Positions 1 to 64,000 of a DNA stretch of 64,000 bases are shown here, one piece after another. Source of the stretch: Rhabditoides inermis. Lineage: Eukaryota; Nematoda; Chromadorea; Rhabditida; Rhabditidae. How positions within the stretch are numbered: the first letter of the stretch is position 1; each line of letters opens with the position of its first letter. The notes beneath the pieces are model-generated. The model had not been told where the DNA came from and did not search any database. It worked only from the letters and a program-made list of their open reading frames with translations. The stretch is taken from positions 386,501 through 450,500 of the forward strand of contig CAWZYM010000212.1 of the NCBI GenBank assembly GCA_963966185.1, read 5' to 3'. The position numbers and the translations under genes were made by a program.

Positions 1-258
1 AAACAAACAATCGCCTTTGCCCTTTCGCCTCTCACCAACCCATCCCATCGCGCAGTGCACATTGCGCCACTAGCATTTAGCATTAGCACTCTCTCACCTC
101 GTCAATACTAGGAGCAATTACTACGCGATTCACAATGGTCATCGATAGCCGCCGGTGTGTACCGGAAAGGCTCTCAGCGCGACCTAACCACACGCATCCA
201 ATATCACATTCCATTCACCATCCCCCACAACAATGCCTTCTATGTTCTATGTACTCAC

Positions 259-2708
259 CCGTGGAGATGGGAAGGATCGACTTGTCCGAGATGCGCTCCC
301 GCCTCCTGGGAGTGAACGGCTTCTCCGGCTTCACGTCCACCATATCCGTCGACACTGCGGGCAGCGGAAGCGTCGGTATCAGGGACGACGTCGACACAGA
401 TGGCTGAAACACATTCATTCATAAACAAACAATCCGCAATGCTTGTCTCGGCCCTCGTTCGTCTTTTCATAAACATTGCCCCTCCATATAACCACCAACA
501 TCTTAGCGTCGGTCCCTCGCACGCACGCAAACGCAAAACAAACATTCTCGCGGCGCAAATATGTTTCACCACAGCCGCGTCGCGAGTTTTTCTGTTCCCT
601 GCCCATTCGCTATGGCCGGGGCGGCGGCCACACACAAACACAACATTGCGTGGTAGTGGCCTCGAAGACGTTTGTGCGAGTCTGCGTAGGGCGTATGTGT
701 GTGTGATTGTTTGTTTTCGTTTCGTCGGCGGCGAGCGTCTTCTCTCGCAGGTTGGCGAGCAGACGCGGTCATCTCTCCACTTCCATCCACGCCCATCCCA
801 ACCCTCCATGTCCAAGCGAGCGAGACAACAAGACAAGATATGAGAGGAGCGAGAGGCGGGCTAGGCGAGAGACTCGACGCGAAACACGAGCGGCAAGAAA
901 CAGAGAGGGTCCGCTGGCAGTCAGCCTTGTTTTCGACCCCACTCGGGCGAGAGAGCACGGCCGGCTGGGAGAGCGCGCCGGCACAACTGCAGTTGAACTG
1001 TTGTTATTGTGAGTGTTGCGAGTATTTGCGCCGACGAGAGAGGGCAAAACACTGTTCATTCTACACGAGAACCAGAGAATGAGAGCACAACTCACCCTCG
1101 CCACACAACCACACACTCACGCACAAATCGTTTACATCTCGAAACATGTGCCTCGCCGGAACACCAACGAGTAAACAACCCTCTCATTTTGCATTCTCTA
1201 GTGCGTTTCCGATTTTTCTCGCACTGCATCTACGTTTACCATCGATCAATGCGTAGCATAGCGAGAGGGGCTTCTCCAATTGTTTGTGTTTGTTTTGTTG
1301 TGTCTATGGATCGATGCCGGTGCCGGCTCCCCGCTCGCTGCCGCCGCTGCCAAAGTGCAAACCAGTCGACAACCAAACACACGCGCCCGCCGAGCATGCA
1401 TCTACTCACAACACAGACAGATCGCCCCAACCAACACCGAGACTATCGATCGAATCGCCGCGAGTGAGAAAGGCTCACAGTGAGCATTGCAATCGGCAGA
1501 CGCAGAGACAGAGACACACGGGGTGCAGACAGACCAAGTAGGAGATAGCGCGTGCTAGCATCTCTCCCCGCGCCCGGTACCCGCTTGGAACCGCGCCAAT
1601 TCAGTGCGTGGTGCGATTCGATCACATGCTCCCAAAATCAACAACCGAGAGAGTGAGCAGTGAGAGATAGCTGCTAGGCTCATTTGAAACACTACTCGTC
1701 GCGTGTTTGCAATTCAGTTACAAACCTCAATAACATCGCAGCACAAAAACACAAAAGCCGATTACGGGCCGGATAAACAACATGCACATAACGCAGTGAC
1801 ATACACCCGCTGTCAACAACAAAACAACCGCGACTATCGGCCGACGGCACGATTAGAGAGCGAAGAAACTTATTGCGTGTTTCAGAGTGGACAGATGCAC
1901 GCGACCGAATAAAAAAGAGCGGCAAAACGATGAGGCAAGAAACTGCAAGAATACCACAAATGTCAAGGACTTACCTGTGCGAAGTCAGTTGTTCCAGGAA
2001 CAGGCGTAAGCTGTTGCGGCTGAACCTCCTCGATCGGCTCGGCTTTCGGAAAGGTAAGTGATCCAAGCGAGGGCGTCGTCGTATCGGGACTGTGCTTCAT
2101 GTGAAGATGCTGCATCATCGCTTGCAATCGAGCGCGTTCCTAAACAGTACAAATTAAGTATAATACGATGACAGAATGTGGTTTACCTTGCCGAGCCTGT
2201 GTTCGAGAGTGTCGACGAGCTCGACTTGAGATCGGAGCTGTCCAGCAGACATCTCATTGAGAGAGTGCGCCTGTGAGAGGTGCTGCAGGAAGGCGACGAG
2301 GTTCTCGGCAGGCTGGTCGCATCCCGGCCACGCACACAAGTTGTGCTGCCACAGCGGATGCGGGGTCGCCGCTGATGTGCCCGGCAGACACGCGAGCTCA
2401 AGGGGATTCGGCAGCCCAGGAAGACCTGAAAACAGGAATGAGTACACGACACAATAATGATCAGTCTCACTTTGTCCGAGTCCGAGGAGCATGCTTTGCC
2501 AAAGACGTGCATCCTGCACCGGCGAGACCTGTTGTGGCTGCGGAGGCATCACGGCTGCGGCAGACGCGGGCGTCCTCAGTTGTTGTTGAAGGCGTTCGTG
2601 GATTGCCAATAGGAGTAGATCGTCGCGTCCCGGATCACCGCTCACTCCAGCTCCTCCTCCCAACAGAGAAGAACCCGGAGAGGGCGCGCGCACCGTCGGC
2701 TGCGACAT
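259..2708 (-). CDS. fkh-7: FoxP-type forkhead transcription factor, N-terminal part (partial)
   Basis: Nuclear transcription factor of the FoxP class. Four exons are visible on the minus strand: 2471-2708, 2187-2425, 1975-2139 and 259-403, all joining in frame. Exon 2 has the FoxP C2H2 zinc finger (LWQHNLCAWPGCD...FLQHLSQAH). It runs into the leucine-zipper dimerisation segment (QLRSQVELVDTLEHRLGK), which exon 3 continues as ERARLQAMMQHLHMKH, as in vertebrate FoxP. Exon 4 ends with RRRERISDKSILPIST, the stretch just before the forkhead DNA-binding domain. That domain must lie beyond the left edge. The start MSQPTV at 2708 is my choice; an upstream in-frame ATG at 2759 (MFRWGV) is possible. 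Intron 404-1974 (1.6 kb) shows nothing recognisable. C. elegans has a single FoxP gene, fkh-7, hence the symbol. The gene is divergent from the aminopeptidase, with about 410 bp between the start codons. Confidence 0.88.
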
Positions 2709-3116
2709 CGACCACGAATGCCGCTTGTTTACTCCGCTGTTTACGCCCCATCTAAACATGCGAGACACTACACAAACACGTGAGCGCGCAGACAGCGAGC
2801 GGCCCACGCCCCGCCCATCGCTGCACTTTGGGTCGCGGCTGCGACGCAGCAGTCTCTCTCGCTCGCTCGCTCGCTCGCTACGACTCCGCCCCCAATCGGG
2901 TTCGCGACCCTCCGAGAGGTGTTTGAGTCGAGCATTAGGTAGAGAGGAGAGAAAGAGAGGGGAGGGAGAGAGAGAGTTGAGGGCACAGAAGGGGATGAGA
3001 AAGGGGGTACCAGCCTAAGGGGGAAGTATGATCTCAAGAATGGCGGTGAGAGTGGAGTGGTGGCGGGGCGAGGCAACCTGGTTTGATCAGTGACAGTGTG
3101 AGTGCGAATCATCACA
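2709..3116. promoter_or_regulatory. Shared divergent promoter region, fkh-7 / aminopeptidase
   Basis: A 408-bp gap lies between the two divergent start codons. It is GC-rich on the fkh-7 side, with a GCTC-type repeat near 2862-2880, and purine-rich (GAGAG) in 2940-3010. No TATA box or clear SL trans-splice acceptor is seen before the ATG at 3117. Assignment as a promoter rests on position only. Confidence 0.4.
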
Positions 3117-6100
3117 ATGCGGTGGCTACTGTTCGCACTGCTATTAGTAATAATTCATGCTGTAAGCTCTGCACTTATTCCTCTTAGCTATGATATTTCA
3201 TTGCAACTGCCACTTCCTGATGATTCCTTTAGAGGACAAATTGTGCTTCAGGTGCATATAATTTATGATATGTGCACATCAAAATACATCTTTCAGATGA
3301 GATTAAACGAGCCTTCTTCCAACATCACACTAAATTCGGATAAGCTTCACTCGTTCCGAAACATATCTCTCATTTCCTCGAAAGGAGTGGAACCTCTCCT
3401 CGCGGCCATTAAAATAATGCCGTCCAAAGTTGAATTCCGTTACAAAGAGGTTCTTCCGAAAGGAGAATATCTTCTCACAATTGGAGAGTACTTGGGTCAG
3501 GTGAGCACAATAATTTGGAAATCACAAGTAACTATTCAATATGTTCAGGTTTCAAATGGCTCGACAGGTCTATTCTCTCGCAAAACTGGCCTTCTCACGA
3601 CACATTTGCAACCATCATATGCACGTCGCGTGTTCCCGTGCATTGACGACCCTAGCGTGAAGGTGAAGCTGTCAACTACCATCGAAAAGCTGAGTTCTAT
3701 TTCCAGGCACCGTTCCGCTTGAGCGTTACGCATCCGCGCAAGACTGTGTGTCAATCGAATACGATCGCCACCGATGTAGCGGTGGTGGACGAGTCGTGGC
3801 AGCGTACCGTCTTCGCACCAACGCCAGCCCTTCCGGCATATCTCATCGCAATGTCCGTCAACAACGACGATCAACTACAGGTACGCTGTGCTTTCGTTCT
3901 TCTTCATTCAATCGAATCATAACCACATTATATTTGAAAATTAAAAAAAAAATTCAGATTATCTAAACGTGCTATTCATTTCTAAAACGCATGAGTTTCT
4001 TGTGATATACACAAAAAAATTAGCTGCAAGTTTTTTTTAATTAAAATTTACATTAAAATTGCCTTCATCGTAATCTGAATCATAATTTATCTCAAAATAC
4101 ATATAGCGTAGTGCGTGTTTGTTGTTTCTGGTGTCTTTCTGGTCATAACCGAATCTGAGTCATTTTATATTCCTTCTCAGCAAACAACATACATACAGCA
4201 ATGATGCAAACATGTAACCCCGTGTTTCGCTTTATTCAATTCACTACACTACAAAAGACAAAAGAAAACAATCTAATCACACTCGGGTATGCAATTATCC
4301 CCATTATAGGGCAAATGTATACGATAAGTATGACTGTCATTAATTGAATGTAGAATCCTACTTTGTGTACTCTACATTATACATTTCCAAACATCATATA
4401 TACATACATATGACATATATGTTTACTATTCCAGCTTAACATTTCCAAAACTTTTTTTCTCGGGAGGAAACATGTGAATTCTACACCGTAACAAAAAACA
4501 ATCACATGTTTATTGTATGCTTGCAATGTCCCCGTCATTCTGAGTTTCTAGGTTTTTAGTGTGCGTCGACTCATCGACTCTCGAATTATAACAATTAATA
4601 AACCCTTTCACGAAATAAGAAAATACGTGATACAGAAATTCAACCGGAAATTCATTTAATCTCCACAACCACAACTCAACCTCAATGATCGCCTACGCCT
4701 TGGACATTTCATAAGCGATGTTGGCAGGAAACACGAGCAAGCAGCTCATGTGGCAGTGGCACGTATGTAGGTTGTTGTTACGTTGTTTCACATTTTCGCT
4801 TCTCGGCGCTCTCATTTCATGTACTCCTACGCTCGTCTAGCCACTGGTTGTTTCGGTAAATAATGCGAGAATCATGGTTGAGAGGTACAACATACATACA
4901 TACGCGTCTCTAATTCAGCGAGGAGGAAAGGGGCGGCAAGGGACCGAGCGTATTCCCTCCATACATGTTGTTGTTGTCGCACAGCGAATGTTGCATGTTT
5001 CAGTGTAGCAAACATTTCCCCTCTAACCCTCTCTTTCTCTCTGCCAGCTCCGCTCTCCCTAAAGCCTCCATCTCTCGCTCTCCTATTTCACAGCCACAAC
5101 AACAACACTATGCAGCACCACAAGAAAACATTTCAAGCTTCCCTCCGCATCTAGGGGAGATTGTCATGAACATTAAATAACAAAGTTGCAAAAAACTTTG
5201 GATCCTAAACTGAATCTTATATTTATTGCAACTTGCAACGGCACTGTTAGACGTTGTTCAGGTTCAACACAACGAATACGTCACTATTTATCCGACATGT
5301 GAATTAAGATCTATTTGTGTTCTTTTCTCCCTTACGTTTAATTAAACACTACAGGAAATCACCTGATAGTCTCAGTGGATTCGTGAAAGAGAAAATTAGA
5401 TGATTGAATATTCAATATCAATTATCAATTGTTTTAATTTCATGGCAAGCACATTTGACACAAGTACTGAAATATGCCAAGTGCGTGGGCGCTGTCATCT
5501 AATTTTCGTGTTCCGTACACCACAGAACACCATTTTTCTTGACGAATTGATATCATAGGTAAAAAGATTTATATTCGTTAAGACTCTAGGGACCTCATGA
5601 AGTAGAAAAATAACATGCAATGCAAAACGCGGCCAAACTATTTTTTTCTAAATGTGGCGACCGGTCATTTGAGAATGAGTGGATCACTATTCTAATGATT
5701 ATGAAAACTTTGGGAAAAGAGACAGCGTCGCATGTCGCGTGCTGTGCGACTGGCCAAGTGCGCACACGCAGATTCTGACTATAGAATCGTAAAAGTAATC
5801 TAACAAGTAAGTAAGTGTATAACTTGACTCCACTCCAGCTATCGCGCCAGACGTCGTTCGGAGTGACAGTGCGGGTGAACGCGCGCTACCACTCGGACGC
5901 CTTGCGGGTGCTTGAAATCGCCGTCGCCGCATTCGAACTACTCGCTGATCTCATCGACATACCCCTGCCGCTCAACAAGGTACGAGTAAAGAAAATAAAC
6001 GCAATAGATTCAACTCCACTTGACGAGTATCAATAGGTAGGGGGATAGAGAATGAAAAAGAAGAGAAAAAGTAATATTGGCCCTCTACTCTCATAAACGA

Positions 6101-8254
6101 TAGATTGCTTCGAGAACGCACTCACTTGACGTAGTCATGTCCTCCATCCACCAGGTGGACATCCTTCTTGTGCCGTCGTATGACGGGGGCATGGAGAACT
6201 GGGGACACATTGCGCTGTCCGAATCGCTGGCCGACTCCGGCGACGCTGCTCACTTGACGTACGTCGTCGCACACGAGCTTGCGCATCACTGGATCGGCGA
6301 CCGGGTGACGGTTGACTCGTGGCGCTGGATATGCCTGCAGGTATGATTATTGTGAAAATTTATAGCATGATCATACAATATGAAAACACAAACCATCATT
6401 TTCACGCGAGGACCGCGGTTTTCCGCGAGTTGCAACTCAGTTGACGCTGCCGTCTTCTGAATAGGTAATAATAACACAAACAAACATCGAAACAAACACA
6501 CAACACGCGATTAAACAACATTATTCGAAAAATAAACAAATTTTGGGATTTGTTTTGAGGTGAGGCGAGGGAACGGTGCACAATTTTTCGCATTATTCGG
6601 CACTAGGAAAACGTATTATTCAAATCGAGTGATGTCATTTCCATATAAGTGAAATAGGACTTGTAAAAAAACAACGCAATCACATCTACTATTACCAGTT
6701 TATAGGTAATGTCAAATATGGTTCGTTTGTTCGCAAATGTCTAGTTTCTCTCGAATCTTATAGATCATTCAAGAACACAGTCCGATGGGGATATTCAATT
6801 ATAAACAACGTCAGCTCACGTGTGTTGTGTTTTCATTAAAAAACAGTCAGTCAACAAAAAAATCAAGAACATTCAAAACAGCGAAGCGAGACACAGGCTC
6901 TCGGCTCTAGCCTCACGAGAGAAATTAGTTATTCGAAATGTAATGTGCTTGCTCGAAGGCTATGCAGGTTGATATTGCGTTTGTTAACCTATTTCAAGCT
7001 TTATATATCGAAACATATAACGCTGTTTACTACTTAAAACGCTGTCTTGCAGAAACACATGGGAATGAACATGATAAATCTAATCTGCTTACAGGAAGAC
7101 CTCACTGACTTCGTCGCCTATAAAATCGTGCGAATCCTGATGGACAACGATAAGCGGTAATTGATGTTTCACAATATTCATTCTTCTAGAATCCTTTTTT
7201 TTCAACATAGTGAGTTTTCATTTCTTTGCTGTCGGAACGATTTCATTTTAAACATCTGCGCCTCACAGTTGTTGACAGTGGCCGTTTCTGAGATTCTGAC
7301 ATTGGGATTCTGACATATTCTGTCACTGTTTCTGAGACTGCTCGTTTAGGTACGAGCGCTTCCGTCTGTCCAAGTACGTGGAGGTGCAGCTGGCCGAGGA
7401 CTTTGTGTCGCGCGGACATCCACTCGTGCTGCCCGACCGACTCACACAGGAGATGGTCAGTCAGCCTGACTCGATCGCAGAGTGTACACCTGGTTGTAAG
7501 TAGTTGTTATTGGCAGTCTCTATCGATCTCCGAGTGAGGGATACTTGCCAGCTTCTCATGTATGGTCGAGATCAGTCAGTCCGCGTTACAGTATCACTTA
7601 CCCGTCGCGATTTGCGTTTGTTTGCAGACGCCCAATGTAGCGAACCGTTCATTAATATATGCAGACAATGTCTTGTGAACATGCATTGTTTTTGTGCGAC
7701 TCGACTCGACAGCAACCTGCAAACAAGCCGTGATTCAGGGCACGGTATATGCGGGTGTTGATTGTTTATGTTTGCTGTCTCGCCCTCCTTCGATAACACA
7801 GCAACTGAAAAACAAAAGGCCTCGGCAAATCAACAACAAATAAACACCGAGGGACCGAGCACGCTGTCTGTAGTAGTGACATTTATCTGTGTTATTTCCT
7901 TATTACCATTTCTTGAAATACCCGAAACATTTATGCACCTGGGAGAATAGAAAACTGAGTATAGTTGACAAAAAAAGTCCCTCTTCCCAGACACTTTACA
8001 GGTTCAGTCATTTCTAGGAAATCGAAAAACGTTGGGAACCGGGTTCAAGTACAGAAAAGGAAGAAGGATACATAAGGCTCCCGTGGGACTATTTCATCGA
8101 TCTTTTTTTAGTAATACAATAATTTAAGAACTTTTTAAGTACAAAATACAATCCTAATTTTTCAGATCTACACGCACTGCTATCTCAAAGGGGTTGTCAT
8201 GCTGGAATCGATAGAATCGCATATCGGAGAAAGAGCTATGATCGAGGTGCGGCT

Positions 8255-8309
<55 letters not shown>

Positions 8310-8563
8310 GTCTCTCTCTCTCCCCCCTCTCTCTCCCCCCCCCCTCTCTCTCTCTCCCCCTCTCTCCATTCCCTGGCTCGTCTACTTTCTCCATGCTCTT
8401 GTCTACATGGCACTCGTAAAACCTACCTGAATACATTCATGATGTCTACTCCTTGGTTCAGCTGATCCGCAACCTCCTCGCCTCTTCCTCCATGAACCTC
8501 GACTCGTTCGCGGCTGCATTCGACAAGTACGAGATTATGGAGAAGGTCACACTGGCTGAGGTA

Positions 8564-8612
<49 letters not shown>

Positions 8613-9179
8613 AGAAATAAAGGAATGAGAGAGAGAGAGTCGTTCCCTCGCAGGTCTACAAGTTCTGGTTCACCACCGGCGGCTTCCCGAGTGTGATGGT
8701 GGACAATGCAGTGAACGGCACGATGATCAGTCAAGTGAGAACCTCTGATTTTTTTGTGTGTGGAAGGAAATGCAAAGAGTAGGACTGACCTCACAAAAAA
8801 TCATTCTGAAAACTTTTCTTTCCACAAAACTAAACAATACAAGAATATAAGAATATACTCTTACGAGACCCACCACAGATCTCGGCGCCGTCCTCCTCGC
8901 CCGAGGCCACGGCGCAGCTGTGGCCACTGCGGGTCAGCTCATCTGCTGGAACACCCGCATTCATGGTACGGCCCTCTTTCTCTTTCTCTCTCTCTCTCTC
9001 CCTCTCTCCCTCTTTCTCTCTCTCTCTTTCTCTCTCTCTCTTTCCAATCCGATTCCTTCAGTTGGAGGAGTCTTTCTCCATTCCTTCCGCCGGCTCACCC
9101 ATCCTCGTCAATCTCAACTTCACTTCATTCATGCGGGTCAACTACGACGACAAGACGTGGAGGGATGTGTTCACGTGAG

Positions 9180-9232
<53 letters not shown>

Positions 9233-9788
9233 AGAGAGGGGAGAGAGAGAAAGGGAGAGAGGGAGAGGGAGCGAGGGAGAAAGAGAGAGATTCCCATTCT
9301 AGATTTATGCGCTCTGCCCCTGATCAGTTCTCAGCGGTCGGAAGAGCCCAGCTGGTCACTGACTTCTGCTTCTTCCATGCTAGAGGACAGGTATGTAGAA
9401 CTTGCCTATATATGATATTGTTTCTAGTCATTCATTGTTTTGTTTTTCATTCAGATCCGCAACAGCACCGAAATCAAGACGGCCGTCATTGATATGGTAA
9501 GATTCCTAAAATGTGTAATTTTCACAAGGGCTCGTTACATTTCTGTGCAAATGCCAATGACATTATATTTCTATTCTTAATGAGCCGTGTCCATTTCAGG
9601 ATTCTCTAGAGAATATATTAAAGTTGTAAATGGTCGTGTTATTATTATTCTGAAAACTCTTAACTTTTATTTCATGACACTTAGGGGCCGATGTGCACAT
9701 AAGTTTGAATGAAAGAAAACTGAACTGTCGTGTTCGTGTTCCATGGACCATGGAACAACACGCAAAAATTCCTTCACACACAGACACC

Positions 9789-9838
<50 letters not shown>

Positions 9839-10035
9839 ATACTTCCAGGTGTACTCCCTTCCGGAGTGGTTCGATCTGTGCGAGTGGAACCTCTACTGGT
9901 GCACTTCTGCCGCCGACGATGGGCTGTTGAAGAACCTCGTCAGAAGGTGCGTCTCTCTCTCTCTCTCTCTCTCTCGCTCTCTCTCCTCTCTCTCTCTCCT
10001 CTCTCTCCTCTCACCCTCTCTTCTCTCTCCTCTCT

Positions 10036-10087
<52 letters not shown>

Positions 10088-10284
10088 TCTCTCCTCTCTA
10101 CTCTCTACTCTCTACTCTCTCCCCTTCCCTCTCCCCCTCCCCCTCCCTCACTCTCCCCTCCAGATTCGTTCTCAACTTCGGTACGCTCTTCCATCGCGAG
10201 AGCGAATTCGGCTGTCGCAACGCGGGAGTCTACCAGAACGTCAATCGAGTCTGTCAAATGCTATTCGGAAGCGTCTGCATTTGA
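3117..10284 (+). CDS. Secreted M1-family zinc aminopeptidase, short form
   Basis: Gluzincin aminopeptidase that removes N-terminal residues from peptides, probably secreted: a hydrophobic signal peptide follows the first Met (MRWLLFALLLVIIHAVSSA). Seventeen exons join in frame: 3117-3251, 3297-3500, 3549-3662, 3707-3880, 5839-5979, 6155-6340, 7095-7156, 7350-7455, 8166-8246, 8462-8560, 8654-8734, 8879-8965, 9062-9174, 9303-9390, 9455-9496, 9849-9946 and 10164-10284. The product is about 643 aa. M1 landmarks are RRVFPCIDDP (DEP-type motif), GGMENWG (GxMEN exopeptidase motif, about residues 267-273), HELAH at 296-300, and the third zinc ligand Glu319, exactly 18 residues after His300. CYLKG near 380 supplies the usual catalytic Tyr. 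The protein is shorter than typical family members (850-1000 aa), so the C-terminal helical domain is truncated. The first three introns are only 44-48 nt; two of them keep frame, so read-through forms cannot be excluded. Confidence 0.87.
3881..5838 (+). other. Long AT-rich intron 4 of the aminopeptidase gene
   Basis: This is a 1,958-bp intron between the exon ending NDDQLQ and the exon starting LSRQTSFG. It is AT-rich, with scattered ATACATA repeats near 4390-4420 and 4885-4905. I see no coding exon, RNA gene or mobile element in it. Introns 6341-7094 and 7456-8165 of the same gene are also featureless to the eye. Confidence 0.6.
8258..8370. repeat. (CT)n microsatellite in aminopeptidase intron 9
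   Basis: Long CT tract with C-rich interruptions between exons 9 and 10. Related (CT)n or (GA)n tracts fill neighbouring introns at 8573-8638, 8975-9048, 9182-9292, 9790-9836 and 9950-10130. Which strand carries CT varies from intron to intron, so the tracts are not simply long polypyrimidine tracts. Confidence 0.9.
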
Positions 10285-10654
10285 AAAACTAGCATATTTG
10301 CACAACATATGACGTCTTTCATAATATCCACATTACTCCAATCCTTTGACATTTCACGTGTTTTCTGATCTGCTCTTTTCTTCTTTTACACACGCGGTTT
10401 TCTAAATCAGTTTTACACACTCGCACAGTTTTGTAGTCGGTGATATACTCAATTCAGTTTTACTTCGATATTATACGGTTCACATTATGCGTTTATCGGA
10501 TAAAATATTTTCGTTTCATTATTTTTCTCTTCAAAAACGTGTTTATGTCGACACGACCATCAACACTAATATTGTAAACTATTTTATGTTGACCGGCTGC
10601 ATATTAGCGAACATAATCGAGATATACCGTGGATGAACTCATTTTAATCATATA
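10285..10654. other. Convergent 3' region, nothing recognised
   Basis: AT-rich stretch between the aminopeptidase stop and the stop of peptide gene A, which converge. No ORF, repeat copy or RNA gene was recognised. Confidence 0.5.
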
Positions 10655-10917
10655 CTATTGATGTCCCTGGATGCACCTCTGGCGTAGTACGAGATTTTCC
10701 GGGAATTTCCGCGTGCACATCTTGACGCGCTTCATACACCAGCGGTACTCTGCTGGGTTTCCGTCAGCGAGGCGCAGACAGTAGATGTCCTGGTCCTACA
10801 AAGGAGAGGGTTCATCAGGGAACTATGCGGATAGATAGGTGTTCGTACCTCGACTCTGCTTGGGAAGAAGTAGGCCGATGCAGAAGCAACGAGAGCGAGA
10901 AGGAGGAGAAGGCGCAT
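10655..10917 (-). CDS. Small secreted 4-Cys peptide, copy A
   Basis: Two-exon gene. Exon 1 (10849-10917) encodes a signal peptide MRLLLLLALVASASA followed by YFFPSRVE. A 53-nt intron with GT/AG ends follows, then exon 2 (10655-10795) starting DQDIYC and ending CIQGHQ-stop; total 69 aa. The four cysteines of exon 2 are at positions 6, 20, 27 and 41. The last spacing (13 residues between) matches every other copy. The second-to-third spacing is only 6 residues against 15-17 elsewhere, so about nine residues have been lost. I do not recognise the family. The signal peptide, four Cys (two possible disulfides) and multicopy nature suggest a secreted effector, signal or defence peptide, but this is inference. 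The upstream block with CGCAATAACG lies 74-83 nt before the ATG. Confidence 0.72.
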
Positions 10918-11060
10918 GGTCGAGTGTGGGGAGGGGCAGTCGGTGCGGACCATTTGAAGGGAAGAACATAAGGCAGGAATCAGATCTCTTCGTTATTGCG
11001 ACAGTATCCAGTGCTGTTAATGAGAAGCGAATATTCCTTCCCGGTTGCCTCGAAGGTGGT
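10918..11060 (-). promoter_or_regulatory. Conserved upstream region of peptide gene A
   Basis: Shared with the other peptide genes. Read on the minus strand, it has the block CGCAATAACG at 10991-11000, then ATCTGATTCC, then a weak TATA-like CTTATG near 10966-10972. Further out, near 11050-11085, is the distal segment GTGGTGTGATTGTGGCAGG, also seen upstream of copies B, F and G. The spacing to the ATG is identical in A, B, F and G. Confidence 0.55.
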
Positions 11061-11220
11061 GTGATTGTGGCAGGCGCGTGATCACAGATGTAAACGTGTG
11101 AGCATGATATATGCATACAAATTAGAAAAAATGGGGTATGCAATTTGTTCATGAATGTCACGTTTCCTGTCGAAGTCATTGGACGATGTCAATTGCATAT
11201 ATATATATATTCATTTACAG

Positions 11221-12059
11221 ATATATATATTTATATATATATTCATTTTTTATGTGCAAGAAGCAAAGAGACCGCTCAGAAAATGCTAGACGAACTGAGT
11301 GTGGAAAGCGAAAAGTATGGATTGCGAATAAGTCAAAAGAAGACGAAGATTCTCACTATTGGACCAAATCAGAACTTGACTCTACGTGGTGCACCCCTCG
11401 AGACAGTGCGAAGTTTCAAATATTTGGGAGTCACAATATCGAAGGACAAAGACACGATTGAACTAGAAAGACGAATGGGAAGTGCGTGGGGAGCGTTCAA
11501 TAGACATCGACGCTTTCTCACAAGCAGGACTGTGCCCATGAAGAGGAAGCGAGCCGTGATCTACACTTGTGTATTACCGGGAGCCCTCTACTGTTGCGAA
11601 ACCTGGGCTATTGCGGAAGAACAAAAGGAGAAACTAAGGAGAATGCAACGTCGAATGGAAAGATCGATGGTCAATGTCACCCTACGAGATAGAATGAGAA
11701 ATGAACGATTGCGAGAGCTGACAGGACTACGCGATATTATGGATATTGCATGGAAAAGAAAAACGAATTGGGCAAAGAAGGTAGCGACATTCAAAAACCG
11801 ATGGTCGAGACGAGTAACAGAATGGAGACCGTACGATAAGACGAGGAGAATAGGAGCACCGTATGTGAAATGGAGCGACGACCTGAAGGAGATGATAGAA
11901 CGGAACGGACGATGTGGCGAGAACTGGACGACATTAGCGAGGAGTGACAACGACGGTGAATGGAAATCGATAATGCTCACGGGACCAGCTCCATAGCGAG
12001 ACAATTATGTTTTGTGTATTGAGATTCTGGATAAAGTTTTTTACTTTATTTTTTTTATT
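11221..12059 (+). mobile_element. 5'-truncated RTE-type LINE (C-terminal ORF2 end)
   Basis: An open frame from about 11259 to 11996 encodes the end of a non-LTR reverse transcriptase. It includes SFKYLGVTISKD, the ALYCCETWAI region and the RTE-like tail GAPYVKWSDDLKEM. The 13-bp direct repeat TATTCATTTACAG flanks the copy (11208-11220 and 12060-12072), the mark of target-primed insertion. The 3' end carries GATTCTGGATAAAG and a T-rich tail. The 5' end is lost, so the catalytic YADD region is absent and the copy is dead on arrival. Confidence 0.85.
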
Positions 12060-12072
12060 TATTCATTTACAG

Positions 12073-13082
12073 TACATTTCCTTCGATCGAAGTCGTCTAC
12101 TTGATTGCGTACAACGTACAATAAACAGATTTTTCAATCGGTCGTCTCCACAAGCGGATGCTCATAGACATCGATAACACTCATGTGAGGAAGCTTCGCA
12201 AACCCATTGGACAATGCATATATACCATGTTACTTGAGCGCGTGCAGAACTGCCACGAACTACGCACGAGTCGTCTTCGTTTTCGAATTCGAGGCGTCGG
12301 CAGAACAACACGATGAGATTTTCCAACTACTGTCTTTTTTGAAGCGCAGCCAGATCAACAACATCGCGATGTTCTATAATCTATAACGTGTTGTTGTTTT
12401 CCTTTGTTTTCCTTTGTTTTCCTTTGCTTTGTTTTTTTTGTTTTTTTTTGCTCAAAGGTACTGGTACAGTAGAGTAGCGACTTATTTTCGATTTGAAGAA
12501 TTGATAAAAATCATGTTATTCTAACACATCAGTATTTAGTGTGAAAGAACGACGATTCCGCGTTACTTTTAGAACTGCGTGAGATGCAGAACATTTTTGA
12601 AAATCAATTTGATCCCACACGACTTGAATACCGCTCTTAACACTTCAATACTATGGATTTTTAACATCAACACTGAACTAACCATTTTGAGAAGAGTTGA
12701 GACGATACATTTAAAACTACTGTGCCGACTTTTTTCGACTTTGTGTAGATGAGGAGTTAGAATATGTAGTTTATTCATAAGTTGTTATGACATACACACA
12801 AATCGAACAACAAAATAGTACAGCTACGGTTTGGAACTGTTCGTATTCGATTTGCAGGGTTTCACTTTCTTCAGACCAGACACTGTTGGCATTACAGCAT
12901 ATGCGGAGAGAGGAATCCAGTCACCTCTCCAGATATCCGTCTTCTTATCCGATATAGAGTATACGGCTTTGATCCATTCTCGAACGCGTGAGCCTTATGG
13001 ATCACCTTGCGTCTACCGTCGAACGTTCTCGAACTTCTCGCGTCCATTTGCATACTTGCTCCCGGTCGATCCATTTGTCACT
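12073..13082. other. Non-coding stretch containing an empty TTAA target site
   Basis: No gene recognised. Bases 12540-12850 are the inverted counterpart of 22020-22740 and 32130-32850 but lack the 381-bp MITE found there. The TTAA at 12637-12640 is the unoccupied target. The flanks (CCGCTC before, CACTTC after) match both occupied copies. Confidence 0.7.
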
Positions 13083-13260
13083 AAGTATAGTTCTATGCTC
13101 GCAATAAGTTGTGCGCGGTGAAGTAGATCAGAGGAAGACGGAGGGTCAGCTCTCGGCAACAACGCGCAAAACAAGAGAGGCAGACGGTTATGGCACCGTA
13201 TTTCGAACTGCAAGCGAGGTAGATCGAAAACTATCGCTCTGGCGCAGAGTATATCATGTA
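13083..13260 (+). repeat. Short MITE-like repeat (family M165)
   Basis: Segment starting TATAGTTCTATGCTCGCAAT and ending near the GCTCTGGCGCAGAGTATA side. Similar copies lie at 18395-18560, 26931-27096, 36860-37030 and 42677-42850. A slightly different copy sits inside the intron of every C-type peptide gene (for example 19825-19985). The ends look like short inverted repeats beginning TATAG with TA-type flanks. Boundaries are approximate. Confidence 0.5.
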
Positions 13261-13680
13261 ACAAAATCTAAGAAATCCGTGAGTTACCGATTGTATGCAC
13301 TCCCAATAGGCTTATTTGGCTCATCCATATCGTCTCACAGTGAACGGCTCCGGATATCGATCGATAACAGCAGCGTGCTTCTCTTCCGCTCGCGGGTGCC
13401 GCCGTTGCCCTTCAATTCGTCTTCGCTTTGTACCTTCCTTTCCTCCAATTGAAAATTCTCGCTCCGCCGATTAGTTGCACTTCCACAGGCTTGTTTGCCG
13501 TTGCCTTGTCGTTTTACAGTGAAGGTGAACGGCTTAAGTTCGAGAATTAGTCGATACTCCACGAAACCTCATAACCAAGCGACGGCGGCGGTGACTTTCA
13601 TTGTCGTCGGGTGGTCATTCGAGGGAGCGCGGGAAGGGGCAACCGCTCGCTGGGACGGGAAATGAGAAGTGAAAATTAGA
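13261..13680 (+). repeat. Dispersed repeat arm, also found downstream of copies D and F
   Basis: This 400-bp segment is repeated at 42850-43260 in the same orientation and forms the arms of the palindromes at 20619-21869 and 30670-31920. It ends in a hairpin-prone GC sequence near 13680-13705 (GAGGGCGC and its complement). Confidence 0.7.
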
Positions 13681-14435
13681 GAGGGCGCGCAGCGCCCTCT
13701 CTTTTGGCTTAGGATAGGGCTCGCGCCAGAATTTTCAAGAAGCTATATCCAAAAATCATGTTAGCAGGAATGTGAACTTATCCAATTCATGTTAGTTAGA
13801 TTCGCACGGTTCCGTAGGCCAGATCACTAATTGATGGCATCTTTGTATCTTTTCTCCGAAAGAAGTTATGAGCGATCGCGCGCGCGCAGTATGCGACAGG
13901 CCAGCGTGTGTGTGGGTCCGTGGTTCCCGTCACGCTGCTGGATGCTCGCTTTCGTTATCGTCTGCCGGGCGGGCGCAGGCAATAAGAGATGTCGTGTCCG
14001 GTAACTCTGACTCTCTGCCGAAAGCGTACTCTCTCGCGTTTTCTGCGCGTGTTCTCCAACTAGCACTTTGAGTGTAGTTCGCCTCGCCGCCGCCAGCGTC
14101 TAATTCGCACCGGGTTTGCGTTGTTTTGGGTTCCCGTCACTCTGGCTAGCTCTCTCTCCCGGCAGGCGGGCAGGGCGCGCAGAGAAATCGCGAGAGAGCA
14201 CGCTGTCGGGTGAGAGCGCAGACATGCACTTACACCACGGCGACCGAAATTCAGAGAAGTGTCGATTAGAATTGTTTCTATACAATACCAAGAAAAATAT
14301 AGTTACATATACACGCAACATTGTGTGTCACATCATAAAATGTGTCACATAATAGTTCTATGCGTACTAATTAACGACAGAGCTTGGGAATCAGAAAGAG
14401 AAGAAATTTCTATGAAATTCAACAAAAGCACATAT

Positions 14436-14591
14436 ATTATCTGTTAAAAAGTACTTACGTAAAGATATTAAGTTTGTCTTGACCCAATTCAACAAAAGCG
14501 CATGCATAAAACGTTTACAAATACTAACACAAACCTGCGCCTCTCTCTCCCTCGCTCCCTCTCTCTCTCTCCTCTCTCTCCTCTCTCTCCG

Positions 14592-14628
<37 letters not shown>

Positions 14629-14800
14629 ATATGGACGTATGACGTTATTCATTTGTATTGTTATATTTCATCTGTTAGTGTCCACTGTCCGTTATGCGCA
14701 GGTTTGTGTTAGTATTTGTAAACGTTTTATGCATGCGCTTTTGTTGAATTGGGTCAAGACAAACTTAATATCTTTACGTAAGTACTTTTTAACAGATAAT
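14436..14800. repeat. Long near-perfect inverted repeat (hairpin MITE)
   Basis: Two arms of about 105 bp (14436-14541 and 14695-14800), beginning ATTATCTGTTAAAAAGTACT, are nearly perfect reverse complements. They flank a (CT)n tract plus about 70 bp of unique sequence. Transcription would give a long hairpin. Probably a fold-back transposon; no target duplication was established. Confidence 0.8.
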
Positions 14801-14914
14801 GAGAAGTTGTAGCAGGTTGTGGCAGAAGTAAGTCACCACTGTGTCTTTACAGGCGAGAGAGAGAGAGAGAGAAAAACATTTATCCATTTACTAATACTAC
14901 TCAGTAGCAATCTA

Positions 14915-15097
14915 TCATCCCTGGATGCACATCTGACGTTTGTCGAGACTGTCCGGGAATCGATACGTGCACCAGTCGACGCGATCCCACTCAATGAACT
15001 CTTTGAAATCCCTCGCATTCATACAGGCGCGGTACATGAACCTGTCTCCGCCGGCGCGTCGCAAACATTCACTGTGCCTGCCCTGCGAACGAGAAGA

Positions 15098-15140
<43 letters not shown>

Positions 15141-15269
15141 TTCTCTCACTCACTTACTCTCTCTCTCTCTCAGATACCAGGGAACTGCGTGGATAGATAC
15201 CTCGACTCTGTTTGGGAAGAAGTAGGCCGATGCAGAAGCAACGAGAGCGAGAAGGAGGAGAAGGCGCAT
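14915..15269 (-). CDS. Small secreted 4-Cys peptide, copy B
   Basis: Exon 1 (15201-15269) gives MRLLLLLALVASASA plus YFFPNRVE. Exon 2 (14915-15082) starts GRHSEC and ends RQMCIQG-stop; total 78 aa. The intron holds a (CT)n tract (15098-15175). Cysteines of exon 2 are at 6, 20, 38 and 52, spaced 13, 17 and 13 residues apart. It forms a subfamily with copy F and the orphan exons D and D'. The upstream block CGCAATAACG is at 15343-15352, the same distance from the ATG as in copy A, with a TATA-like TTATATT near 15318-15324. A truncated TTAA-type MITE end (14805-14860) lies just downstream. Confidence 0.72.
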
Positions 15270-15430
15270 GGTAGAGTGTGGGGAGGGGCAGTCGTTGCGG
15301 ACCATTTGAAGGGAAGAATATAAGACAGGAATCAGATATCGTCGTTATTGCGACCGTATCCAGTGCTGTTAATGAAGAGCGAATATTCATTCTCGGTTGC
15401 CTCGCATGTGGTGTGATTGTGGCACCAATA

Positions 15431-15484
15431 ACACGTCCGAGTCATCAATAAGACACGTCACTGCCTTATTGATGACTCGGACGT
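15431..15484. repeat. Short inverted repeat
   Basis: GTCCGAGTCATCAATAAG and its reverse complement are separated by about 12 nt. One arm recurs alone near 43847 and 22746. Likely the fusion point of two repeat modules rather than a terminator. Confidence 0.6.
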
Positions 15485-15639
15485 CACCTATTCGCATCCG
15501 GAACTGGTCACTTCGCGATGTTCACGCCCATCTACTATGAACAGTCAGGACTCGCGCCGCACTGTTCCAGCCAAGGAGCCCCAATACCCCACTGTAGGAT
15601 TGTGTGTGCTTCCAGATAACCCGTCATGCTAGTATGTAC

Positions 15640-17000
15640 ATGTTGGAATCAGGCTGATAAACAAAACTGCCTTATGCGTTGTACAATACAAAACATTTCC
15701 ACGTTTATATGTGTAAGAAAAAAGAAATTTTCATTCAAACTCGTGCATAAAAACATGCATAATTGTTACATACCGTACACAAACAAAATAATACTATTAT
15801 TTTATATAAAAAAGAGGCGAAACACAGTTACGCTCGCCCGCTCGTTCGTTGTGCAAAAATGACATCACGCCACTTTTCCATATTTCTCACTATGCACGAG
15901 GAACTTTCTTGCAATTCTCACTCTTTTAATTAGCTTTCGATCAACTTTATCAGTAATCTTATAATTTTTACCCTATGTTTTTATTATGAAAAGTGCTCGG
16001 ATTGTCATGTTCTTTCATGTGGTAGTCGTAGTTTACACACGCAAGTGGTGTGATTGTGGCAGGCGCGTGATCGCAGCTTCTGAGCATAAATCATGCTAGG
16101 GTAAGCGTTCGATTCTAGAGACCACAACGTGAGATGTAGAGAGTGAGGCGGAATCACGTAACATATTCTCACTGGACACATGATGTGCTCTAATTAGCAT
16201 ATAACGATTCGCCCTTTCGCGCTGATTCCAACGATATTTTATTTATGGGATCATGTACCCTGTAAAGTAGTGAAAATCGATAAAGAGTGATATGATGACG
16301 TCATATTGCTTTGATCTAACCGCCATTGCCCGAATTAAGTAATGAAAAATGATGTCGTAAGAGACGTTTTTCTTCAAGTACTTATCGATTACAATAAAAC
16401 AAAGCGTATCGCTACTATTATAAACGAATATCTTCATAACTTGACGTCATAAGTGTTTTGATCTAGCCGCCCTCTGTCGCACTTTCCCTGTGTGAGCGCG
16501 CGCTCGGGTCCGTGCGCCGCGCGGAATTTGAGCGCAATGTGAACGATGAACTCTATGAACATTATATATTTTTGAAATCAGCTTGAAATGAACTACATTA
16601 ATGAAATGATTGCTATATCATATCCAAATATGCGAAAATGTCATTGTGGTCCCTAGTTCGATTCGTCACGTAAGTATTGCGCAACATTCCGTTTTTGGAA
16701 ATATTTTTCTTTAAATCTGGTTTTGTCAATCTGATTTCTTTCAGACAAATCGAATGAAAAGTTGTATCCATGAACTCTTCACTCGTATTCTATTGCTTTC
16801 TGGCGACGAAGTGTCCTGACGTAGTTGGCTTTTTCTTTCTACCAACTTCAGAAGTTCTTGCATCCATTTTCTAAGATTTACAGACCTTTCCTATACACGT
16901 TTGGGTGTCAAAAGGTTCTGTCGCAGTCATCACTCTGCCAAACTACCCTTTATTTTCACTCCGTTACACTACGTGAAAACGACCGTTTTCACTCACCATC
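15640..17000. repeat. Composite repeat block (modules shared with 36.1-36.7 kb and 45.1-45.8 kb)
   Basis: Bases 15655-16110 recur at 36100-36420 and 45110-45480. Bases 16650-16950 recur at 36430-36720 and 45490-45785. Within it, 16040-16105 matches the distal upstream region of the peptide genes (GTGGTGTGATTGTGGCAGG) but no peptide gene follows. Bases 16110-16640 appear only once and show no gene. Confidence 0.65.
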
Positions 17001-17039
17001 ACCAAACGCGGTAAAGGGGAGGGACACAGCTTTATTCCG

Positions 17040-17920
17040 GCGGTTGCATCACATATGTACATGGACATGAAACATGACGTCACTGGGATTAATGTGAGGT
17101 GGGAAGAGGGGGAGGAGGGAGGGGATCGCGCGAGATGTCCTCCTAGGCGAGGTAGACGTCGTCCCGGCTGCACGAGGGAGATGGGGGATGGGAACGGAGA
17201 GGGGTGAAGACGTCTGCTGCACGCGATCCGCGCTTGAAGGCACCGGAGTGATCTAATGACTGAAAAAAAAGCTGAAATGGATGAATTAGGTTGCCGGTGA
17301 TGACAGAAGCCTCGACGTGTCGAACGAGAAGATCCGAAGCGGTGAAGTATAGACACGATGTATGAAGTGAAGACGATGATTGATGTATAGGTAGTGCTAG
17401 TGAATATGACACTGTCCCGTCAGGGCATACGCGATCACAACCTACGAAGTCATGTCGCCGCTGACACAAGAAAAACATAGCCTCACTATTGCTATAGTGG
17501 GCCCGCAGATGAGTGGAAGCAATCCTGAGCTAAGTGCGAGTCTATTATATAATTCACTTCTCTCGCGTACGTCTATATGCCCATGAACAATAGTACGATT
17601 ACCGTAATACACTCTGGGTACTGGAGACGCATTTTGCATTCATCACCGTGTACTCCTATTGTAACGCAGTAGTATTGTCAGGAGAAACACACGTGATACC
17701 GGCGCTTGAGTGGTGCGTGGGGCCGATGCTGGAGACACTGCGAACCTACGCTGAGAGACTGTATCCCGCGCCTCTACGCCTCCCCCTGCGAGGATTGAAG
17801 GGCAAAAACGGCGGCCCCTCGAGCCATACCGACGCGAAACGAGTAGGAGGCTTAACAACAATCTCGTTTCACTCCACATAAGAAGACGACTTTTGTCTCC
17901 ACAGTGTTCGACCTGCAAAA
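17040..17920 (-). other. Unrecognised single-copy stretch, possible gene remnant
   Basis: Unlike its surroundings this stretch is not repeated in the window. Minus-strand open frames of up to 111 codons (17143-17478) and 100 codons (17643-17945) contain plausible short introns, but I could not assemble a convincing multi-exon model or recognise a family. It may be an old or lineage-specific gene. Confidence 0.2.
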
Positions 17921-18764
17921 CCATATACCATGTTTTCTTCCTCATCGCCCTTCTTCCGTTGAATTCCGTCTCTCTCTCTCTCTATCCGTCATGTCTACTG
18001 CTTGACTCATCGCTGTCCCCGAGTCTGTCCGTGTGAAACTATTCGAATCAACTCATAGACCAAAGTCGAGTGTATGTAGGCAAGCGCCGCCTTAGCACGA
18101 ACCGCTGATAGAGGAGGGTGGGCGGAAGTAAAACGGCGGAGGGTGGGTGGGAACATAAAAGCCGTAGAATGGAGAGCCTTCCGCCTACGAAACACGAATT
18201 GTCCGAGCGGAGCGGTTCGCGTCGCGGTCAGATGGTGGCGCTGGAGCGCGAAAACGCCACATTCCTAACCGGTACTAGGATGTTTGTGATGTTTGATGAT
18301 TGATACCATATGGATAAAATATTATTTACATACATAATAATGACGAAATAAGTCATAGTCGTCAGTTATCGCTAGTCCCGTCCAGGTGTCGGATAGCCTG
18401 CGGCAGAACGATAGTTTTCGATCTGCCTCGCTTGCCGTTCGAAATACGGTGCCATAACCGTCTGCCTCTCTTGTTTTGCGCGATATTGCCGCTAGCTGAC
18501 TCTCCGTTTTCCCTCTGATCTACTCAACCACGCGCAACTTATCGCTGGCATAGAACTATACATCACTGCTCGTTTCCTCTTAATCACTATCCTGGGCGTC
18601 AATTGACGTGAGAATCGTCTGTGCTTTCTGAATTCAGCCTACGCTGACTACCTGAAGGCAGGATGACCGACTTCACTCTGAAAACTAGATTACAAAAACA
18701 TAGAGAAAAAAAAGATTCTTTGGTACGGCTATAGTATCACTACCCACTGTCTTCGAAAACGTCG

Positions 18765-18965
18765 ATGAGATTGTCGATCATTGTCGATCACATCACATTC
18801 CGTAGTCATAACATCTCCAGTGACTGTCAGATGCTCATAGATATCTACACCACGTACGTTCGTCTTCTCTTGGAGTACGGTATGTTTGTCTTCAATCCAT
18901 TTGACCGGGCATCGCCCATTCTACTCGAACGTGTGCAGAGCTACTAAGGGCCTGGTTTCACTTCC
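18765..18965 (+). pseudogene. CR1-like LINE fragment
   Basis: Encodes YTTYVRLLLEYGMFVFNPFD then LLERVQ, matching the post-RT segment of the longer CR1-like copy near 41460-41560. It is a short remnant with no catalytic motifs. The same fragment recurs at 27301-27500, 37260-37420 and 46550-46660. Confidence 0.65.
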
Positions 18966-19606
18966 CGACCGACGCCCCCATCTTCGCACCTTACAACGTC
19001 ACTCAGTTCGTAGTGCTCATCGTTCTCTAGTGTTCGAGTTTTTGATTTTCGTCTCCGTTTTCATATTGGAATCCAAAAACCTTGGGTTTGACTCTATTTC
19101 CAATGGGAAAGCTCCGAAACTTAATTACTCCCTTCAAACTTATCGCACAGCGCCCAGTTTTCTGGAAAAGATGCCCCGATTTCTGTCATTTTTACCGTGT
19201 TTAAGAACAAAAACACACAATCGGGGTAAATTTGCATAAAATTCTCGTCTGTCTGGATAACTAGCGTTATTTCCGTACGATGAAAGGAGAGAATGGCCTA
19301 AATGTACGTGAATAAACGTATTGTGGGTGGGCAACTGCCAGTAGAGAGCAGAATAGTGACAAGAGTTTTCATCACTAAGTGTTACCGTCTACCGGAGACC
19401 CCTAGGAGCACAATGGTAGCGAAACGCACACCCTCGGCGTGAATACCCTAGTTACAAAAATAGGCTTACCAGTACCAGAACAAGACCCTACAAGTATACT
19501 CTATTTCGTCCTTCATTACCGTCAGTCCTCGAACATTCAAATTTCAAACAAACCGCAAGAACCTGCAGATGGACACGTTTATTCACGAAAGCCGACTGTG
19601 TTAGTG

Positions 19607-20059
19607 TTACTTTCCGAAGCCGCCAAAGAATCCATGAAGGCACATGTTGTGATCGAGCGGGCGGTTGCCGAACATCCTGTCGCAGAATTCCTTTTTGTCG
19701 ACACTCTGCTTGAACTCCCTTCTATTCATACAGGCACGATATAGGGACATGTCTCCGTCGGCGCGACTCAAACACCCACTGTGCTTGTCCTGCAAAAGAG
19801 AAGGTACTCGAGAAGTATGCGGGTAGATATAGTCTGCGCCAGAGCGATAGTTTTCGATCTACCTCGCGCGCAGTTCGAAATACGGTGCCATAACCGTCTG
19901 GCTCTCTTGTTTTGCGCGATATTGCCGCGAGCTGACTCTTCGTCGTTCTCGGATCTACCACCTATTGTGAGCATAGAACTATAGCCGTACCTCGACTCTG
20001 CTTGGGAAGAAGTAGGCCGATGCAGATGCAACGAGAGCGAGAAGGAGGAGAAGGCGCAT
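19607..20059 (-). CDS. Small secreted 4-Cys peptide, copy C
   Basis: Exon 1 (19991-20059) is the standard signal exon ending YFFPSRVE. Exon 2 (19607-19789) starts DKHSGC and ends FFGGFGK-stop; total 83 aa. Exon 2 cysteines are at 6, 20, 36 and 50. The 201-nt intron holds an M165 MITE inserted at TA (about 19825-19985), shared by all four C-type copies. A TATAAAT box lies about 35 nt upstream of the ATG (near 20092). CGCAATAACG overlaps a TGACGT half-site at 20117-20128. An AATAAA signal on the minus strand is at 19578-19583, just after the stop. Secreted peptide of unknown function. Confidence 0.74.
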
Positions 20060-20618
20060 GGTAGAGTGTGGGGAGGAGAATAGACAAGGACCATTTATAC
20101 GGGAAAGGAATCAGATGACGTTATTGCGATGTCAATCAGATGACGTTATTGCTTTTAGTGCTGATAATGAGAAGCAATTATTGCGTCGTTGTTGCGTCGC
20201 GAGTGGTGTTATTGCAGCAGGCGATCGATCGAAGCTGCACATAAAACATCATGATGTGAACACTAATCATGTTAGAATACAACGGTACGAGTGGTAGATG
20301 TAATTTGTTCACGAATGTCACGTTTATTGAAGTTCACGCAATCACTAACTATTATCTATGAGTGTTGCCAGTTTGTCCGAACACTCTCGAGTACCCTCAC
20401 TCCCGAACACTTCGGAATGCCTTGCTATCCCTTCGAAACACTTTTGACCGCACCTTCACAAACTCGTTCTTATTGTTAGCCTAGACCTGGAAACGACGAG
20501 TTATATGAAAATTTATATCAATATATGTATCAAAAACACGTATCAAAATTTTGTAAAGATTGCTTGATTTCGAAAGGAGTAATTAACTTCAGAAGATGGA
20601 AAACTCTGCTGTCGAAAA

Positions 20619-21869
20619 CTCCCGGTCGATCCATTTTCACTAAGTATAGTTCTATGCTCGCAATAAGTTGTGCGCGGTGAAGTAGATCAGAGGAAGACGG
20701 AGAGTCAGCTTTCTCAGAGTATATCATGTAACAAAATCTAAGAAATCCGTGAGTTACCGATTGTGTGCACTCCCAATAGGCTTATTTGGCTCCTCCATAT
20801 CTTCACACAGTGAACGACTCCGGAAATCGATCGATAACAGCAGCGTGCTTCTCTTCCGCTCGCGGGTGCCGCCGTTGCCCTTCAAACTTTCAATTCGTCT
20901 TCGCTTTGTACCTTCCTTTCCTCCAATTGAAAATTCGCGCTCCGCCGATTAGTTGCACTTCCACAGGCTTATTTGCCGTTGCCTTATCGTCTTACAGTTA
21001 AGGTGAACGGCTTCAGTTCGAGAATTAGTCGATACTCCACAGGGCAGGCACAGTGAATGTTTGCGACGCGCCGGCGGAGACAGGTTCATGTACCGCGCCT
21101 GTATGAATGCGAGGGATTTCAAAGAGTTCAAGGAGTGGGATCGCGTCGACTGGTGCACGTATCGATTCCCGGACAGTCTCGACAAACGTCAGATGTGCAT
21201 CCAGGGATGATAGATTGCTACTGAGTAGTATTAGTAAATGGATAAATGTTTTTCTCTCTCTCTCTCTCTCGCCTGTAAAGACACAGTGGTGACTTACTTC
21301 TGCCACAACCTGCTACAACTTCTCATTTTCACTTCTCATTTTCCCGTCCCAGCGAGCGGTTGCCCCTTCCCGCGCTCCCTCGACTGACCACCCGACGACA
21401 ATGAAAGTCACCGCCGCCGCCGCTTGGATATGAGATATGAGGTTTCGTGGAGTATCGACTAATTCTCGAACTGAAGCCGTTCACCTTCACTGTAAGACGA
21501 TAAGGCAACGGCAAGTAAGCCTGTGGAAGTGCAACTAGTCGGCGGAGCGCGAATTTTCAATTGGAGGAAAGGAAGGTACAAAGCGAAGACGAATTGAAAG
21601 TTTGAAGGGCAACGGCGGCACCCGCGAGCGGAAGAGAAGCACGCTGCTGTTATCGATCGATTTCCGGAGCCGTTCACTGTGAGAAGATATGGAGGAGCCA
21701 AATAAGCCTATTGGGAGTGCACACAATCGGTAACTCACGGATTTCTTAGATTTTGTTACATGATATACTCTGAGAAAGCTGACTCTCCGTCTTCCTCTGA
21801 TCTACTTCACCGCGCACAACTTATTGCGAGCATAGAACTATACTTAGTGACAAATGGATCGACCGGGAG
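20619..21869. repeat. Fold-back palindrome carrying an orphan peptide exon, copy 1
   Basis: Two arms of about 422 bp (20619-21040 and 21447-21869) are reverse complements. The 406-bp centre contains the orphan exon D and a truncated TTAA-type MITE end. The arm sequence is the same as the single-orientation repeat at 13083-13600 and 42680-43160. Confidence 0.88.
21043..21210 (+). pseudogene. Orphan second exon of a 4-Cys peptide gene, copy D
   Basis: This 55-codon open exon starts GRHSEC, ends RQMCIQG-stop and is nearly identical to exon 2 of copies B and F, but on the plus strand. No signal exon is found upstream. The palindrome arm joins exactly at the exon boundary and supplies a new AG (CCACAG). 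Probably a captured gene fragment without its own promoter or signal peptide; a chimeric transcript is possible. Confidence 0.65.
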
Positions 21870-22235
21870 CAAGTATGCAAATGGACGCGATAAGTTCGAG
21901 AACGTTCGACGGTAGACGCAAGGTGATCCATAAGGCTCACGCGTTCGAGAATGGATCAAGGCCGTATTCCGTATACGTAATGCCAACAGTGTCTGATCTG
22001 AAGAAAGTGAAACCCTGCAAATCGAATACGAACAGTTCCAAACCGTAGCTGTACTATTTTGTTGTTCGATTTGTGTGTATGTCATAACAACTTATGAATA
22101 AACTACATATTCTAACTCCTCATCTACACAAAGTCGAAAAAAGTCGGCACAGTAGTTTTAAATGTATCGTCTTAACTCGTCTCAAAATGGTTAGTTCAGT
22201 GTTGATGTTAAAAATCCATAGTATTGAAGTGTTAA

Positions 22236-22616
22236 AGGAACAGTGGCGACTTGTTTTTGACTTTGAGTATTATTAAAAATCATATTAACCTAACACACTT
22301 GTATTTTTTGCGAAAGAACGACGATTCTGCGTTACTTTCGAATCTGCATTGGCAAGAATGCAGCTGAAAATTTGAGTTCAAAATTGGTCACATCACGATT
22401 AGCCTACCGCTCAAAGCTTCAATATGGCAAAAATTGGGTTCGGAGACATACGCGCAAATGATCGAAGTCCATTCACTTGCTTCATGGCTCAGTGCATGTG
22501 CGCTGCGTTGTGGCACTGAGCTCGCTGGTTCGATTCCCGTTCGCGCCAATTGTTTTGCGCGTGTGAAAATGAGGAGTTGTGGCAGATTGTGGCAGAAATA
22601 AGTCGCCACTGTTCCT
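22236..22616. mobile_element. 381-bp TTAA-specific MITE with tRNA-like core, copy 1
   Basis: Terminal inverted repeats start AGGAACAGTGGCGACTT. The element is flanked by TTAA on both sides (22232-22235 and 22617-22620). The unoccupied site is preserved, inverted, at 12637-12640. TTAA duplication is the hallmark of piggyBac-type transposition. An internal segment (22482-22550) looks tRNA-derived, with GGCTCAGTGCATGTGCGC as A-box side and GGTTCGATTCC as B box. No transposase; non-autonomous. Confidence 0.85.
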
Positions 22617-23137
22617 TTAAGAGCGGTATTCAAGTCGTGTGGGATCAAATTGATTTTCAAAAATGTTCTGCATCTCACGCAGTTCTAAAAGTAACGCGGA
22701 ATCGTCGTTCTTTCACACAAAATACTGATGTGTTAGAATAACATGGTCATCAATAAGACACGTCACTGCCTTATGCGTTGTACAATACAAAACATTTCCA
22801 CGTTTAGATGTGTAAGAAAAAAGAAATTTTTATTTCGCCCCGGCGGCAGGGGCTATATAAAATTTGCTATGGCGTATGTATGTTTTTCCAGGCTCATATC
22901 TCAAGTCTCAAAAGTCCGATCTTTGTCAACTCGGCACGATTTGATGGGTCCCTTGACCGTACGCAATCGTTCCATTTTCATTAACCCAGCTCACCTGCAC
23001 AGGTAGATACACCTGAAAATATCGATTTTTCGAGCATTTTTTAGGTTTCAGTACTCATAACTGTGATCCACAAACATGATACAGTACTGATATTTTCTAC
23101 AACTAACATGTAGACAAGTAACTAACTTTATGTAAAC

Positions 23138-23815
23138 AAGTTAAGTAAACAAGTAAACAAAGAAGTAAACACCACTCAATATAAGTGCCTGTTTTCAGAG
23201 CCAGATTACAAAACCATCTACTGTGTCCGCTAATGAGACAGTTGGAAGCTGGATTTTATCATTTAATTATCAGTACAACAATAACATCTGCTATACAAAT
23301 CACCAGATTTTTTATCTATTTTTTGAATTTTATTTAATTTTCAAAATTTCACTTTTTAGTTACTCAGAAACACTTTAAAATCGATAACTGGGGTATTTTT
23401 TGAGGTACAAGGTTCATACTTGGTACAGGCAACAAGTAAATAAATACAATTTTTTAGGTAAACAACTTAGGTAAACAAGTAAACAAAAAAGTAAACAAGT
23501 CCAAATCTCCTGATTTTGATATCGATACTAAACCTGCAGGAGAGTTCAAAGATAGTGTTTACAAGTCAGGTAAACGAGTAAACAAATTTGTAAACAACTC
23601 CAAAACTATAGATTTTGATATCTAAAGTGTACTAGACTCGATGAAGAGTTCATATCTGATGTTTACATGACAAGTAAACAAGTAAACAAAGTTGTAAACA
23701 ACTCCAAAACTAGCGATTTTGGGATCTAATTGATACTAAACCTGCAGGAGAGTTCAAACATAGTGTTTACAAGTCAGGTAAACAAGTAAACAAAAATGTA
23801 AACAACTATAAAACT
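23138..23815. repeat. Tandem array rich in GTAAACAA
   Basis: Degenerate units of about 100-120 bp contain runs such as GTAAACAAGTAAACAA, about 20 occurrences of GTAAAC on the plus strand plus several TGTTTAC. The motif equals the core forkhead (DAF-16/FoxO) binding consensus. It lies inside the Helitron-like insertion. Confidence 0.8.
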
Positions 23816-23885
23816 TTAGATTTCATTGTCTGATGTGGATTAGAGCCATAGGAGAGTTCAGATTGGAGTTTTTGATGAGTTGACG

Positions 23886-23994
23886 CGAAGAGGCGAGCGC
23901 GCCGAAGGCGCGCGAGCCTCGAAGCGCAGTGCGGCGGCGAAGCCGCCGCCACTAGCGGGCCGGAGGCGAGCGAAGCGAGCCTCCGGCCCGCTAG
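23886..23994. repeat. Run of GC-rich hairpins with GAA loops
   Basis: Three successive perfect palindromes have GAA in the loop: GCGCGCC-GAA-GGCGCGC, GCGGCGGC-GAA-GCCGCCGC (23931-23949), and a 43-nt palindrome (23952-23994) bounded by CTAG at both ends. The last is followed by T, like a Helitron 3' end. Confidence 0.8.
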
Positions 23995-23999
23995 TCTCC

Positions 24000-25180
24000 T
24001 TTTCTACTAAAATGTCCTATGGTGTCCGTCATTGGAAGGTCATAACTAGCTTCAAACTTAACCGATTCCTATGAAACTTTGTAGAAAGTTGTGTCACCTG
24101 CACCAGACGACAACAAAATTCAGGCACCTCTCAACTCCTCCTCTACGTCCATATTTGGTCAAAAAACCACCAAAAATGGTCACTTTTGCACTTTTTCTTG
24201 TGTGTCCGCGGGCATAACTCCGTTTCTACTGAACCGATTCGCGTCAAACTTTGCAGAAAGTTTACATATTACTCCAGGATGCAGTCCACTTCGTGATTAC
24301 TCTCCAAATACACTCATTGCCTATATTTGGTAGAAAAACCTCAAAATTCGCCGATTTTGGTGCTGTCCGCTGCAAAAGCTTCTCACCTAAGAAACAGTTT
24401 CGCTTCTTGTTCTGTAATTACTTTCAACAAATAGTTCTGTCACTAACCTGCAAGTTTCATCATCATTGGTTACGTTGTAAGGCAAATATAGCCAAATTAG
24501 CAAGAGCCGCGCGCGCGCTCTCGCCTCACTTTTGCGATTTTTAGTATTTCCGCGGTCATAACTCGATTCATACAGAACCAGTTTGCATGAAACTCATAAG
24601 ATAGTTGAGTTTACGTCTTCTGATGCAGTACACTTTGTGACAGTTCTCAATTTTGCTTTCATTACCTCTATTTATGGTCGAAAACCACCAAAAATAGACA
24701 CTTTTGCACCTTTTCTTGTGTGATCGCGGGCATATCTCCGTTTTTACTTGACCGATTTGCGTGATGTTTTTCAGAAAGTTTACATATTACTTCAGGACGC
24801 AGTCCACTTCGTGATTACTCTCCAATTACACTCATTGCCTATATTTCGAAGAAAATCTACGAAAGTAATCGATTTTGTTGCTGATCGCAGCGAACGTGTC
24901 TCATCTAAGAAACATTTTCGCTTCATTTTCCGTAAATACGTTCAACAAATAGTTTCAACAAAAAGAGCGTACCTGCAAAATTCAGCGTTATTGGTTACGG
25001 TGTGAGGAACATATTGTCCAATTATCAAAAGATGCGCGCGCTCTCGCATTTCTTTTGCGATTTTGATTAGTTCCGCGTTCATGACTTGATTCATACTAAA
25101 CCAATTTGTATGAAACTTTGCAGATAGTTGAGTTTACGTCCTCGGCTGTAGTCCACGTCCTCAATTTTGCTTTCAGTATC
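24000..25180. repeat. Internal imperfect direct repeats, non-coding
   Basis: The phrase CATAACTCCGTTTCTACTGA, followed by TTTGCAGAAAGTTTACATAT and a CAGTCCAC segment, recurs in degenerate form near 24030, 24215, 24560, 24735 and 25080. No sustained open frame of known family. Confidence 0.65.
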
Positions 25181-25259
25181 CGGTTAAAAAAAACATCAAA
25201 ATCTCGCTGTCCGGCAGCGGAAGCTCCATGTCCAAGCAAAAGTTTTACTGAGGAAGAGG

Positions 25260-25433
25260 GAAAAAAGAAAGAGTTAGATAAAAAAGGGAAGGGAGATATA
25301 GAGAGAGACAGAGAGAGAAAGAGAGAGAGAATGCGAGAATAAAAGAGGGCGAGAGGTTGCAGTAGCAAAGCTCTCTGTTTTCGTAGCATTATAACTAAAA
25401 GAAATACGAGGAGAAAGAGAGAGAAAGAAAGAG

Positions 25434-25477
<44 letters not shown>

Positions 25478-25496
25478 AGAGAAAGAGAGAGAGGAA

Positions 25497-25533
<37 letters not shown>

Positions 25534-25539
25534 AAGAGA

Positions 25540-25598
<59 letters not shown>

Positions 25599-25622
25599 GG
25601 GAGATGAGAGAGAGAGAGTTTT
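25260..25622. repeat. Long (GA)n microsatellite
   Basis: About 360 bp of GA-rich sequence with AAAG interruptions, inside the Helitron-like insertion. Confidence 0.9.
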
Positions 25623-28142
25623 TATGAGCAAAGGAAAGTATAGTTCAGAAAAAAATGTATAATGATTATCATTGATCTATGTATTCATAGATATTGATAG
25701 CGGGAGCGCGCGGCACCGTGCGGGTTCTCTTTCTGTATACGCGAGGACATTCAAATTCAAAAATATACATAGATCTACTGACTTGTACAACAGAGGTACG
25801 CGGCAGCTAACCAAAGCACTTGCAGACCAGGTATTATTATTATTGCATCGCCTCTAGACCACATTATCAGTGCAATCAATACATCAATCGACTAATCTTC
25901 TCTACTTTAATAACCAGTTTCACTCAAAATGTTATAAAATTGTAAAATAAAAAACACAGTATTATTGATCATAACAAAAACTTGAGTTTCTATTCTATTC
26001 TATGAGTTTCTATTCTATTCTTCTTATTTTCATGATCTAGCGCGGAGGCGCGCGTCAGCGCGCCGGAGCGCTAGTAAACTAGTACTTAAAAACATGCATA
26101 ATTGTTACATACCGTATAGGGCATCCCCCCCGTTCATCGTACGGCAGTCATTTCGCCGAATGTTTACTAGACAGCATTTGAGGCATCAATTGACCGTTAT
26201 CGGCCCGTGCGAGACCATTCGGTCGCGCAACTCGCGCGCTTGGCGGTCTCTTTTTAGGGAAATGAGGGTCATTTGCAAGTCTAATGAAGCAGAGTTCTCC
26301 ATCTTCTAAAGTTAATTACTCCTTTCAGAATTGAGCAATCTTCACAAAATTTTGATATGTGATGGGTATCAGTAGTTATCATCGATCTCTAGTGTTCGAT
26401 TTTTGATTGTCGCGTCCGTTTTCTAACCATATACCATGTTTTCTTTAAAAAAAAAACCATATACCATGTTTTCTTCCTCATCGCCCTTCTTCCGTTGAAT
26501 TCCGTCTCTCTCTCTCTCTATCCGTCATGTCTACTGCTTGACTCATCGCTGTCCCCGAGTCTGTCCGTGTGAAACTATTCGAATCAACTCATAGACCAAA
26601 GTCGAGTGTATGTAGGCAAGCGCCGCCTTAGCACGAACCGCTGATAGAGGAGGGTGGGCGGAAGTAAAACGGCGGAGGGTGGGTGGGAACATAAAAGCCG
26701 TAGAATGGAGAGCCTTCCGCCTACGAAACACGAATTGTCCGAGCGGAGCGGTTCGCGTCGCGGTCAGATGGTGGCGCTGGAGCGCGAAAACGCCACATTC
26801 CTAACCGGTACTAGGATGTTTGTGATGTTTGATGATTGATACCATATGGATAAAATATTATTTACATACATAATAATGACGAAATAAGTCATAGTCGTCA
26901 GTTATCGCTAGTCCCGTCCAGGTGTCGGATAGCCTGCGGCAGAACGATAGTTTTCGATCTGCCTCGCTTGCCGTTCGAAATACGGTGCCATAACCGTCTG
27001 CCTCTCTTGTTTTGCGCGATATTGCCGCTAGCTGACTCTCCGTTTTCCCTCTGATCTACTCAACCACGCGCAACTTATCGCTGGCATAGAACTATACATC
27101 ACTGCTCGTTTCCTCTTAATCACTATCCTGGGCGTCAATTGACGTGAGAATCGTCTGTGCTTTCTGAATTCAGCCTACGCTGACTACCTGAAGGCAGGAT
27201 GACCGACTTCACTCTGAAAACTAGATTACAAAAACATAGAGAAAAAAAAGATTCTTTGGTACGGCTATAGTATCACTACCCACTGTCTTCGAAAACGTCG
27301 ATGAGATTGTCGATCATTGTCGATCACATCACATTCCGTAGTCATAACATCTCCAGTGACTGTCAGATGCTCATAGATATCTACACCACGTACGTTCGTC
27401 TTCTCTTGGAGTACGGTATGTTTGTCTTCAATCCATTTGACCGGGCATCGCCCATTCTACTCGAACGTGTGCAGAACTACTAAGAGCCTGGTTTCACTTC
27501 CCGACCGACGCCCCCATCTTCGCACCTTACAACGTCACTCAGTTCGTAGTGTTCATCGTTCTCTAGTGTTCGAGTTTTTGATTTTCGTCTCCGTTTTCAT
27601 ATTGGAATCCAAAAACCTTGGGTTTGACTCTATTTCCAATGGGAAAGCTCCGAAACTTAATTACTCCCTTCAAACTTATCGCACAGCGCCCAGTTTTCTG
27701 GAAAAGATGCCCCGATTTCTGTCATTTTTACCGTGTTTAAGAACAAAAACACACAATCGGGGTAAATTTGCATAAAATTCTCGTCTGTCTGGATAACTAG
27801 CGTTATTTCCGTACGATGAAAGGAGAGAATGGCCTAAATGTACGTGAATAAACGTATTGTGGGTGGGCAACTGCCAGTAGAGAGCAGAATAGTGACAAGA
27901 GTTTTCATCACTAAGTGTTACCGTCTACCGGAGACCCCTAGGAGCACAATGGTAGCGAAACGCACACCCTCGGCGTGAATACCCTAGTTACAAAAATAGG
28001 CTTACCAGTACCAGAACAAGACCCTACAAGTATACTCTATTTCGTCCTTCATTACCGTCAGTCCTCGAACATTCAAATTTCAAACAAACCGCAAGAACCT
28101 GCAGATGGACACGTTTATTCACGAAAGCCGACTGTGTTAGTG

Positions 28143-28595
28143 TTACTTTCCGAAGCCGCCAAAGAATCCATGAAGGCACATGTTGTGATCGAGCGGGCGG
28201 TTGCCGAACATCCTGTCGCAGAATTCCTTTTTGTCGACACTCTGCTTGAACTCCCTTCTATTCATACAGGCACGATATAGGGACATGTCTCCGTCGGCGC
28301 GACTCAAACACCCACTGTGCTTGTCCTGCAAAAGAGAAGGTACTCGAGAAGTATGCGGGTAGATATAGTCTGCGCCAGAGCGATAGTTTTCGATCTACCT
28401 CGCGCGCAGTTCGAAATACGGTGCCATAACCGTCTGGCTCTCTTGTTTTGCGCGATATTGCCGCGAGCTGACTCTTCGTCGTTCTCGGATCTACCACCTA
28501 TTGTGAGCATAGAACTATAGCCGTACCTCGACTCTGCTTGGGAAGAAGTAGGCCGATGCAGATGCAACGAGAGCGAGAAGGAGGAGAAGGCGCAT
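28143..28595 (-). CDS. Small secreted 4-Cys peptide, copy C'
   Basis: Duplicate of copy C: exon 1 at 28527-28595, exon 2 at 28143-28325, 83 aa, encoded peptide identical to C. The intron keeps the M165 insertion. The upstream TATAAAT box, both CGTTATTGC blocks with TGACGT, and the downstream AATAAA (28114-28119) are retained, so both copies look equally capable of expression. Confidence 0.72.
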
Positions 28596-28894
28596 GGTAG
28601 AGTGTGGGGAGGAGAAGAGACAAGGACCATTTATACGGGAGAGGAATCAGATGACGTTATTGCGATGTCAATCAGATGACGTTATTGCTTTTAGTGCTGA
28701 TAATGAGAAGCAATTATTGCGTCGTTGTTGCGTCGCGAGTGGTGTTATTGCAGCAGGCGATCGATCGAAGCTGCACATAAAACATCATGATGTGAACACT
28801 AATCATGTTAGAATACAACGGTACGAGTGGTAGATGTAATTTGTTCACGAATGTCACGTTTATTGAAGTTCACGCAATCACTAACTATTATCTA

Positions 28895-30409
28895 CTAGCA
28901 TTAGTAGGGAGTGGAAACAAAGTTGAGAGTGGAAATGTTTAGTAACAATTGTAAATGGAAAAAAAAAGTTTTACATTTTCACGTAGTCCGCGCTTCGCGC
29001 GAACATTTCTTTTTAGTCTTTCAGAAACCCATAATATCGCTTTCAGAAACCCATAGTATCGCTTTAACTGTCTTAATGTTTCATCACCATTCTCACTTAA
29101 ACACTTGTCGTAGAGGTGTGAAATAATAATTTTGATAGGCGTTACACGCCTTCTTTTATACAAGGGAGAGCGCACTTTGGTACTTTGGCGTGGTTGCAAG
29201 AGAGAAAGAGGGAGTGAGTGCACATCTGAACAGTCGAAAATATACTTCATTTCTCTCGCCTTCCGTATGATAGCCAAGAAAGAGGAATATTCATTTGTCA
29301 TTTTCTTTTCGCTCGGTAGTGCGCGGCTGCGCCGCTTATCAGAACATGCTGGAGATGGAATGGATGAAGTGGAGTTGAAATATTTGTTTTGGTAGAAAAG
29401 TTTTTGAAAACACATGTTCTCATTTTTGTACTGCTCCCCGCTTTTTTCAAATATGTGGGCTGTGGGAGATTTTTTTTTCGCTTTTAACAAAAAAATGAAG
29501 GAGCGGAAACAAACTTGTACTTGTGAAAATTCATATTACACGGGCAAAAACAATTTGGGAGCAGCGGGGTTCGAACCCAGGTCACTCACTTGCCACGCCC
29601 TTATCATAGCCACTACTCTACCAGGAACCAGGACGACGTTTCCTTGAGCTCAAAACCCAATCACTATCTCCCTGACTCATAACCAAGACTGGCAAAAAAG
29701 GGAGAAGCGGTTTTCGAACCCCGGTCTCACTTGTCACGCCCGCACCGTAGCCACTACACTACCATGCAGACCTTTACATGTGCTCAAAACCCATTCACTA
29801 TCCTTCTGACAGTGTGTCAGAGTGAACAAAACGTTCTGGCCGGGGCGGGATTCGAAACAGGGACCTCAGGCTTAACAGGCGGACGCTCTACCGCCTGAGC
29901 CAGAATGGCTACGCCGTGGCTCTCTTAAAGCTCGAACTCGTCTCCGCCGGCTCGGTCGCATGCAGTTAGAGAGTGTCGACACGCGCAGCAATACGTTTCA
30001 CTTGCAATCGATCGATATCAATCAATATCGTAGAGCTCTAACATGTATGAATACTATCCCACATGTTTCCTCCATTATAGCATCGGTTCCGAAAGCGCAC
30101 ACTCTATTCTTCTCTATTGACACTCTATTCTCTCCTATTCACACGCTATCGCCGGGCCGCGCTGGCCTCATCGCTCTCTCACCTAAACCAAACACATGGC
30201 CACTTAGTGTAGTGGTCTAAGGCGCGGTTGCGCGGATTCGATGCTCGCAGGTTCGCATCCCGGTACGGGCAGAGGGTTTTGCTTACATCTTGGCATCGTC
30301 TTCTGCCCCCCAGAGTACCAAGACATTGCCAAACTCGGCAAATTATGCAAATGAAGCTTAAGTGGCGTGACGGAGAAAATTCCCTTGCTGTACACTATAG
30401 GATGGGAGA
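28895..30409 (-). mobile_element. 1,515-bp insertion with tRNA-like segments, Helitron-like ends
   Basis: Absent from duplication copy 1, where the empty site is TCTA|TGAG at 20355-20362. Read on the minus strand it starts TCTCCCATCC, ends AATGCTAG and sits between host A and T, the pattern of a Helitron. The usual GC hairpin before the CTAG end is not obvious. It contains three minus-strand tRNA-like segments (29568-29640, 29700-29775, 29841-29915), one plus-strand segment (30189-30268) and a GC hairpin near 28987. No transposition protein is encoded. Confidence 0.62.
29836..29918 (-). pseudogene. tRNA-like sequence
   Basis: Read on the minus strand: GGCTCAGGCGGTAGAGCG (A-box region), an anticodon-loop-like CTGTTAA, then a B-box-like TTTCGAATCCC. 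Anticodon and T stems do not pair well, so I call it a tRNA-derived pseudogene or SINE head, not a functional tRNA. Neighbours at 29568-29640 and 29700-29775 are similar, with GGTTCGAACCC and GGTTCGAAAACC. Confidence 0.55.
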
Positions 30410-30410
30410 T
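30189..30410 (+). mobile_element. tRNA-derived SINE-like segment
   Basis: The A-box-like TAGTGTAGTGGTCTAAGGC and B-box-like GGTTCGCATCC are correctly spaced. An unrelated body follows, up to the end of the 1,515-bp insertion. No tail or target duplication could be assigned. Confidence 0.45.
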
Positions 30411-30669
30411 GAGTGTTGCCAGTTTGTCCGAACACTCTCGAGTACCCTCACTCCCGAACACTTCGGAATGCCTTGCTATCCCTTCGAAACACTTTTGACC
30501 GCACCTTCACAAACTCGTTCTTATTGTTAGCCTAGACCTGGAAACGACGAGTTATATGAAAATTTATATCAATATATGTATCAAAAACACGTATCAAAAT
30601 TTTGTAAAGATTGCTTGATTTCGAAAGGAGTAATTAACTTCAGAAGATGGAAAACTCTGCTGTCGAAAA

Positions 30670-31920
30670 CTCCCGGTCGATCCATTTTCACTAAGTATAG
30701 TTCTATGCTCGCAATAAGTTGTGCGCGGTGAAGTAGATCAGAGGAAGACGGAGAGTCAGCTTTCTCAGAGTATATCATGTAACAAAATCTAAGAAATCCG
30801 TGAGTTACCGATTGTGTGCACTCCCAATAGGCTTATTTGGCTCCTCCATATCTTCACACAGTGAACGGCTCCGGAAATCGATCGATAACAGCAGCGTGCT
30901 TCTCTTCCGCTCGCGGGTGCCGCCGTTGCCCTTCAAACTTTCAATTCGTCTTCGCTTTGTACCTTCCTTTCCTCCAATTGAAAATTCGCGCTCCGCCGAT
31001 TAGTTGCACTTCCACAGGCTTATTTGCCGTTGCCTTATCGTCTTACAGTTAAGGTGAACGGCTTCAGTTCGAGAATTAGTCGATACTCCACAGGGCAGGC
31101 ACAGTGAATGTTTGCGACGCGCCGGCGGAGACAGGTTCATGTACCGCGCCTGTATGAATGCGAGGGATTTCAAAGAGTTCAAGGAGTGGGATCGCGTCGA
31201 CTGGTGCACGTATCGATTCCCGGACAGTCTCGACAAACGTCAGATGTGCATCCAGGGATGATAGATTGCTACTGAGTAGTATTAGTAAATGGATAAATGT
31301 TTTTCTCTCTCTCTCTCTCTCGCCTGTAAAGACACAGTGGTGACTTACTTCTGCCACAACCTGCTACAACTTCTCATTTTCACTTCTCATTTTCCCGTCC
31401 CAGCGAGCGGTTGCCCCTTCCCGCGCTCCCTCGACTGACCACCCGACGACAATGAAAGTCACCGCCGCCGCCGCTTGGATATGAGATATGAGGTTTCGTG
31501 GAGTATCGACTAATTCTCGAACTGAAGCCGTTCACCTTCACTGTAAGACGATAAGGCAACGGCAAGTAAGCCTGTGGAAGTGCAACTAGTCGGCGGAGCG
31601 CGAATTTTCAATTGGAGGAAAGGAAGGTACAAAGCGAAGACGAATTGAAAGTTTGAAGGGCAACGGCGGCACCCGCGAGCGGAAGAGAAGCACGCTGCTG
31701 TTATCGATCGATTTCCGGAGCCGTTCACTGTGAGAAGATATGGAGGAGCCAAATAAGCCTATTGGGAGTGCACACAATCGGTAACTCACGGATTTCTTAG
31801 ATTTTGTTACATGATATACTCTGAGAAAGCTGACTCTCCGTCTTCCTCTGATCTACTTCACCGCGCACAACTTATTGCGAGCATAGAACTATACTTAGTG
31901 ACAAATGGATCGACCGGGAG
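30670..31920. repeat. Fold-back palindrome with orphan exon, copy 2
   Basis: Duplicate of the palindrome at 20619-21869: arms at 30670-31091 and 31498-31920, orphan exon D' in the centre. Confidence 0.88.
31094..31261 (+). pseudogene. Orphan second exon of a 4-Cys peptide gene, copy D'
   Basis: Same as orphan exon D (GRHSEC to RQMCIQG-stop), open over 55 codons, preceded by CCACAG and lacking a signal exon. Both copies remain open, but the duplication is too recent for that to show selection. Confidence 0.65.
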
Positions 31921-32342
31921 CAAGTATGCAAATGGACGCGATAAGTTCGAGAACGTTCGACGGTAGACGCAAGGTGATCCATAAGGCTCACGCGTTCGAG
32001 AATGGATCAAGGCGGTATACTCTATATCGGATAAGAAGACGGATATCTGGAGAGGTGACTGGATTCCTCTCTCCGCATATGCTGTAATGCCAACAGTGTC
32101 TGGTCTGAAGAAAGTGAAACCCTGCAAATCGAATACGAACAGTTCCAAACCGTAGCTGTACTATTTCGTTGTTCGATTTGTGTGTATGTCATAACAACTT
32201 ATGAACAAACTACATATTCTAACTCCTCATCTACACAAAGTCGAAAAAAGTCGGCACAGTAGTTTTAAATGTATCGTCTTAACTCGTCTCAAAATGGTTA
32301 GTTCAGTGTTGATGTTAAAAATCCATAGTATTGAAGTGTTAA

Positions 32343-32723
32343 AGGAACAGTGGCGACTTGTTTTTGACTTTGAGTATTATTAAAAATCATATTAACCTAA
32401 CACACTTGTATTTTTTGCGAAAGAACGACGATTCTGCGTTACTTTCGAATCTGCATTGGCAAGAATGCAGCTGAAAATTTGAGTTCAAAATTGGTCACAT
32501 CACGATTAGCCTACCGCTCAAAGCTTCAATATGGCAAAAATTGGGTTCGGAGACATACGCGCAAATGATCGAAGTCCATTCACTTGCTTCATGGCTCAGT
32601 GCATGTGCGCTGCGTTGTGGCACTGAGCTCGCTGGTTCGATTCCCGTTCGCGCCAATTGTTTTGCGCGTGTGAAAATGAGGAGTTGTGGCAGATTGTGGC
32701 AGAAATAAGTCGCCACTGTTCCT
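32343..32723. mobile_element. 381-bp TTAA-specific MITE with tRNA-like core, copy 2
   Basis: Duplicated along with the segmental duplication. TTAA flanks are at 32339-32342 and 32724-32727; ends AGGAACAG / CTGTTCCT are intact. Confidence 0.85.
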
Positions 32724-33294
32724 TTAAGAGCGGTATTCAAGTCGTGTGGGATCAAATTGATTTTCAAAAATGTTCTGCATCTCACGCAGTTCTAAAAGTA
32801 ACGCGGAATCGTCGTTCTTTCACACAAAATACTGATATGTTAGAATAACATGGTCATCAATAAGACACGTCACTGCCTTATGCGTTGTACAATACAAAAC
32901 ATTTCCACGTTTAGATGTGTAAGAAAAAAGAAATTTTCATTTAAACTAGTACTTAAAAACATGCATAATTGTTACATACCGTATAGGGCATCCCCCCCCG
33001 TTCATCGTACGGCAGTCATTTCGCCGAATGTTTACTAGACAGCATTTGAGGCATCAATTGACCGTTATCGGCCCGTGCGAGACCATTCGGTCGCGCAACT
33101 CGCGCGCTTGGCGGTCTCTTTTTAGGGAAATGAGGGTCATTTGCAAGTCTAATGAAGCAGAGTTCTCCATCTTCTAAAGTTAATTACTCCTTTCAGAATT
33201 GAGCAATCTTCACAAAATTTTGATATGTGATGGGTATCAGTAGTTATCATCGATCTCTAGTGTTCGATTTTTGATTGTCGCGTCCGTTTTCTAA

Positions 33295-34043
33295 TTAGAG
33301 TCCAAAAACCTTGATTTTGACTCGGTTTCCAATGGGAAAGCTCCGAAACTTAATTACTCTCTTCGAACTTATCGCACAGCGCCCAGTTTTCTGGAGAAGA
33401 TGCCCAGATAGAATGTTCAGAGATCTCTAGTGCTCGATTTTTCGATTTCCGTCATTTTTACCATGTTTGAGCACAAAAACATACAATCGGGGCAAATTAG
33501 CATAAAATTCTCGTCTGTCTGGCGAGCCAGCGATATTGTCGTACGCTGAAAGGGGGGAATGGCCTATACACAAACGAAATTATCACTCCCTTTCCCTACG
33601 TGATAACCCATTTTTGTACTCCGGTTCCAAAAACGCAAGTCAGGGGGGTCGAGGTAGAAGTCGATGTTTATTCGAGAGCGTCACGCAACACACACGCATA
33701 TACAAACAGATATAGCGTAGCCCGACGGCTAGTGGAACGATGCCGAGTCTTCTTTCTTCTTCTTCGAAGACGGAAAAGGCGACTCCCGGCGTGCTGCCGC
33801 GGGAAGGCCACACGATCCATACGCACGAAAAATCTAGCTATACTGAAAAAAATGAAAAAAATTACCAGACCAGTTAACGGGAAAACAACTACGATTTAAA
33901 TAACTTGACCAAACGCTTCCATTATTTATCTCGGCCGGGACTCGGCAAACAACGAAAACAACTTACGACAACAACATCAGCAACACTATTCACAGAAAAA
34001 AAACACACCACTGGCGCCCATTGCCCCGAAACCATCCCGTTGC
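33295..34043. other. Repeat remnant and spacer before the recombinase
   Basis: Bases 33295-33590 resemble 19060-19330 and 37510-37830 (repeat module). Bases 33590-34043 show no recognisable gene; they include a TTC-rich run near 33750-33770. Confidence 0.5.
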
Positions 34044-35513
34044 TCACTCCGTGCACGTGGCGTCTTGGCGAATTCCTTGGGACTCCGGCGAGTCGGTCAC
34101 GTAGAAGGGCATGCACCGCGGAGAGGCCCATCTCCCGCGTCGCAGCAGGGCGCCCAGTTCCGTGCCGTTGTTGGCGAGGTGGGAGGCGCCTCCCGAGCGC
34201 AGCGAGTGCGGGCTTATCCCAGTTGCTCCCGCCGCACGAGCGAGCCGCGTAACTTCGCGTCTACAAACACAAGTAATCTGGGCCCTGCCCGCCCACTATC
34301 ATACCTGAAGTAGTCGTACGACATTCTCCCTCCCGTCGTTCGGAAGAGTGGCTCCTCTTGTCGTGGATTCCACGACCGATACCGTATAACTTTGACTATG
34401 ACCATGTGACAACCACTCGGTGACAACAACATGATACCGTACTACCGTACTACCCACTGAACGAATACTGTACTCTCTGTCGCTGTTCGCACGAAGGATG
34501 TGAAGAAGAAGCGGCGCCGTGAAGAAGAAGCGGCGCCGTGAATTCGTCTGCCCCGTCTGCGCCTGTCTGAGCCGGCACTTCCCTCGCCCACTCGGCCACC
34601 CTCGTCTTCCACACACTCGCCACACACCTGCGCGGAGACGCCACACGCTCCGAATTCTAGCCCCGCCCCCTCCATTTCGTATTGTCTCATTGTTCGGTGA
34701 TAGCGATGCTCGAGTAAGGTCGGTCCCGTTCCATGGTTTTGCCCGTGTAGGGTTCAGGATACTGGCGGAATGCAGTAGTCCCTTATTTCCTAGTTGCGAC
34801 TAGTGTGTGTTATGATTTGGAGTAATGCTCCCTTGTATTGCTGTCGTGGACGTGTGTCCGACATTGTTTTGTGTGCTCCCGCCGGCGTGCGGTCCTTTCC
34901 CTATTGTCAGTAAACTCTCTTCTTCTTATAATGTGTTTTTATCCTTTTTGGTAATATGGGCTTTCTATGGTTCGCGGAGGCTCCGATCATTCCTCTGTCG
35001 AATCGTGTCCTTTTTGGTTGTCTAGACATCGCGTAGAGTTGGGTTTGGTTGCTATTCGGTTATAGTGGACCATCCCACCCTTATTCTCCCTGAACACCTC
35101 TTCCGCGACTCCTGCCTTCTGCTCTCTGATCAACGCAGCCGCCGCGGGTCCAACCTCGGCGTGTACGACGGCGCCCGTGCCAAACTGGTCCGTCTTGGAC
35201 GTCTAGATCACCAGATTAAGTTATGCAACTGCCACTCAAAACTCACTCTGACGGATACTGCCCAGACGCCAGGTGACGCCTCTTTCACATCTCCCACGTT
35301 GAGCGCGCACAGTTCGCCCGCCCGCAACAAGGCTCCGAACGACAGGGCCATTGCTGCCGCTCCGCGCCGATCCCTTGGAGAGTCTGCCGCCGCCGCGATC
35401 TCCACCACTGCATCGAGCACCTCCTTTGTGAGCGGTGTGCTGCTTGTAGCAGGCGGAGCCATCCGCTTCGCTGCCAGCGCGAGACGCTCCACCATCGGTG
35501 CGGCCGGGTGTTC
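34044..35513 (-). CDS. Tyrosine recombinase (DIRS/PAT- or Crypton-type), spliced
   Basis: DNA strand-exchange enzyme of the phage-integrase fold. Four exons join in frame: 35247-35513, 35079-35202, 34305-34356 and 34044-34260. The first catalytic Arg is in FGALLRAGELCAL. The Lys region KTDQFGTG crosses the first, 44-nt intron. The His-x-x-Arg box is SPHSLRSGGASHLANNG, then GRWAS, and the nucleophile Tyr is in RCMPFYV, so the R-H-R-Y set is complete. Introns are 44, about 722 and 44 nt. A probable N-terminal helical-domain exon lies at 35570-35706 (TIRAAYGWATGEKW region), but it has an in-frame TAG unless a shorter acceptor is used. No reverse transcriptase or RNase H lies next to it, so DIRS-type or Crypton-type origin is open. 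It could be a captured or decaying element gene. Confidence 0.72.
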
Positions 35514-35706
35514 CTGAAGATCAGCACCAGTACTACATACGACCCTCAGAGACATACTTGCCATTTTTCCCCGGTCGCCCAGCCATACGCTGCCCGAATA
35601 GTGGGAACGGTCGAGATTCCTCTGCCGGAAGCCACCTTCTGAGCGATGCAAAGCGCCAGAGACTATGCGTCTTTCGGATTGAGCTGGCCCGTCCGCGCCA
35701 CCTCGC

Positions 35707-36100
35707 CTAAACCCGCAGTAGCGTGAGGACTTCGATCGACTTCTACAACTCACATCTGCGCCCAGGCTGACCCGTACGCCTTCGAAGTCGCCACCGCTTT
35801 CCAGTTGCTTGCTGCTCACGCCCAGATCCGAGGGTCAACTCCGCACTTCGCTCCGATTCGCTCACCGCGACGAATCGCGACTGCCAGCGCCCCTAAACGA
35901 CCACCATTAGGGGAGGAGGTAACGGGGTGGGTGGGATGGCCTCAAAAACGACGAGAAAATGAGGCTTTTGGCCTAAATTGTTCTCCCTCAACTATGCCGC
36001 GCTGCGACCGCCTCGCCTGCCGGATCCTGCGCATCATGCCGGGAGGCCGCGCGTTTGAATATCAGCTGACTAGCGTCTTTGGCTCCGCACAAAAACTCAA
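35707..36100. other. GC-rich stretch upstream of the recombinase
   Basis: Minus-strand reading shows fragments like DFEGVRVSLGADV that could be earlier element coding sequence; too short and broken to assign. The GC content is higher than in the flanking repeat modules. Confidence 0.3.
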
Positions 36101-38640
36101 TAATTCTACTTTTTTATAAAAAAAAGGGCAAAACATCGTTACGCTCGCACGCTCGTTCGTTGTGCAAAAATGACATCACGCCAGTTTTCCACATTTCTCA
36201 CTATGCACAAGGGGCTTTCTTGCAAATCTCACTCTTTCAATTTGCTTTTGATAAATTTTATCGGTAATCTTATAATTTTTAACTTTTTATTGTTTTTTTC
36301 TTATAAACAGTGTTTGGATTGTCATGTTCTTTCATGTGGTAGTCGTAGTTTACACACGCAAGTGGTGTGATTGTGGCAGGCGCGTGATCGCAGCTTATGA
36401 GCATAAATCATGCTAGGCTAGGGTAAGCGTTCGATTCGTCACGTAAGTATTGCGCAACATTCCGTTTTTGGAAATATTTTTCTTTAAATCTGGTTTTGTC
36501 AATCTGATTTCTTTCAGACAAATCGAATGAAAAGTTGTATCCATGAACTCTTTACTCGTTTTCTATTGCTTTCTGGCGACGAAGTGTCCTGACGTAGTTG
36601 GCTTTTTCTTTCTACCAACTTCCGAAGTTCTTGCATCCGTTTCTGAGATTGACAGACCTTTTCTATACACGTTTGCGTGTCAAAAGGTTCTGTCGCAGTC
36701 ATCACTCTGCCAAAATACCCTTTGTTCTTAACCGGTACTAGGATGTTTGTGCTGTTTGATGATTGATACCATATGGATAAACTATTATTTACATACATAA
36801 AGAAATAATGACCTCCATGAGTCATAGTCGTCAGTTATCGCTAGTCCCGTCCAGGTGTCGTATAGCCTGCGGCAGAGCGATAGTTTTCGATCTACCTCGC
36901 TTGCCGTTCGAATTACGGTGCCATAACCGTCTGCCCCTCTTGTTTTGCACGATATTGCCGCGAGCTGACTCTCCGTTTTCCCTCTGATCTACCCAACCAC
37001 GCGCAACTTGTCGCGGGCATAGAACTATACATCACTGCTCGTTTCCTCTTCATCACTATCCTGGGCGTCAATTGACGTGAGAATCGTCTGTGCTTTCTGA
37101 ATTCAGCCTACGCTGACTACCTGAAGGCAGGATGACCGACTTCACTCTGAAAACAAGATTACAAAAACATAGAAAAAAAAATTCTACGGTACGGCTATAG
37201 TATCACTACCCACTGTCTTCGAAAACGTCGACGAGATTGTCGATCATTGTCGATCACATCACATTCCGTAGTCATAACATCTCCAGTGACTGTCAGATGC
37301 TCATAGATATCTACACCACGTACGTTCGTCTTCTCTTGGAGTACGGTATGTTTGTCTTCAATCCATTTGACCGGGCATCGCCCATTCTACTCGAACGTGT
37401 GCAGAACTACTAAGAGCCTGGTTTCACTTCCCGACCGACGCCCCCATCTTCGCATCTTACAACGTCACTCAGTTCGTAGTGTTCATCGTTCTCTAGTGTT
37501 CGAGTTTTTGATTTTCGCCTCCGTTTTATAATTAGAATCCAAAAACCTCGGTTCAGACTTTATTTCCAATGGGAAAGCTCCGAAACTTAATTACTCTCTT
37601 CAAACTTATCGCACAGCGCCCATTTTTCTGGAAAAGATGCCCAGATAGGCTTAGAGATCTCAGGTGCTCGATTTTTCGATTTCCGTCATTTTTACCGTGT
37701 TTGAGAACAAAAACACACAATCGGGGTATATTTGCAAAAAAATTCTCGTCTGTCTCCCCACAGCCAGCGAAATTTCCGTACGATGAATGGAGAGAATGGC
37801 CTATATGTACGTGAATAAACGTACTGTGGGTGGGCAACTGCCAATAGAGAGCAGAATAGTGAAAAGAGTTTTCATCACTAAGTGTTACCGTCTACCGGAG
37901 ACCCCTAGGAGCACAATGGTAGCGAAACGCACACCCTCGGCGTGAATACCCTAGTTACAAAAATAGGCTTACCAGAACAAGACCCTACAAGTATTCTCTA
38001 TTTCGTCTTTCATTACCGTCAGTCCTCGAACATTCAAATTTCATACAAACCGCAAGACACTGCAGATGAACACGTTTATTCACGAAAGTCGACTGTGTTA
38101 GTGTTACTTTCCGAAGCCGCCAAAGAATCCATGGAGGCACATGTTGTGCTCGAGCGGGCGGTTGCCGAACATCCTGTCGCAGAATTCCTTTTTGTCGACA
38201 CTCTGCTTGAACTCCTTTCTTTTCATACAGGCACGATATAGGGACATGTCTCCGTCGGCGCGACTCAAACACCCACTGTGCTTGTCCTGCAAAAGAGGAG
38301 GTACTCGAGAAGTATGCGGGTAGATATAGTCTGCGCCAGAGCGATAGTTTTCGATCTACCTCGCGCGCAGTTCGAAATACGGTGCCATAACCGTCTGGCT
38401 CTCTTGTTTTGCGCGATATTGCCGCGAGCTGACTCTTCGTCGTTCTCGGATCTACCACCTATTGTGAGCATAGAACTATAGCCGTACCTCGACTCGGCTT
38501 GGGAAGAAGTAGGCCGATGCAGATGCAACGAGAGCGAGAAGGAGGAGAAGGTGCATGGTAGAGTGTGGGGAGGAGAATAGACAAGGACCATTTATACGGG
38601 AGAGGAATCAGATGACGTTATTGCGATGGCTTTTAGTGCT
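36100..38640. repeat. Third copy of the repeat / C-gene module
   Basis: Bases 36100-36725 match 15800-16950. Bases 36725-38640 match 18275-20160, with more divergence than between the tandem pair. It carries an M165 copy (36860-37030), a CR1 fragment (37260-37420) and peptide gene C''. Confidence 0.75.
38104..38556 (-). CDS. Small secreted 4-Cys peptide, copy C''
   Basis: Exon 1 at 38488-38556 (second residue His instead of Arg), exon 2 at 38104-38286, 83 aa. It differs from C by CMKRKEF for CMNRREF and LEHNMC for LDHNMC. Cysteine positions 6, 20, 36 and 50 are unchanged. The intron carries the same M165 insertion and the promoter keeps TATAAAT and TGACGTTATTGCG. The upstream similarity ends soon after, at about 38655. 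Confidence 0.72.
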
Positions 38641-38659
38641 GATAATGAGAAGCGATTTG

Positions 38660-39630
38660 TGCTTCGATTATTGACACGGCACAACTCTCGCCCCTGCCGA
38701 TACTGTCAGGGATTTAGGCGTCTCTATCAGCAGTTCTCTTGTCTTTGACGATCACTATGTATTCTAACATTGTTCAGAATACGCTTCACTCCATAAACGA
38801 CTTTCTGCGCGTATATTAAATTAAATCAAACTAAATTTATTACACCACAAAAATGCGTCACACATGAAATGCCTGTGACAATGGAGGGGCATCAGTAGAG
38901 TACTGGATGGTATGGCTCTAGAAAACCAGCAATGAGAATCCACGATGACGGTGTGTCTTCTGGCTAGCGGCTGACAACGTGTCAGGGTGGTCGCCAACCC
39001 ACCGTGGTAGCGGAACTTCTTTTGGCCCACGGGCGGCATCGAACCGGTGACCTTTTGATTGAGACCCGCGCACACATCCACTGCGCTACCGCCGCGCTAA
39101 ATATCGCACTCGCAATCTCACTGTTCTTAAAGTCGCATACGTAACCTATTTTCGGTGCAAACTTGAGTATTGTACAGAAATATGGAATCCTAAAGATGTG
39201 GGATCGGTGAATCTGATTGAATCGGTACAGAAACATTTTACGAGCCGAATATGTCACCGTGCCGGCTTTTTCTCGCACACTTATCCCCAACGCCTCCAGC
39301 TATTAGATCTTCAAACGCTCGAAGAGCGACGCTTAATAAACGATATCGCGTATATTCATAAGGTTATGACTAATCGCACTAGTCTTGAGTATTCTGGCCT
39401 CTTCAACATTGTACCTTCCCGGTCTCGTGTTTCTCATGGGTGGCGCCTGATGGCCTGATTCCTTGCTTTGAAACAACTTTAAAGAGCAGAACGTTTTTCA
39501 GTAGGGGTTTTGCACTATGGAACACACTCCCCAACAACATCATTTTATCTGCGAAACATCAAACAGTGAAATCGTACCTCCTAGATAACCCCCATTTGTT
39601 CCCTCCGCCCAAAATTAGATAAGTGCTCAT
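38660..39630 (+). pseudogene. CR1-like LINE 3' fragment, split by a SINE
   Basis: The reading starts with IADTVRDLGVSISSSLVFDD (region after the RT active site) and resumes after the SINE with KLEYCTEIWNPKD, LIESVQKHFTSRIC and LDLQTLEERRLINDIAYIHK. These match the C-terminal portion of jockey/CR1-type reverse transcriptases. Frames are broken; no catalytic motif remains. Confidence 0.75.
38817..39102 (-). mobile_element. tRNA-derived SINE inserted in a LINE fragment
   Basis: Minus-strand reading begins GGCGGTAGCGCAGTGG (A box) and then GGTTCGATGCC (B box). A unique body of about 180 bp follows, ending with AATAAATTTAGTTTGATTT. It interrupts the LINE sequence, which continues on both sides. 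Confidence 0.78.
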
Positions 39631-39841
39631 TTGGGAACCTGTGTTATCTGTTTTATCCTATGTTTGTGTTTATTTATTCTCCAATGCCGTATTCACTCTA
39701 TTTATGTGTTTGTCCTGTGTTCTTCTATATAGTATACGCGGTAATAAATTTTCTTATCATTAACAGTTCCAGGTACAAAGCTCATACAATCAAATACAAG
39801 ACACTGCAGATACATTTTATGCACAGTCCACTGTGTCAGCG

Positions 39842-40128
39842 TCACTTTCCGACGGTGCCTTGGAGGCACGTCTGAAGATCGCGCGGGCTGTTCGGGATTA
39901 GCGAAGTGCAGGCTGCAACTCTGTCCGAAGCCTGTTTGTACACCCTGTCAATCATACAGACACGGTATATCAATGAGTTTCCAGCGGCACGACGCTTACA
40001 CCCAATGTGCTTGTCCTGCAAAATAGGGGATACAAGGAAACTATGCGTATAGGTCGTACCGAGACTCTGCTTGGGAAGAAATAGGCCGATACAGAAGCAA
40101 CGAGTGCGAGAAGGAGGAGAAGGCGCAT
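39842..40128 (-). CDS. Small secreted 4-Cys peptide, copy E
   Basis: Exon 1 (40060-40128) gives MRLLLLLALVASVSA plus YFFPSRVS. The intron is 44 nt. Exon 2 (39842-40015) starts DKHIGC and ends LQGTVGK-stop; total 80 aa. Cysteines of exon 2 are at 6, 20, 36 and 50, as in C, but the residues between are strongly changed. The intron lacks the M165 insertion. The upstream region is of the C type, with TTTATAC on the plus strand (a TATA box on the minus strand) and GATGACGTTATTGCG at 40184-40197. Confidence 0.72.
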
Positions 40129-40317
40129 GGTAGAGTGTGGGGAGGAGAATAGACAAGGACCATTTATACGGGAGAGGAATCAGATGACGTTATTGCGATG
40201 GCTTTTAGTGCTGATAATGAGAAGCGAGTATTGCTTCGTTGTTGCGTCGCGAGTGGTGTTGTTGCAGCAGGCGATCGATCGAAGCTGCACAACATCATGA
40301 TGTGAATACTAATTACA

Positions 40318-40350
40318 ACCAGCGCGGCAGCGCTGGTTGGTTTGTGTTAA
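40318..40350. repeat. GC hairpin
   Basis: CAACCAGCGC-GGCA-GCGCTGGTTG, a perfect 10-bp stem. It could be a Helitron-type subterminal hairpin (CTAGT follows near 40353), but no opposite end was found. Confidence 0.5.
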
Positions 40351-40554
40351 GACTAGTTGCCCGCTAGAATCGGCAAAAAGCGACTGAACGAAAGGTCCCT
40401 TAGAATCTTTGCGAGAACAATGTGATGCTGATAGATGTTATCAGGATGTTAGAAAATGGTTAAGTTTCGATTCTGGTAACGCTAACTGTTGTAGGAAGCG
40501 AGATACGCGCGCGCTTCAATACGAGCAACTGGGTCTTCAATACCAGCAACTGTA

Positions 40555-41850
40555 CTGGCATTGTTCCTTCTCTTTGGAAGTCCTCCTTTGTCACACCGAT
40601 TTTTAAGGAGAAATGAGCCACCGACCCTCTCAAGTTCCGCCCGATCTCTAGCACTTCTTTCGCTTGTCGGGTGTTCGAGCGCATTCTCAAGGAGTACATG
40701 GTCCGCCATATCTCTGCCCGCCACATTGTTCCCTCCGAACAGTGTGGCTTCGTTTCTCGAAAGTCTGCCGAGCTTCAGCTACTCGAATGTCTCAACCATT
40801 GGACTGCCGCCGTCGACAGAAAGGAGGTCGTCGATGTCATCTACTTCGACTTCAGCTAAGCATTCGACAGGGTATCTCACCCTAAGCTTTTGCTGAATCT
40901 ATCGTCTCTAGGGTTCAACCAAGCTATTGTCGAGTGGATTCGCAATTACATCACTGGTCACACTTTCCAAGTCCGCATTGGCACATCTTTCTCCGACCCC
41001 TGTGACACCAACTCTGGTGTTCCACAGGGAACAGTTCTTGGTCCCGTGCTGTTCAACATCTACACGGCAGATCTCGTTCCTCTCATAAGGCCACACGCGA
41101 CATGTCGAGTCTACGCAGACGATCTCAAGGTCTCCTATTCATTTCACCCTGGCGACGACTGCAGCCCACTACAGGCAGCTATCAATATCGTGGATAAACG
41201 GTCCTCCATTTGGCAGCTACCACTTGCTCCTCACAAGATCTCTGCTTTACACATTGGCCGCAAGAATCCCTCTCACGTCTACACGGTCTCAGGCAGCAAC
41301 ATCACATCGGTTGACGAGGTGGTCGATCTAGGTTTCACCATCACATCTAACCTCCACTTCGGCAAACACTGCAACAAGGTCTTCGGGTCAGCTTTCAATC
41401 GGGCTTTCACCATCTATCGTTCTATCGTTTCGGCCGATCAGCAATTTCTCTTTGCCATCTATACCACATACATCCGCCCTCTTCTGGAGTACGGTACACA
41501 TGTCTTCAACCCGCACGACAAGGCTTCAATCGCGCTGCTGGAAAGGGTTCAAAACTACGTCACTCGTCTCATTTCGGCTCGGTCTTCTCTCACAGATCTT
41601 GATTCCTCGCAGCGCAACTCTATCATGGGTCTCCAATCTCTTCAACACCGGCGGCATATCAACGACATCGTTGTTCTACAAGATTCTTGCGGGCTTCGTT
41701 GACGTAGATAAGGAAGGTCTTTCGAACTGCGACCGTCGAGGCTGCGTGGGAACGATCTATAAGTGGTCCGTCTTCGGTTTCGGCTCCTCATTCGGCAGCA
41801 CGTCTTCAACGTGCGCGTTACCAAATTCTCTCACTTGCTTCCTAGTATGT
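40555..41850 (+). pseudogene. CR1/jockey-type LINE reverse transcriptase, broken
   Basis: Contains, in order, SFVTPIFK, KFRPIS, VVDVIYFDFS, AFDRVSHPKLL, GVPQGTVLGPVLFNIY, CRVYADDLKVSYSF, the KISALHIGRK and VDLGFTITSNLHFG region, and RPLLEYGTHVFNPHD. The reverse-transcriptase catalytic YADD is intact. A stop replaces the Lys of the first catalytic motif (FDFS-stop-AFD at about 40856), and frames shift near 40615 and 41690. Confidence 0.85.
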
Positions 41851-41989
41851 AGTTGTCTAAATACATTGGGCCCCGTCTGCTGCATTATCCCCATCCGCTT
41901 TCAAACGGCGGCTCCACCTTTTGAGAGATGTTTCGCTGTAATCCGTTTTTTCTTCTCGCTTAGATTGTATTGGGTCTTGTCTGTTCATT

Positions 41990-42355
41990 ATTGTTTTTTC
42001 ACGTGTTACGAGGCTGCCGAGTATGCTCGCATCAACTTCCATATTGCTGCCATCCCGTGATCGTCTTTCTTCCTCACCTCGCCCACTGCCGACACTATGT
42101 ACACCATGTTCACCGAGCTACTCCACCAAGCGATTGACCTGTACGTGCCGATGAAACGATTCTCCGCGAATGGAATCCGTGTACCTCCCTACCTCGTCAA
42201 CATCACTGAACACCGCGAGCGTCTTTTTCAAGAGTGGCATGCTCTCCCCACTCTGACCCGTAAGACAAAGTACGAGGAGTGCGATAGAAAACCAAGAAGT
42301 TGCTCGCAAAGTATAAGAAATCGGTGAAGCGTGCCATCGCCAGCCAGGAGTGGTG
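41990..42355 (+). pseudogene. LINE endonuclease-RT linker fragment in the wrong order
   Basis: ARINFHIAAIP, TELLHQAIDLYVPMKRF and the basic HRERLFQEWH...KKLLAKYKKSVKRAI region correspond to the stretch that normally precedes the reverse transcriptase in CR1-type ORF2. Here it lies after the RT, so the element has been rearranged or two copies are joined. Confidence 0.55.
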
Positions 42356-42404
42356 ACAAGAATCGTCCATTTGCATACTTGCTCCCGGTCGATCCATTAG
42401 TCAC

Positions 42405-42680
42405 TATAGTCGCCGCCTGGAGGATAGTTCCTGTTATTGCCAGCCGGGATCAGTTGGCGAAACTCAGTTGCGAGCGAGAGAGGTCAGACAGCGCGAGCAA
42501 ATGGTCGAGTGTCGCGCGGCCTCTTTGATTCGCATGCCGGCTTCTTTGATCGATATTATCGTTTAGAAGCGCGCGCTTGGGTCTCCTCACGACTAGAAGG
42601 TAGATCGAATGCGACTAGAGGGTAAATCGATTTTCTACCGTAATCTGGCAAACTATCTCCCAGAATAATATTATATGTAT
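42405..42680. repeat. Two-copy repeat (with 46285-46551)
   Basis: Begins near CCTGGAG(A/G)ATAGTT and ends GAATAATATTATAT. The two copies differ at a few per cent of positions. It contains two adjacent GACTAGA-type direct repeats. No coding was recognised. Confidence 0.65.
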
Positions 42681-43260
42681 AGTTCTATGCTCGCAATAAG
42701 TTGTGCGCGGTGGAGTAGATCAGAGGAAGACGGAGAGTCAGCTCTCGGCAACAGCGCGCAAAACAAGAGAGCAGATGGTTATGGCACCGTATTTCGAACT
42801 GCAAGCGAGGTAGATCGAAAACTATCGCTCTGGCGCAGAGTATATCATGTAACAGAATCCAAGAAATCCGTGAGTTACCGACTGTGTGCACTCCCAATAG
42901 GCTTATTTGGCTCCTCCATATCGTCTCACAGTGAACGGCTCCGGATATCGATCGATAACAGCAGCGTGCTTCTCTTCCGCTCGCGGGTGCCGCCGTTGCC
43001 CTTCAATTCGTCTTCGCTTTGTACCTTCCTTTCCTCCAATTGAAAATTCGCGCTTCGCCGACTAGTTGCACTTCCACAGGCTTATTTGCCGTTGCCTTAT
43101 CGTCTTACAGTTAAGGTGAACGGCTTCAGTTCGAGAATTAGTCGATACTCCACGAAACCTCATATCCAAGCGGCGGCGGCGGTGACTTTCATTGTCGTCG
43201 GGTGGTCATTCGAGGGAGCGCGGGAAGGGGCAACCTCTCGCGGGGACGGGAAAATGAGAA
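42680..43260 (+). repeat. M165 plus palindrome-arm repeat, single orientation
   Basis: Matches 13083-13680 and the arms at 20619-21869. It is followed by a truncated TTAA-type MITE end (43262-43320) and then peptide gene F, the same order as around copy B. This is the un-inverted version of the locus that gave rise to orphan exon D. Confidence 0.75.
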
Positions 43261-43383
43261 GTGAAAATGAGAAGTTGTAGCAGGTTGTGGCAGAAATAAG
43301 TCGCCACTGTGTCTTTACAAGCGAGAGAGAGAGAGAGAGAGACAAAAAACATTTATTCACATACTAATACTAGTAGCAATCTA

Positions 43384-43682
43384 TCATCCCTGGATGCACA
43401 TCTGACGTTTGTCGAGACTGTCCGGGAATCGATACGTGCACCAGTCGACGCGATCCCACTCTTTGAACTCTTTGAAATCCCTCGCATTCATACAGGCGCG
43501 GTACATGAACCTGTCTCCGCCGGCGCTTCGCAAACATTCACTGTGCCTGCCCTGCGAACGAGAATCTCTCTCTCTCTCTCACTCAGTTACTAGGGAACTG
43601 CATGGATAGGTACCTCGACTCTGCTTGGGAAGAAGTAGGCCGATGCAGAAGCAACAAGAGCGAGAAGGAGGAGAAGGCGCAT
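43384..43682 (-). CDS. Small secreted 4-Cys peptide, copy F
   Basis: Exon 1 (43614-43682) is the standard signal exon; exon 2 (43384-43551) starts GRHSEC and ends RQMCIQG-stop; 78 aa. It differs from B at only a few residues (LRSAGG for LRRAGG, EFKEWD for EFIEWD). Cysteines of exon 2 are at 6, 20, 38 and 52. The intron is 62 nt with a short CT tract. CGCAATAACG is at 43756-43765, 74-83 nt before the ATG, and a TATA-like TTATATT is near 43731. An AATAAA signal on the minus strand is at 43352-43357. Confidence 0.74.
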
Positions 43683-44168
43683 GGTAGAGTGTGGGAAGGG
43701 GCAGTCGGTGCAGACCATTTGAAGGGAAGAATATAAGGCAGGAATCAGATATCGTCGTTATTGCGACCGTATCCAGTGCTGTTAATGAAGAGCGAATATT
43801 CATTCTCGGTTGCCTCGAAGGTGGTGTGATTGTGGCACCAATAACACGTCCGAGTCATCAATAAGACACGTCACTGCCTCATGCGTTGTATAATACAAAA
43901 CATTTCCACGTTTAGATGTGTAAGAAAAAAGAAATTTTTATTTAAAGGGAGTGTACACTCTGAATTTCGAAGTTGAGTTAGCACCGGGATGTGAAAATAT
44001 GATGAAAACGATGTACTTTTGTCAATGCAACTATTTTCTGAAATTGCCTGCAAATAGATGAAAATTGAGCGCAAAATGTGTCAAAGTGCAGAAAATGGTG
44101 CCAATTGGTGTTAATTTTCAATGTTCAACAGAATTTTTCATTGTCTTTTAGGTATCTTCGACCCATAC

Positions 44169-45021
44169 AGTACAATCCGTATTAAAGGCACAGTGGCGAC
44201 TTATTTCTGCCACGACCTGCCACAACTCCTCATTTTCACACGAACAAAACAATTGGCAGTGACAGGAATCGAACTTGCGATGATTAGGGTCACAACGCAG
44301 CGCACATGCACTGAGCCATGAAACAAGTGACTGTCCGTAGATCATTTGCGGTTACGTCTCCGACCCAAATTTTTGCAGTGAAGTGTTGGCGGGAAATTCA
44401 AATTTTGAGCTGCATTCTTGGCAGTTGCAGAATCGAAAATAACGCAGAATCGTCGTTCTTTCGCAAAAACTGCAAATGCGTTAGGTTAATATGATTTTTA
44501 ATAATACTCCGAGTCGAAAATAAGTCGCCACTGTTCCTTTAAGTAGAAAATTTGTAGAAATAAGTAATATTTGTAATAAAAGTTATAAATCACTTTAACT
44601 CCGTTCAGAGGCGGAATTTTGAGTTGCATCAAAAGAGAGAATTGTTGTTCACTGTAGTCTGCATGTGACTACGTACTTTGTTTTGTGGTTACATCAGCGT
44701 TTTGCCGGAGTTTTCCATTTAGTTTCTCTAATTGACGCTGGTCCTTTCTCAGTTAGCGGGAAAATGAGCGAGATTTTATGCAAATTTTACTCGACCGACC
44801 ATCGTCATTTCTCTCGATATTCGTGAATATGAAGAACTCCGGCACAAAGCGATGAAACCACAAAACAAACTACGTAGTCACATGCAGACTACAGTGAACA
44901 ACAATTATCTCTTTTGATGTAACTCAAAATTCCGCCTTTGAACGGAGTTACAGCGATTTATTACTTTTAATATAAATATTACTTATTTCTACAGATTTTC
45001 TACTTTTCACGGATTGTACTG
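44169..45021. mobile_element. Middle element of the nest, TA-flanked long-inverted-repeat MITE
   Basis: Ends CAGTACAATCCGT and its reverse complement, with TA on both sides (44167-44168, 45022-45023), as in Tc1/mariner-type MITEs. Long arms of over 200 bp (ACTCCGTTCA...GGCGGAATTTTGAG) make an extended palindrome. Interrupted by the inner element at 44187-44538. Confidence 0.78.
44187..44538. mobile_element. Inner TTAA-MITE of the nest (AGGAACAG family)
   Basis: This 352-bp copy has ends AGGCACAGTGGCGACTT and AAGTCGCCACTGTTCCT, flanked by TTAA (44183-44186, 44539-44542). It is inverted relative to the copies at 22236 and 32343, with the tRNA-like core on the minus strand near 44260-44325. It splits the left arm of the middle element. 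Confidence 0.82.
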
Positions 45022-45954
45022 TAGTTGTATTGACAAAAGTGCATCATTTTCTTCATATTTTCACATCCCGGTGCTAACTCAACCTCGAAATTCAGAGTGT
45101 ACACTCCCTTTAAACTCGTGCATAAAAACATGCATAATTGTTACATACCGTACACAAACAAAATAATTCTACTATTTTATAAAAAAAAAGGGCGAAACAC
45201 AGTTACGCTCGCCCGCTCGTTCGTTGTGCAAAAATGACATCACGCCAGTTTTTCACATTTCTCACTATGCACGAGGAACTTTCTTGCAATTCTCACTCTT
45301 CCAATTTGCTTTCGATCAATTTTATCAGTAATCTTATAGTTTTTAACCTATGTTTTTTTCTTATGAAAAGTGTTTAGATTACCATGTTCTTTCATGTGGA
45401 AGTCGTAGTTTACACACGCAAGTGGTGTGATTGTGGCAGGCGCGTGATCGCAGCTTATGAGCATAAATCATGCTAGGCTAGCTAAGTGTTCGATTCGTCA
45501 CGTAGGCGCAACATTCTGGAAATAAGTTTTTGGAAATTATTTTCTTTAAAAAAAACAATATGGTTTCTTTCAGACAAATCGAATGAAAAGTTGTATCCAT
45601 GAACTCTTTACTCGTTTTCTATTGCTCTCTGGCGACAAAGTGTCCTGACGTAGTTGGTTTTTTCTTTCTACCAACTTCAGAAGTTCTTGCATCCGTTTCT
45701 AAGATTGACAGACCTTTTCTATACACGTTTGGGTGTCAAAAGGTTCTGTCGCAGTCATCACTCTGCCAAAATACCCTTTGTTCCTAACCGGTACTAGGAT
45801 GTTTGTGCTGTTTGATGATTGATACCATATGGATAAACTATTATTTACAGACATAAAGGAATAATGACCTCTATAAGTCACAGTCGTCAGTTATCGCTAG
45901 TCCCGTCCAGGTGTCGTACATCACTGCACGTTTCCGGACGTACATCACATTCCG

Positions 45955-46280
45955 TAGTTAAATAAATAATAATAACAATAATAATAATAATTGTTTATCC
46001 ATAGAACAGTCAAGCACTGAATTAGGATAGTGAGGATGGTTTGGTCGGTCGATGTGTCGAGCAATACAAGTCCACACATCGCAAGGCGAGACTGCAGCGC
46101 GCGCCTCATAGGCACAAAGTGCTTGTGTGAGACACGCGCTCCCGGTAGAAAGCAGGCTGAAAGGTGAGAGCAGGGAAAGCCTGCTACGAGACACTACAAT
46201 CAATGATAGTCATCTTCACTCATCTTCACTGACATCTTCATCTTCACTTCACTGATCATCTCCACTGACCATCATAGATA
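45955..46280 (-). other. Unique insert with ATT tract, possible SINE
   Basis: Starts with (AAT)n-like sequence on the plus strand, which would be a 3' tail if the element lies on the minus strand. It ends with short CATCTTCACT repeats. No A/B boxes were recognised. Confidence 0.25.
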
Positions 46281-47343
46281 TAGTCTTCACCTGGAGAATA
46301 GTTTCTGTTATTGCCAGCCGGGGTCAGTTGGCGAAACTCAGTCGCGAGCGAGAGAGGCCAGACAGCGCGGGCAAATGGTCGAGTGTCGCGCGGCTTCTTT
46401 GATTCGCATGCCGGCTTCTATGATCGATATTATGGTTTGAAAGCGCGCGCTTGGGTCTCTTCACGACTAGAAGGTAGATCGAATGCGACTAGAGGGTAGA
46501 TCGATTTTCTACCGTAATCTGGCAAACTATCTCCCAGAATAATATTATATCTACACCACGTACGTTCGTCTTCTCCTGAAGTACGGTATGTTTGTCTTCA
46601 ATCCATTTGACCGGGCATCGCCCATTCTACTCGAACGTGTGCAGAGCTACTAAGGGCCTGGTTTCACTTCCCGACCGACGCCCCCATCTTCGCATCTTAC
46701 AACGTCACTCAGTTCGTAGTGTTCATCGTTCTCTAGTGTTCGAGTTTGTGATTTTCGCCTCCGTTTTATAATTAGAATCCAAAAACCTCGGTTCAGACTT
46801 TATTTCCAATGGGAAAGCTCCGAAACTTAATTACTCTCTTCAAACTTATCGCACAGCGCCCATTTTTCTGGAAAAGATGCCCAGATAGGCTTAGAGATCT
46901 CAGCTGCTCGATTTTTCGATTTCCGTCATTTTTACCGTGTTTGAGAACAAAAACACACAATCGGGGTAAATTTGCAAAAAATTCTCGTCTGTCTCCCCAC
47001 AGCCAGCGAAATTTCCGTACGATTAAAGGCGAGAATGGCCTATATGTACGTGAAAAAAACGTACTGTGGGTGGGCAACTGCCAGTAGAGAGCAGAATAGT
47101 GAAAAGAGTTTTCATCACTAAGTGTTACCGTCTACCGGAGACCCCTAGGAGCACAATGGTCGCGAAACGCACACCCTCGGCGTGAATACCCTGGTTACAA
47201 AAATAGGCTTACCAGAACAAGACCCTACAAGTATTCTCTATTTCGTCCTTCATTACCGTCAGTCCTCGAACATTCAAATTTCATACAAACCGCAAGACAC
47301 TGCAGATGAACACGTTTATTCACGAAAGCCGACTGTGTTAGTG

Positions 47344-47796
47344 TTACTTTCCGAAGCCGCCAAAGAATCCATGAAGGCACATGTTGTGCTCGAGCGGGCG
47401 GTTGCCGAACATCCTGTCGCAGAATTCCTTTTTGTCGACACTCTGCTTGAACTCCCTTCTATTCATACAGGCACGATATAGGGACATGTCTCCGTCGGCG
47501 CGACTCAAACACCCACTGTGCTTGTCCTGCAAAAGAGAAGGTACTCGAGAAGTATGCGGGTAGATATAGTCTGCGCCAGAGCGATAGTTTTCGATCTACC
47601 TCGCGCGCAGTTCGAAATACGGTGCCATAACCGTCTGGCTCTCTTGTTTTGCGCGATATTGCCGCGAGCTGACTCTTCGTCGTTCTCGGATCTACCACCT
47701 ATTGTGAGCATAGAACTATAGCCGTACCTCGACTCGGCTTGGGAAGAAGTAGGCCGATGCAGATGCAACGAGAGCGAGAAGGAGGAGAAGGCGCAT
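47344..47796 (-). CDS. Small secreted 4-Cys peptide, copy C'''
   Basis: Exon 1 at 47728-47796, exon 2 at 47344-47526, 83 aa. It is identical to C except LEHNMC for LDHNMC. The M165 insertion in the intron, the TATAAAT box, duplicated CGTTATTGC blocks with TGACGT and the minus-strand AATAAA after the stop are all kept. Confidence 0.72.
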
Positions 47797-48345
47797 GGTA
47801 GAGTGTGGGGAGGAGAATAGACAAAGACCATTTATACGGGAGAGGAATCAGATGACGTTATTGCGATGTCAATCAGATGACGTTATTGCTTTTAGTGCTG
47901 ATAATGAGAAGCAATTATTGCGTCGTTGTTGCGTCGCGAGTGGTGTTATTGCAGCAGGCGATCGATCGAAGCTGCACATAAAACATCATGATGTGAACAC
48001 TAATCATGTTAGAATACAACGGTACGAGTGGGAGATGTAATTTGTTCACGAATTTCACGTTTATTGAAGTTCACGCAATCACTAACTACCATCTATGAGT
48101 GTTGCCAGTTTGTCCGAACACTCTCGAATACCCTCACTCCCGAACACTTCGGAATGCCTTGCTATCCCTTCGAAACACTTTTGACCGCACCTTTACAAAC
48201 TCGCTCTGATTGTTAGCCTAGACCTGGAAACGACGAGTTATATCAAAATTTATATCAATATATGTATCAAAAACACGTATCAAAATTTTGTAAAGATTGA
48301 TTGATTTCGAAAGGAGTAATTAACTTCAGAAGATGGAAAACTCTG

Positions 48346-48530
48346 CTTCATTAGACTCGCAAATCACCCTCATTTCCCTAAAAAGAGACCGTCAAGCGCG
48401 CGAATTGCGCGGTCGATTGATCTCGCGCGGGCTGGTAACGTGCATTGATGCCTTAAATGCTGTCTGGTGAACATTCGGCGAAATAAATGACTGTCGTACG
48501 ATGAACGGGGGAATGCTTTATATTTGCACA
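48346..48530 (-). repeat. Inverted fragment of the 26.11-26.31 kb module
   Basis: Reverse complement of the sequence at 26115-26310 and 32985-33180 (CGTACGGCAGTCATTTCGCC region), directly downstream of peptide gene G. Confidence 0.7.
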
Positions 48531-48539
48531 TTTCTGACG

Positions 48540-48832
48540 TTATTTTCCAAGGGTGCCAAGGATGCACCTCTGACGGGCTTGAGGGTTGTTCGGGAATCGT
48601 TTGTTGCAGATTGTCACTCTGTCCGCACCCTGCTTGTATCCATCTTCGGTCAGACACGCACGATACTCGAAAGCGTTTTTGGCGCGGCGCAGACAGTAGA
48701 TGTCCTGGTCCTACAAAGGATAGGGTTCATTGGGGAACTATGCGGATGGATATATGTTTGTACCGCGACTCTGCTTGGGAAGAAGTGGGCCGAGACAGAT
48801 GCAACGAGAGCGAGAAGGAGGAGAAGATGCAT
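48540..48832 (-). CDS. Small secreted 4-Cys peptide, copy G
   Basis: Exon 1 (48764-48832) gives MHLLLLLALVASVSA plus HFFPSRVA. The intron is 53 nt. Exon 2 (48540-48710) starts DQDIYC and ends LGTLGK-stop; 79 aa. Cysteines of exon 2 are at 6, 19, 35 and 49. It groups with copy A by the DQDIYC start and promoter type but keeps the full second-to-third spacing that A has lost. CGCAATAACG is at 48906-48915, again 74-83 nt before the ATG. The distal GTGTGATTGTGG segment follows at about 48970-48990. Confidence 0.72.
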
Positions 48833-49029
48833 GGTCGAGTGTGGGGAGGGGCAGTCGGTGCGGACTATTTGAAGGGTCGAGTGCAGGAGAGGAATCAGAT
48901 CTCTTCGTTATTGCGACAGTATCCAGTGATGTTAATGAGGAGCGAATATTCCTTCCCGGTTGCCTCGAAGGTGGTGTGATTGTGGAAGGCGCGTGATCGA
49001 AGCTGCAAACGTGTGATCAAAAATCATGG

Positions 49030-49650
49030 TAGGATAAGTGTTCGAATCGTCACGTATTTCGCAACATTCCGTTTTTGTTAAAGATTCCTTCTTTGTTTCC
49101 ACTTACTGTAGAAAGTACCGCAGCTATATACCGATAAAAGCGTTATTGTATTTAACTTTTCATGGCGAATTCAACGGTATGCGTCGTTCTCGACGGCGTG
49201 ATGTCGGAAAGATTGTGCCATGTAAGCCCCGCCCCCTACATCCCTAGTAGTGATTGAATAAGGCCCCCTTATCGATCGCATACCCTACCAACACTTGAAA
49301 ATTCTACGTGTTCGTAAACTATTAACGATTTATCACGAACAGCAAGAGAATGACGTCAACAAGTAAAATTCACTCGCGTACTCTCCTTACCAATGCACGC
49401 AACAATCGTGTGACTTGAATAAATGAATGTTTGCAAGAGAAAGTGGACAAGATTCCCTACCAATTACAACTATAACCCGAACATGATACAAACCCAAACC
49501 AAAAGCACCACTATTTATCAGCAATTATTTACAAAAATAGATTTTTTCTTTCTTTTCTAACTCGTTTATTCTAAGTGGGCGATGCCTGCGAATAGTTTTG
49601 ACATACAATGTTTGTCTAAGTGTAATCTCTAAGCTCTTTATGTAAGTGGT
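49030..49650. other. Spacer between peptide cluster and kinase 1
   Basis: Single-copy, AT-rich; no gene seen. It contains TTTATT at 49565-49570, the minus-strand AATAAA signal for kinase 1, about 80 nt past its stop. Confidence 0.5.
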
Positions 49651-50538
49651 CTAGTCCTTGTATGTGGAGTTGGCGCTCTTCTCCGGTCTTCGACCCTCCT
49701 TCTCCGATCGCTCCTTCTCCCCGTCCTTCTCCTCCTTCTTCCGCAACTTCTTCAGATGCTCCTCTCCACCCGGCACGTCATCGGACTGAGGCGCGAACTG
49801 CTTACGCCAGTATGTCTGAACGACGTCTCTATTCTCCTTATCCCTCTCTCTCTCTCTTACCGTAATCTCCTCTCCTTCAGTCACCGTATCCGAACTCGGC
49901 TCCTCCCAGTCGTACGGTGTGTTCGAGTGCCACTTGAGTGCCGTCAGACGCTCCAAAATCTGGAACCAGTCAGCACCAGTAAGCACCAGTTGTAACCCAG
50001 ACGCACCAGATCAGCGAGCATGGCGTAGTCGGGTCGGTCAGTGTACTTGAGCGAGCGACAGTGCGACATGACGCGGCGGAGACACTTCAGTCTGGAATTG
50101 ATCTCCCTCTCTCCCTCTCTCCCTCTCTCCCTCTCTCCCTCTCTCCTCTCTCTCCCTCTCTCCCTCTCTCCCTCTCTTCCCCCTCTCTCTCTCTCTCACT
50201 CTCACTCTCCCTCTCTCCTCTCTCTTCCTCTCTCCCTCTCTCCCTCTCTCCCCCCCCTCTCTCTTCTCTCTCTCTCTCCTCTCTCTCTCCTCTCTCCTCT
50301 CTCGCTCTCTCTCTCTTGCTCTCTCTCTCGCTCTCTCTCTCTCCCTCTCTCCCTCTCTCCCTCTCTCTCCACTCACTCCTCTCCGAGCAGTTTCTCATCG
50401 CTCGTGCTCTCCTTGACGAACATGATTCGCTCGTCGTGACTCGCGTTCTTCCACGGCAACGGCTTGCGAAACTCCGAGATGACGTACATCAACGACATGA
50501 GGTCGTCGCCGCGGTGCTGCAGCGAGAGTGGAGAGTGG

Positions 50539-50593
<55 letters not shown>

Positions 50594-50886
50594 GGATAGG
50601 TTCTTCACCTGCTCCATCTTCTTGTGCATAGATATGCTGCAGTAGCGCTTGGTCCCTCGGAAGAGGACTCTCTTCCTCGGTCGTCTCAGCTGCCATTTGC
50701 CACCTTCCACCGACGCATACTGACGCACCATACCAAAGTCGAACAAGAACAGCAGTCTGAAACCGGGGAGGCGGGGCTAAAGAGGGCGGAGCCGCGCGCT
50801 CACTTTGCGTCCGCGCCGTGGCCAATCGCAAAGTTGCCCGGCTTCACGTCTCGATGGAGGAAGCCGACCTCGTGCAGCTGAAATGG

Positions 50887-50942
<56 letters not shown>

Positions 50943-51529
50943 TCCCTCTCCCTCTCTTTACCTGCTTCAAAGCGTGCATAGCTCTCAATGTGATCATGAG
51001 ACACGTTCCCTCCGTGAACTGTTTGTCCTTGCACTGTGCTTGTAGATGTGCCAGGTCCGCGCCGCACAGCGTCATCACAATGTACCTATACGGTAGCGTA
51101 CAGTACCCCTAGGGGGGCGGGACCAGAGGGCGCGTGTCCTCATACCTGTACTCGTCGCGCGCGCCGTTGTGTATCATGCGCACCATGTCCTTGCGAGTGG
51201 ACAGGGCGGTGAGCGCGTCTCGTTCCACCTTCAGAACATTCTCCTCGATCTGATTCGACTCCACCTGCAATCGACCGTCGAGCCACGCCCATTCAAGCCC
51301 CGCCCCCACTTTGAGCGCGTAGTCCTTCTTGTCGACTTGGTCAGTGACCTGGTAGACGTTACCGTACCCGCCCCCGCCAATCGTCTTCACCACCAGCCAT
51401 CTATCGGCCACCTTCTGGAATGAGAGTACAGTAATCTGGTGTACTGTAGCTACCGTATACCTCTCCCGGGTTCAGCGTCACCATCCTGGCGCCATCTTCG
51501 TCGTCCTCTTGCGGCGGCATCGCACCGGC
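49651..51529 (-). CDS. TTBK/CK1-family protein kinase 1
   Basis: Ser/Thr kinase of the casein kinase 1 / tau-tubulin kinase group, which is expanded in nematodes. Exons: 51461-51529, 51310-51414, 51146-51264, 50962-51085, 50804-50877, 50609-50756, 50377-50516, 50007-50091 and 49651-49959; phases all agree. Starting at MPPQEDDE (51518) gives about 387 aa. Motifs: glycine loop TIGGGGYGNVY (residues 31-41), VAIK-type Lys in YALK (55), catalytic HRDVKPGNF (144-152), DFG (167-169), RGTKRYCS, and DDLMSLMYVISEF typical of the CK1 group. The end is a charged KKLRKKEEKDGEK tail. A further 5' exon may lie at 51620-51660. The Penelope-like ORF starts just beyond it, so the true 5' end is uncertain. Confidence 0.85.
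50100..50376. repeat. (CT)n tract in kinase 1 intron
   Basis: Almost pure CT/CCT microsatellite filling a whole intron (50092-50376). Others in this gene: 50540-50592 (GA on plus), 50890-50957 (CT on plus) and 51535-51610 (GA on plus). Confidence 0.9.
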
Positions 51530-51751
51530 CTGCGAGAGAGAGAAAAGAGGTGGGAGGAGAGAGAGAGAGAGAGAGAGAGAGATGAGAGGGAGAGAGAGAT
51601 GAGAGGGAGACGGAAGGACCTGCTTCTGCTGGCTCGAGCAGGAGTCGACCGTGCGCGGGCCTGGAAGAGGGAGAGACTGGCGCTGTGGGTGGAAGGACGA
51701 GAAGGGTCGAAAGACGTGGGAGGAAGGCAGATGACACTGCCATGTGCATCT

Positions 51752-53965
51752 ATGGAAATGGGGAGAAGATCACTTAAAAAGGGTAAAAACACAAAATCTA
51801 TACAAGAATTGCTTACAAATATAGAATCACTTGAAAGAACAGATCTCTACAAATATTACAGATGCTTATCCAAACATTCAGTAGAAACGCTAACAAACTA
51901 CATGATCAATAATTTAGACTTCAATCTACTATCACCATACGTCAAAAGAAAAATATTTGCAATGGTTTGCAATTTTCTCACAAATTACAAAAAAGAAAAT
52001 ACTATACATAAGCCCGACAACTATCACTACGTTAAAATAAGATACTATGGCCAATTTATGGAAAATATTAATCTATCAAAAATTATTAATAAATGCATTA
52101 AAGAAACTAATACGCTAGTTGGAAGTAAAATACAACAAGTAAGAATAACATACGAGAACGAACTTTCTATATTCCATAAAATAGCAAATTACAACTCATT
52201 TTTAAAAGAATTGAACATCGATATGATTTCTAACATCATTGAAAGTGAATGTGAATGTAAAACAACTTATAAAAACTTCATTAATTCTCATCACAATCAT
52301 ATAGTAACTGGAAATCTAAACATAATCGAGAATCCAAAACTACGGAACCTTATGGAACAAGGAACAAAATTCAGAGAACAAAAAAGGTACACAATAAATG
52401 ATATCCAAACTGAGGTTGAAACTACACTAAACCAATTCTGCAAACTTATTGCTAACAAATATCAACTCCATAAAAACATTGAAAATCTTGTCACAAATTC
52501 AATACTCTCACAATTTAAAATAAAGCTGAGAAAACAATACATTCCATATTCTAATGAAAATAATTGGCATTCTTTGCATAAAGAACTAAAAGAACTTCAA
52601 AAACACTTCATCATCACATGCATTGACAAAGCCGCAGGTAATTTTGCACTTACTTGCAAAAAACTTTACGTAATAACCATGAACAAAGAATTAGGTTTTG
52701 ATCATGTAACGAGAAAAAATATTGCTTCTAACCCCACATATAAAATATATGACCATGAAACATATTCATCTATTATTAAAAGACATGAAATTACCACAAA
52801 AAGCCTCAACCTCGAAACCAAAAGTAAGGACCTAGCGTTACCCAAAATTTATGCCATCCCAAAAATGCACAAAACTCCAATAAAATTTAGATTCATCACA
52901 GGCGCTTATAATAGCAGTATCAAAGCTATTTCTATAGATACGCAAAGAATTCTAAAACACATGAAAAGTCATTTCAAAAACTATTCTGAAACTATTAGAC
53001 AACGAAATGGACAAAAGTCATCCCCGTACTGGTCGGTGGATAACAGCATTGAAGTCGTCGATGACCTTAGGGGTATCGATAACATTTCAAACAAATTGGT
53101 CTATTGTGCAGATTTCAGCAGTCTGTTTACAAATCTTCCACATGACGTTGTTAAGAAACACATGTTCGAACTGATAGAATTATGTTTTAAAAACAGTGGT
53201 AAAAACTATATCACCGTAACTTACAATAAAGTCTTTTACAATAATCCTAAAGAAAATGATTCATCCCGAAACACCAACAGAACCTACACGAAAGATGACG
53301 TCAAATTTATGATTGAGTATATCCTCCAAAACAGCTTTGCTGTCTATGGAGACAATATATATCAACAGATATCCGGCATTCCGCAAGGAAATAATGCTTC
53401 TCCTCTCATTGCTGATTTGACACTCTCACACATGGAATACACATTCATGAAACAAAATCCCAATTTCAAACATTACCAGGTAAGAGGATATAGATACATG
53501 GATGATCTACTGATAATATATAGACACAATGACCATGACATTATCTCAAAAATTCAGTCTATTTACCATAATTCACTAACACTCGAACAAACAAGCGCCA
53601 CTGATAAACAAACAGTCTTCCTTGATCTCGAAATAACCATTAAAAATCAAATAATTACTTCACTTTATAATAAGACAGATGAATACTCGTTCGAAATAGT
53701 CCGCTATCCAAAATACAATACAAACATGAAACGCAGCATATCGTGGAACTGTTTGAATGGAGAAGTACTGAGAATATACAGATGTTGTACTGAGACGAAG
53801 ACTTTTATGTCTAGAATCAAAGAACTACGAGATAAATTTATAAGAAACGGTTTTCCCAGTCAAGAAATAAACATGAAAATTGCATACGCAGTTATGCAGA
53901 ATAAATCTCTCACTATAAAATATAATCTTGAAAAAATGGAGTCCTTTTTGAAACTTTTTAATTGA
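51752..53965 (+). CDS. Penelope-like reverse transcriptase ORF, uninterrupted
   Basis: An open frame of 737 codons from MEMGRRSLKK. RT landmarks are ALPKIYAIPKMHKTP then FRFITG, motif A YCADFSSLFTNLPH (about 53100), motif B SGIPQGNNASPLIADL (about 53370) and motif C YRYMDDLLIIY (about 53490). FLDLEITI and LRIYRCCTE follow. The KMHKTP/FRFI and xPQGNNASP layout resembles Penelope-like elements rather than LINE or LTR enzymes. No GIY-YIG endonuclease is visible in the ORF. It is clearly more AT-rich than the surrounding kinase exons, suggesting recent arrival. The frame runs open further upstream to 51509, but that part is kinase intron and GA repeat. No terminal repeats were identified. Confidence 0.78.
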   Translation: MEMGRRSLKKGKNTKSIQELLTNIESLERTDLYKYYRCLSKHSVETLTNYMINNLDFNLLSPYVKRKIFAMVCNFLTNYKKENTIHKPDNYHYVKIRYYGQFMENINLSKIINKCIKETNTLVGSKIQQVRITYENELSIFHKIANYNSFLKELNIDMISNIIESECECKTTYKNFINSHHNHIVTGNLNIIENPKLRNLMEQGTKFREQKRYTINDIQTEVETTLNQFCKLIANKYQLHKNIENLVTNSILSQFKIKLRKQYIPYSNENNWHSLHKELKELQKHFIITCIDKAAGNFALTCKKLYVITMNKELGFDHVTRKNIASNPTYKIYDHETYSSIIKRHEITTKSLNLETKSKDLALPKIYAIPKMHKTPIKFRFITGAYNSSIKAISIDTQRILKHMKSHFKNYSETIRQRNGQKSSPYWSVDNSIEVVDDLRGIDNISNKLVYCADFSSLFTNLPHDVVKKHMFELIELCFKNSGKNYITVTYNKVFYNNPKENDSSRNTNRTYTKDDVKFMIEYILQNSFAVYGDNIYQQISGIPQGNNASPLIADLTLSHMEYTFMKQNPNFKHYQVRGYRYMDDLLIIYRHNDHDIISKIQSIYHNSLTLEQTSATDKQTVFLDLEITIKNQIITSLYNKTDEYSFEIVRYPKYNTNMKRSISWNCLNGEVLRIYRCCTETKTFMSRIKELRDKFIRNGFPSQEINMKIAYAVMQNKSLTIKYNLEKMESFLKLFN

Positions 53966-54458
53966 GAAGTGATTAACGCCCGCACCGGAAATATTGATCT
54001 TTGAACTAAACCCAGCACTGCACACTCAGTGCGAGTGACCTCAAGGAGACCTACGGCAGACTACGCTGTAGCCACGCCACACCCATCCCACTGCCTCGCG
54101 CAGTCACTCACAAACAAATTCTCAAGCGTCTCCACACTGTTTTGTGCTCATTACTTGTAACTTGCTTGCTTATGATAGTTATTTCGCGTTTTCTTTCCTT
54201 TCTTTTTATATACCATATACAATACTATCCATTCAAAAATTACACGTCTCTCTATCGTTACTGACGAGGGTGGGAGGGACAAAGTTTTGCCGTATAGCGT
54301 TTTACACCCGAAACGGCTTTTATCTTTTATCTCTCTGTCTTTCTCTCTGTCTCACCCCCTTTTTTGTTTTGTTTGTTATCGCAATTATTATGTTGCGTTT
54401 ATTATTTATGGACCAGTGAACGTGCGCTCACTTGCTTTGCCGACTGTTATTCACGAGC
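53966..54458. other. Spacer between RT ORF and RTE copy
   Basis: Probably contains the 3' end of the Penelope-like element (no boundary visible), then single-copy sequence with a CT-rich run near 54320-54350. No gene. Confidence 0.4.
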
Positions 54459-54470
54459 ATAGCCCCCGTT

Positions 54471-55106
54471 GCTGAGCTGTCAGAAGAACGACGTGGACGA
54501 GATCACCCGCCGCATCCAGAGTGGCTGGGCCGCGTTCCAACGACACAAGCATTTCTTGACACTACGACGAGCTCCGATGCGACTCCGCAGGAAGGTCTTT
54601 CGCGTCGGAGTACTTCCCTGTTTGACGTACGGATGTGAGACATGGAGTCTCCCCCAAAACGAACTCATGCGACTACGGACTGCGCAGCGGAAGATGGAGC
54701 GCCAGATGCTGGGAGTCACCCTACGCGACCGGATCCGGAGCAGCACTATTCGGCAGATGACTCGGCTACGAGACGTTCTGCAAGAAGTACGACACCGGAA
54801 AAGGAAGTTCACGGAACGACTCTACAATGCGGACGGCCATCGATGGGCAAAGGCTACAGTCAATTGGACCCCCAAGAAGACTGGACGACCTGGACGACCA
54901 CACAAGGAGTGGGAGGATGACTTCGTAGATGCCTTCGATCTACCGAGGACACATGCTCGCAAAGAATGGAGACGGACAATGACCAACGACCGCCGAAAAT
55001 GGAACGATCTCATTTCCCAGCGCTAACCAAACCATCTCTCATGCGTGCAATATGTACATGAATAAGCGATTCTGGATAAATATTTGATTTGATTTGATTT
55101 GATTTG
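54471..55106 (+). mobile_element. 5'-truncated RTE-type LINE with target duplication
   Basis: The open frame to 55026 encodes the ORF2 end: GCETWSLPQNELMRLRTAQR, QMLGVTLRDRIR, and GRPHKEWEDDF. The 3' tail is (TTTGA)n after GCGATTCTGGATAAAT. The 12-bp direct repeat ATAGCCCCCGTT flanks the copy (54459-54470 and 55107-55118). It is distantly related to the copy at 11221. Confidence 0.88.
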
Positions 55107-55205
55107 ATAGCCCCCGTTTGATCATGCGGCAATATTGCTGGTCCGCCAGACTGACGAAAATATTGTTCTAGATAGTGTATTTTTGTGCTCGAATACGGTA
55201 CTTAA

Positions 55206-55512
55206 AGGGAGTGTACCCTCTGGTTTTCGAAGTTGAGTTAGCATCGGAAAGTGAAAATACATCAAAAATGATACACTTTTGTCAATTGGACCATATGCCG
55301 CAAATGGCGGGAAGTTAGAGAAACCATCATCAACCGTGCACGTTTGTGCACATTTCTGCACACTTTTCTCTAAAAAGAGCGTACTCGAGCGCAAGTTACA
55401 CAAACTTCAAGGCGATTTGAGCATAACTTTTCTATGAGAAAGTATGATATTTATGACATATTTCAATATTCTGATGCTAACTCAACTTCGAAAACCAGAG
55501 GGTACACTTCCT
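55206..55512. mobile_element. 307-bp TTAA-MITE (AGGGAGTGTAC family)
   Basis: Ends AGGGAGTGTACCCTCTGG with inverted copy at the other side, continuing TTCGAAGTTGAGTTAGCATC. TTAA flanks at 55202-55205 and 55513-55516. Same family as the outer element at 43946 and the copy at 61186. Confidence 0.83.
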
Positions 55513-55754
55513 TTAAACCAGAAACAAACTATAAACAAGCGTCGATATGATTGTCTAGTGGGTTATGGTAGGTCAACAAATGATTTTTTTTTGCTTGTGT
55601 TGATTGGAACAACAATGTAACTTCATAGTAAGTAAGTACTTTATTCGTGTCACAAAAATCTTTCACATGCATTCGATTTGATTGGTTCTATTAAATGTTT
55701 GTATAAGTGATAAGCTGGTTTCTCATTCTCCTTTCAGACGCCTCCTCTTCAGTA

Positions 55755-56089
55755 TCAGTACTGTCGCTCTAAAAACGCGAGGTCAGAGCGGAACGCAGAG
55801 TGGTTGAGGTTGGCCGGACGCACCGCCTGAATACGCCATATGCCCCGCCCACTAAGGCGACGCCCACCTTGACCTCCTTGCGCGCCTCCTGCAGCTGCGT
55901 GGCCAGCCAGAAGTAATCGGGCGTGTCGTCGCGGCCGAGGATGTGCAGGTACATCTGGGTACAATAAGGATTACGGTAGGTACAATAACCCACCGCAATG
56001 CGATGGAAGTGAACGGGGCAGTTGGAGAGAACGAGGCGAGCGGCGAACATGTTCGACTTCATCAGAGGCCTAGAGGGTCGGGCGTGCAC

Positions 56090-56136
<47 letters not shown>

Positions 56137-57094
56137 GAGAGAGAGACAGACAGACAGAGAGACAGAGAGACAGACACAGACACAGACACAGAGACAAGAC
56201 AGACACAGAGACAGAGATATTGACAGTGAGAAGCAAAGAGAAAGAGAACTAGAGATAGGGAGAGACAGAGATACTGACAGTGAGAAGAGAAGCAAAAATG
56301 CAAAGAGGCAAAGAGAAAGAGAAATAAAGAGATAGAGGTAGAGAGACGGGGCGGGGAATGGCTGACCGCATGTATGAGTACTTGTCGAACCCGGCCCATG
56401 CCTGTGGGATGCTGCTCTTGCAGTTCACCATCTCCACCATCACATACAGCCAGCCCCACAGATCGTCCACGCGACCCTATTATTTAATAGCTTCATTAAT
56501 TAATCTCAATCTCAATCTTTCATCCAGAAGCAGAATCGCTATATCCTGACTATACAACAAGTGCATACGGTACACCAAAAGAGCTAAGCGCTGGGAGAAA
56601 CACAGCTTATCAACGGAGAGAGGGAGATTAGTCACAACATTCATCAGTTATACGTCCCCTTAGTTTTCTGTTAGTCCTGTGGTCTTCAATCGGGGTTGAT
56701 TTCGATTAGTCCGACTCAAACAAACGTATCGCCCGATGTCGCTCTGATCATTTAGACTGCCCAAACAACAACCCCATGCATGAATCGAACTCGTATCAGG
56801 CAAGCATCGTCTAACTATAAGTTGACACGAATGCGCTTTTCAAACAAGTCACCATTTCCACAATCACATCGAATTCCAAACAAGTTCCCATAGACAACCA
56901 GAAAAGCACAACTAACGATTTGCGTGTTCCATGCTCACCTGGTCCCTGCCCTGCTCGCAGTTGAGACTCGCCCACTCGTCCGTGCCGCGGATGCCCGGGT
57001 TATACCTGAACGGACCATCACCCTCCCCCCTCTCTCTCTTCTCTCTCTCTCTCTCTCTCTTCTCTCCCTCCCTCTCTCTCTCTCGCTTCTCTCC

Positions 57095-57154
<60 letters not shown>

Positions 57155-58025
57155 CTCGGCGTTCTCATGTACGCGCCCTCTCCCTCGGTGATCACTCTCG
57201 CCATGCCCAGATCGTACATCACCGTGAGCGAGTCCTAGAGGGTTACTGTAGGTACGCGGATTACTGTAGGTAGGTTACTGTAGGTACGCGGATTACTGTT
57301 TACCCCACCTCGTACATGCCCATATTCTCGCACTTGATGTCGCGATGCAGCAACGACAGACTGTGCAGATCGTACAGCGCCTGAGGGCATGAATCTTCTC
57401 TCTCTCTCTCTCTCTTCTTTCTCTCACTTCTCTTCTCTCTCTCTTCTCTCTCCCTCCCTCTCTCACTCTCTCACTATCTCTCCCTCCCTCTCTCACTCTC
57501 TCTTCTCTCTCTCCCCCCTCTCTCTCACTCTCTCCCTCTCTCTCCACCTTCAACAGTTGCAGTCCATACTCGCACACCACTTTGATCAACTCGTGTCCGG
57601 ATATTCCGCCGAGTTTCGAGATCGGAGATCCGGGAAGCGACTCCATCACCATGTACGCCATCTCAAGTTTCAAAGTACCGTAACCCAGACACCAAGTTAC
57701 CGTACCTCCTTTCCGTCGAAGGTGAACAGTCCGCTGTCGATCATGCGCACCACGTGGGCCGTGGTATCGGCCGCGTCCTTGTCCGCTTTCTATACGGTAC
57801 TGGGTACGGGATACTGTAATGGAACTACCGTATACCTTCTTGATGCGGTTGAGTATGGCGATCTCCCAGCGCAGCGCGCCCTCACCCTCGCCGATAGCAA
57901 CCTAGGTTTACGGTAGAAGGTATACGGTAGGTACAGTATACCTTGAGCACGCCCTTCTCCTCGCCACGGTCGGCGAGCACTACGACACCGTTCGCGCCTA
58001 GAGGTTGCGTCTATCTCTCTTTCTC

Positions 58026-58072
<47 letters not shown>

Positions 58073-58209
58073 ACCTGCTCCGATCGTCTTGGTGATCTTC
58101 CATCCTCCGATCGTTCCGAGTGCGATTATCTTGTCGGCGACGACCTTGGCCGCTCCGCCCACGTCCCCGCCTTCCTCCTCCCCTTCCAGGCTGGAAGAGA
58201 GGGAGAATG

Positions 58210-58250
<41 letters not shown>

Positions 58251-58374
58251 AAACAAAGGAGGGGAAGAGAGGGAGGAAGAGAAGAAGAAAGAGAGGGAGA
58301 AGGGGGAGGAAGAGAGACAGGGTAAGAAGAACAGAGAGGGGGAGAGAGACTCACGGCTTTCCTCCGTCCGCCAT
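55755..58374 (-). CDS. TTBK/CK1-family protein kinase 2
   Basis: Second CK1/TTBK-type kinase, tandem to kinase 1. Thirteen exons join in frame: 58355-58374, 58075-58190, 57942-57997, 57836-57901, 57706-57789, 57548-57661, 57309-57380, 57155-57234, 56939-57005, 56367-56476, 55994-56069, 55868-55954 and 55755-55826. The product is 339 aa. Motifs: loop TIGAGANGVVV (residues 42-52), Lys64 in GVLK, HRDIKCENM (164-172), DLG in place of DFG (184-186), RGTDEWASLNC, VDDLWGWLYVMVEM. Catalytic Asp and Lys are present, so activity is plausible despite the changed loop and DLG. CTCGCAG three bases before the ATG may be a trans-splice acceptor. A minus-strand AATAAA lies at 55640-55645. Confidence 0.86.
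56085..56345. repeat. GA/CAGA-type microsatellite in kinase 2 intron
   Basis: (GA)n passing into GACAGACA and GAGAAGCAAAG repeats, filling intron 56070-56366. Other tracts in this gene: 57030-57153, 57392-57545, 58015-58072 and 58197-58345. Confidence 0.9.
56505..56828 (-). mobile_element. tRNA-derived SINE in kinase 2 intron
   Basis: Minus-strand head TATAGTTAGACG...GAGTTCGATTC resembles tRNA A and B boxes. The 3' part reads GTATGCACTTGTTGTATAGT then ATAGCGATTCTG, followed by a GATTGAGATTG tail. The same 3' part occurs alone at 60404-60470 in a KTI12 intron. Confidence 0.5.
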
Positions 58375-58689
58375 TCGCTGCGAGGCGAGCAGATGAAATG
58401 ACTACGCCAAGTTTCGATGGATCGCAAAAGACCGAATTCCGTGTGTTTTTCATTCTTGTCTAGACGGTGAAAAACAATCATTACCGCTCTGGAAAATTTA
58501 TTATGGAAAATTAAAAAAAACAACAAAAAAAACAACAAATCTGGGTTAGTGTAGTACTTTTGTGCATTTTATAGTGTACATGTATTTCTCACGCTGCACA
58601 ATATTTTGTTTATCGAAAAATTTGTTTATTTTTCATTGATTTTACGTTTTTAATGTCGTAATTAATCAATACAACTCCTTTTTATAGTA
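58375..58689. promoter_or_regulatory. Divergent promoter region, kinase 2 / KTI12
   Basis: A 315-bp AT-rich gap separates the two start codons. Possible SL trans-splice acceptors lie on both sides (CTCGCAG before kinase 2, TTTTATAG two bases before the KTI12 ATG). Call is positional. Confidence 0.45.
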
Positions 58690-59548
58690 ATGCCGTTCCT
58701 ACTCGTGACGGGTCATCCCGCGTGCGGCAAGTCAACTATCGTCGACAGGCTAGCCGAATTCTTCAGGAACAAGGGCAAGGAGGTCGGTTTTTTGTTGTAT
58801 TGTATATATCGCCACATTTCTTCAATACTCGCTATTGTGCAGGTGTTGATCGTGCGTGACGACGACTACGCACAGTTCAACCGCACCGACTACAACGACT
58901 CCAGCAAGGTCGGCATTTTAGTGTTTGTTTGTTTATTTGTTTATCATTGATGGTAGCCGTTACAGGAGAAGGACCAGCGCTCGTATATCCGCTCGCAGGT
59001 GCAGCGCCACCTCTCCAAGACCACCATCGTCATCTGCGACGCGCTCAACTATATCAAGGGTGTGTTACGATTATTAGAACCCATCAATATTGTGTTATTG
59101 ATTGATTTGCAGGTTTCCGCTACGAGCTGTTCCTGACGGGGAAGCTGTCGAAGACGACATACGCGGTGCTCGAGATCACCTCCGACGCCGACACGTGCCA
59201 GTGGCTCAACGGCGAGAAGGACGAGGCGATGCGGTGGGTGCCGTTTTGACTCCGAGTTCTTTAATACTTATCGTTTCATTTCGTTTAAAGCCTGCTTCAT
59301 AGCGCTAAAACTATCTACCTCCCTTGCAACTCATATATCCGATCTCACCTTTAACTCTCCTCTCTTGTTTTGTACGCTACTGCTACTAGTTTATTTTCCG
59401 TCTCCCACTGAGAGAGTATCCATCTTCCACTTTCCACTGAATGAAACTATTAGATACCCGTGCGAGAAAATCGACGAGCTGTTGATGCGGTTCGAGCGGC
59501 CCGACCCCAAGCAGCGCTGGGACTCGCCGCTCTTTTCTGTCAAGGTCG

Positions 59549-59590
<42 letters not shown>

Positions 59591-60607
59591 ACTCTCTCTC
59601 TCTCTCCTTCTGCTACTTCTTGTAATAGATAATAATAATAATAATGGTTTATCGCCGGGGGCGCGGCTCAGTGGATAGAGCGTCCGTCTCTCAATCTCAC
59701 GGTCGCTGGTTCGATCCCCCTCGGAGTCAACCATTCTTGCGAAATTCACCAAGCCCCTGTGGTGTGGCAATCCACTCTCATGGCAGCCAGAAGGCGTCAC
59801 AGCACCATCTGCGGACTCAAGAACGGAATTCAAGACGTCCGACGCCACCCAACCCAACTACCTCTGCTGACGTTGTCGTAATCCAAGAACCCCATCTTGT
59901 TCTCGACTAGGAGGACCCCGGATTCAACCGGCTAAACAAAAAAAAAATCCATATATGCAGACATAACACAATTATAATAGTGTAATATAATGCTCGCAGA
60001 CCGGTCGTCAGGAGCACCTCGACCCCTCTGCCGACGAGGACATGTCGCTCGACCTCGCCCACCCCGCTCCCCGCTCCGCCCCCCTCCCCGACAACGACAT
60101 ATACAAGTGGCTGTGCGAGGTATTGATTTATCGATTGATTGATCGATCGATTCCAATTCCAGGGCGTGGCGCTCACCGAAAACGCGGCGACGGCGGTCGT
60201 TCCCCTCGCGCCGACCAACTTCCTCCACGACCTCGACCGCACCACGCAGGAGGTATCGATTAGTTATTGATTGATTGATTCGTATCGATTGATTCCAGGT
60301 TGTGAGTCTTGTTGTGGAAGCGCAGCGGTCGGGGAGTGTCGGGGCGGACGGAGTGCTGGTCGCATGTGCTGCCGATGACTGCAACAGGGTACGGCTAGGA
60401 GTATCAATCAATCATTTATCCAGAATTGCTATATCCTGACTATACAACAAGTGCATACGGTACACCACAAGGACTTGGGAAATATGCCTAGTTGATGTTT
60501 AGAAGTATCTATCTATCACTGTCTCTCTTTCAGGTGCAGGTAACGGGTACGCGTTCGCTCGCTGAGCTGTCGCGCTTGAGACGGCAGTTCATCTCCATGC
60601 GGAGGTG

Positions 60608-60659
<52 letters not shown>

Positions 60660-61033
60660 CTACTTTCTCTATCATCTATCATCTCTCCCCTGTCTGTTCT
60701 GAGCATTTTCGAGTGTCCTCTCTTTCTCTCTTTCTCTTTCTTTCTCTCATTCCCTCTTTCTTCTCTCTCTCATTTCCTCTTTCTCTCTCTCTCTTCTCTC
60801 TCTCTCTCTTCTCTCTATCTCTTCTCTCTCTCTCTTCTCTCTTCTCTCTCTCTACTACTTTCTCTATCATCTATCCTCTCTCCTCTGTCTGTGCTGGGCA
60901 TTTTCGAGTGCCCTCTCTCTCTCTTTCTCTCCTTCTCTCTCTCTCATTCCCTCATTCTAGAACCAAGCCAGTGGATGGGAAGCAGGCAATCGCCACTCTC
61001 TTTGTCGACTTTCTCAATATGAACTGTAGGTGA
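58690..61033 (+). CDS. KTI12: KTI12 homologue (Elongator-associated P-loop protein)
   Basis: KTI12 is a P-loop ATPase that works with the Elongator complex in wobble-uridine modification of tRNA. Ten exons join in frame: 58690-58782, 58843-58908, 58966-59059, 59113-59233, 59454-59544, 60000-60119, 60163-60252, 60299-60388, 60534-60604 and 60961-61033. The product is 302 aa, near the family's usual 300-350. Walker A is GHPACGKST (residues 8-16). VRDDDYAQF, EKDQRSYIRSQVQRHLSK, VICDALNYIKGFRYEL and RFERPDPKQRWDSPLF are strong KTI12 signatures. The splice phase uses a G at the KG junction (59059/59113). A SINE sits in the intron 59545-59999 and a partial one in 60389-60533. A likely trans-splice acceptor TTTTATAG ends two bases before the ATG. 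Confidence 0.93.
59650..59940 (+). mobile_element. tRNA-derived SINE in KTI12 intron 5
   Basis: A-box-like GGCTCAGTGGATAGAGCG and B-box GGTTCGATCCC are correctly spaced (59666-59724). A body of about 200 bp and an A-rich end (59937-59947) follow. Preceded by an (ATA)n tract. No clear target duplication. Confidence 0.68.
60404..60475 (-). mobile_element. 3' fragment of the kinase-intron SINE
   Basis: Minus-strand reading GTATGCACTTGTTGTATAGT, then ATAGCAATTCTGGATAAATG and a TGAT tail. It shares the first part with the SINE at 56505-56828 and the GC(A/G)ATTCTGGATAAAT end with the RTE LINE at 54471. Confidence 0.6.
60608..60956. repeat. (CT)n-rich intron 9 of KTI12 with internal duplication
   Basis: CT-dominated; a segment with CTACTTTCTCTATCATCTAT and a following GCATTTTCGAGTG occurs twice (60655-60715 and 60850-60912), so the tract also duplicated as a block. 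Confidence 0.85.
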
Positions 61034-61185
61034 TGCTTGATATAATTGTGAATCATCCATGTTGTTGTTTGTTGTTGGCGGATTTTATCGGGTTGTTCTT
61101 TTTGTCAGATCAGTTTATATAAATAGTTTCTTTTTTAACAAATTTGTACATTCGCATCTTTCGTAGAATCCAATTCTTTATTTGA

Positions 61186-61498
61186 AGGAAGTGTACACTC
61201 TGAATTTCGAAGTTGAGTTAGCACTGCAATGTGAAAATACGATTGAAATAATGCACTTTTGCCAATACAACTATGTGTCGGAGACCTGTGTCGGCACCTT
61301 TAAATCTGTGAAAAGTTTTGTTGAACATTGAAAATTGGCACCAATTTCTGCATTTTGACACATTTTGCGCTCAATTTTTATCGGCTTGCCGGCATTTTCA
61401 ACAAATAGTTATACTGGCAAAACTGCATCGTTTTCATCATATTTTCACATACCGGACCGGTGCTAACTCCACTTCGAAATTCAGAGTGTACACTCCCT
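61186..61498. mobile_element. 313-bp TTAA-type MITE (AGGGAGTGTACACTC family), degraded flanks
   Basis: Ends AGGAAGTGTACACTCTGAAT and complement of GAGTGTACACTCCCT; flanks TTGA and CTAA instead of TTAA, consistent with an older copy. Lies between KTI12 and the receptor gene; the rest of 61034-61877 shows no feature. Confidence 0.75.
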
Positions 61499-61877
61499 CT
61501 AAGCGACATTGCCATTTGCCGGTCAAACTAACAAAGCCTAGATGATGTTGTGTAAGAGTAACTTTTTAATGATTTAACATTTCTTATTTCGGACAGTTGG
61601 TATTCAACTTGGTGTTCGTTAACTTCACGCTTCATATTCCTGTGAGATTATCTTGATGTTTTGTTGGGAGTGAGAACCGTAATTTTGAACATGAGTTGGA
61701 AAATTGTAGTTTTCGAACATGCTTGATCTAGTGAACGATAATTGCAGTGAAATTAGATGTTTTTTTGTGAGGAACACTTGCATCACTAAACTCTACGTTC
61801 CCCGGAGACCCGTTGATTATATAAAGTTTTGTCGGTACTACATATTCTGTCTTTTCTCAAACCACAACAGCACTCAA

Positions 61878-62966
61878 ATGTACTTTCATTTCGATATCTA
61901 TAATATCCTCCTCATTCTAACTTTGCCAACAAATGGCTATCTCATCTACCTTATCCTATTTCAAACCCACTCTAAAATTGGTCCATATAAGTTTGTCATT
62001 CTCGTCTTTGTTTTATTCGACGTCATATTTACGCTGGAAAGTTATATCATCCGACCGGTAAGCTACAAAACATCACCAATCAGATTATTTCTTGAAGAAT
62101 TTCGCTGCGCATGGCTACGCGTTTATGGTGTTCTCGGTAGAAAAGTGGATAGTTGAGAGCGAGGAGTTGACTCGTCTCATTGTCATATCCATATATGGAG
62201 GGCTGTTCTGTCAGTCCCTCCACCTCCTTGCTTGCCACTTCATATGTCGATATTTGATCATCAACAGGTAACATCGGGTGGCGGATAGTAAAAATAATTT
62301 ATACGGTTATATAATAACACGTGAAAAAAAGAAGATACAACAAAAAAGTGATAATGATACGCTCTATAATAGAAATACGCACGACTTGTGGAGGCGGCGC
62401 AGCACACTGATCATCTTCGCTTTCGTCGTCTCCTCCGTTCTGGTGAACATGGCTTGGACGGCCATCTGCGTATTCATGTTCCACCTATCCCCGGAAGAGT
62501 TGGACTACGTCCAGCCGGCTGTCAGGGCATACTACGGCAAGAGCGTCAACGAAACGGCAATCATCGGAGCCGTATATTTGGTGTGTGCTATCAATCAATC
62601 AATCAATCAATAGTAATCGATAAGTGCACTGTAGCTACCGGATCCTCAGTGGGAGAATCTGGTAGGCATCGCGCTGTGTGTGGGCATATTCACCGCCGAC
62701 TTCCTTGTCATCGCCTATTGCTCGTACAGAATTGTCAACGCCAGTCAGCAGCTGGTGTCGAAGAACGCAAAGGAACTGCAGGTTGGTGGCCACGATCCAC
62801 ACAACGACCATTCACATATTATACTATTATTATACTATTATAATATTACTACTCCTACTGTATAGGACCAACTGTTTCGCGCGTTGATAGCGCAGAGCGC
62901 TGTTCCACTGATATGTGTCTATGTACCATTCGTATGCGTCCATGGAGCAACGATTATCGGTGAATT

Positions 62967-63046
<80 letters not shown>

Positions 63047-63225
63047 TTCCCTCTATTCAGCCCTGGACATCAACTCTGTCCTCCAGCACATCGTTCTTCT
63101 CATGGACATTTTTCCTCGATCCCATTCTTATCACTGTCTTCATCAAAGAGTATCGCCTCTTCACAGCCCGCCTGCTTAGAATATCCAATGCCACCTTCGT
63201 GACTGCGATTTCACAATCCAAATGA
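61878..63225 (+). CDS. Str-type seven-transmembrane chemoreceptor, probable frameshift
   Basis: Candidate odorant receptor of the nematode Str family (chemosensory cilia in C. elegans). Exons: 61878-62057, 62098-62267, 62373-62580, 62650-62781, 62866-62959 and 63061-63225. T-N-G-Y-L-I-Y-L-I in TM1, IGPYKFVILVFVLFD in TM2, LHLLACHFICRY in TM3, SYRIVNASQQL then DQLFRALIAQSAVPLICVYV in TM5-6, and DPILITVFIKEYR at the C-terminal end fit the family. Within the last exon the frame breaks: the spliced frame reads LLMDIFP and the expected LDPILITVF follows in another frame with no intron possible. About 320 residues if the shift is ignored. Either a recent pseudogene or a one-base sequence error in the T/C run near 63106-63116. 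AATAAA lies near 63383. Confidence 0.72.
62967..63052. repeat. (CT)n tract in receptor intron
   Basis: CT microsatellite between the last two receptor exons. Confidence 0.9.
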
Positions 63226-63654
63226 GAAATTGGCACGTACGAATACGAATGATAGACGCGTCTGTGTTCTGTGATTGTTACTTGATTCAATTATCACATG
63301 AATGTTTTACGTCTGCAAAACCCTCTGCTCTTCTTTGCGCAAGACAGGGAAGTGCGATAGAACAGAATATGGTAGATCTGTGAAATAAATAATTTGTGTT
63401 TTTTTCATTACATTTTTTCCTAATCAAAATGTAGTAATTACCTTCCCAAGACACCCGAACATTTATCCTACGAAACTATACAGAAGTATTAAGATACCAC
63501 TACTCCATAAAAAATAGCGGCAGCTTTAAAAGAAATCAATTTATCTGGAAAAAATCTCTTCAATTTCGTACATACTCGCATCTACAGAAATAAACACTCC
63601 GTCTACAGTAATCTACAGTAGCATGGTCACAACATCTTCCGGAATGACAGCTTT
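63226..63654. other. Convergent intergenic region
   Basis: 3' ends of the receptor and the reductase face each other. AT-rich, no gene; the last 70 bp contain CTACAGTA repeats. Confidence 0.6.
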
Positions 63655-64000
63655 TCACATCTGATCGGCGCGGTCGGCGGCAGCCTTCACTGCTTCCATG
63701 GCAGCCGAGCGGAATCCTGCAATCATACCGTAACCTACAGTACCCCATCTCTTCCTACCGTACCTCTCTTCTCCAGTTCCCGCACTCCTGCAATGGTCGT
63801 GCCGGCCGGGGAGCACACCTTGTCCTTCAGCAGCCCCGGGTGGTCGCCGCTCTCCAGCACCAGCTTGGCGGCACCCTAGGTATACGGTAGCTGCGGTACT
63901 GGCTACAGTACCCCGTACCATGACAGTCTGAGCGGCGAGCTGCATGGCCTGATCGCGCGAGCACCCGGCGAGTACGCCTCCGTCCGCCAGCGCCTCGATG
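63655..64000 (-). CDS. PYCR: Pyrroline-5-carboxylate reductase, C-terminal part (partial)
   Basis: Last enzyme of proline synthesis: reduces pyrroline-5-carboxylate with NAD(P)H. Three exons are visible on the minus strand: 63919-64000 (runs off the right edge), 63764-63875 and 63655-63716. The reading contains [12 protein letters not shown], then [33 protein letters not shown] and the end [16 protein letters not shown]. The SPAGTTIAG stretch and the preceding helix are the hallmark of the dimerisation/active-site domain of the family. The N-terminal nucleotide-binding domain lies outside the window. Introns are tiny and made of TACCGTA/CTACAGTA-like sequence. Confidence 0.93.

Follow-up and report, generated by a model that had tools for sequence, protein, structure and literature searches.

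Homogeneous leaders and diverged mature exons in a family of two-exon genes for putatively secreted four-cysteine peptides of a nematode

A stretch of 64,000 nucleotides of Rhabditoides inermis DNA (the window) carries nine small two-exon genes whose most telling feature is the contrast between a homogeneous 5' part, comprising the promoter, the signal exon and, partly, the intron, and mature exons that have diverged strongly. These genes are best explained as members of a genuine protein-coding family, apparently lineage-restricted, with a role in defence; we put the probability of this reading as a whole, the defence role included, at about 0.4. The case for the coding nature of the units is strong, and their function we infer: the members are presumably transcribed and secreted, with disulphides and a helical fold, and an outward-acting defence role appears most likely.

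Results

All nine minus-strand units that a sequence-only reading of the window had proposed were located at the positions it gave (Table 1), with phase-0 splices, GT..AG introns and products of 69-83 aa, and the cysteine spacing it described, C-x(12 or 13)-C-x(6, 15 or 17)-C-x(13)-C, was borne out in every one. Exon 1 measures 69 nt in 9/9 units, the introns span 44-201 nt, and the second exon encodes 46-60 residues, including four invariant cysteines. A core promoter element lies about 37 nt before the ATG of each gene and reads TATAAATGG in class A and gene E, and TTCAAATGG or TTCAAATAG in the other genes. The units fall into five mature-peptide classes, and since four of them (19607, 28143, 38104 and 47344) are near-identical copies forming class A, they cannot be counted as nine independent observations. 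The proposed count of "at least nine" was right but incomplete, as the plus strand bears two further exon-2 copies, so that "all minus strand" holds for the two-exon units only. These plus-strand copies look like gene fragments.

Table 1 Features of the four-cysteine peptide family in the window
Feature	Position	Strand	Remarks
Gene D (10655), exon 1	10849..10917	-	signal peptide and YFFPSRVE
Gene D, exon 2	10655..10795	-	short-loop class, C-x13-C-x6-C-x13-C; mosaic
Gene B1 (14915), exon 1	15201..15269	-	
Gene B1, exon 2	14915..15082	-	class B, C-x13-C-x17-C-x13-C, C-terminal Gly
Gene A1 (19607), exon 1	19991..20059	-	
Gene A1, exon 2	19607..19789	-	class A, C-terminal Gly-Lys
Inverted repeat, left arm around fragment 21043	20619..21040		includes a dispersed repeat
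Exon-2-only class B fragment	21043..21210	+	no exon 1; starts at former splice acceptor; between inverted repeat arms
Inverted repeat, right arm around fragment 21043	21447..21869		
Gene A2 (28143), exon 1	28527..28595	-	
Gene A2, exon 2	28143..28325	-	class A; peptide identical to that of A1
Second exon-2-only class B fragment	31094..31261	+	duplicate of fragment 21043, segment 99.9% identical
Gene A3 (38104), exon 1	38488..38556	-	
Gene A3, exon 2	38104..38286	-	class A
Gene E (39842), exon 1	40060..40128	-	promoter of class A type
Gene E, exon 2	39842..40015	-	last 63 nt and 3' flank closer to C213_37910 than to class A
Gene B2 (43384), exon 1	43614..43682	-	
Gene B2, exon 2	43384..43551	-	class B
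Gene A4 (47344), exon 1	47728..47796	-	
Gene A4, exon 2	47344..47526	-	class A
Gene C (48540), exon 1	48764..48832	-	
Gene C, exon 2	48540..48710	-	class C, C-x12-C-x15-C-x13-C

Seven exon-2 sequences of the window served to build a profile, which these seven necessarily match. It recovers the two plus-strand copies as well (E 9e-31) and those on other stretches (E 2e-31 to 1e-8), the next, unrelated stretch reaching only E 0.55. Chance is not a plausible source of the units. The whole genome yielded 17 two-exon copies, one of them disrupted (C280_d), and 20 exon-2 copies in all, of which three have no exon 1 in sight. Each of the 17 copies of exon 1 that were detected belongs to a two-exon model, and all family copies map to three contigs. 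The open frame, the four cysteines and the splice sites are kept in 16 of the 17 two-exon copies. A transposon ORF, an outcome that the sequence-only reading had itself raised, was rejected as the source: the exons are not dispersed, and dispersed repeats are placed in the class A introns and beside the exon-2-only fragments, outside the exons. With no more than 17 copies of exon 1 and 20 of exon 2 found genome-wide, the family is no dispersed element. The sequence-only reading had mentioned neither the copies on the two further contigs nor the fragments on the plus strand, and had not remarked on how uniform the 5' parts are beside the diverged mature exons.

The source genome contains SL1-like genes, in keeping with a nematode, and its mitochondrial ND4 is nearest to that of Litoditis (89%, vs 80% for Pristionchus). 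No relative of the family was found in Pfam, PDB or a set of 5.8 billion proteins, and the Pfam scan of 13 members gave 0/13 credible matches (best E 0.13, ShK and defensin-like domains included). The earlier remark that no named family is known to have this layout agrees with these searches, and the family appears restricted to one nematode lineage. The fuller description, that of a secreted, lineage-specific, duplicating family of effectors, signals or defence peptides, stands in part, as regards duplication and orphan status, and the look of the leader suggests secretion. A twin CX9C/CHCH helical hairpin, which consists of two C-x9-C motifs, was rejected on account of the spacing, here C-x(12,13)-C and C-x13-C.

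Two AlphaFold runs both gave four helices at low confidence (mean pLDDT 65 and 69); on this model the mature fold is probably two helical hairpins with one cysteine per helix, and two disulphides are probably formed. The mature peptides carry a net charge of +1 to +7 in 14/16 intact models, but the two identical C280 peptides of class D are neutral (net 0, pI 7.0), so that a cationic charge is not universal. Amidation is possible at the C-terminus, where 12 of 16 intact two-exon models carry -G or -GK. Of 12 distinct genes compared, 11 have the cysteine codons TGT, TGT, TGC and TGC, while codon use at the other invariant residues is mixed (Tyr 6:6, Arg 7:5, Gly 9:3, Ala 10:2). The alanine codon is nearly as fixed as those of cysteine. 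Shared descent together with amino-acid constraint may account for the fixed cysteine codons, the same explanation that PMC3823881 offers for conotoxins.

The two parts of the genes differ greatly in their divergence. Over ten pairs of class representatives, dS is 0.06-0.40 in exon 1 (mean about 0.23) and 0.57-2.62 in exon 2 (mean about 1.3), so that, as in conotoxins, the signal region is conserved relative to the mature region, synonymous sites included. Exon-2 dN/dS was 0.22-0.83 in the ten chosen pairs and reached 0.91 over all between-class pairs where it is defined, five pairs being saturated; the value near 1 that had been named as counting against the family did not hold, and no dN/dS above 1 was seen in the mature part between classes. 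Within class C, a significant synonymous excess occurs in three of six pairs and not in the other three. Within class B the changes, 0 to 1 synonymous vs 2.5 to 5 nonsynonymous, give no indication of purifying selection and are too few to judge it by. Among six representatives, all 15 pairs are more similar in exon 1 than in the adjoining intron (p<0.05 for 14 of them), a contrast to which amino-acid constraint on exon 1 contributes.

Switch points between the 5' part and the mature part are present in at least two genes. In gene D (W10655), the intron and the first 24 nt of exon 2 are class C-like, with 3/77 differences from a class C gene vs 19/73 from the class D sister (p 1e-4), and the rest of exon 2 is class D-like (56/117 differences from class C vs 21/117 from D, p 2e-6). 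In gene E (W39842), the promoter and exon 1 differ from class A at 8/160 positions and from C213_37910 at 33/165, and the 3' side at 50/148 and 26/163, respectively. The 5' parts might instead be alike through strong constraint at the nucleotide level rather than through conversion, the mature exons simply evolving faster; we regard this mechanism, which would be compatible with any of the roles considered below, as somewhat unlikely. It would fit the comparison of W19607 with C213_16192, where exon 1 is alike (0/69 differences) even though the intron (16/50) and the promoter (46/99) on either side differ, and AU tests on the tree of promoter and exon 1, in which the exon-2 classes were not rejected at the 0.05 level (p values of 0.06, 0.07 and 0.86); such constraint, however, is not expected in the switched intron of gene D or the switched 3' flank of gene E.

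Discussion

Expansion by duplication, as had been proposed, is supported. The segment holding A1 and A2 (17917-20358 on the A1 side) is 99.8% identical between its two copies. In our reading the family grows within repeat-rich DNA, through duplication of segments and in tandem, with recombination or gene conversion holding the promoter and leader alike; old, diverged mature exons would persist and now and then be re-joined to another 5' part, the whole diversifying by birth-and-death and gene conversion. A more specific scheme, unlikely in its entirety, is a cassette system, in which a promoter and leader kept uniform by gene conversion are repeatedly re-paired with members of a small, divergent stock of helical four-cysteine mature cassettes, with the boundary in or just after the intron, new peptides arising by 3' switching in the tandem array, and the cassettes forming a new two-hairpin, two-disulphide scaffold.

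On the defence reading, each gene would be a minimal secretion unit composed of a core promoter, a 69-nt exon for the signal and YFFPSRVE, a phase-0 intron and a four-cysteine exon. The peptides, made in one secretory tissue, would act outward against microbes or competitors, and the diverged mature exons would supply a mixed set of specificities.

The same anatomy and evolution would be expected of secreted reproductive peptides (of seminal fluid, sperm or the egg surface) diversified by sexual conflict. The genes are indeed small, duplicated, orphan and secreted by their look, and the TATA-like core with its short distance to the ATG would suit strong tissue-limited expression; PMC8480184 reports that sperm cells give rise to genomic novelty in nematodes. 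No feature seen in the sequence, however, favours the germ line over gut or skin, and we consider this role quite unlikely. Secreted signalling or recognition peptides are improbable. The model for these is SELF-1, which is involved in kin recognition in Pristionchus pacificus; PMC10721034 describes a small peptide whose C-terminus is hypervariable, with an additional paralogue in one strain. Small secreted peptides, a variable mature part and copy-number expansion would agree with such a function, but the host, by its ND4, is not Pristionchus, and the divergence extends beyond the tail over most of exon 2. That the copies are dispensable, mostly silent duplicates spread with repeats, their frames intact only because they are young, is very improbable: the disrupted copy, the two fragments between repeat arms, the dispersed repeats and the 99.8% identity of some copies fit this, yet frames, cysteines and splice sites are kept in 16/17 copies across five classes with exon-2 dS of 0.57-2.62, and the low exon counts speak against a dispersed element.

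If expressed, the genes described here amount to a family of secreted nematode peptides that is not yet listed, has no relative in the searched libraries and may rest on an undescribed helical cysteine scaffold. Being two-part genes with visible switch points, they offer a compact test case for the joint part of gene conversion and selection in shaping a repertoire of peptides in animals that are not venomous, and they show how short two-exon genes could escape notice in repeat-rich arrays.

A nearly fixed secretion leader followed by very different cysteine peptides is an arrangement familiar from venom and defence peptides. Nematode defence peptides, such as the defensin-like ABF, caenacin/NLP and ShK types, are small, secreted and often clustered; the four-cysteine family differs from them in its long spacing and in the lack of a credible Pfam match among its 13 scanned members. 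A parallel in organisation is found in the conotoxin superfamilies of cone snails, which are defined by a conserved signal sequence (PMC3559828) and form a multigene family of strongly diverged cysteine peptides with site-specific cysteine codons (PMC3823881). Unlike conotoxins, the nematode genes have no clear propeptide, just the eight-residue linker YFFPSRVE; between classes their dN/dS stays below 1, most classes have long loops, and the peptides are predicted to be helical. Pfam, PDB-sequence and protein-set searches gave no credible sequence relation to conotoxins. Mussel CRP-I (Mytilus) is likewise a clustered family, with a knottin fold in place of four cysteines and predicted helices, and PMC10138031 reports it as unlikely to be antimicrobial, which weighs against a defence role here. 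SELF-1 resembles the present peptides, by description only, in its small size and hypervariable C-terminal part (PMC10721034), and differs in belonging to another nematode lineage, most of exon 2 being variable in the four-cysteine family. Finally, the effector genes of PMC11228951, equally hyper-variable genes of nematodes, are presented there as single-gene loci, the alleles of which may run to thousands, whereas the four-cysteine family consists of paralogues on three contigs.

Gene anatomy in the window

The nine two-exon genes that the sequence-only reading had described on the minus strand were all located at its coordinates (9/9), with the product size (69–83 aa) and phase-0 introns that it gave; the introns are GT..AG, and the spacing, within its range, is C-x(12 or 13)-C-x(6, 15 or 17)-C-x13-C. 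Exon 1, which measures 69 nt in each of the nine, encodes a leader ending in YFFPSRVE, called a signal peptide by eye in family members; an intron of 44–201 nt separates it from exon 2, the mature peptide. Two more copies of exon 2 lie in the window, in agreement with a family of at least nine; they are on the plus strand, and the claim that all members are on the minus strand thus holds for the two-exon genes but not for these copies.

An exon-2 profile was made from seven window sequences, which match it by construction. Beyond its sources, it matched both plus-strand copies at E 9e-31. Since copies on other stretches, not used in building it, match at E 2e-31 to 1e-8 and the best unrelated stretch reaches E 0.55, a chance origin of the family is not plausible. 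The conserved anatomy strongly supports the prediction that the family is coding.

Peptide genes and other features located in the window
Positions	Strand	Feature	Class or remark
2157–3014	-	ORF with FOXP coiled-coil domain	PF16159 at E 2e-17; the ORF is probably one exon from a gene for a FOXP-type transcription factor
3102–3719	+	Exon with signal-like start and M1 peptidase N-terminal domain	PF17900, E 4e-13
10655–10917	-	Two-exon gene	D
11094–11993	+	Retroelement reverse transcriptase fragment among peptide genes	Score slightly under Pfam cut-off
14915–15269	-	Two-exon gene	B
19607–20059	-	Two-exon gene	A
20619–21869		Near-palindrome	
21043–21210	+	Exon-2-only copy	B; begins at old splice acceptor
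28143–28595	-	Two-exon gene	A
30409–32018		Holds duplicate of near-palindrome	
31094–31261	+	Exon-2-only copy	B; begins at old splice acceptor
38104–38556	-	Two-exon gene	A
39842–40128	-	Two-exon gene	E
40860–41699	+	Retroelement reverse transcriptase fragment among peptide genes	
43384–43682	-	Two-exon gene	B
47344–47796	-	Two-exon gene	A
48540–48832	-	Two-exon gene	C
58666–58947	+	KTI12-like P-loop exon	Right window edge
63658–63999	-	Pyrroline-5-carboxylate reductase exon	Right window edge

Genome census and mature-exon classes

Searches of the genome (172.6 Mb in 599 contigs) used three exon-2 peptides (16, 14 and 21 rows), a promoter and exon-1 stretch (17 rows) and the leader peptide (17 rows); all first-look candidates were scored, and the counts are lower bounds, as very diverged members may be missed. 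At least 20 distinct exon-2 copies were found, all in the 21-row search, where the disrupted copy takes two rows, and every exon 1 belongs to one of 17 two-exon models. Of the 11 exon-2 copies in the window, nine have an exon 1; the window's contig, C212, carries one further gene outside these bounds, C213 four copies (the upstream side of one masked by a run of N) and C280 four, one of which (C280_d) is disrupted by a stop. A C403 row at E 1.6 in an exon-2 search was taken as chance. Of the 16 intact models, 10 have AATAAA within 30 nt past the stop and six lack it over that distance.

The 20 copies fall into five mature-exon classes, A–E. Members outside the window are one on C213 in class A, one each on C280 and C213 in class B, two on C213, one on C212 and the disrupted C280 copy in class C, and two identical C280 copies in class D; class E consists of gene 39842 only. 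The class B introns of 14915, 43384 and the C280 copy (62–118 nt) contain (GA)n-rich runs of differing length. Eight residues, namely the four cysteines, Ala, Tyr, Arg and Gly, are invariant in the 16 of 20 copies aligned. Net charge of the intact mature peptides is 0 to +7, positive in 14/16, and a final -G or -GK, which could permit C-terminal amidation, occurs in 12/16 intact models. Of 12 distinct genes, 11 use the cysteine codons TGT, TGT, TGC, TGC; the comparison omits five two-exon copies out of 17, namely four that are near or full duplicates and the disrupted one. In the same 12 genes the codons split 6:6 at Tyr, 7:5 at Arg, 9:3 at Gly and 10:2 at Ala. For conotoxins, one paper argues that cysteine codon fixation mostly reflects descent and amino-acid constraint (PMC3823881).

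Divergence of the two exons

Over the 10 pairs of five class representatives, dS was 0.06–0.40 (mean ~0.23) in exon 1 and 0.57–2.62 (mean ~1.3) in exon 2, with exon-2 dN/dS of 0.22–0.83. In the full set of 120 pairs, drawn from 16 genes without the disrupted copy, dN/dS of between-class pairs reached 0.91, five pairs (10655 against class A) being saturated. Among the six pairs of four class C genes, the synonymous excess was significant in three and not in the other three (p 0.056, 0.12, 0.77); class B changes are few and mostly nonsynonymous. Exon 1 was closer than the adjoining intron in 15/15 pairs of six representatives, significantly in 14, a gap to which amino-acid constraint on the leader contributes. 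The promoter core AAAT(G/A)GT(C/T) lies 35–38 nt upstream of ATG in 17/17 copies; class A and gene E have it as TATAAATGG, the others as TTCAAATGG or TTCAAATAG.

By their difference counts, genes 10655 and 39842 read as clear mosaics. The intron and first 24 nt of exon 2 of 10655 differ from class C at 3/77 positions vs 19/73 from class D; for the rest of exon 2 the counts are 21/117 to class D vs 56/117 to class C. The promoter and exon 1 of 39842 show 8/160 differences to class A vs 33/165 to the single copy C213_37910, and its exon-2 end and 3' flank 26/163 to C213_37910 vs 50/148 to class A. AU tests on 15 of 17 copies, with groupings picked after the data were seen, give mosaicism weaker support than these counts: for the promoter and exon 1, keeping exon-2 class B, C or D as one group gave p values of 0.06, 0.07 and 0.86, respectively. 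For exon 2, the test rejected a grouping of 10655 with two class C genes (p 5e-56) and did not reject one of 39842 with class A (p 0.19).

Exon-2 fragments and repeats

The plus-strand copies are best read as fragments, because no exon 1 was found near either, each begins at the former splice acceptor, and inverted repeat arms flank them. The arms of the near-palindrome (~423 nt, 98.6%) surround the orphan exon 2 and hold a dispersed repeat of ~305 nt, most of whose scored matches (40 of 1,762 candidates) lie outside the family clusters at 86–91%; repeat-mediated capture of the exon is possible. Class A introns hold another dispersed repeat: in 40 scored rows of 1,795 candidates, five are class A introns and 35 lie elsewhere at 85–88% identity. 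The segments with genes 19607 and 28143 share 99.8% identity, so some of the array is of very recent origin.

Search for relatives and predicted fold

The earlier statement that no named family with this layout is known was borne out within the libraries searched. No credible Pfam family was found for the 13/13 members scanned, and the five PDB sequence matches were all chance-like. In a 5.8-billion-protein set, searched through shared five-residue words, full-length alignment (13/17 models) retained 0 of 413 candidates at E 1 and exon-2 alignment (16/20 copies) 0 of 465 at E 10. This set apparently lacks R. inermis itself (best ND4 89%), so the negative result does not extend to close congeners. 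Among the best 120 of 7,994 scored candidates, ND4 was closest to Litoditis aff. marina (89%), with Oscheius at 87% and Heterorhabditis at 86%; Pristionchus pacificus reaches 80%. The organism is a nematode by its matches to the SL1 RNA family (50 of 26,991 first-look candidates scored, all at E 1.2e-5 or better, none at the family cut-off); on contig C109 SL1-like RNA genes recur with a 1,442-nt period across eight copies among the matches listed. AlphaFold on shallow alignments gave four short helices with one cysteine apiece (mean pLDDT 65 and 69), and fold searches returned nothing usable. No description of such a family was found among the open-licence papers listed, and within the searched libraries and literature it appears undescribed.

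Interpretation

Judged from sequence, the family has evolved in the manner of an array of secreted peptides in which the delivery part stays uniform and the mature parts have diverged. Outward-acting defence would be the most likely role, reproduction the next and recognition or signalling the last. This kind of system is already known from venom and immune peptides; a comparable family, mussel CRP-I, is reported as unlikely to be antimicrobial, although possibly defensive (PMC10138031).
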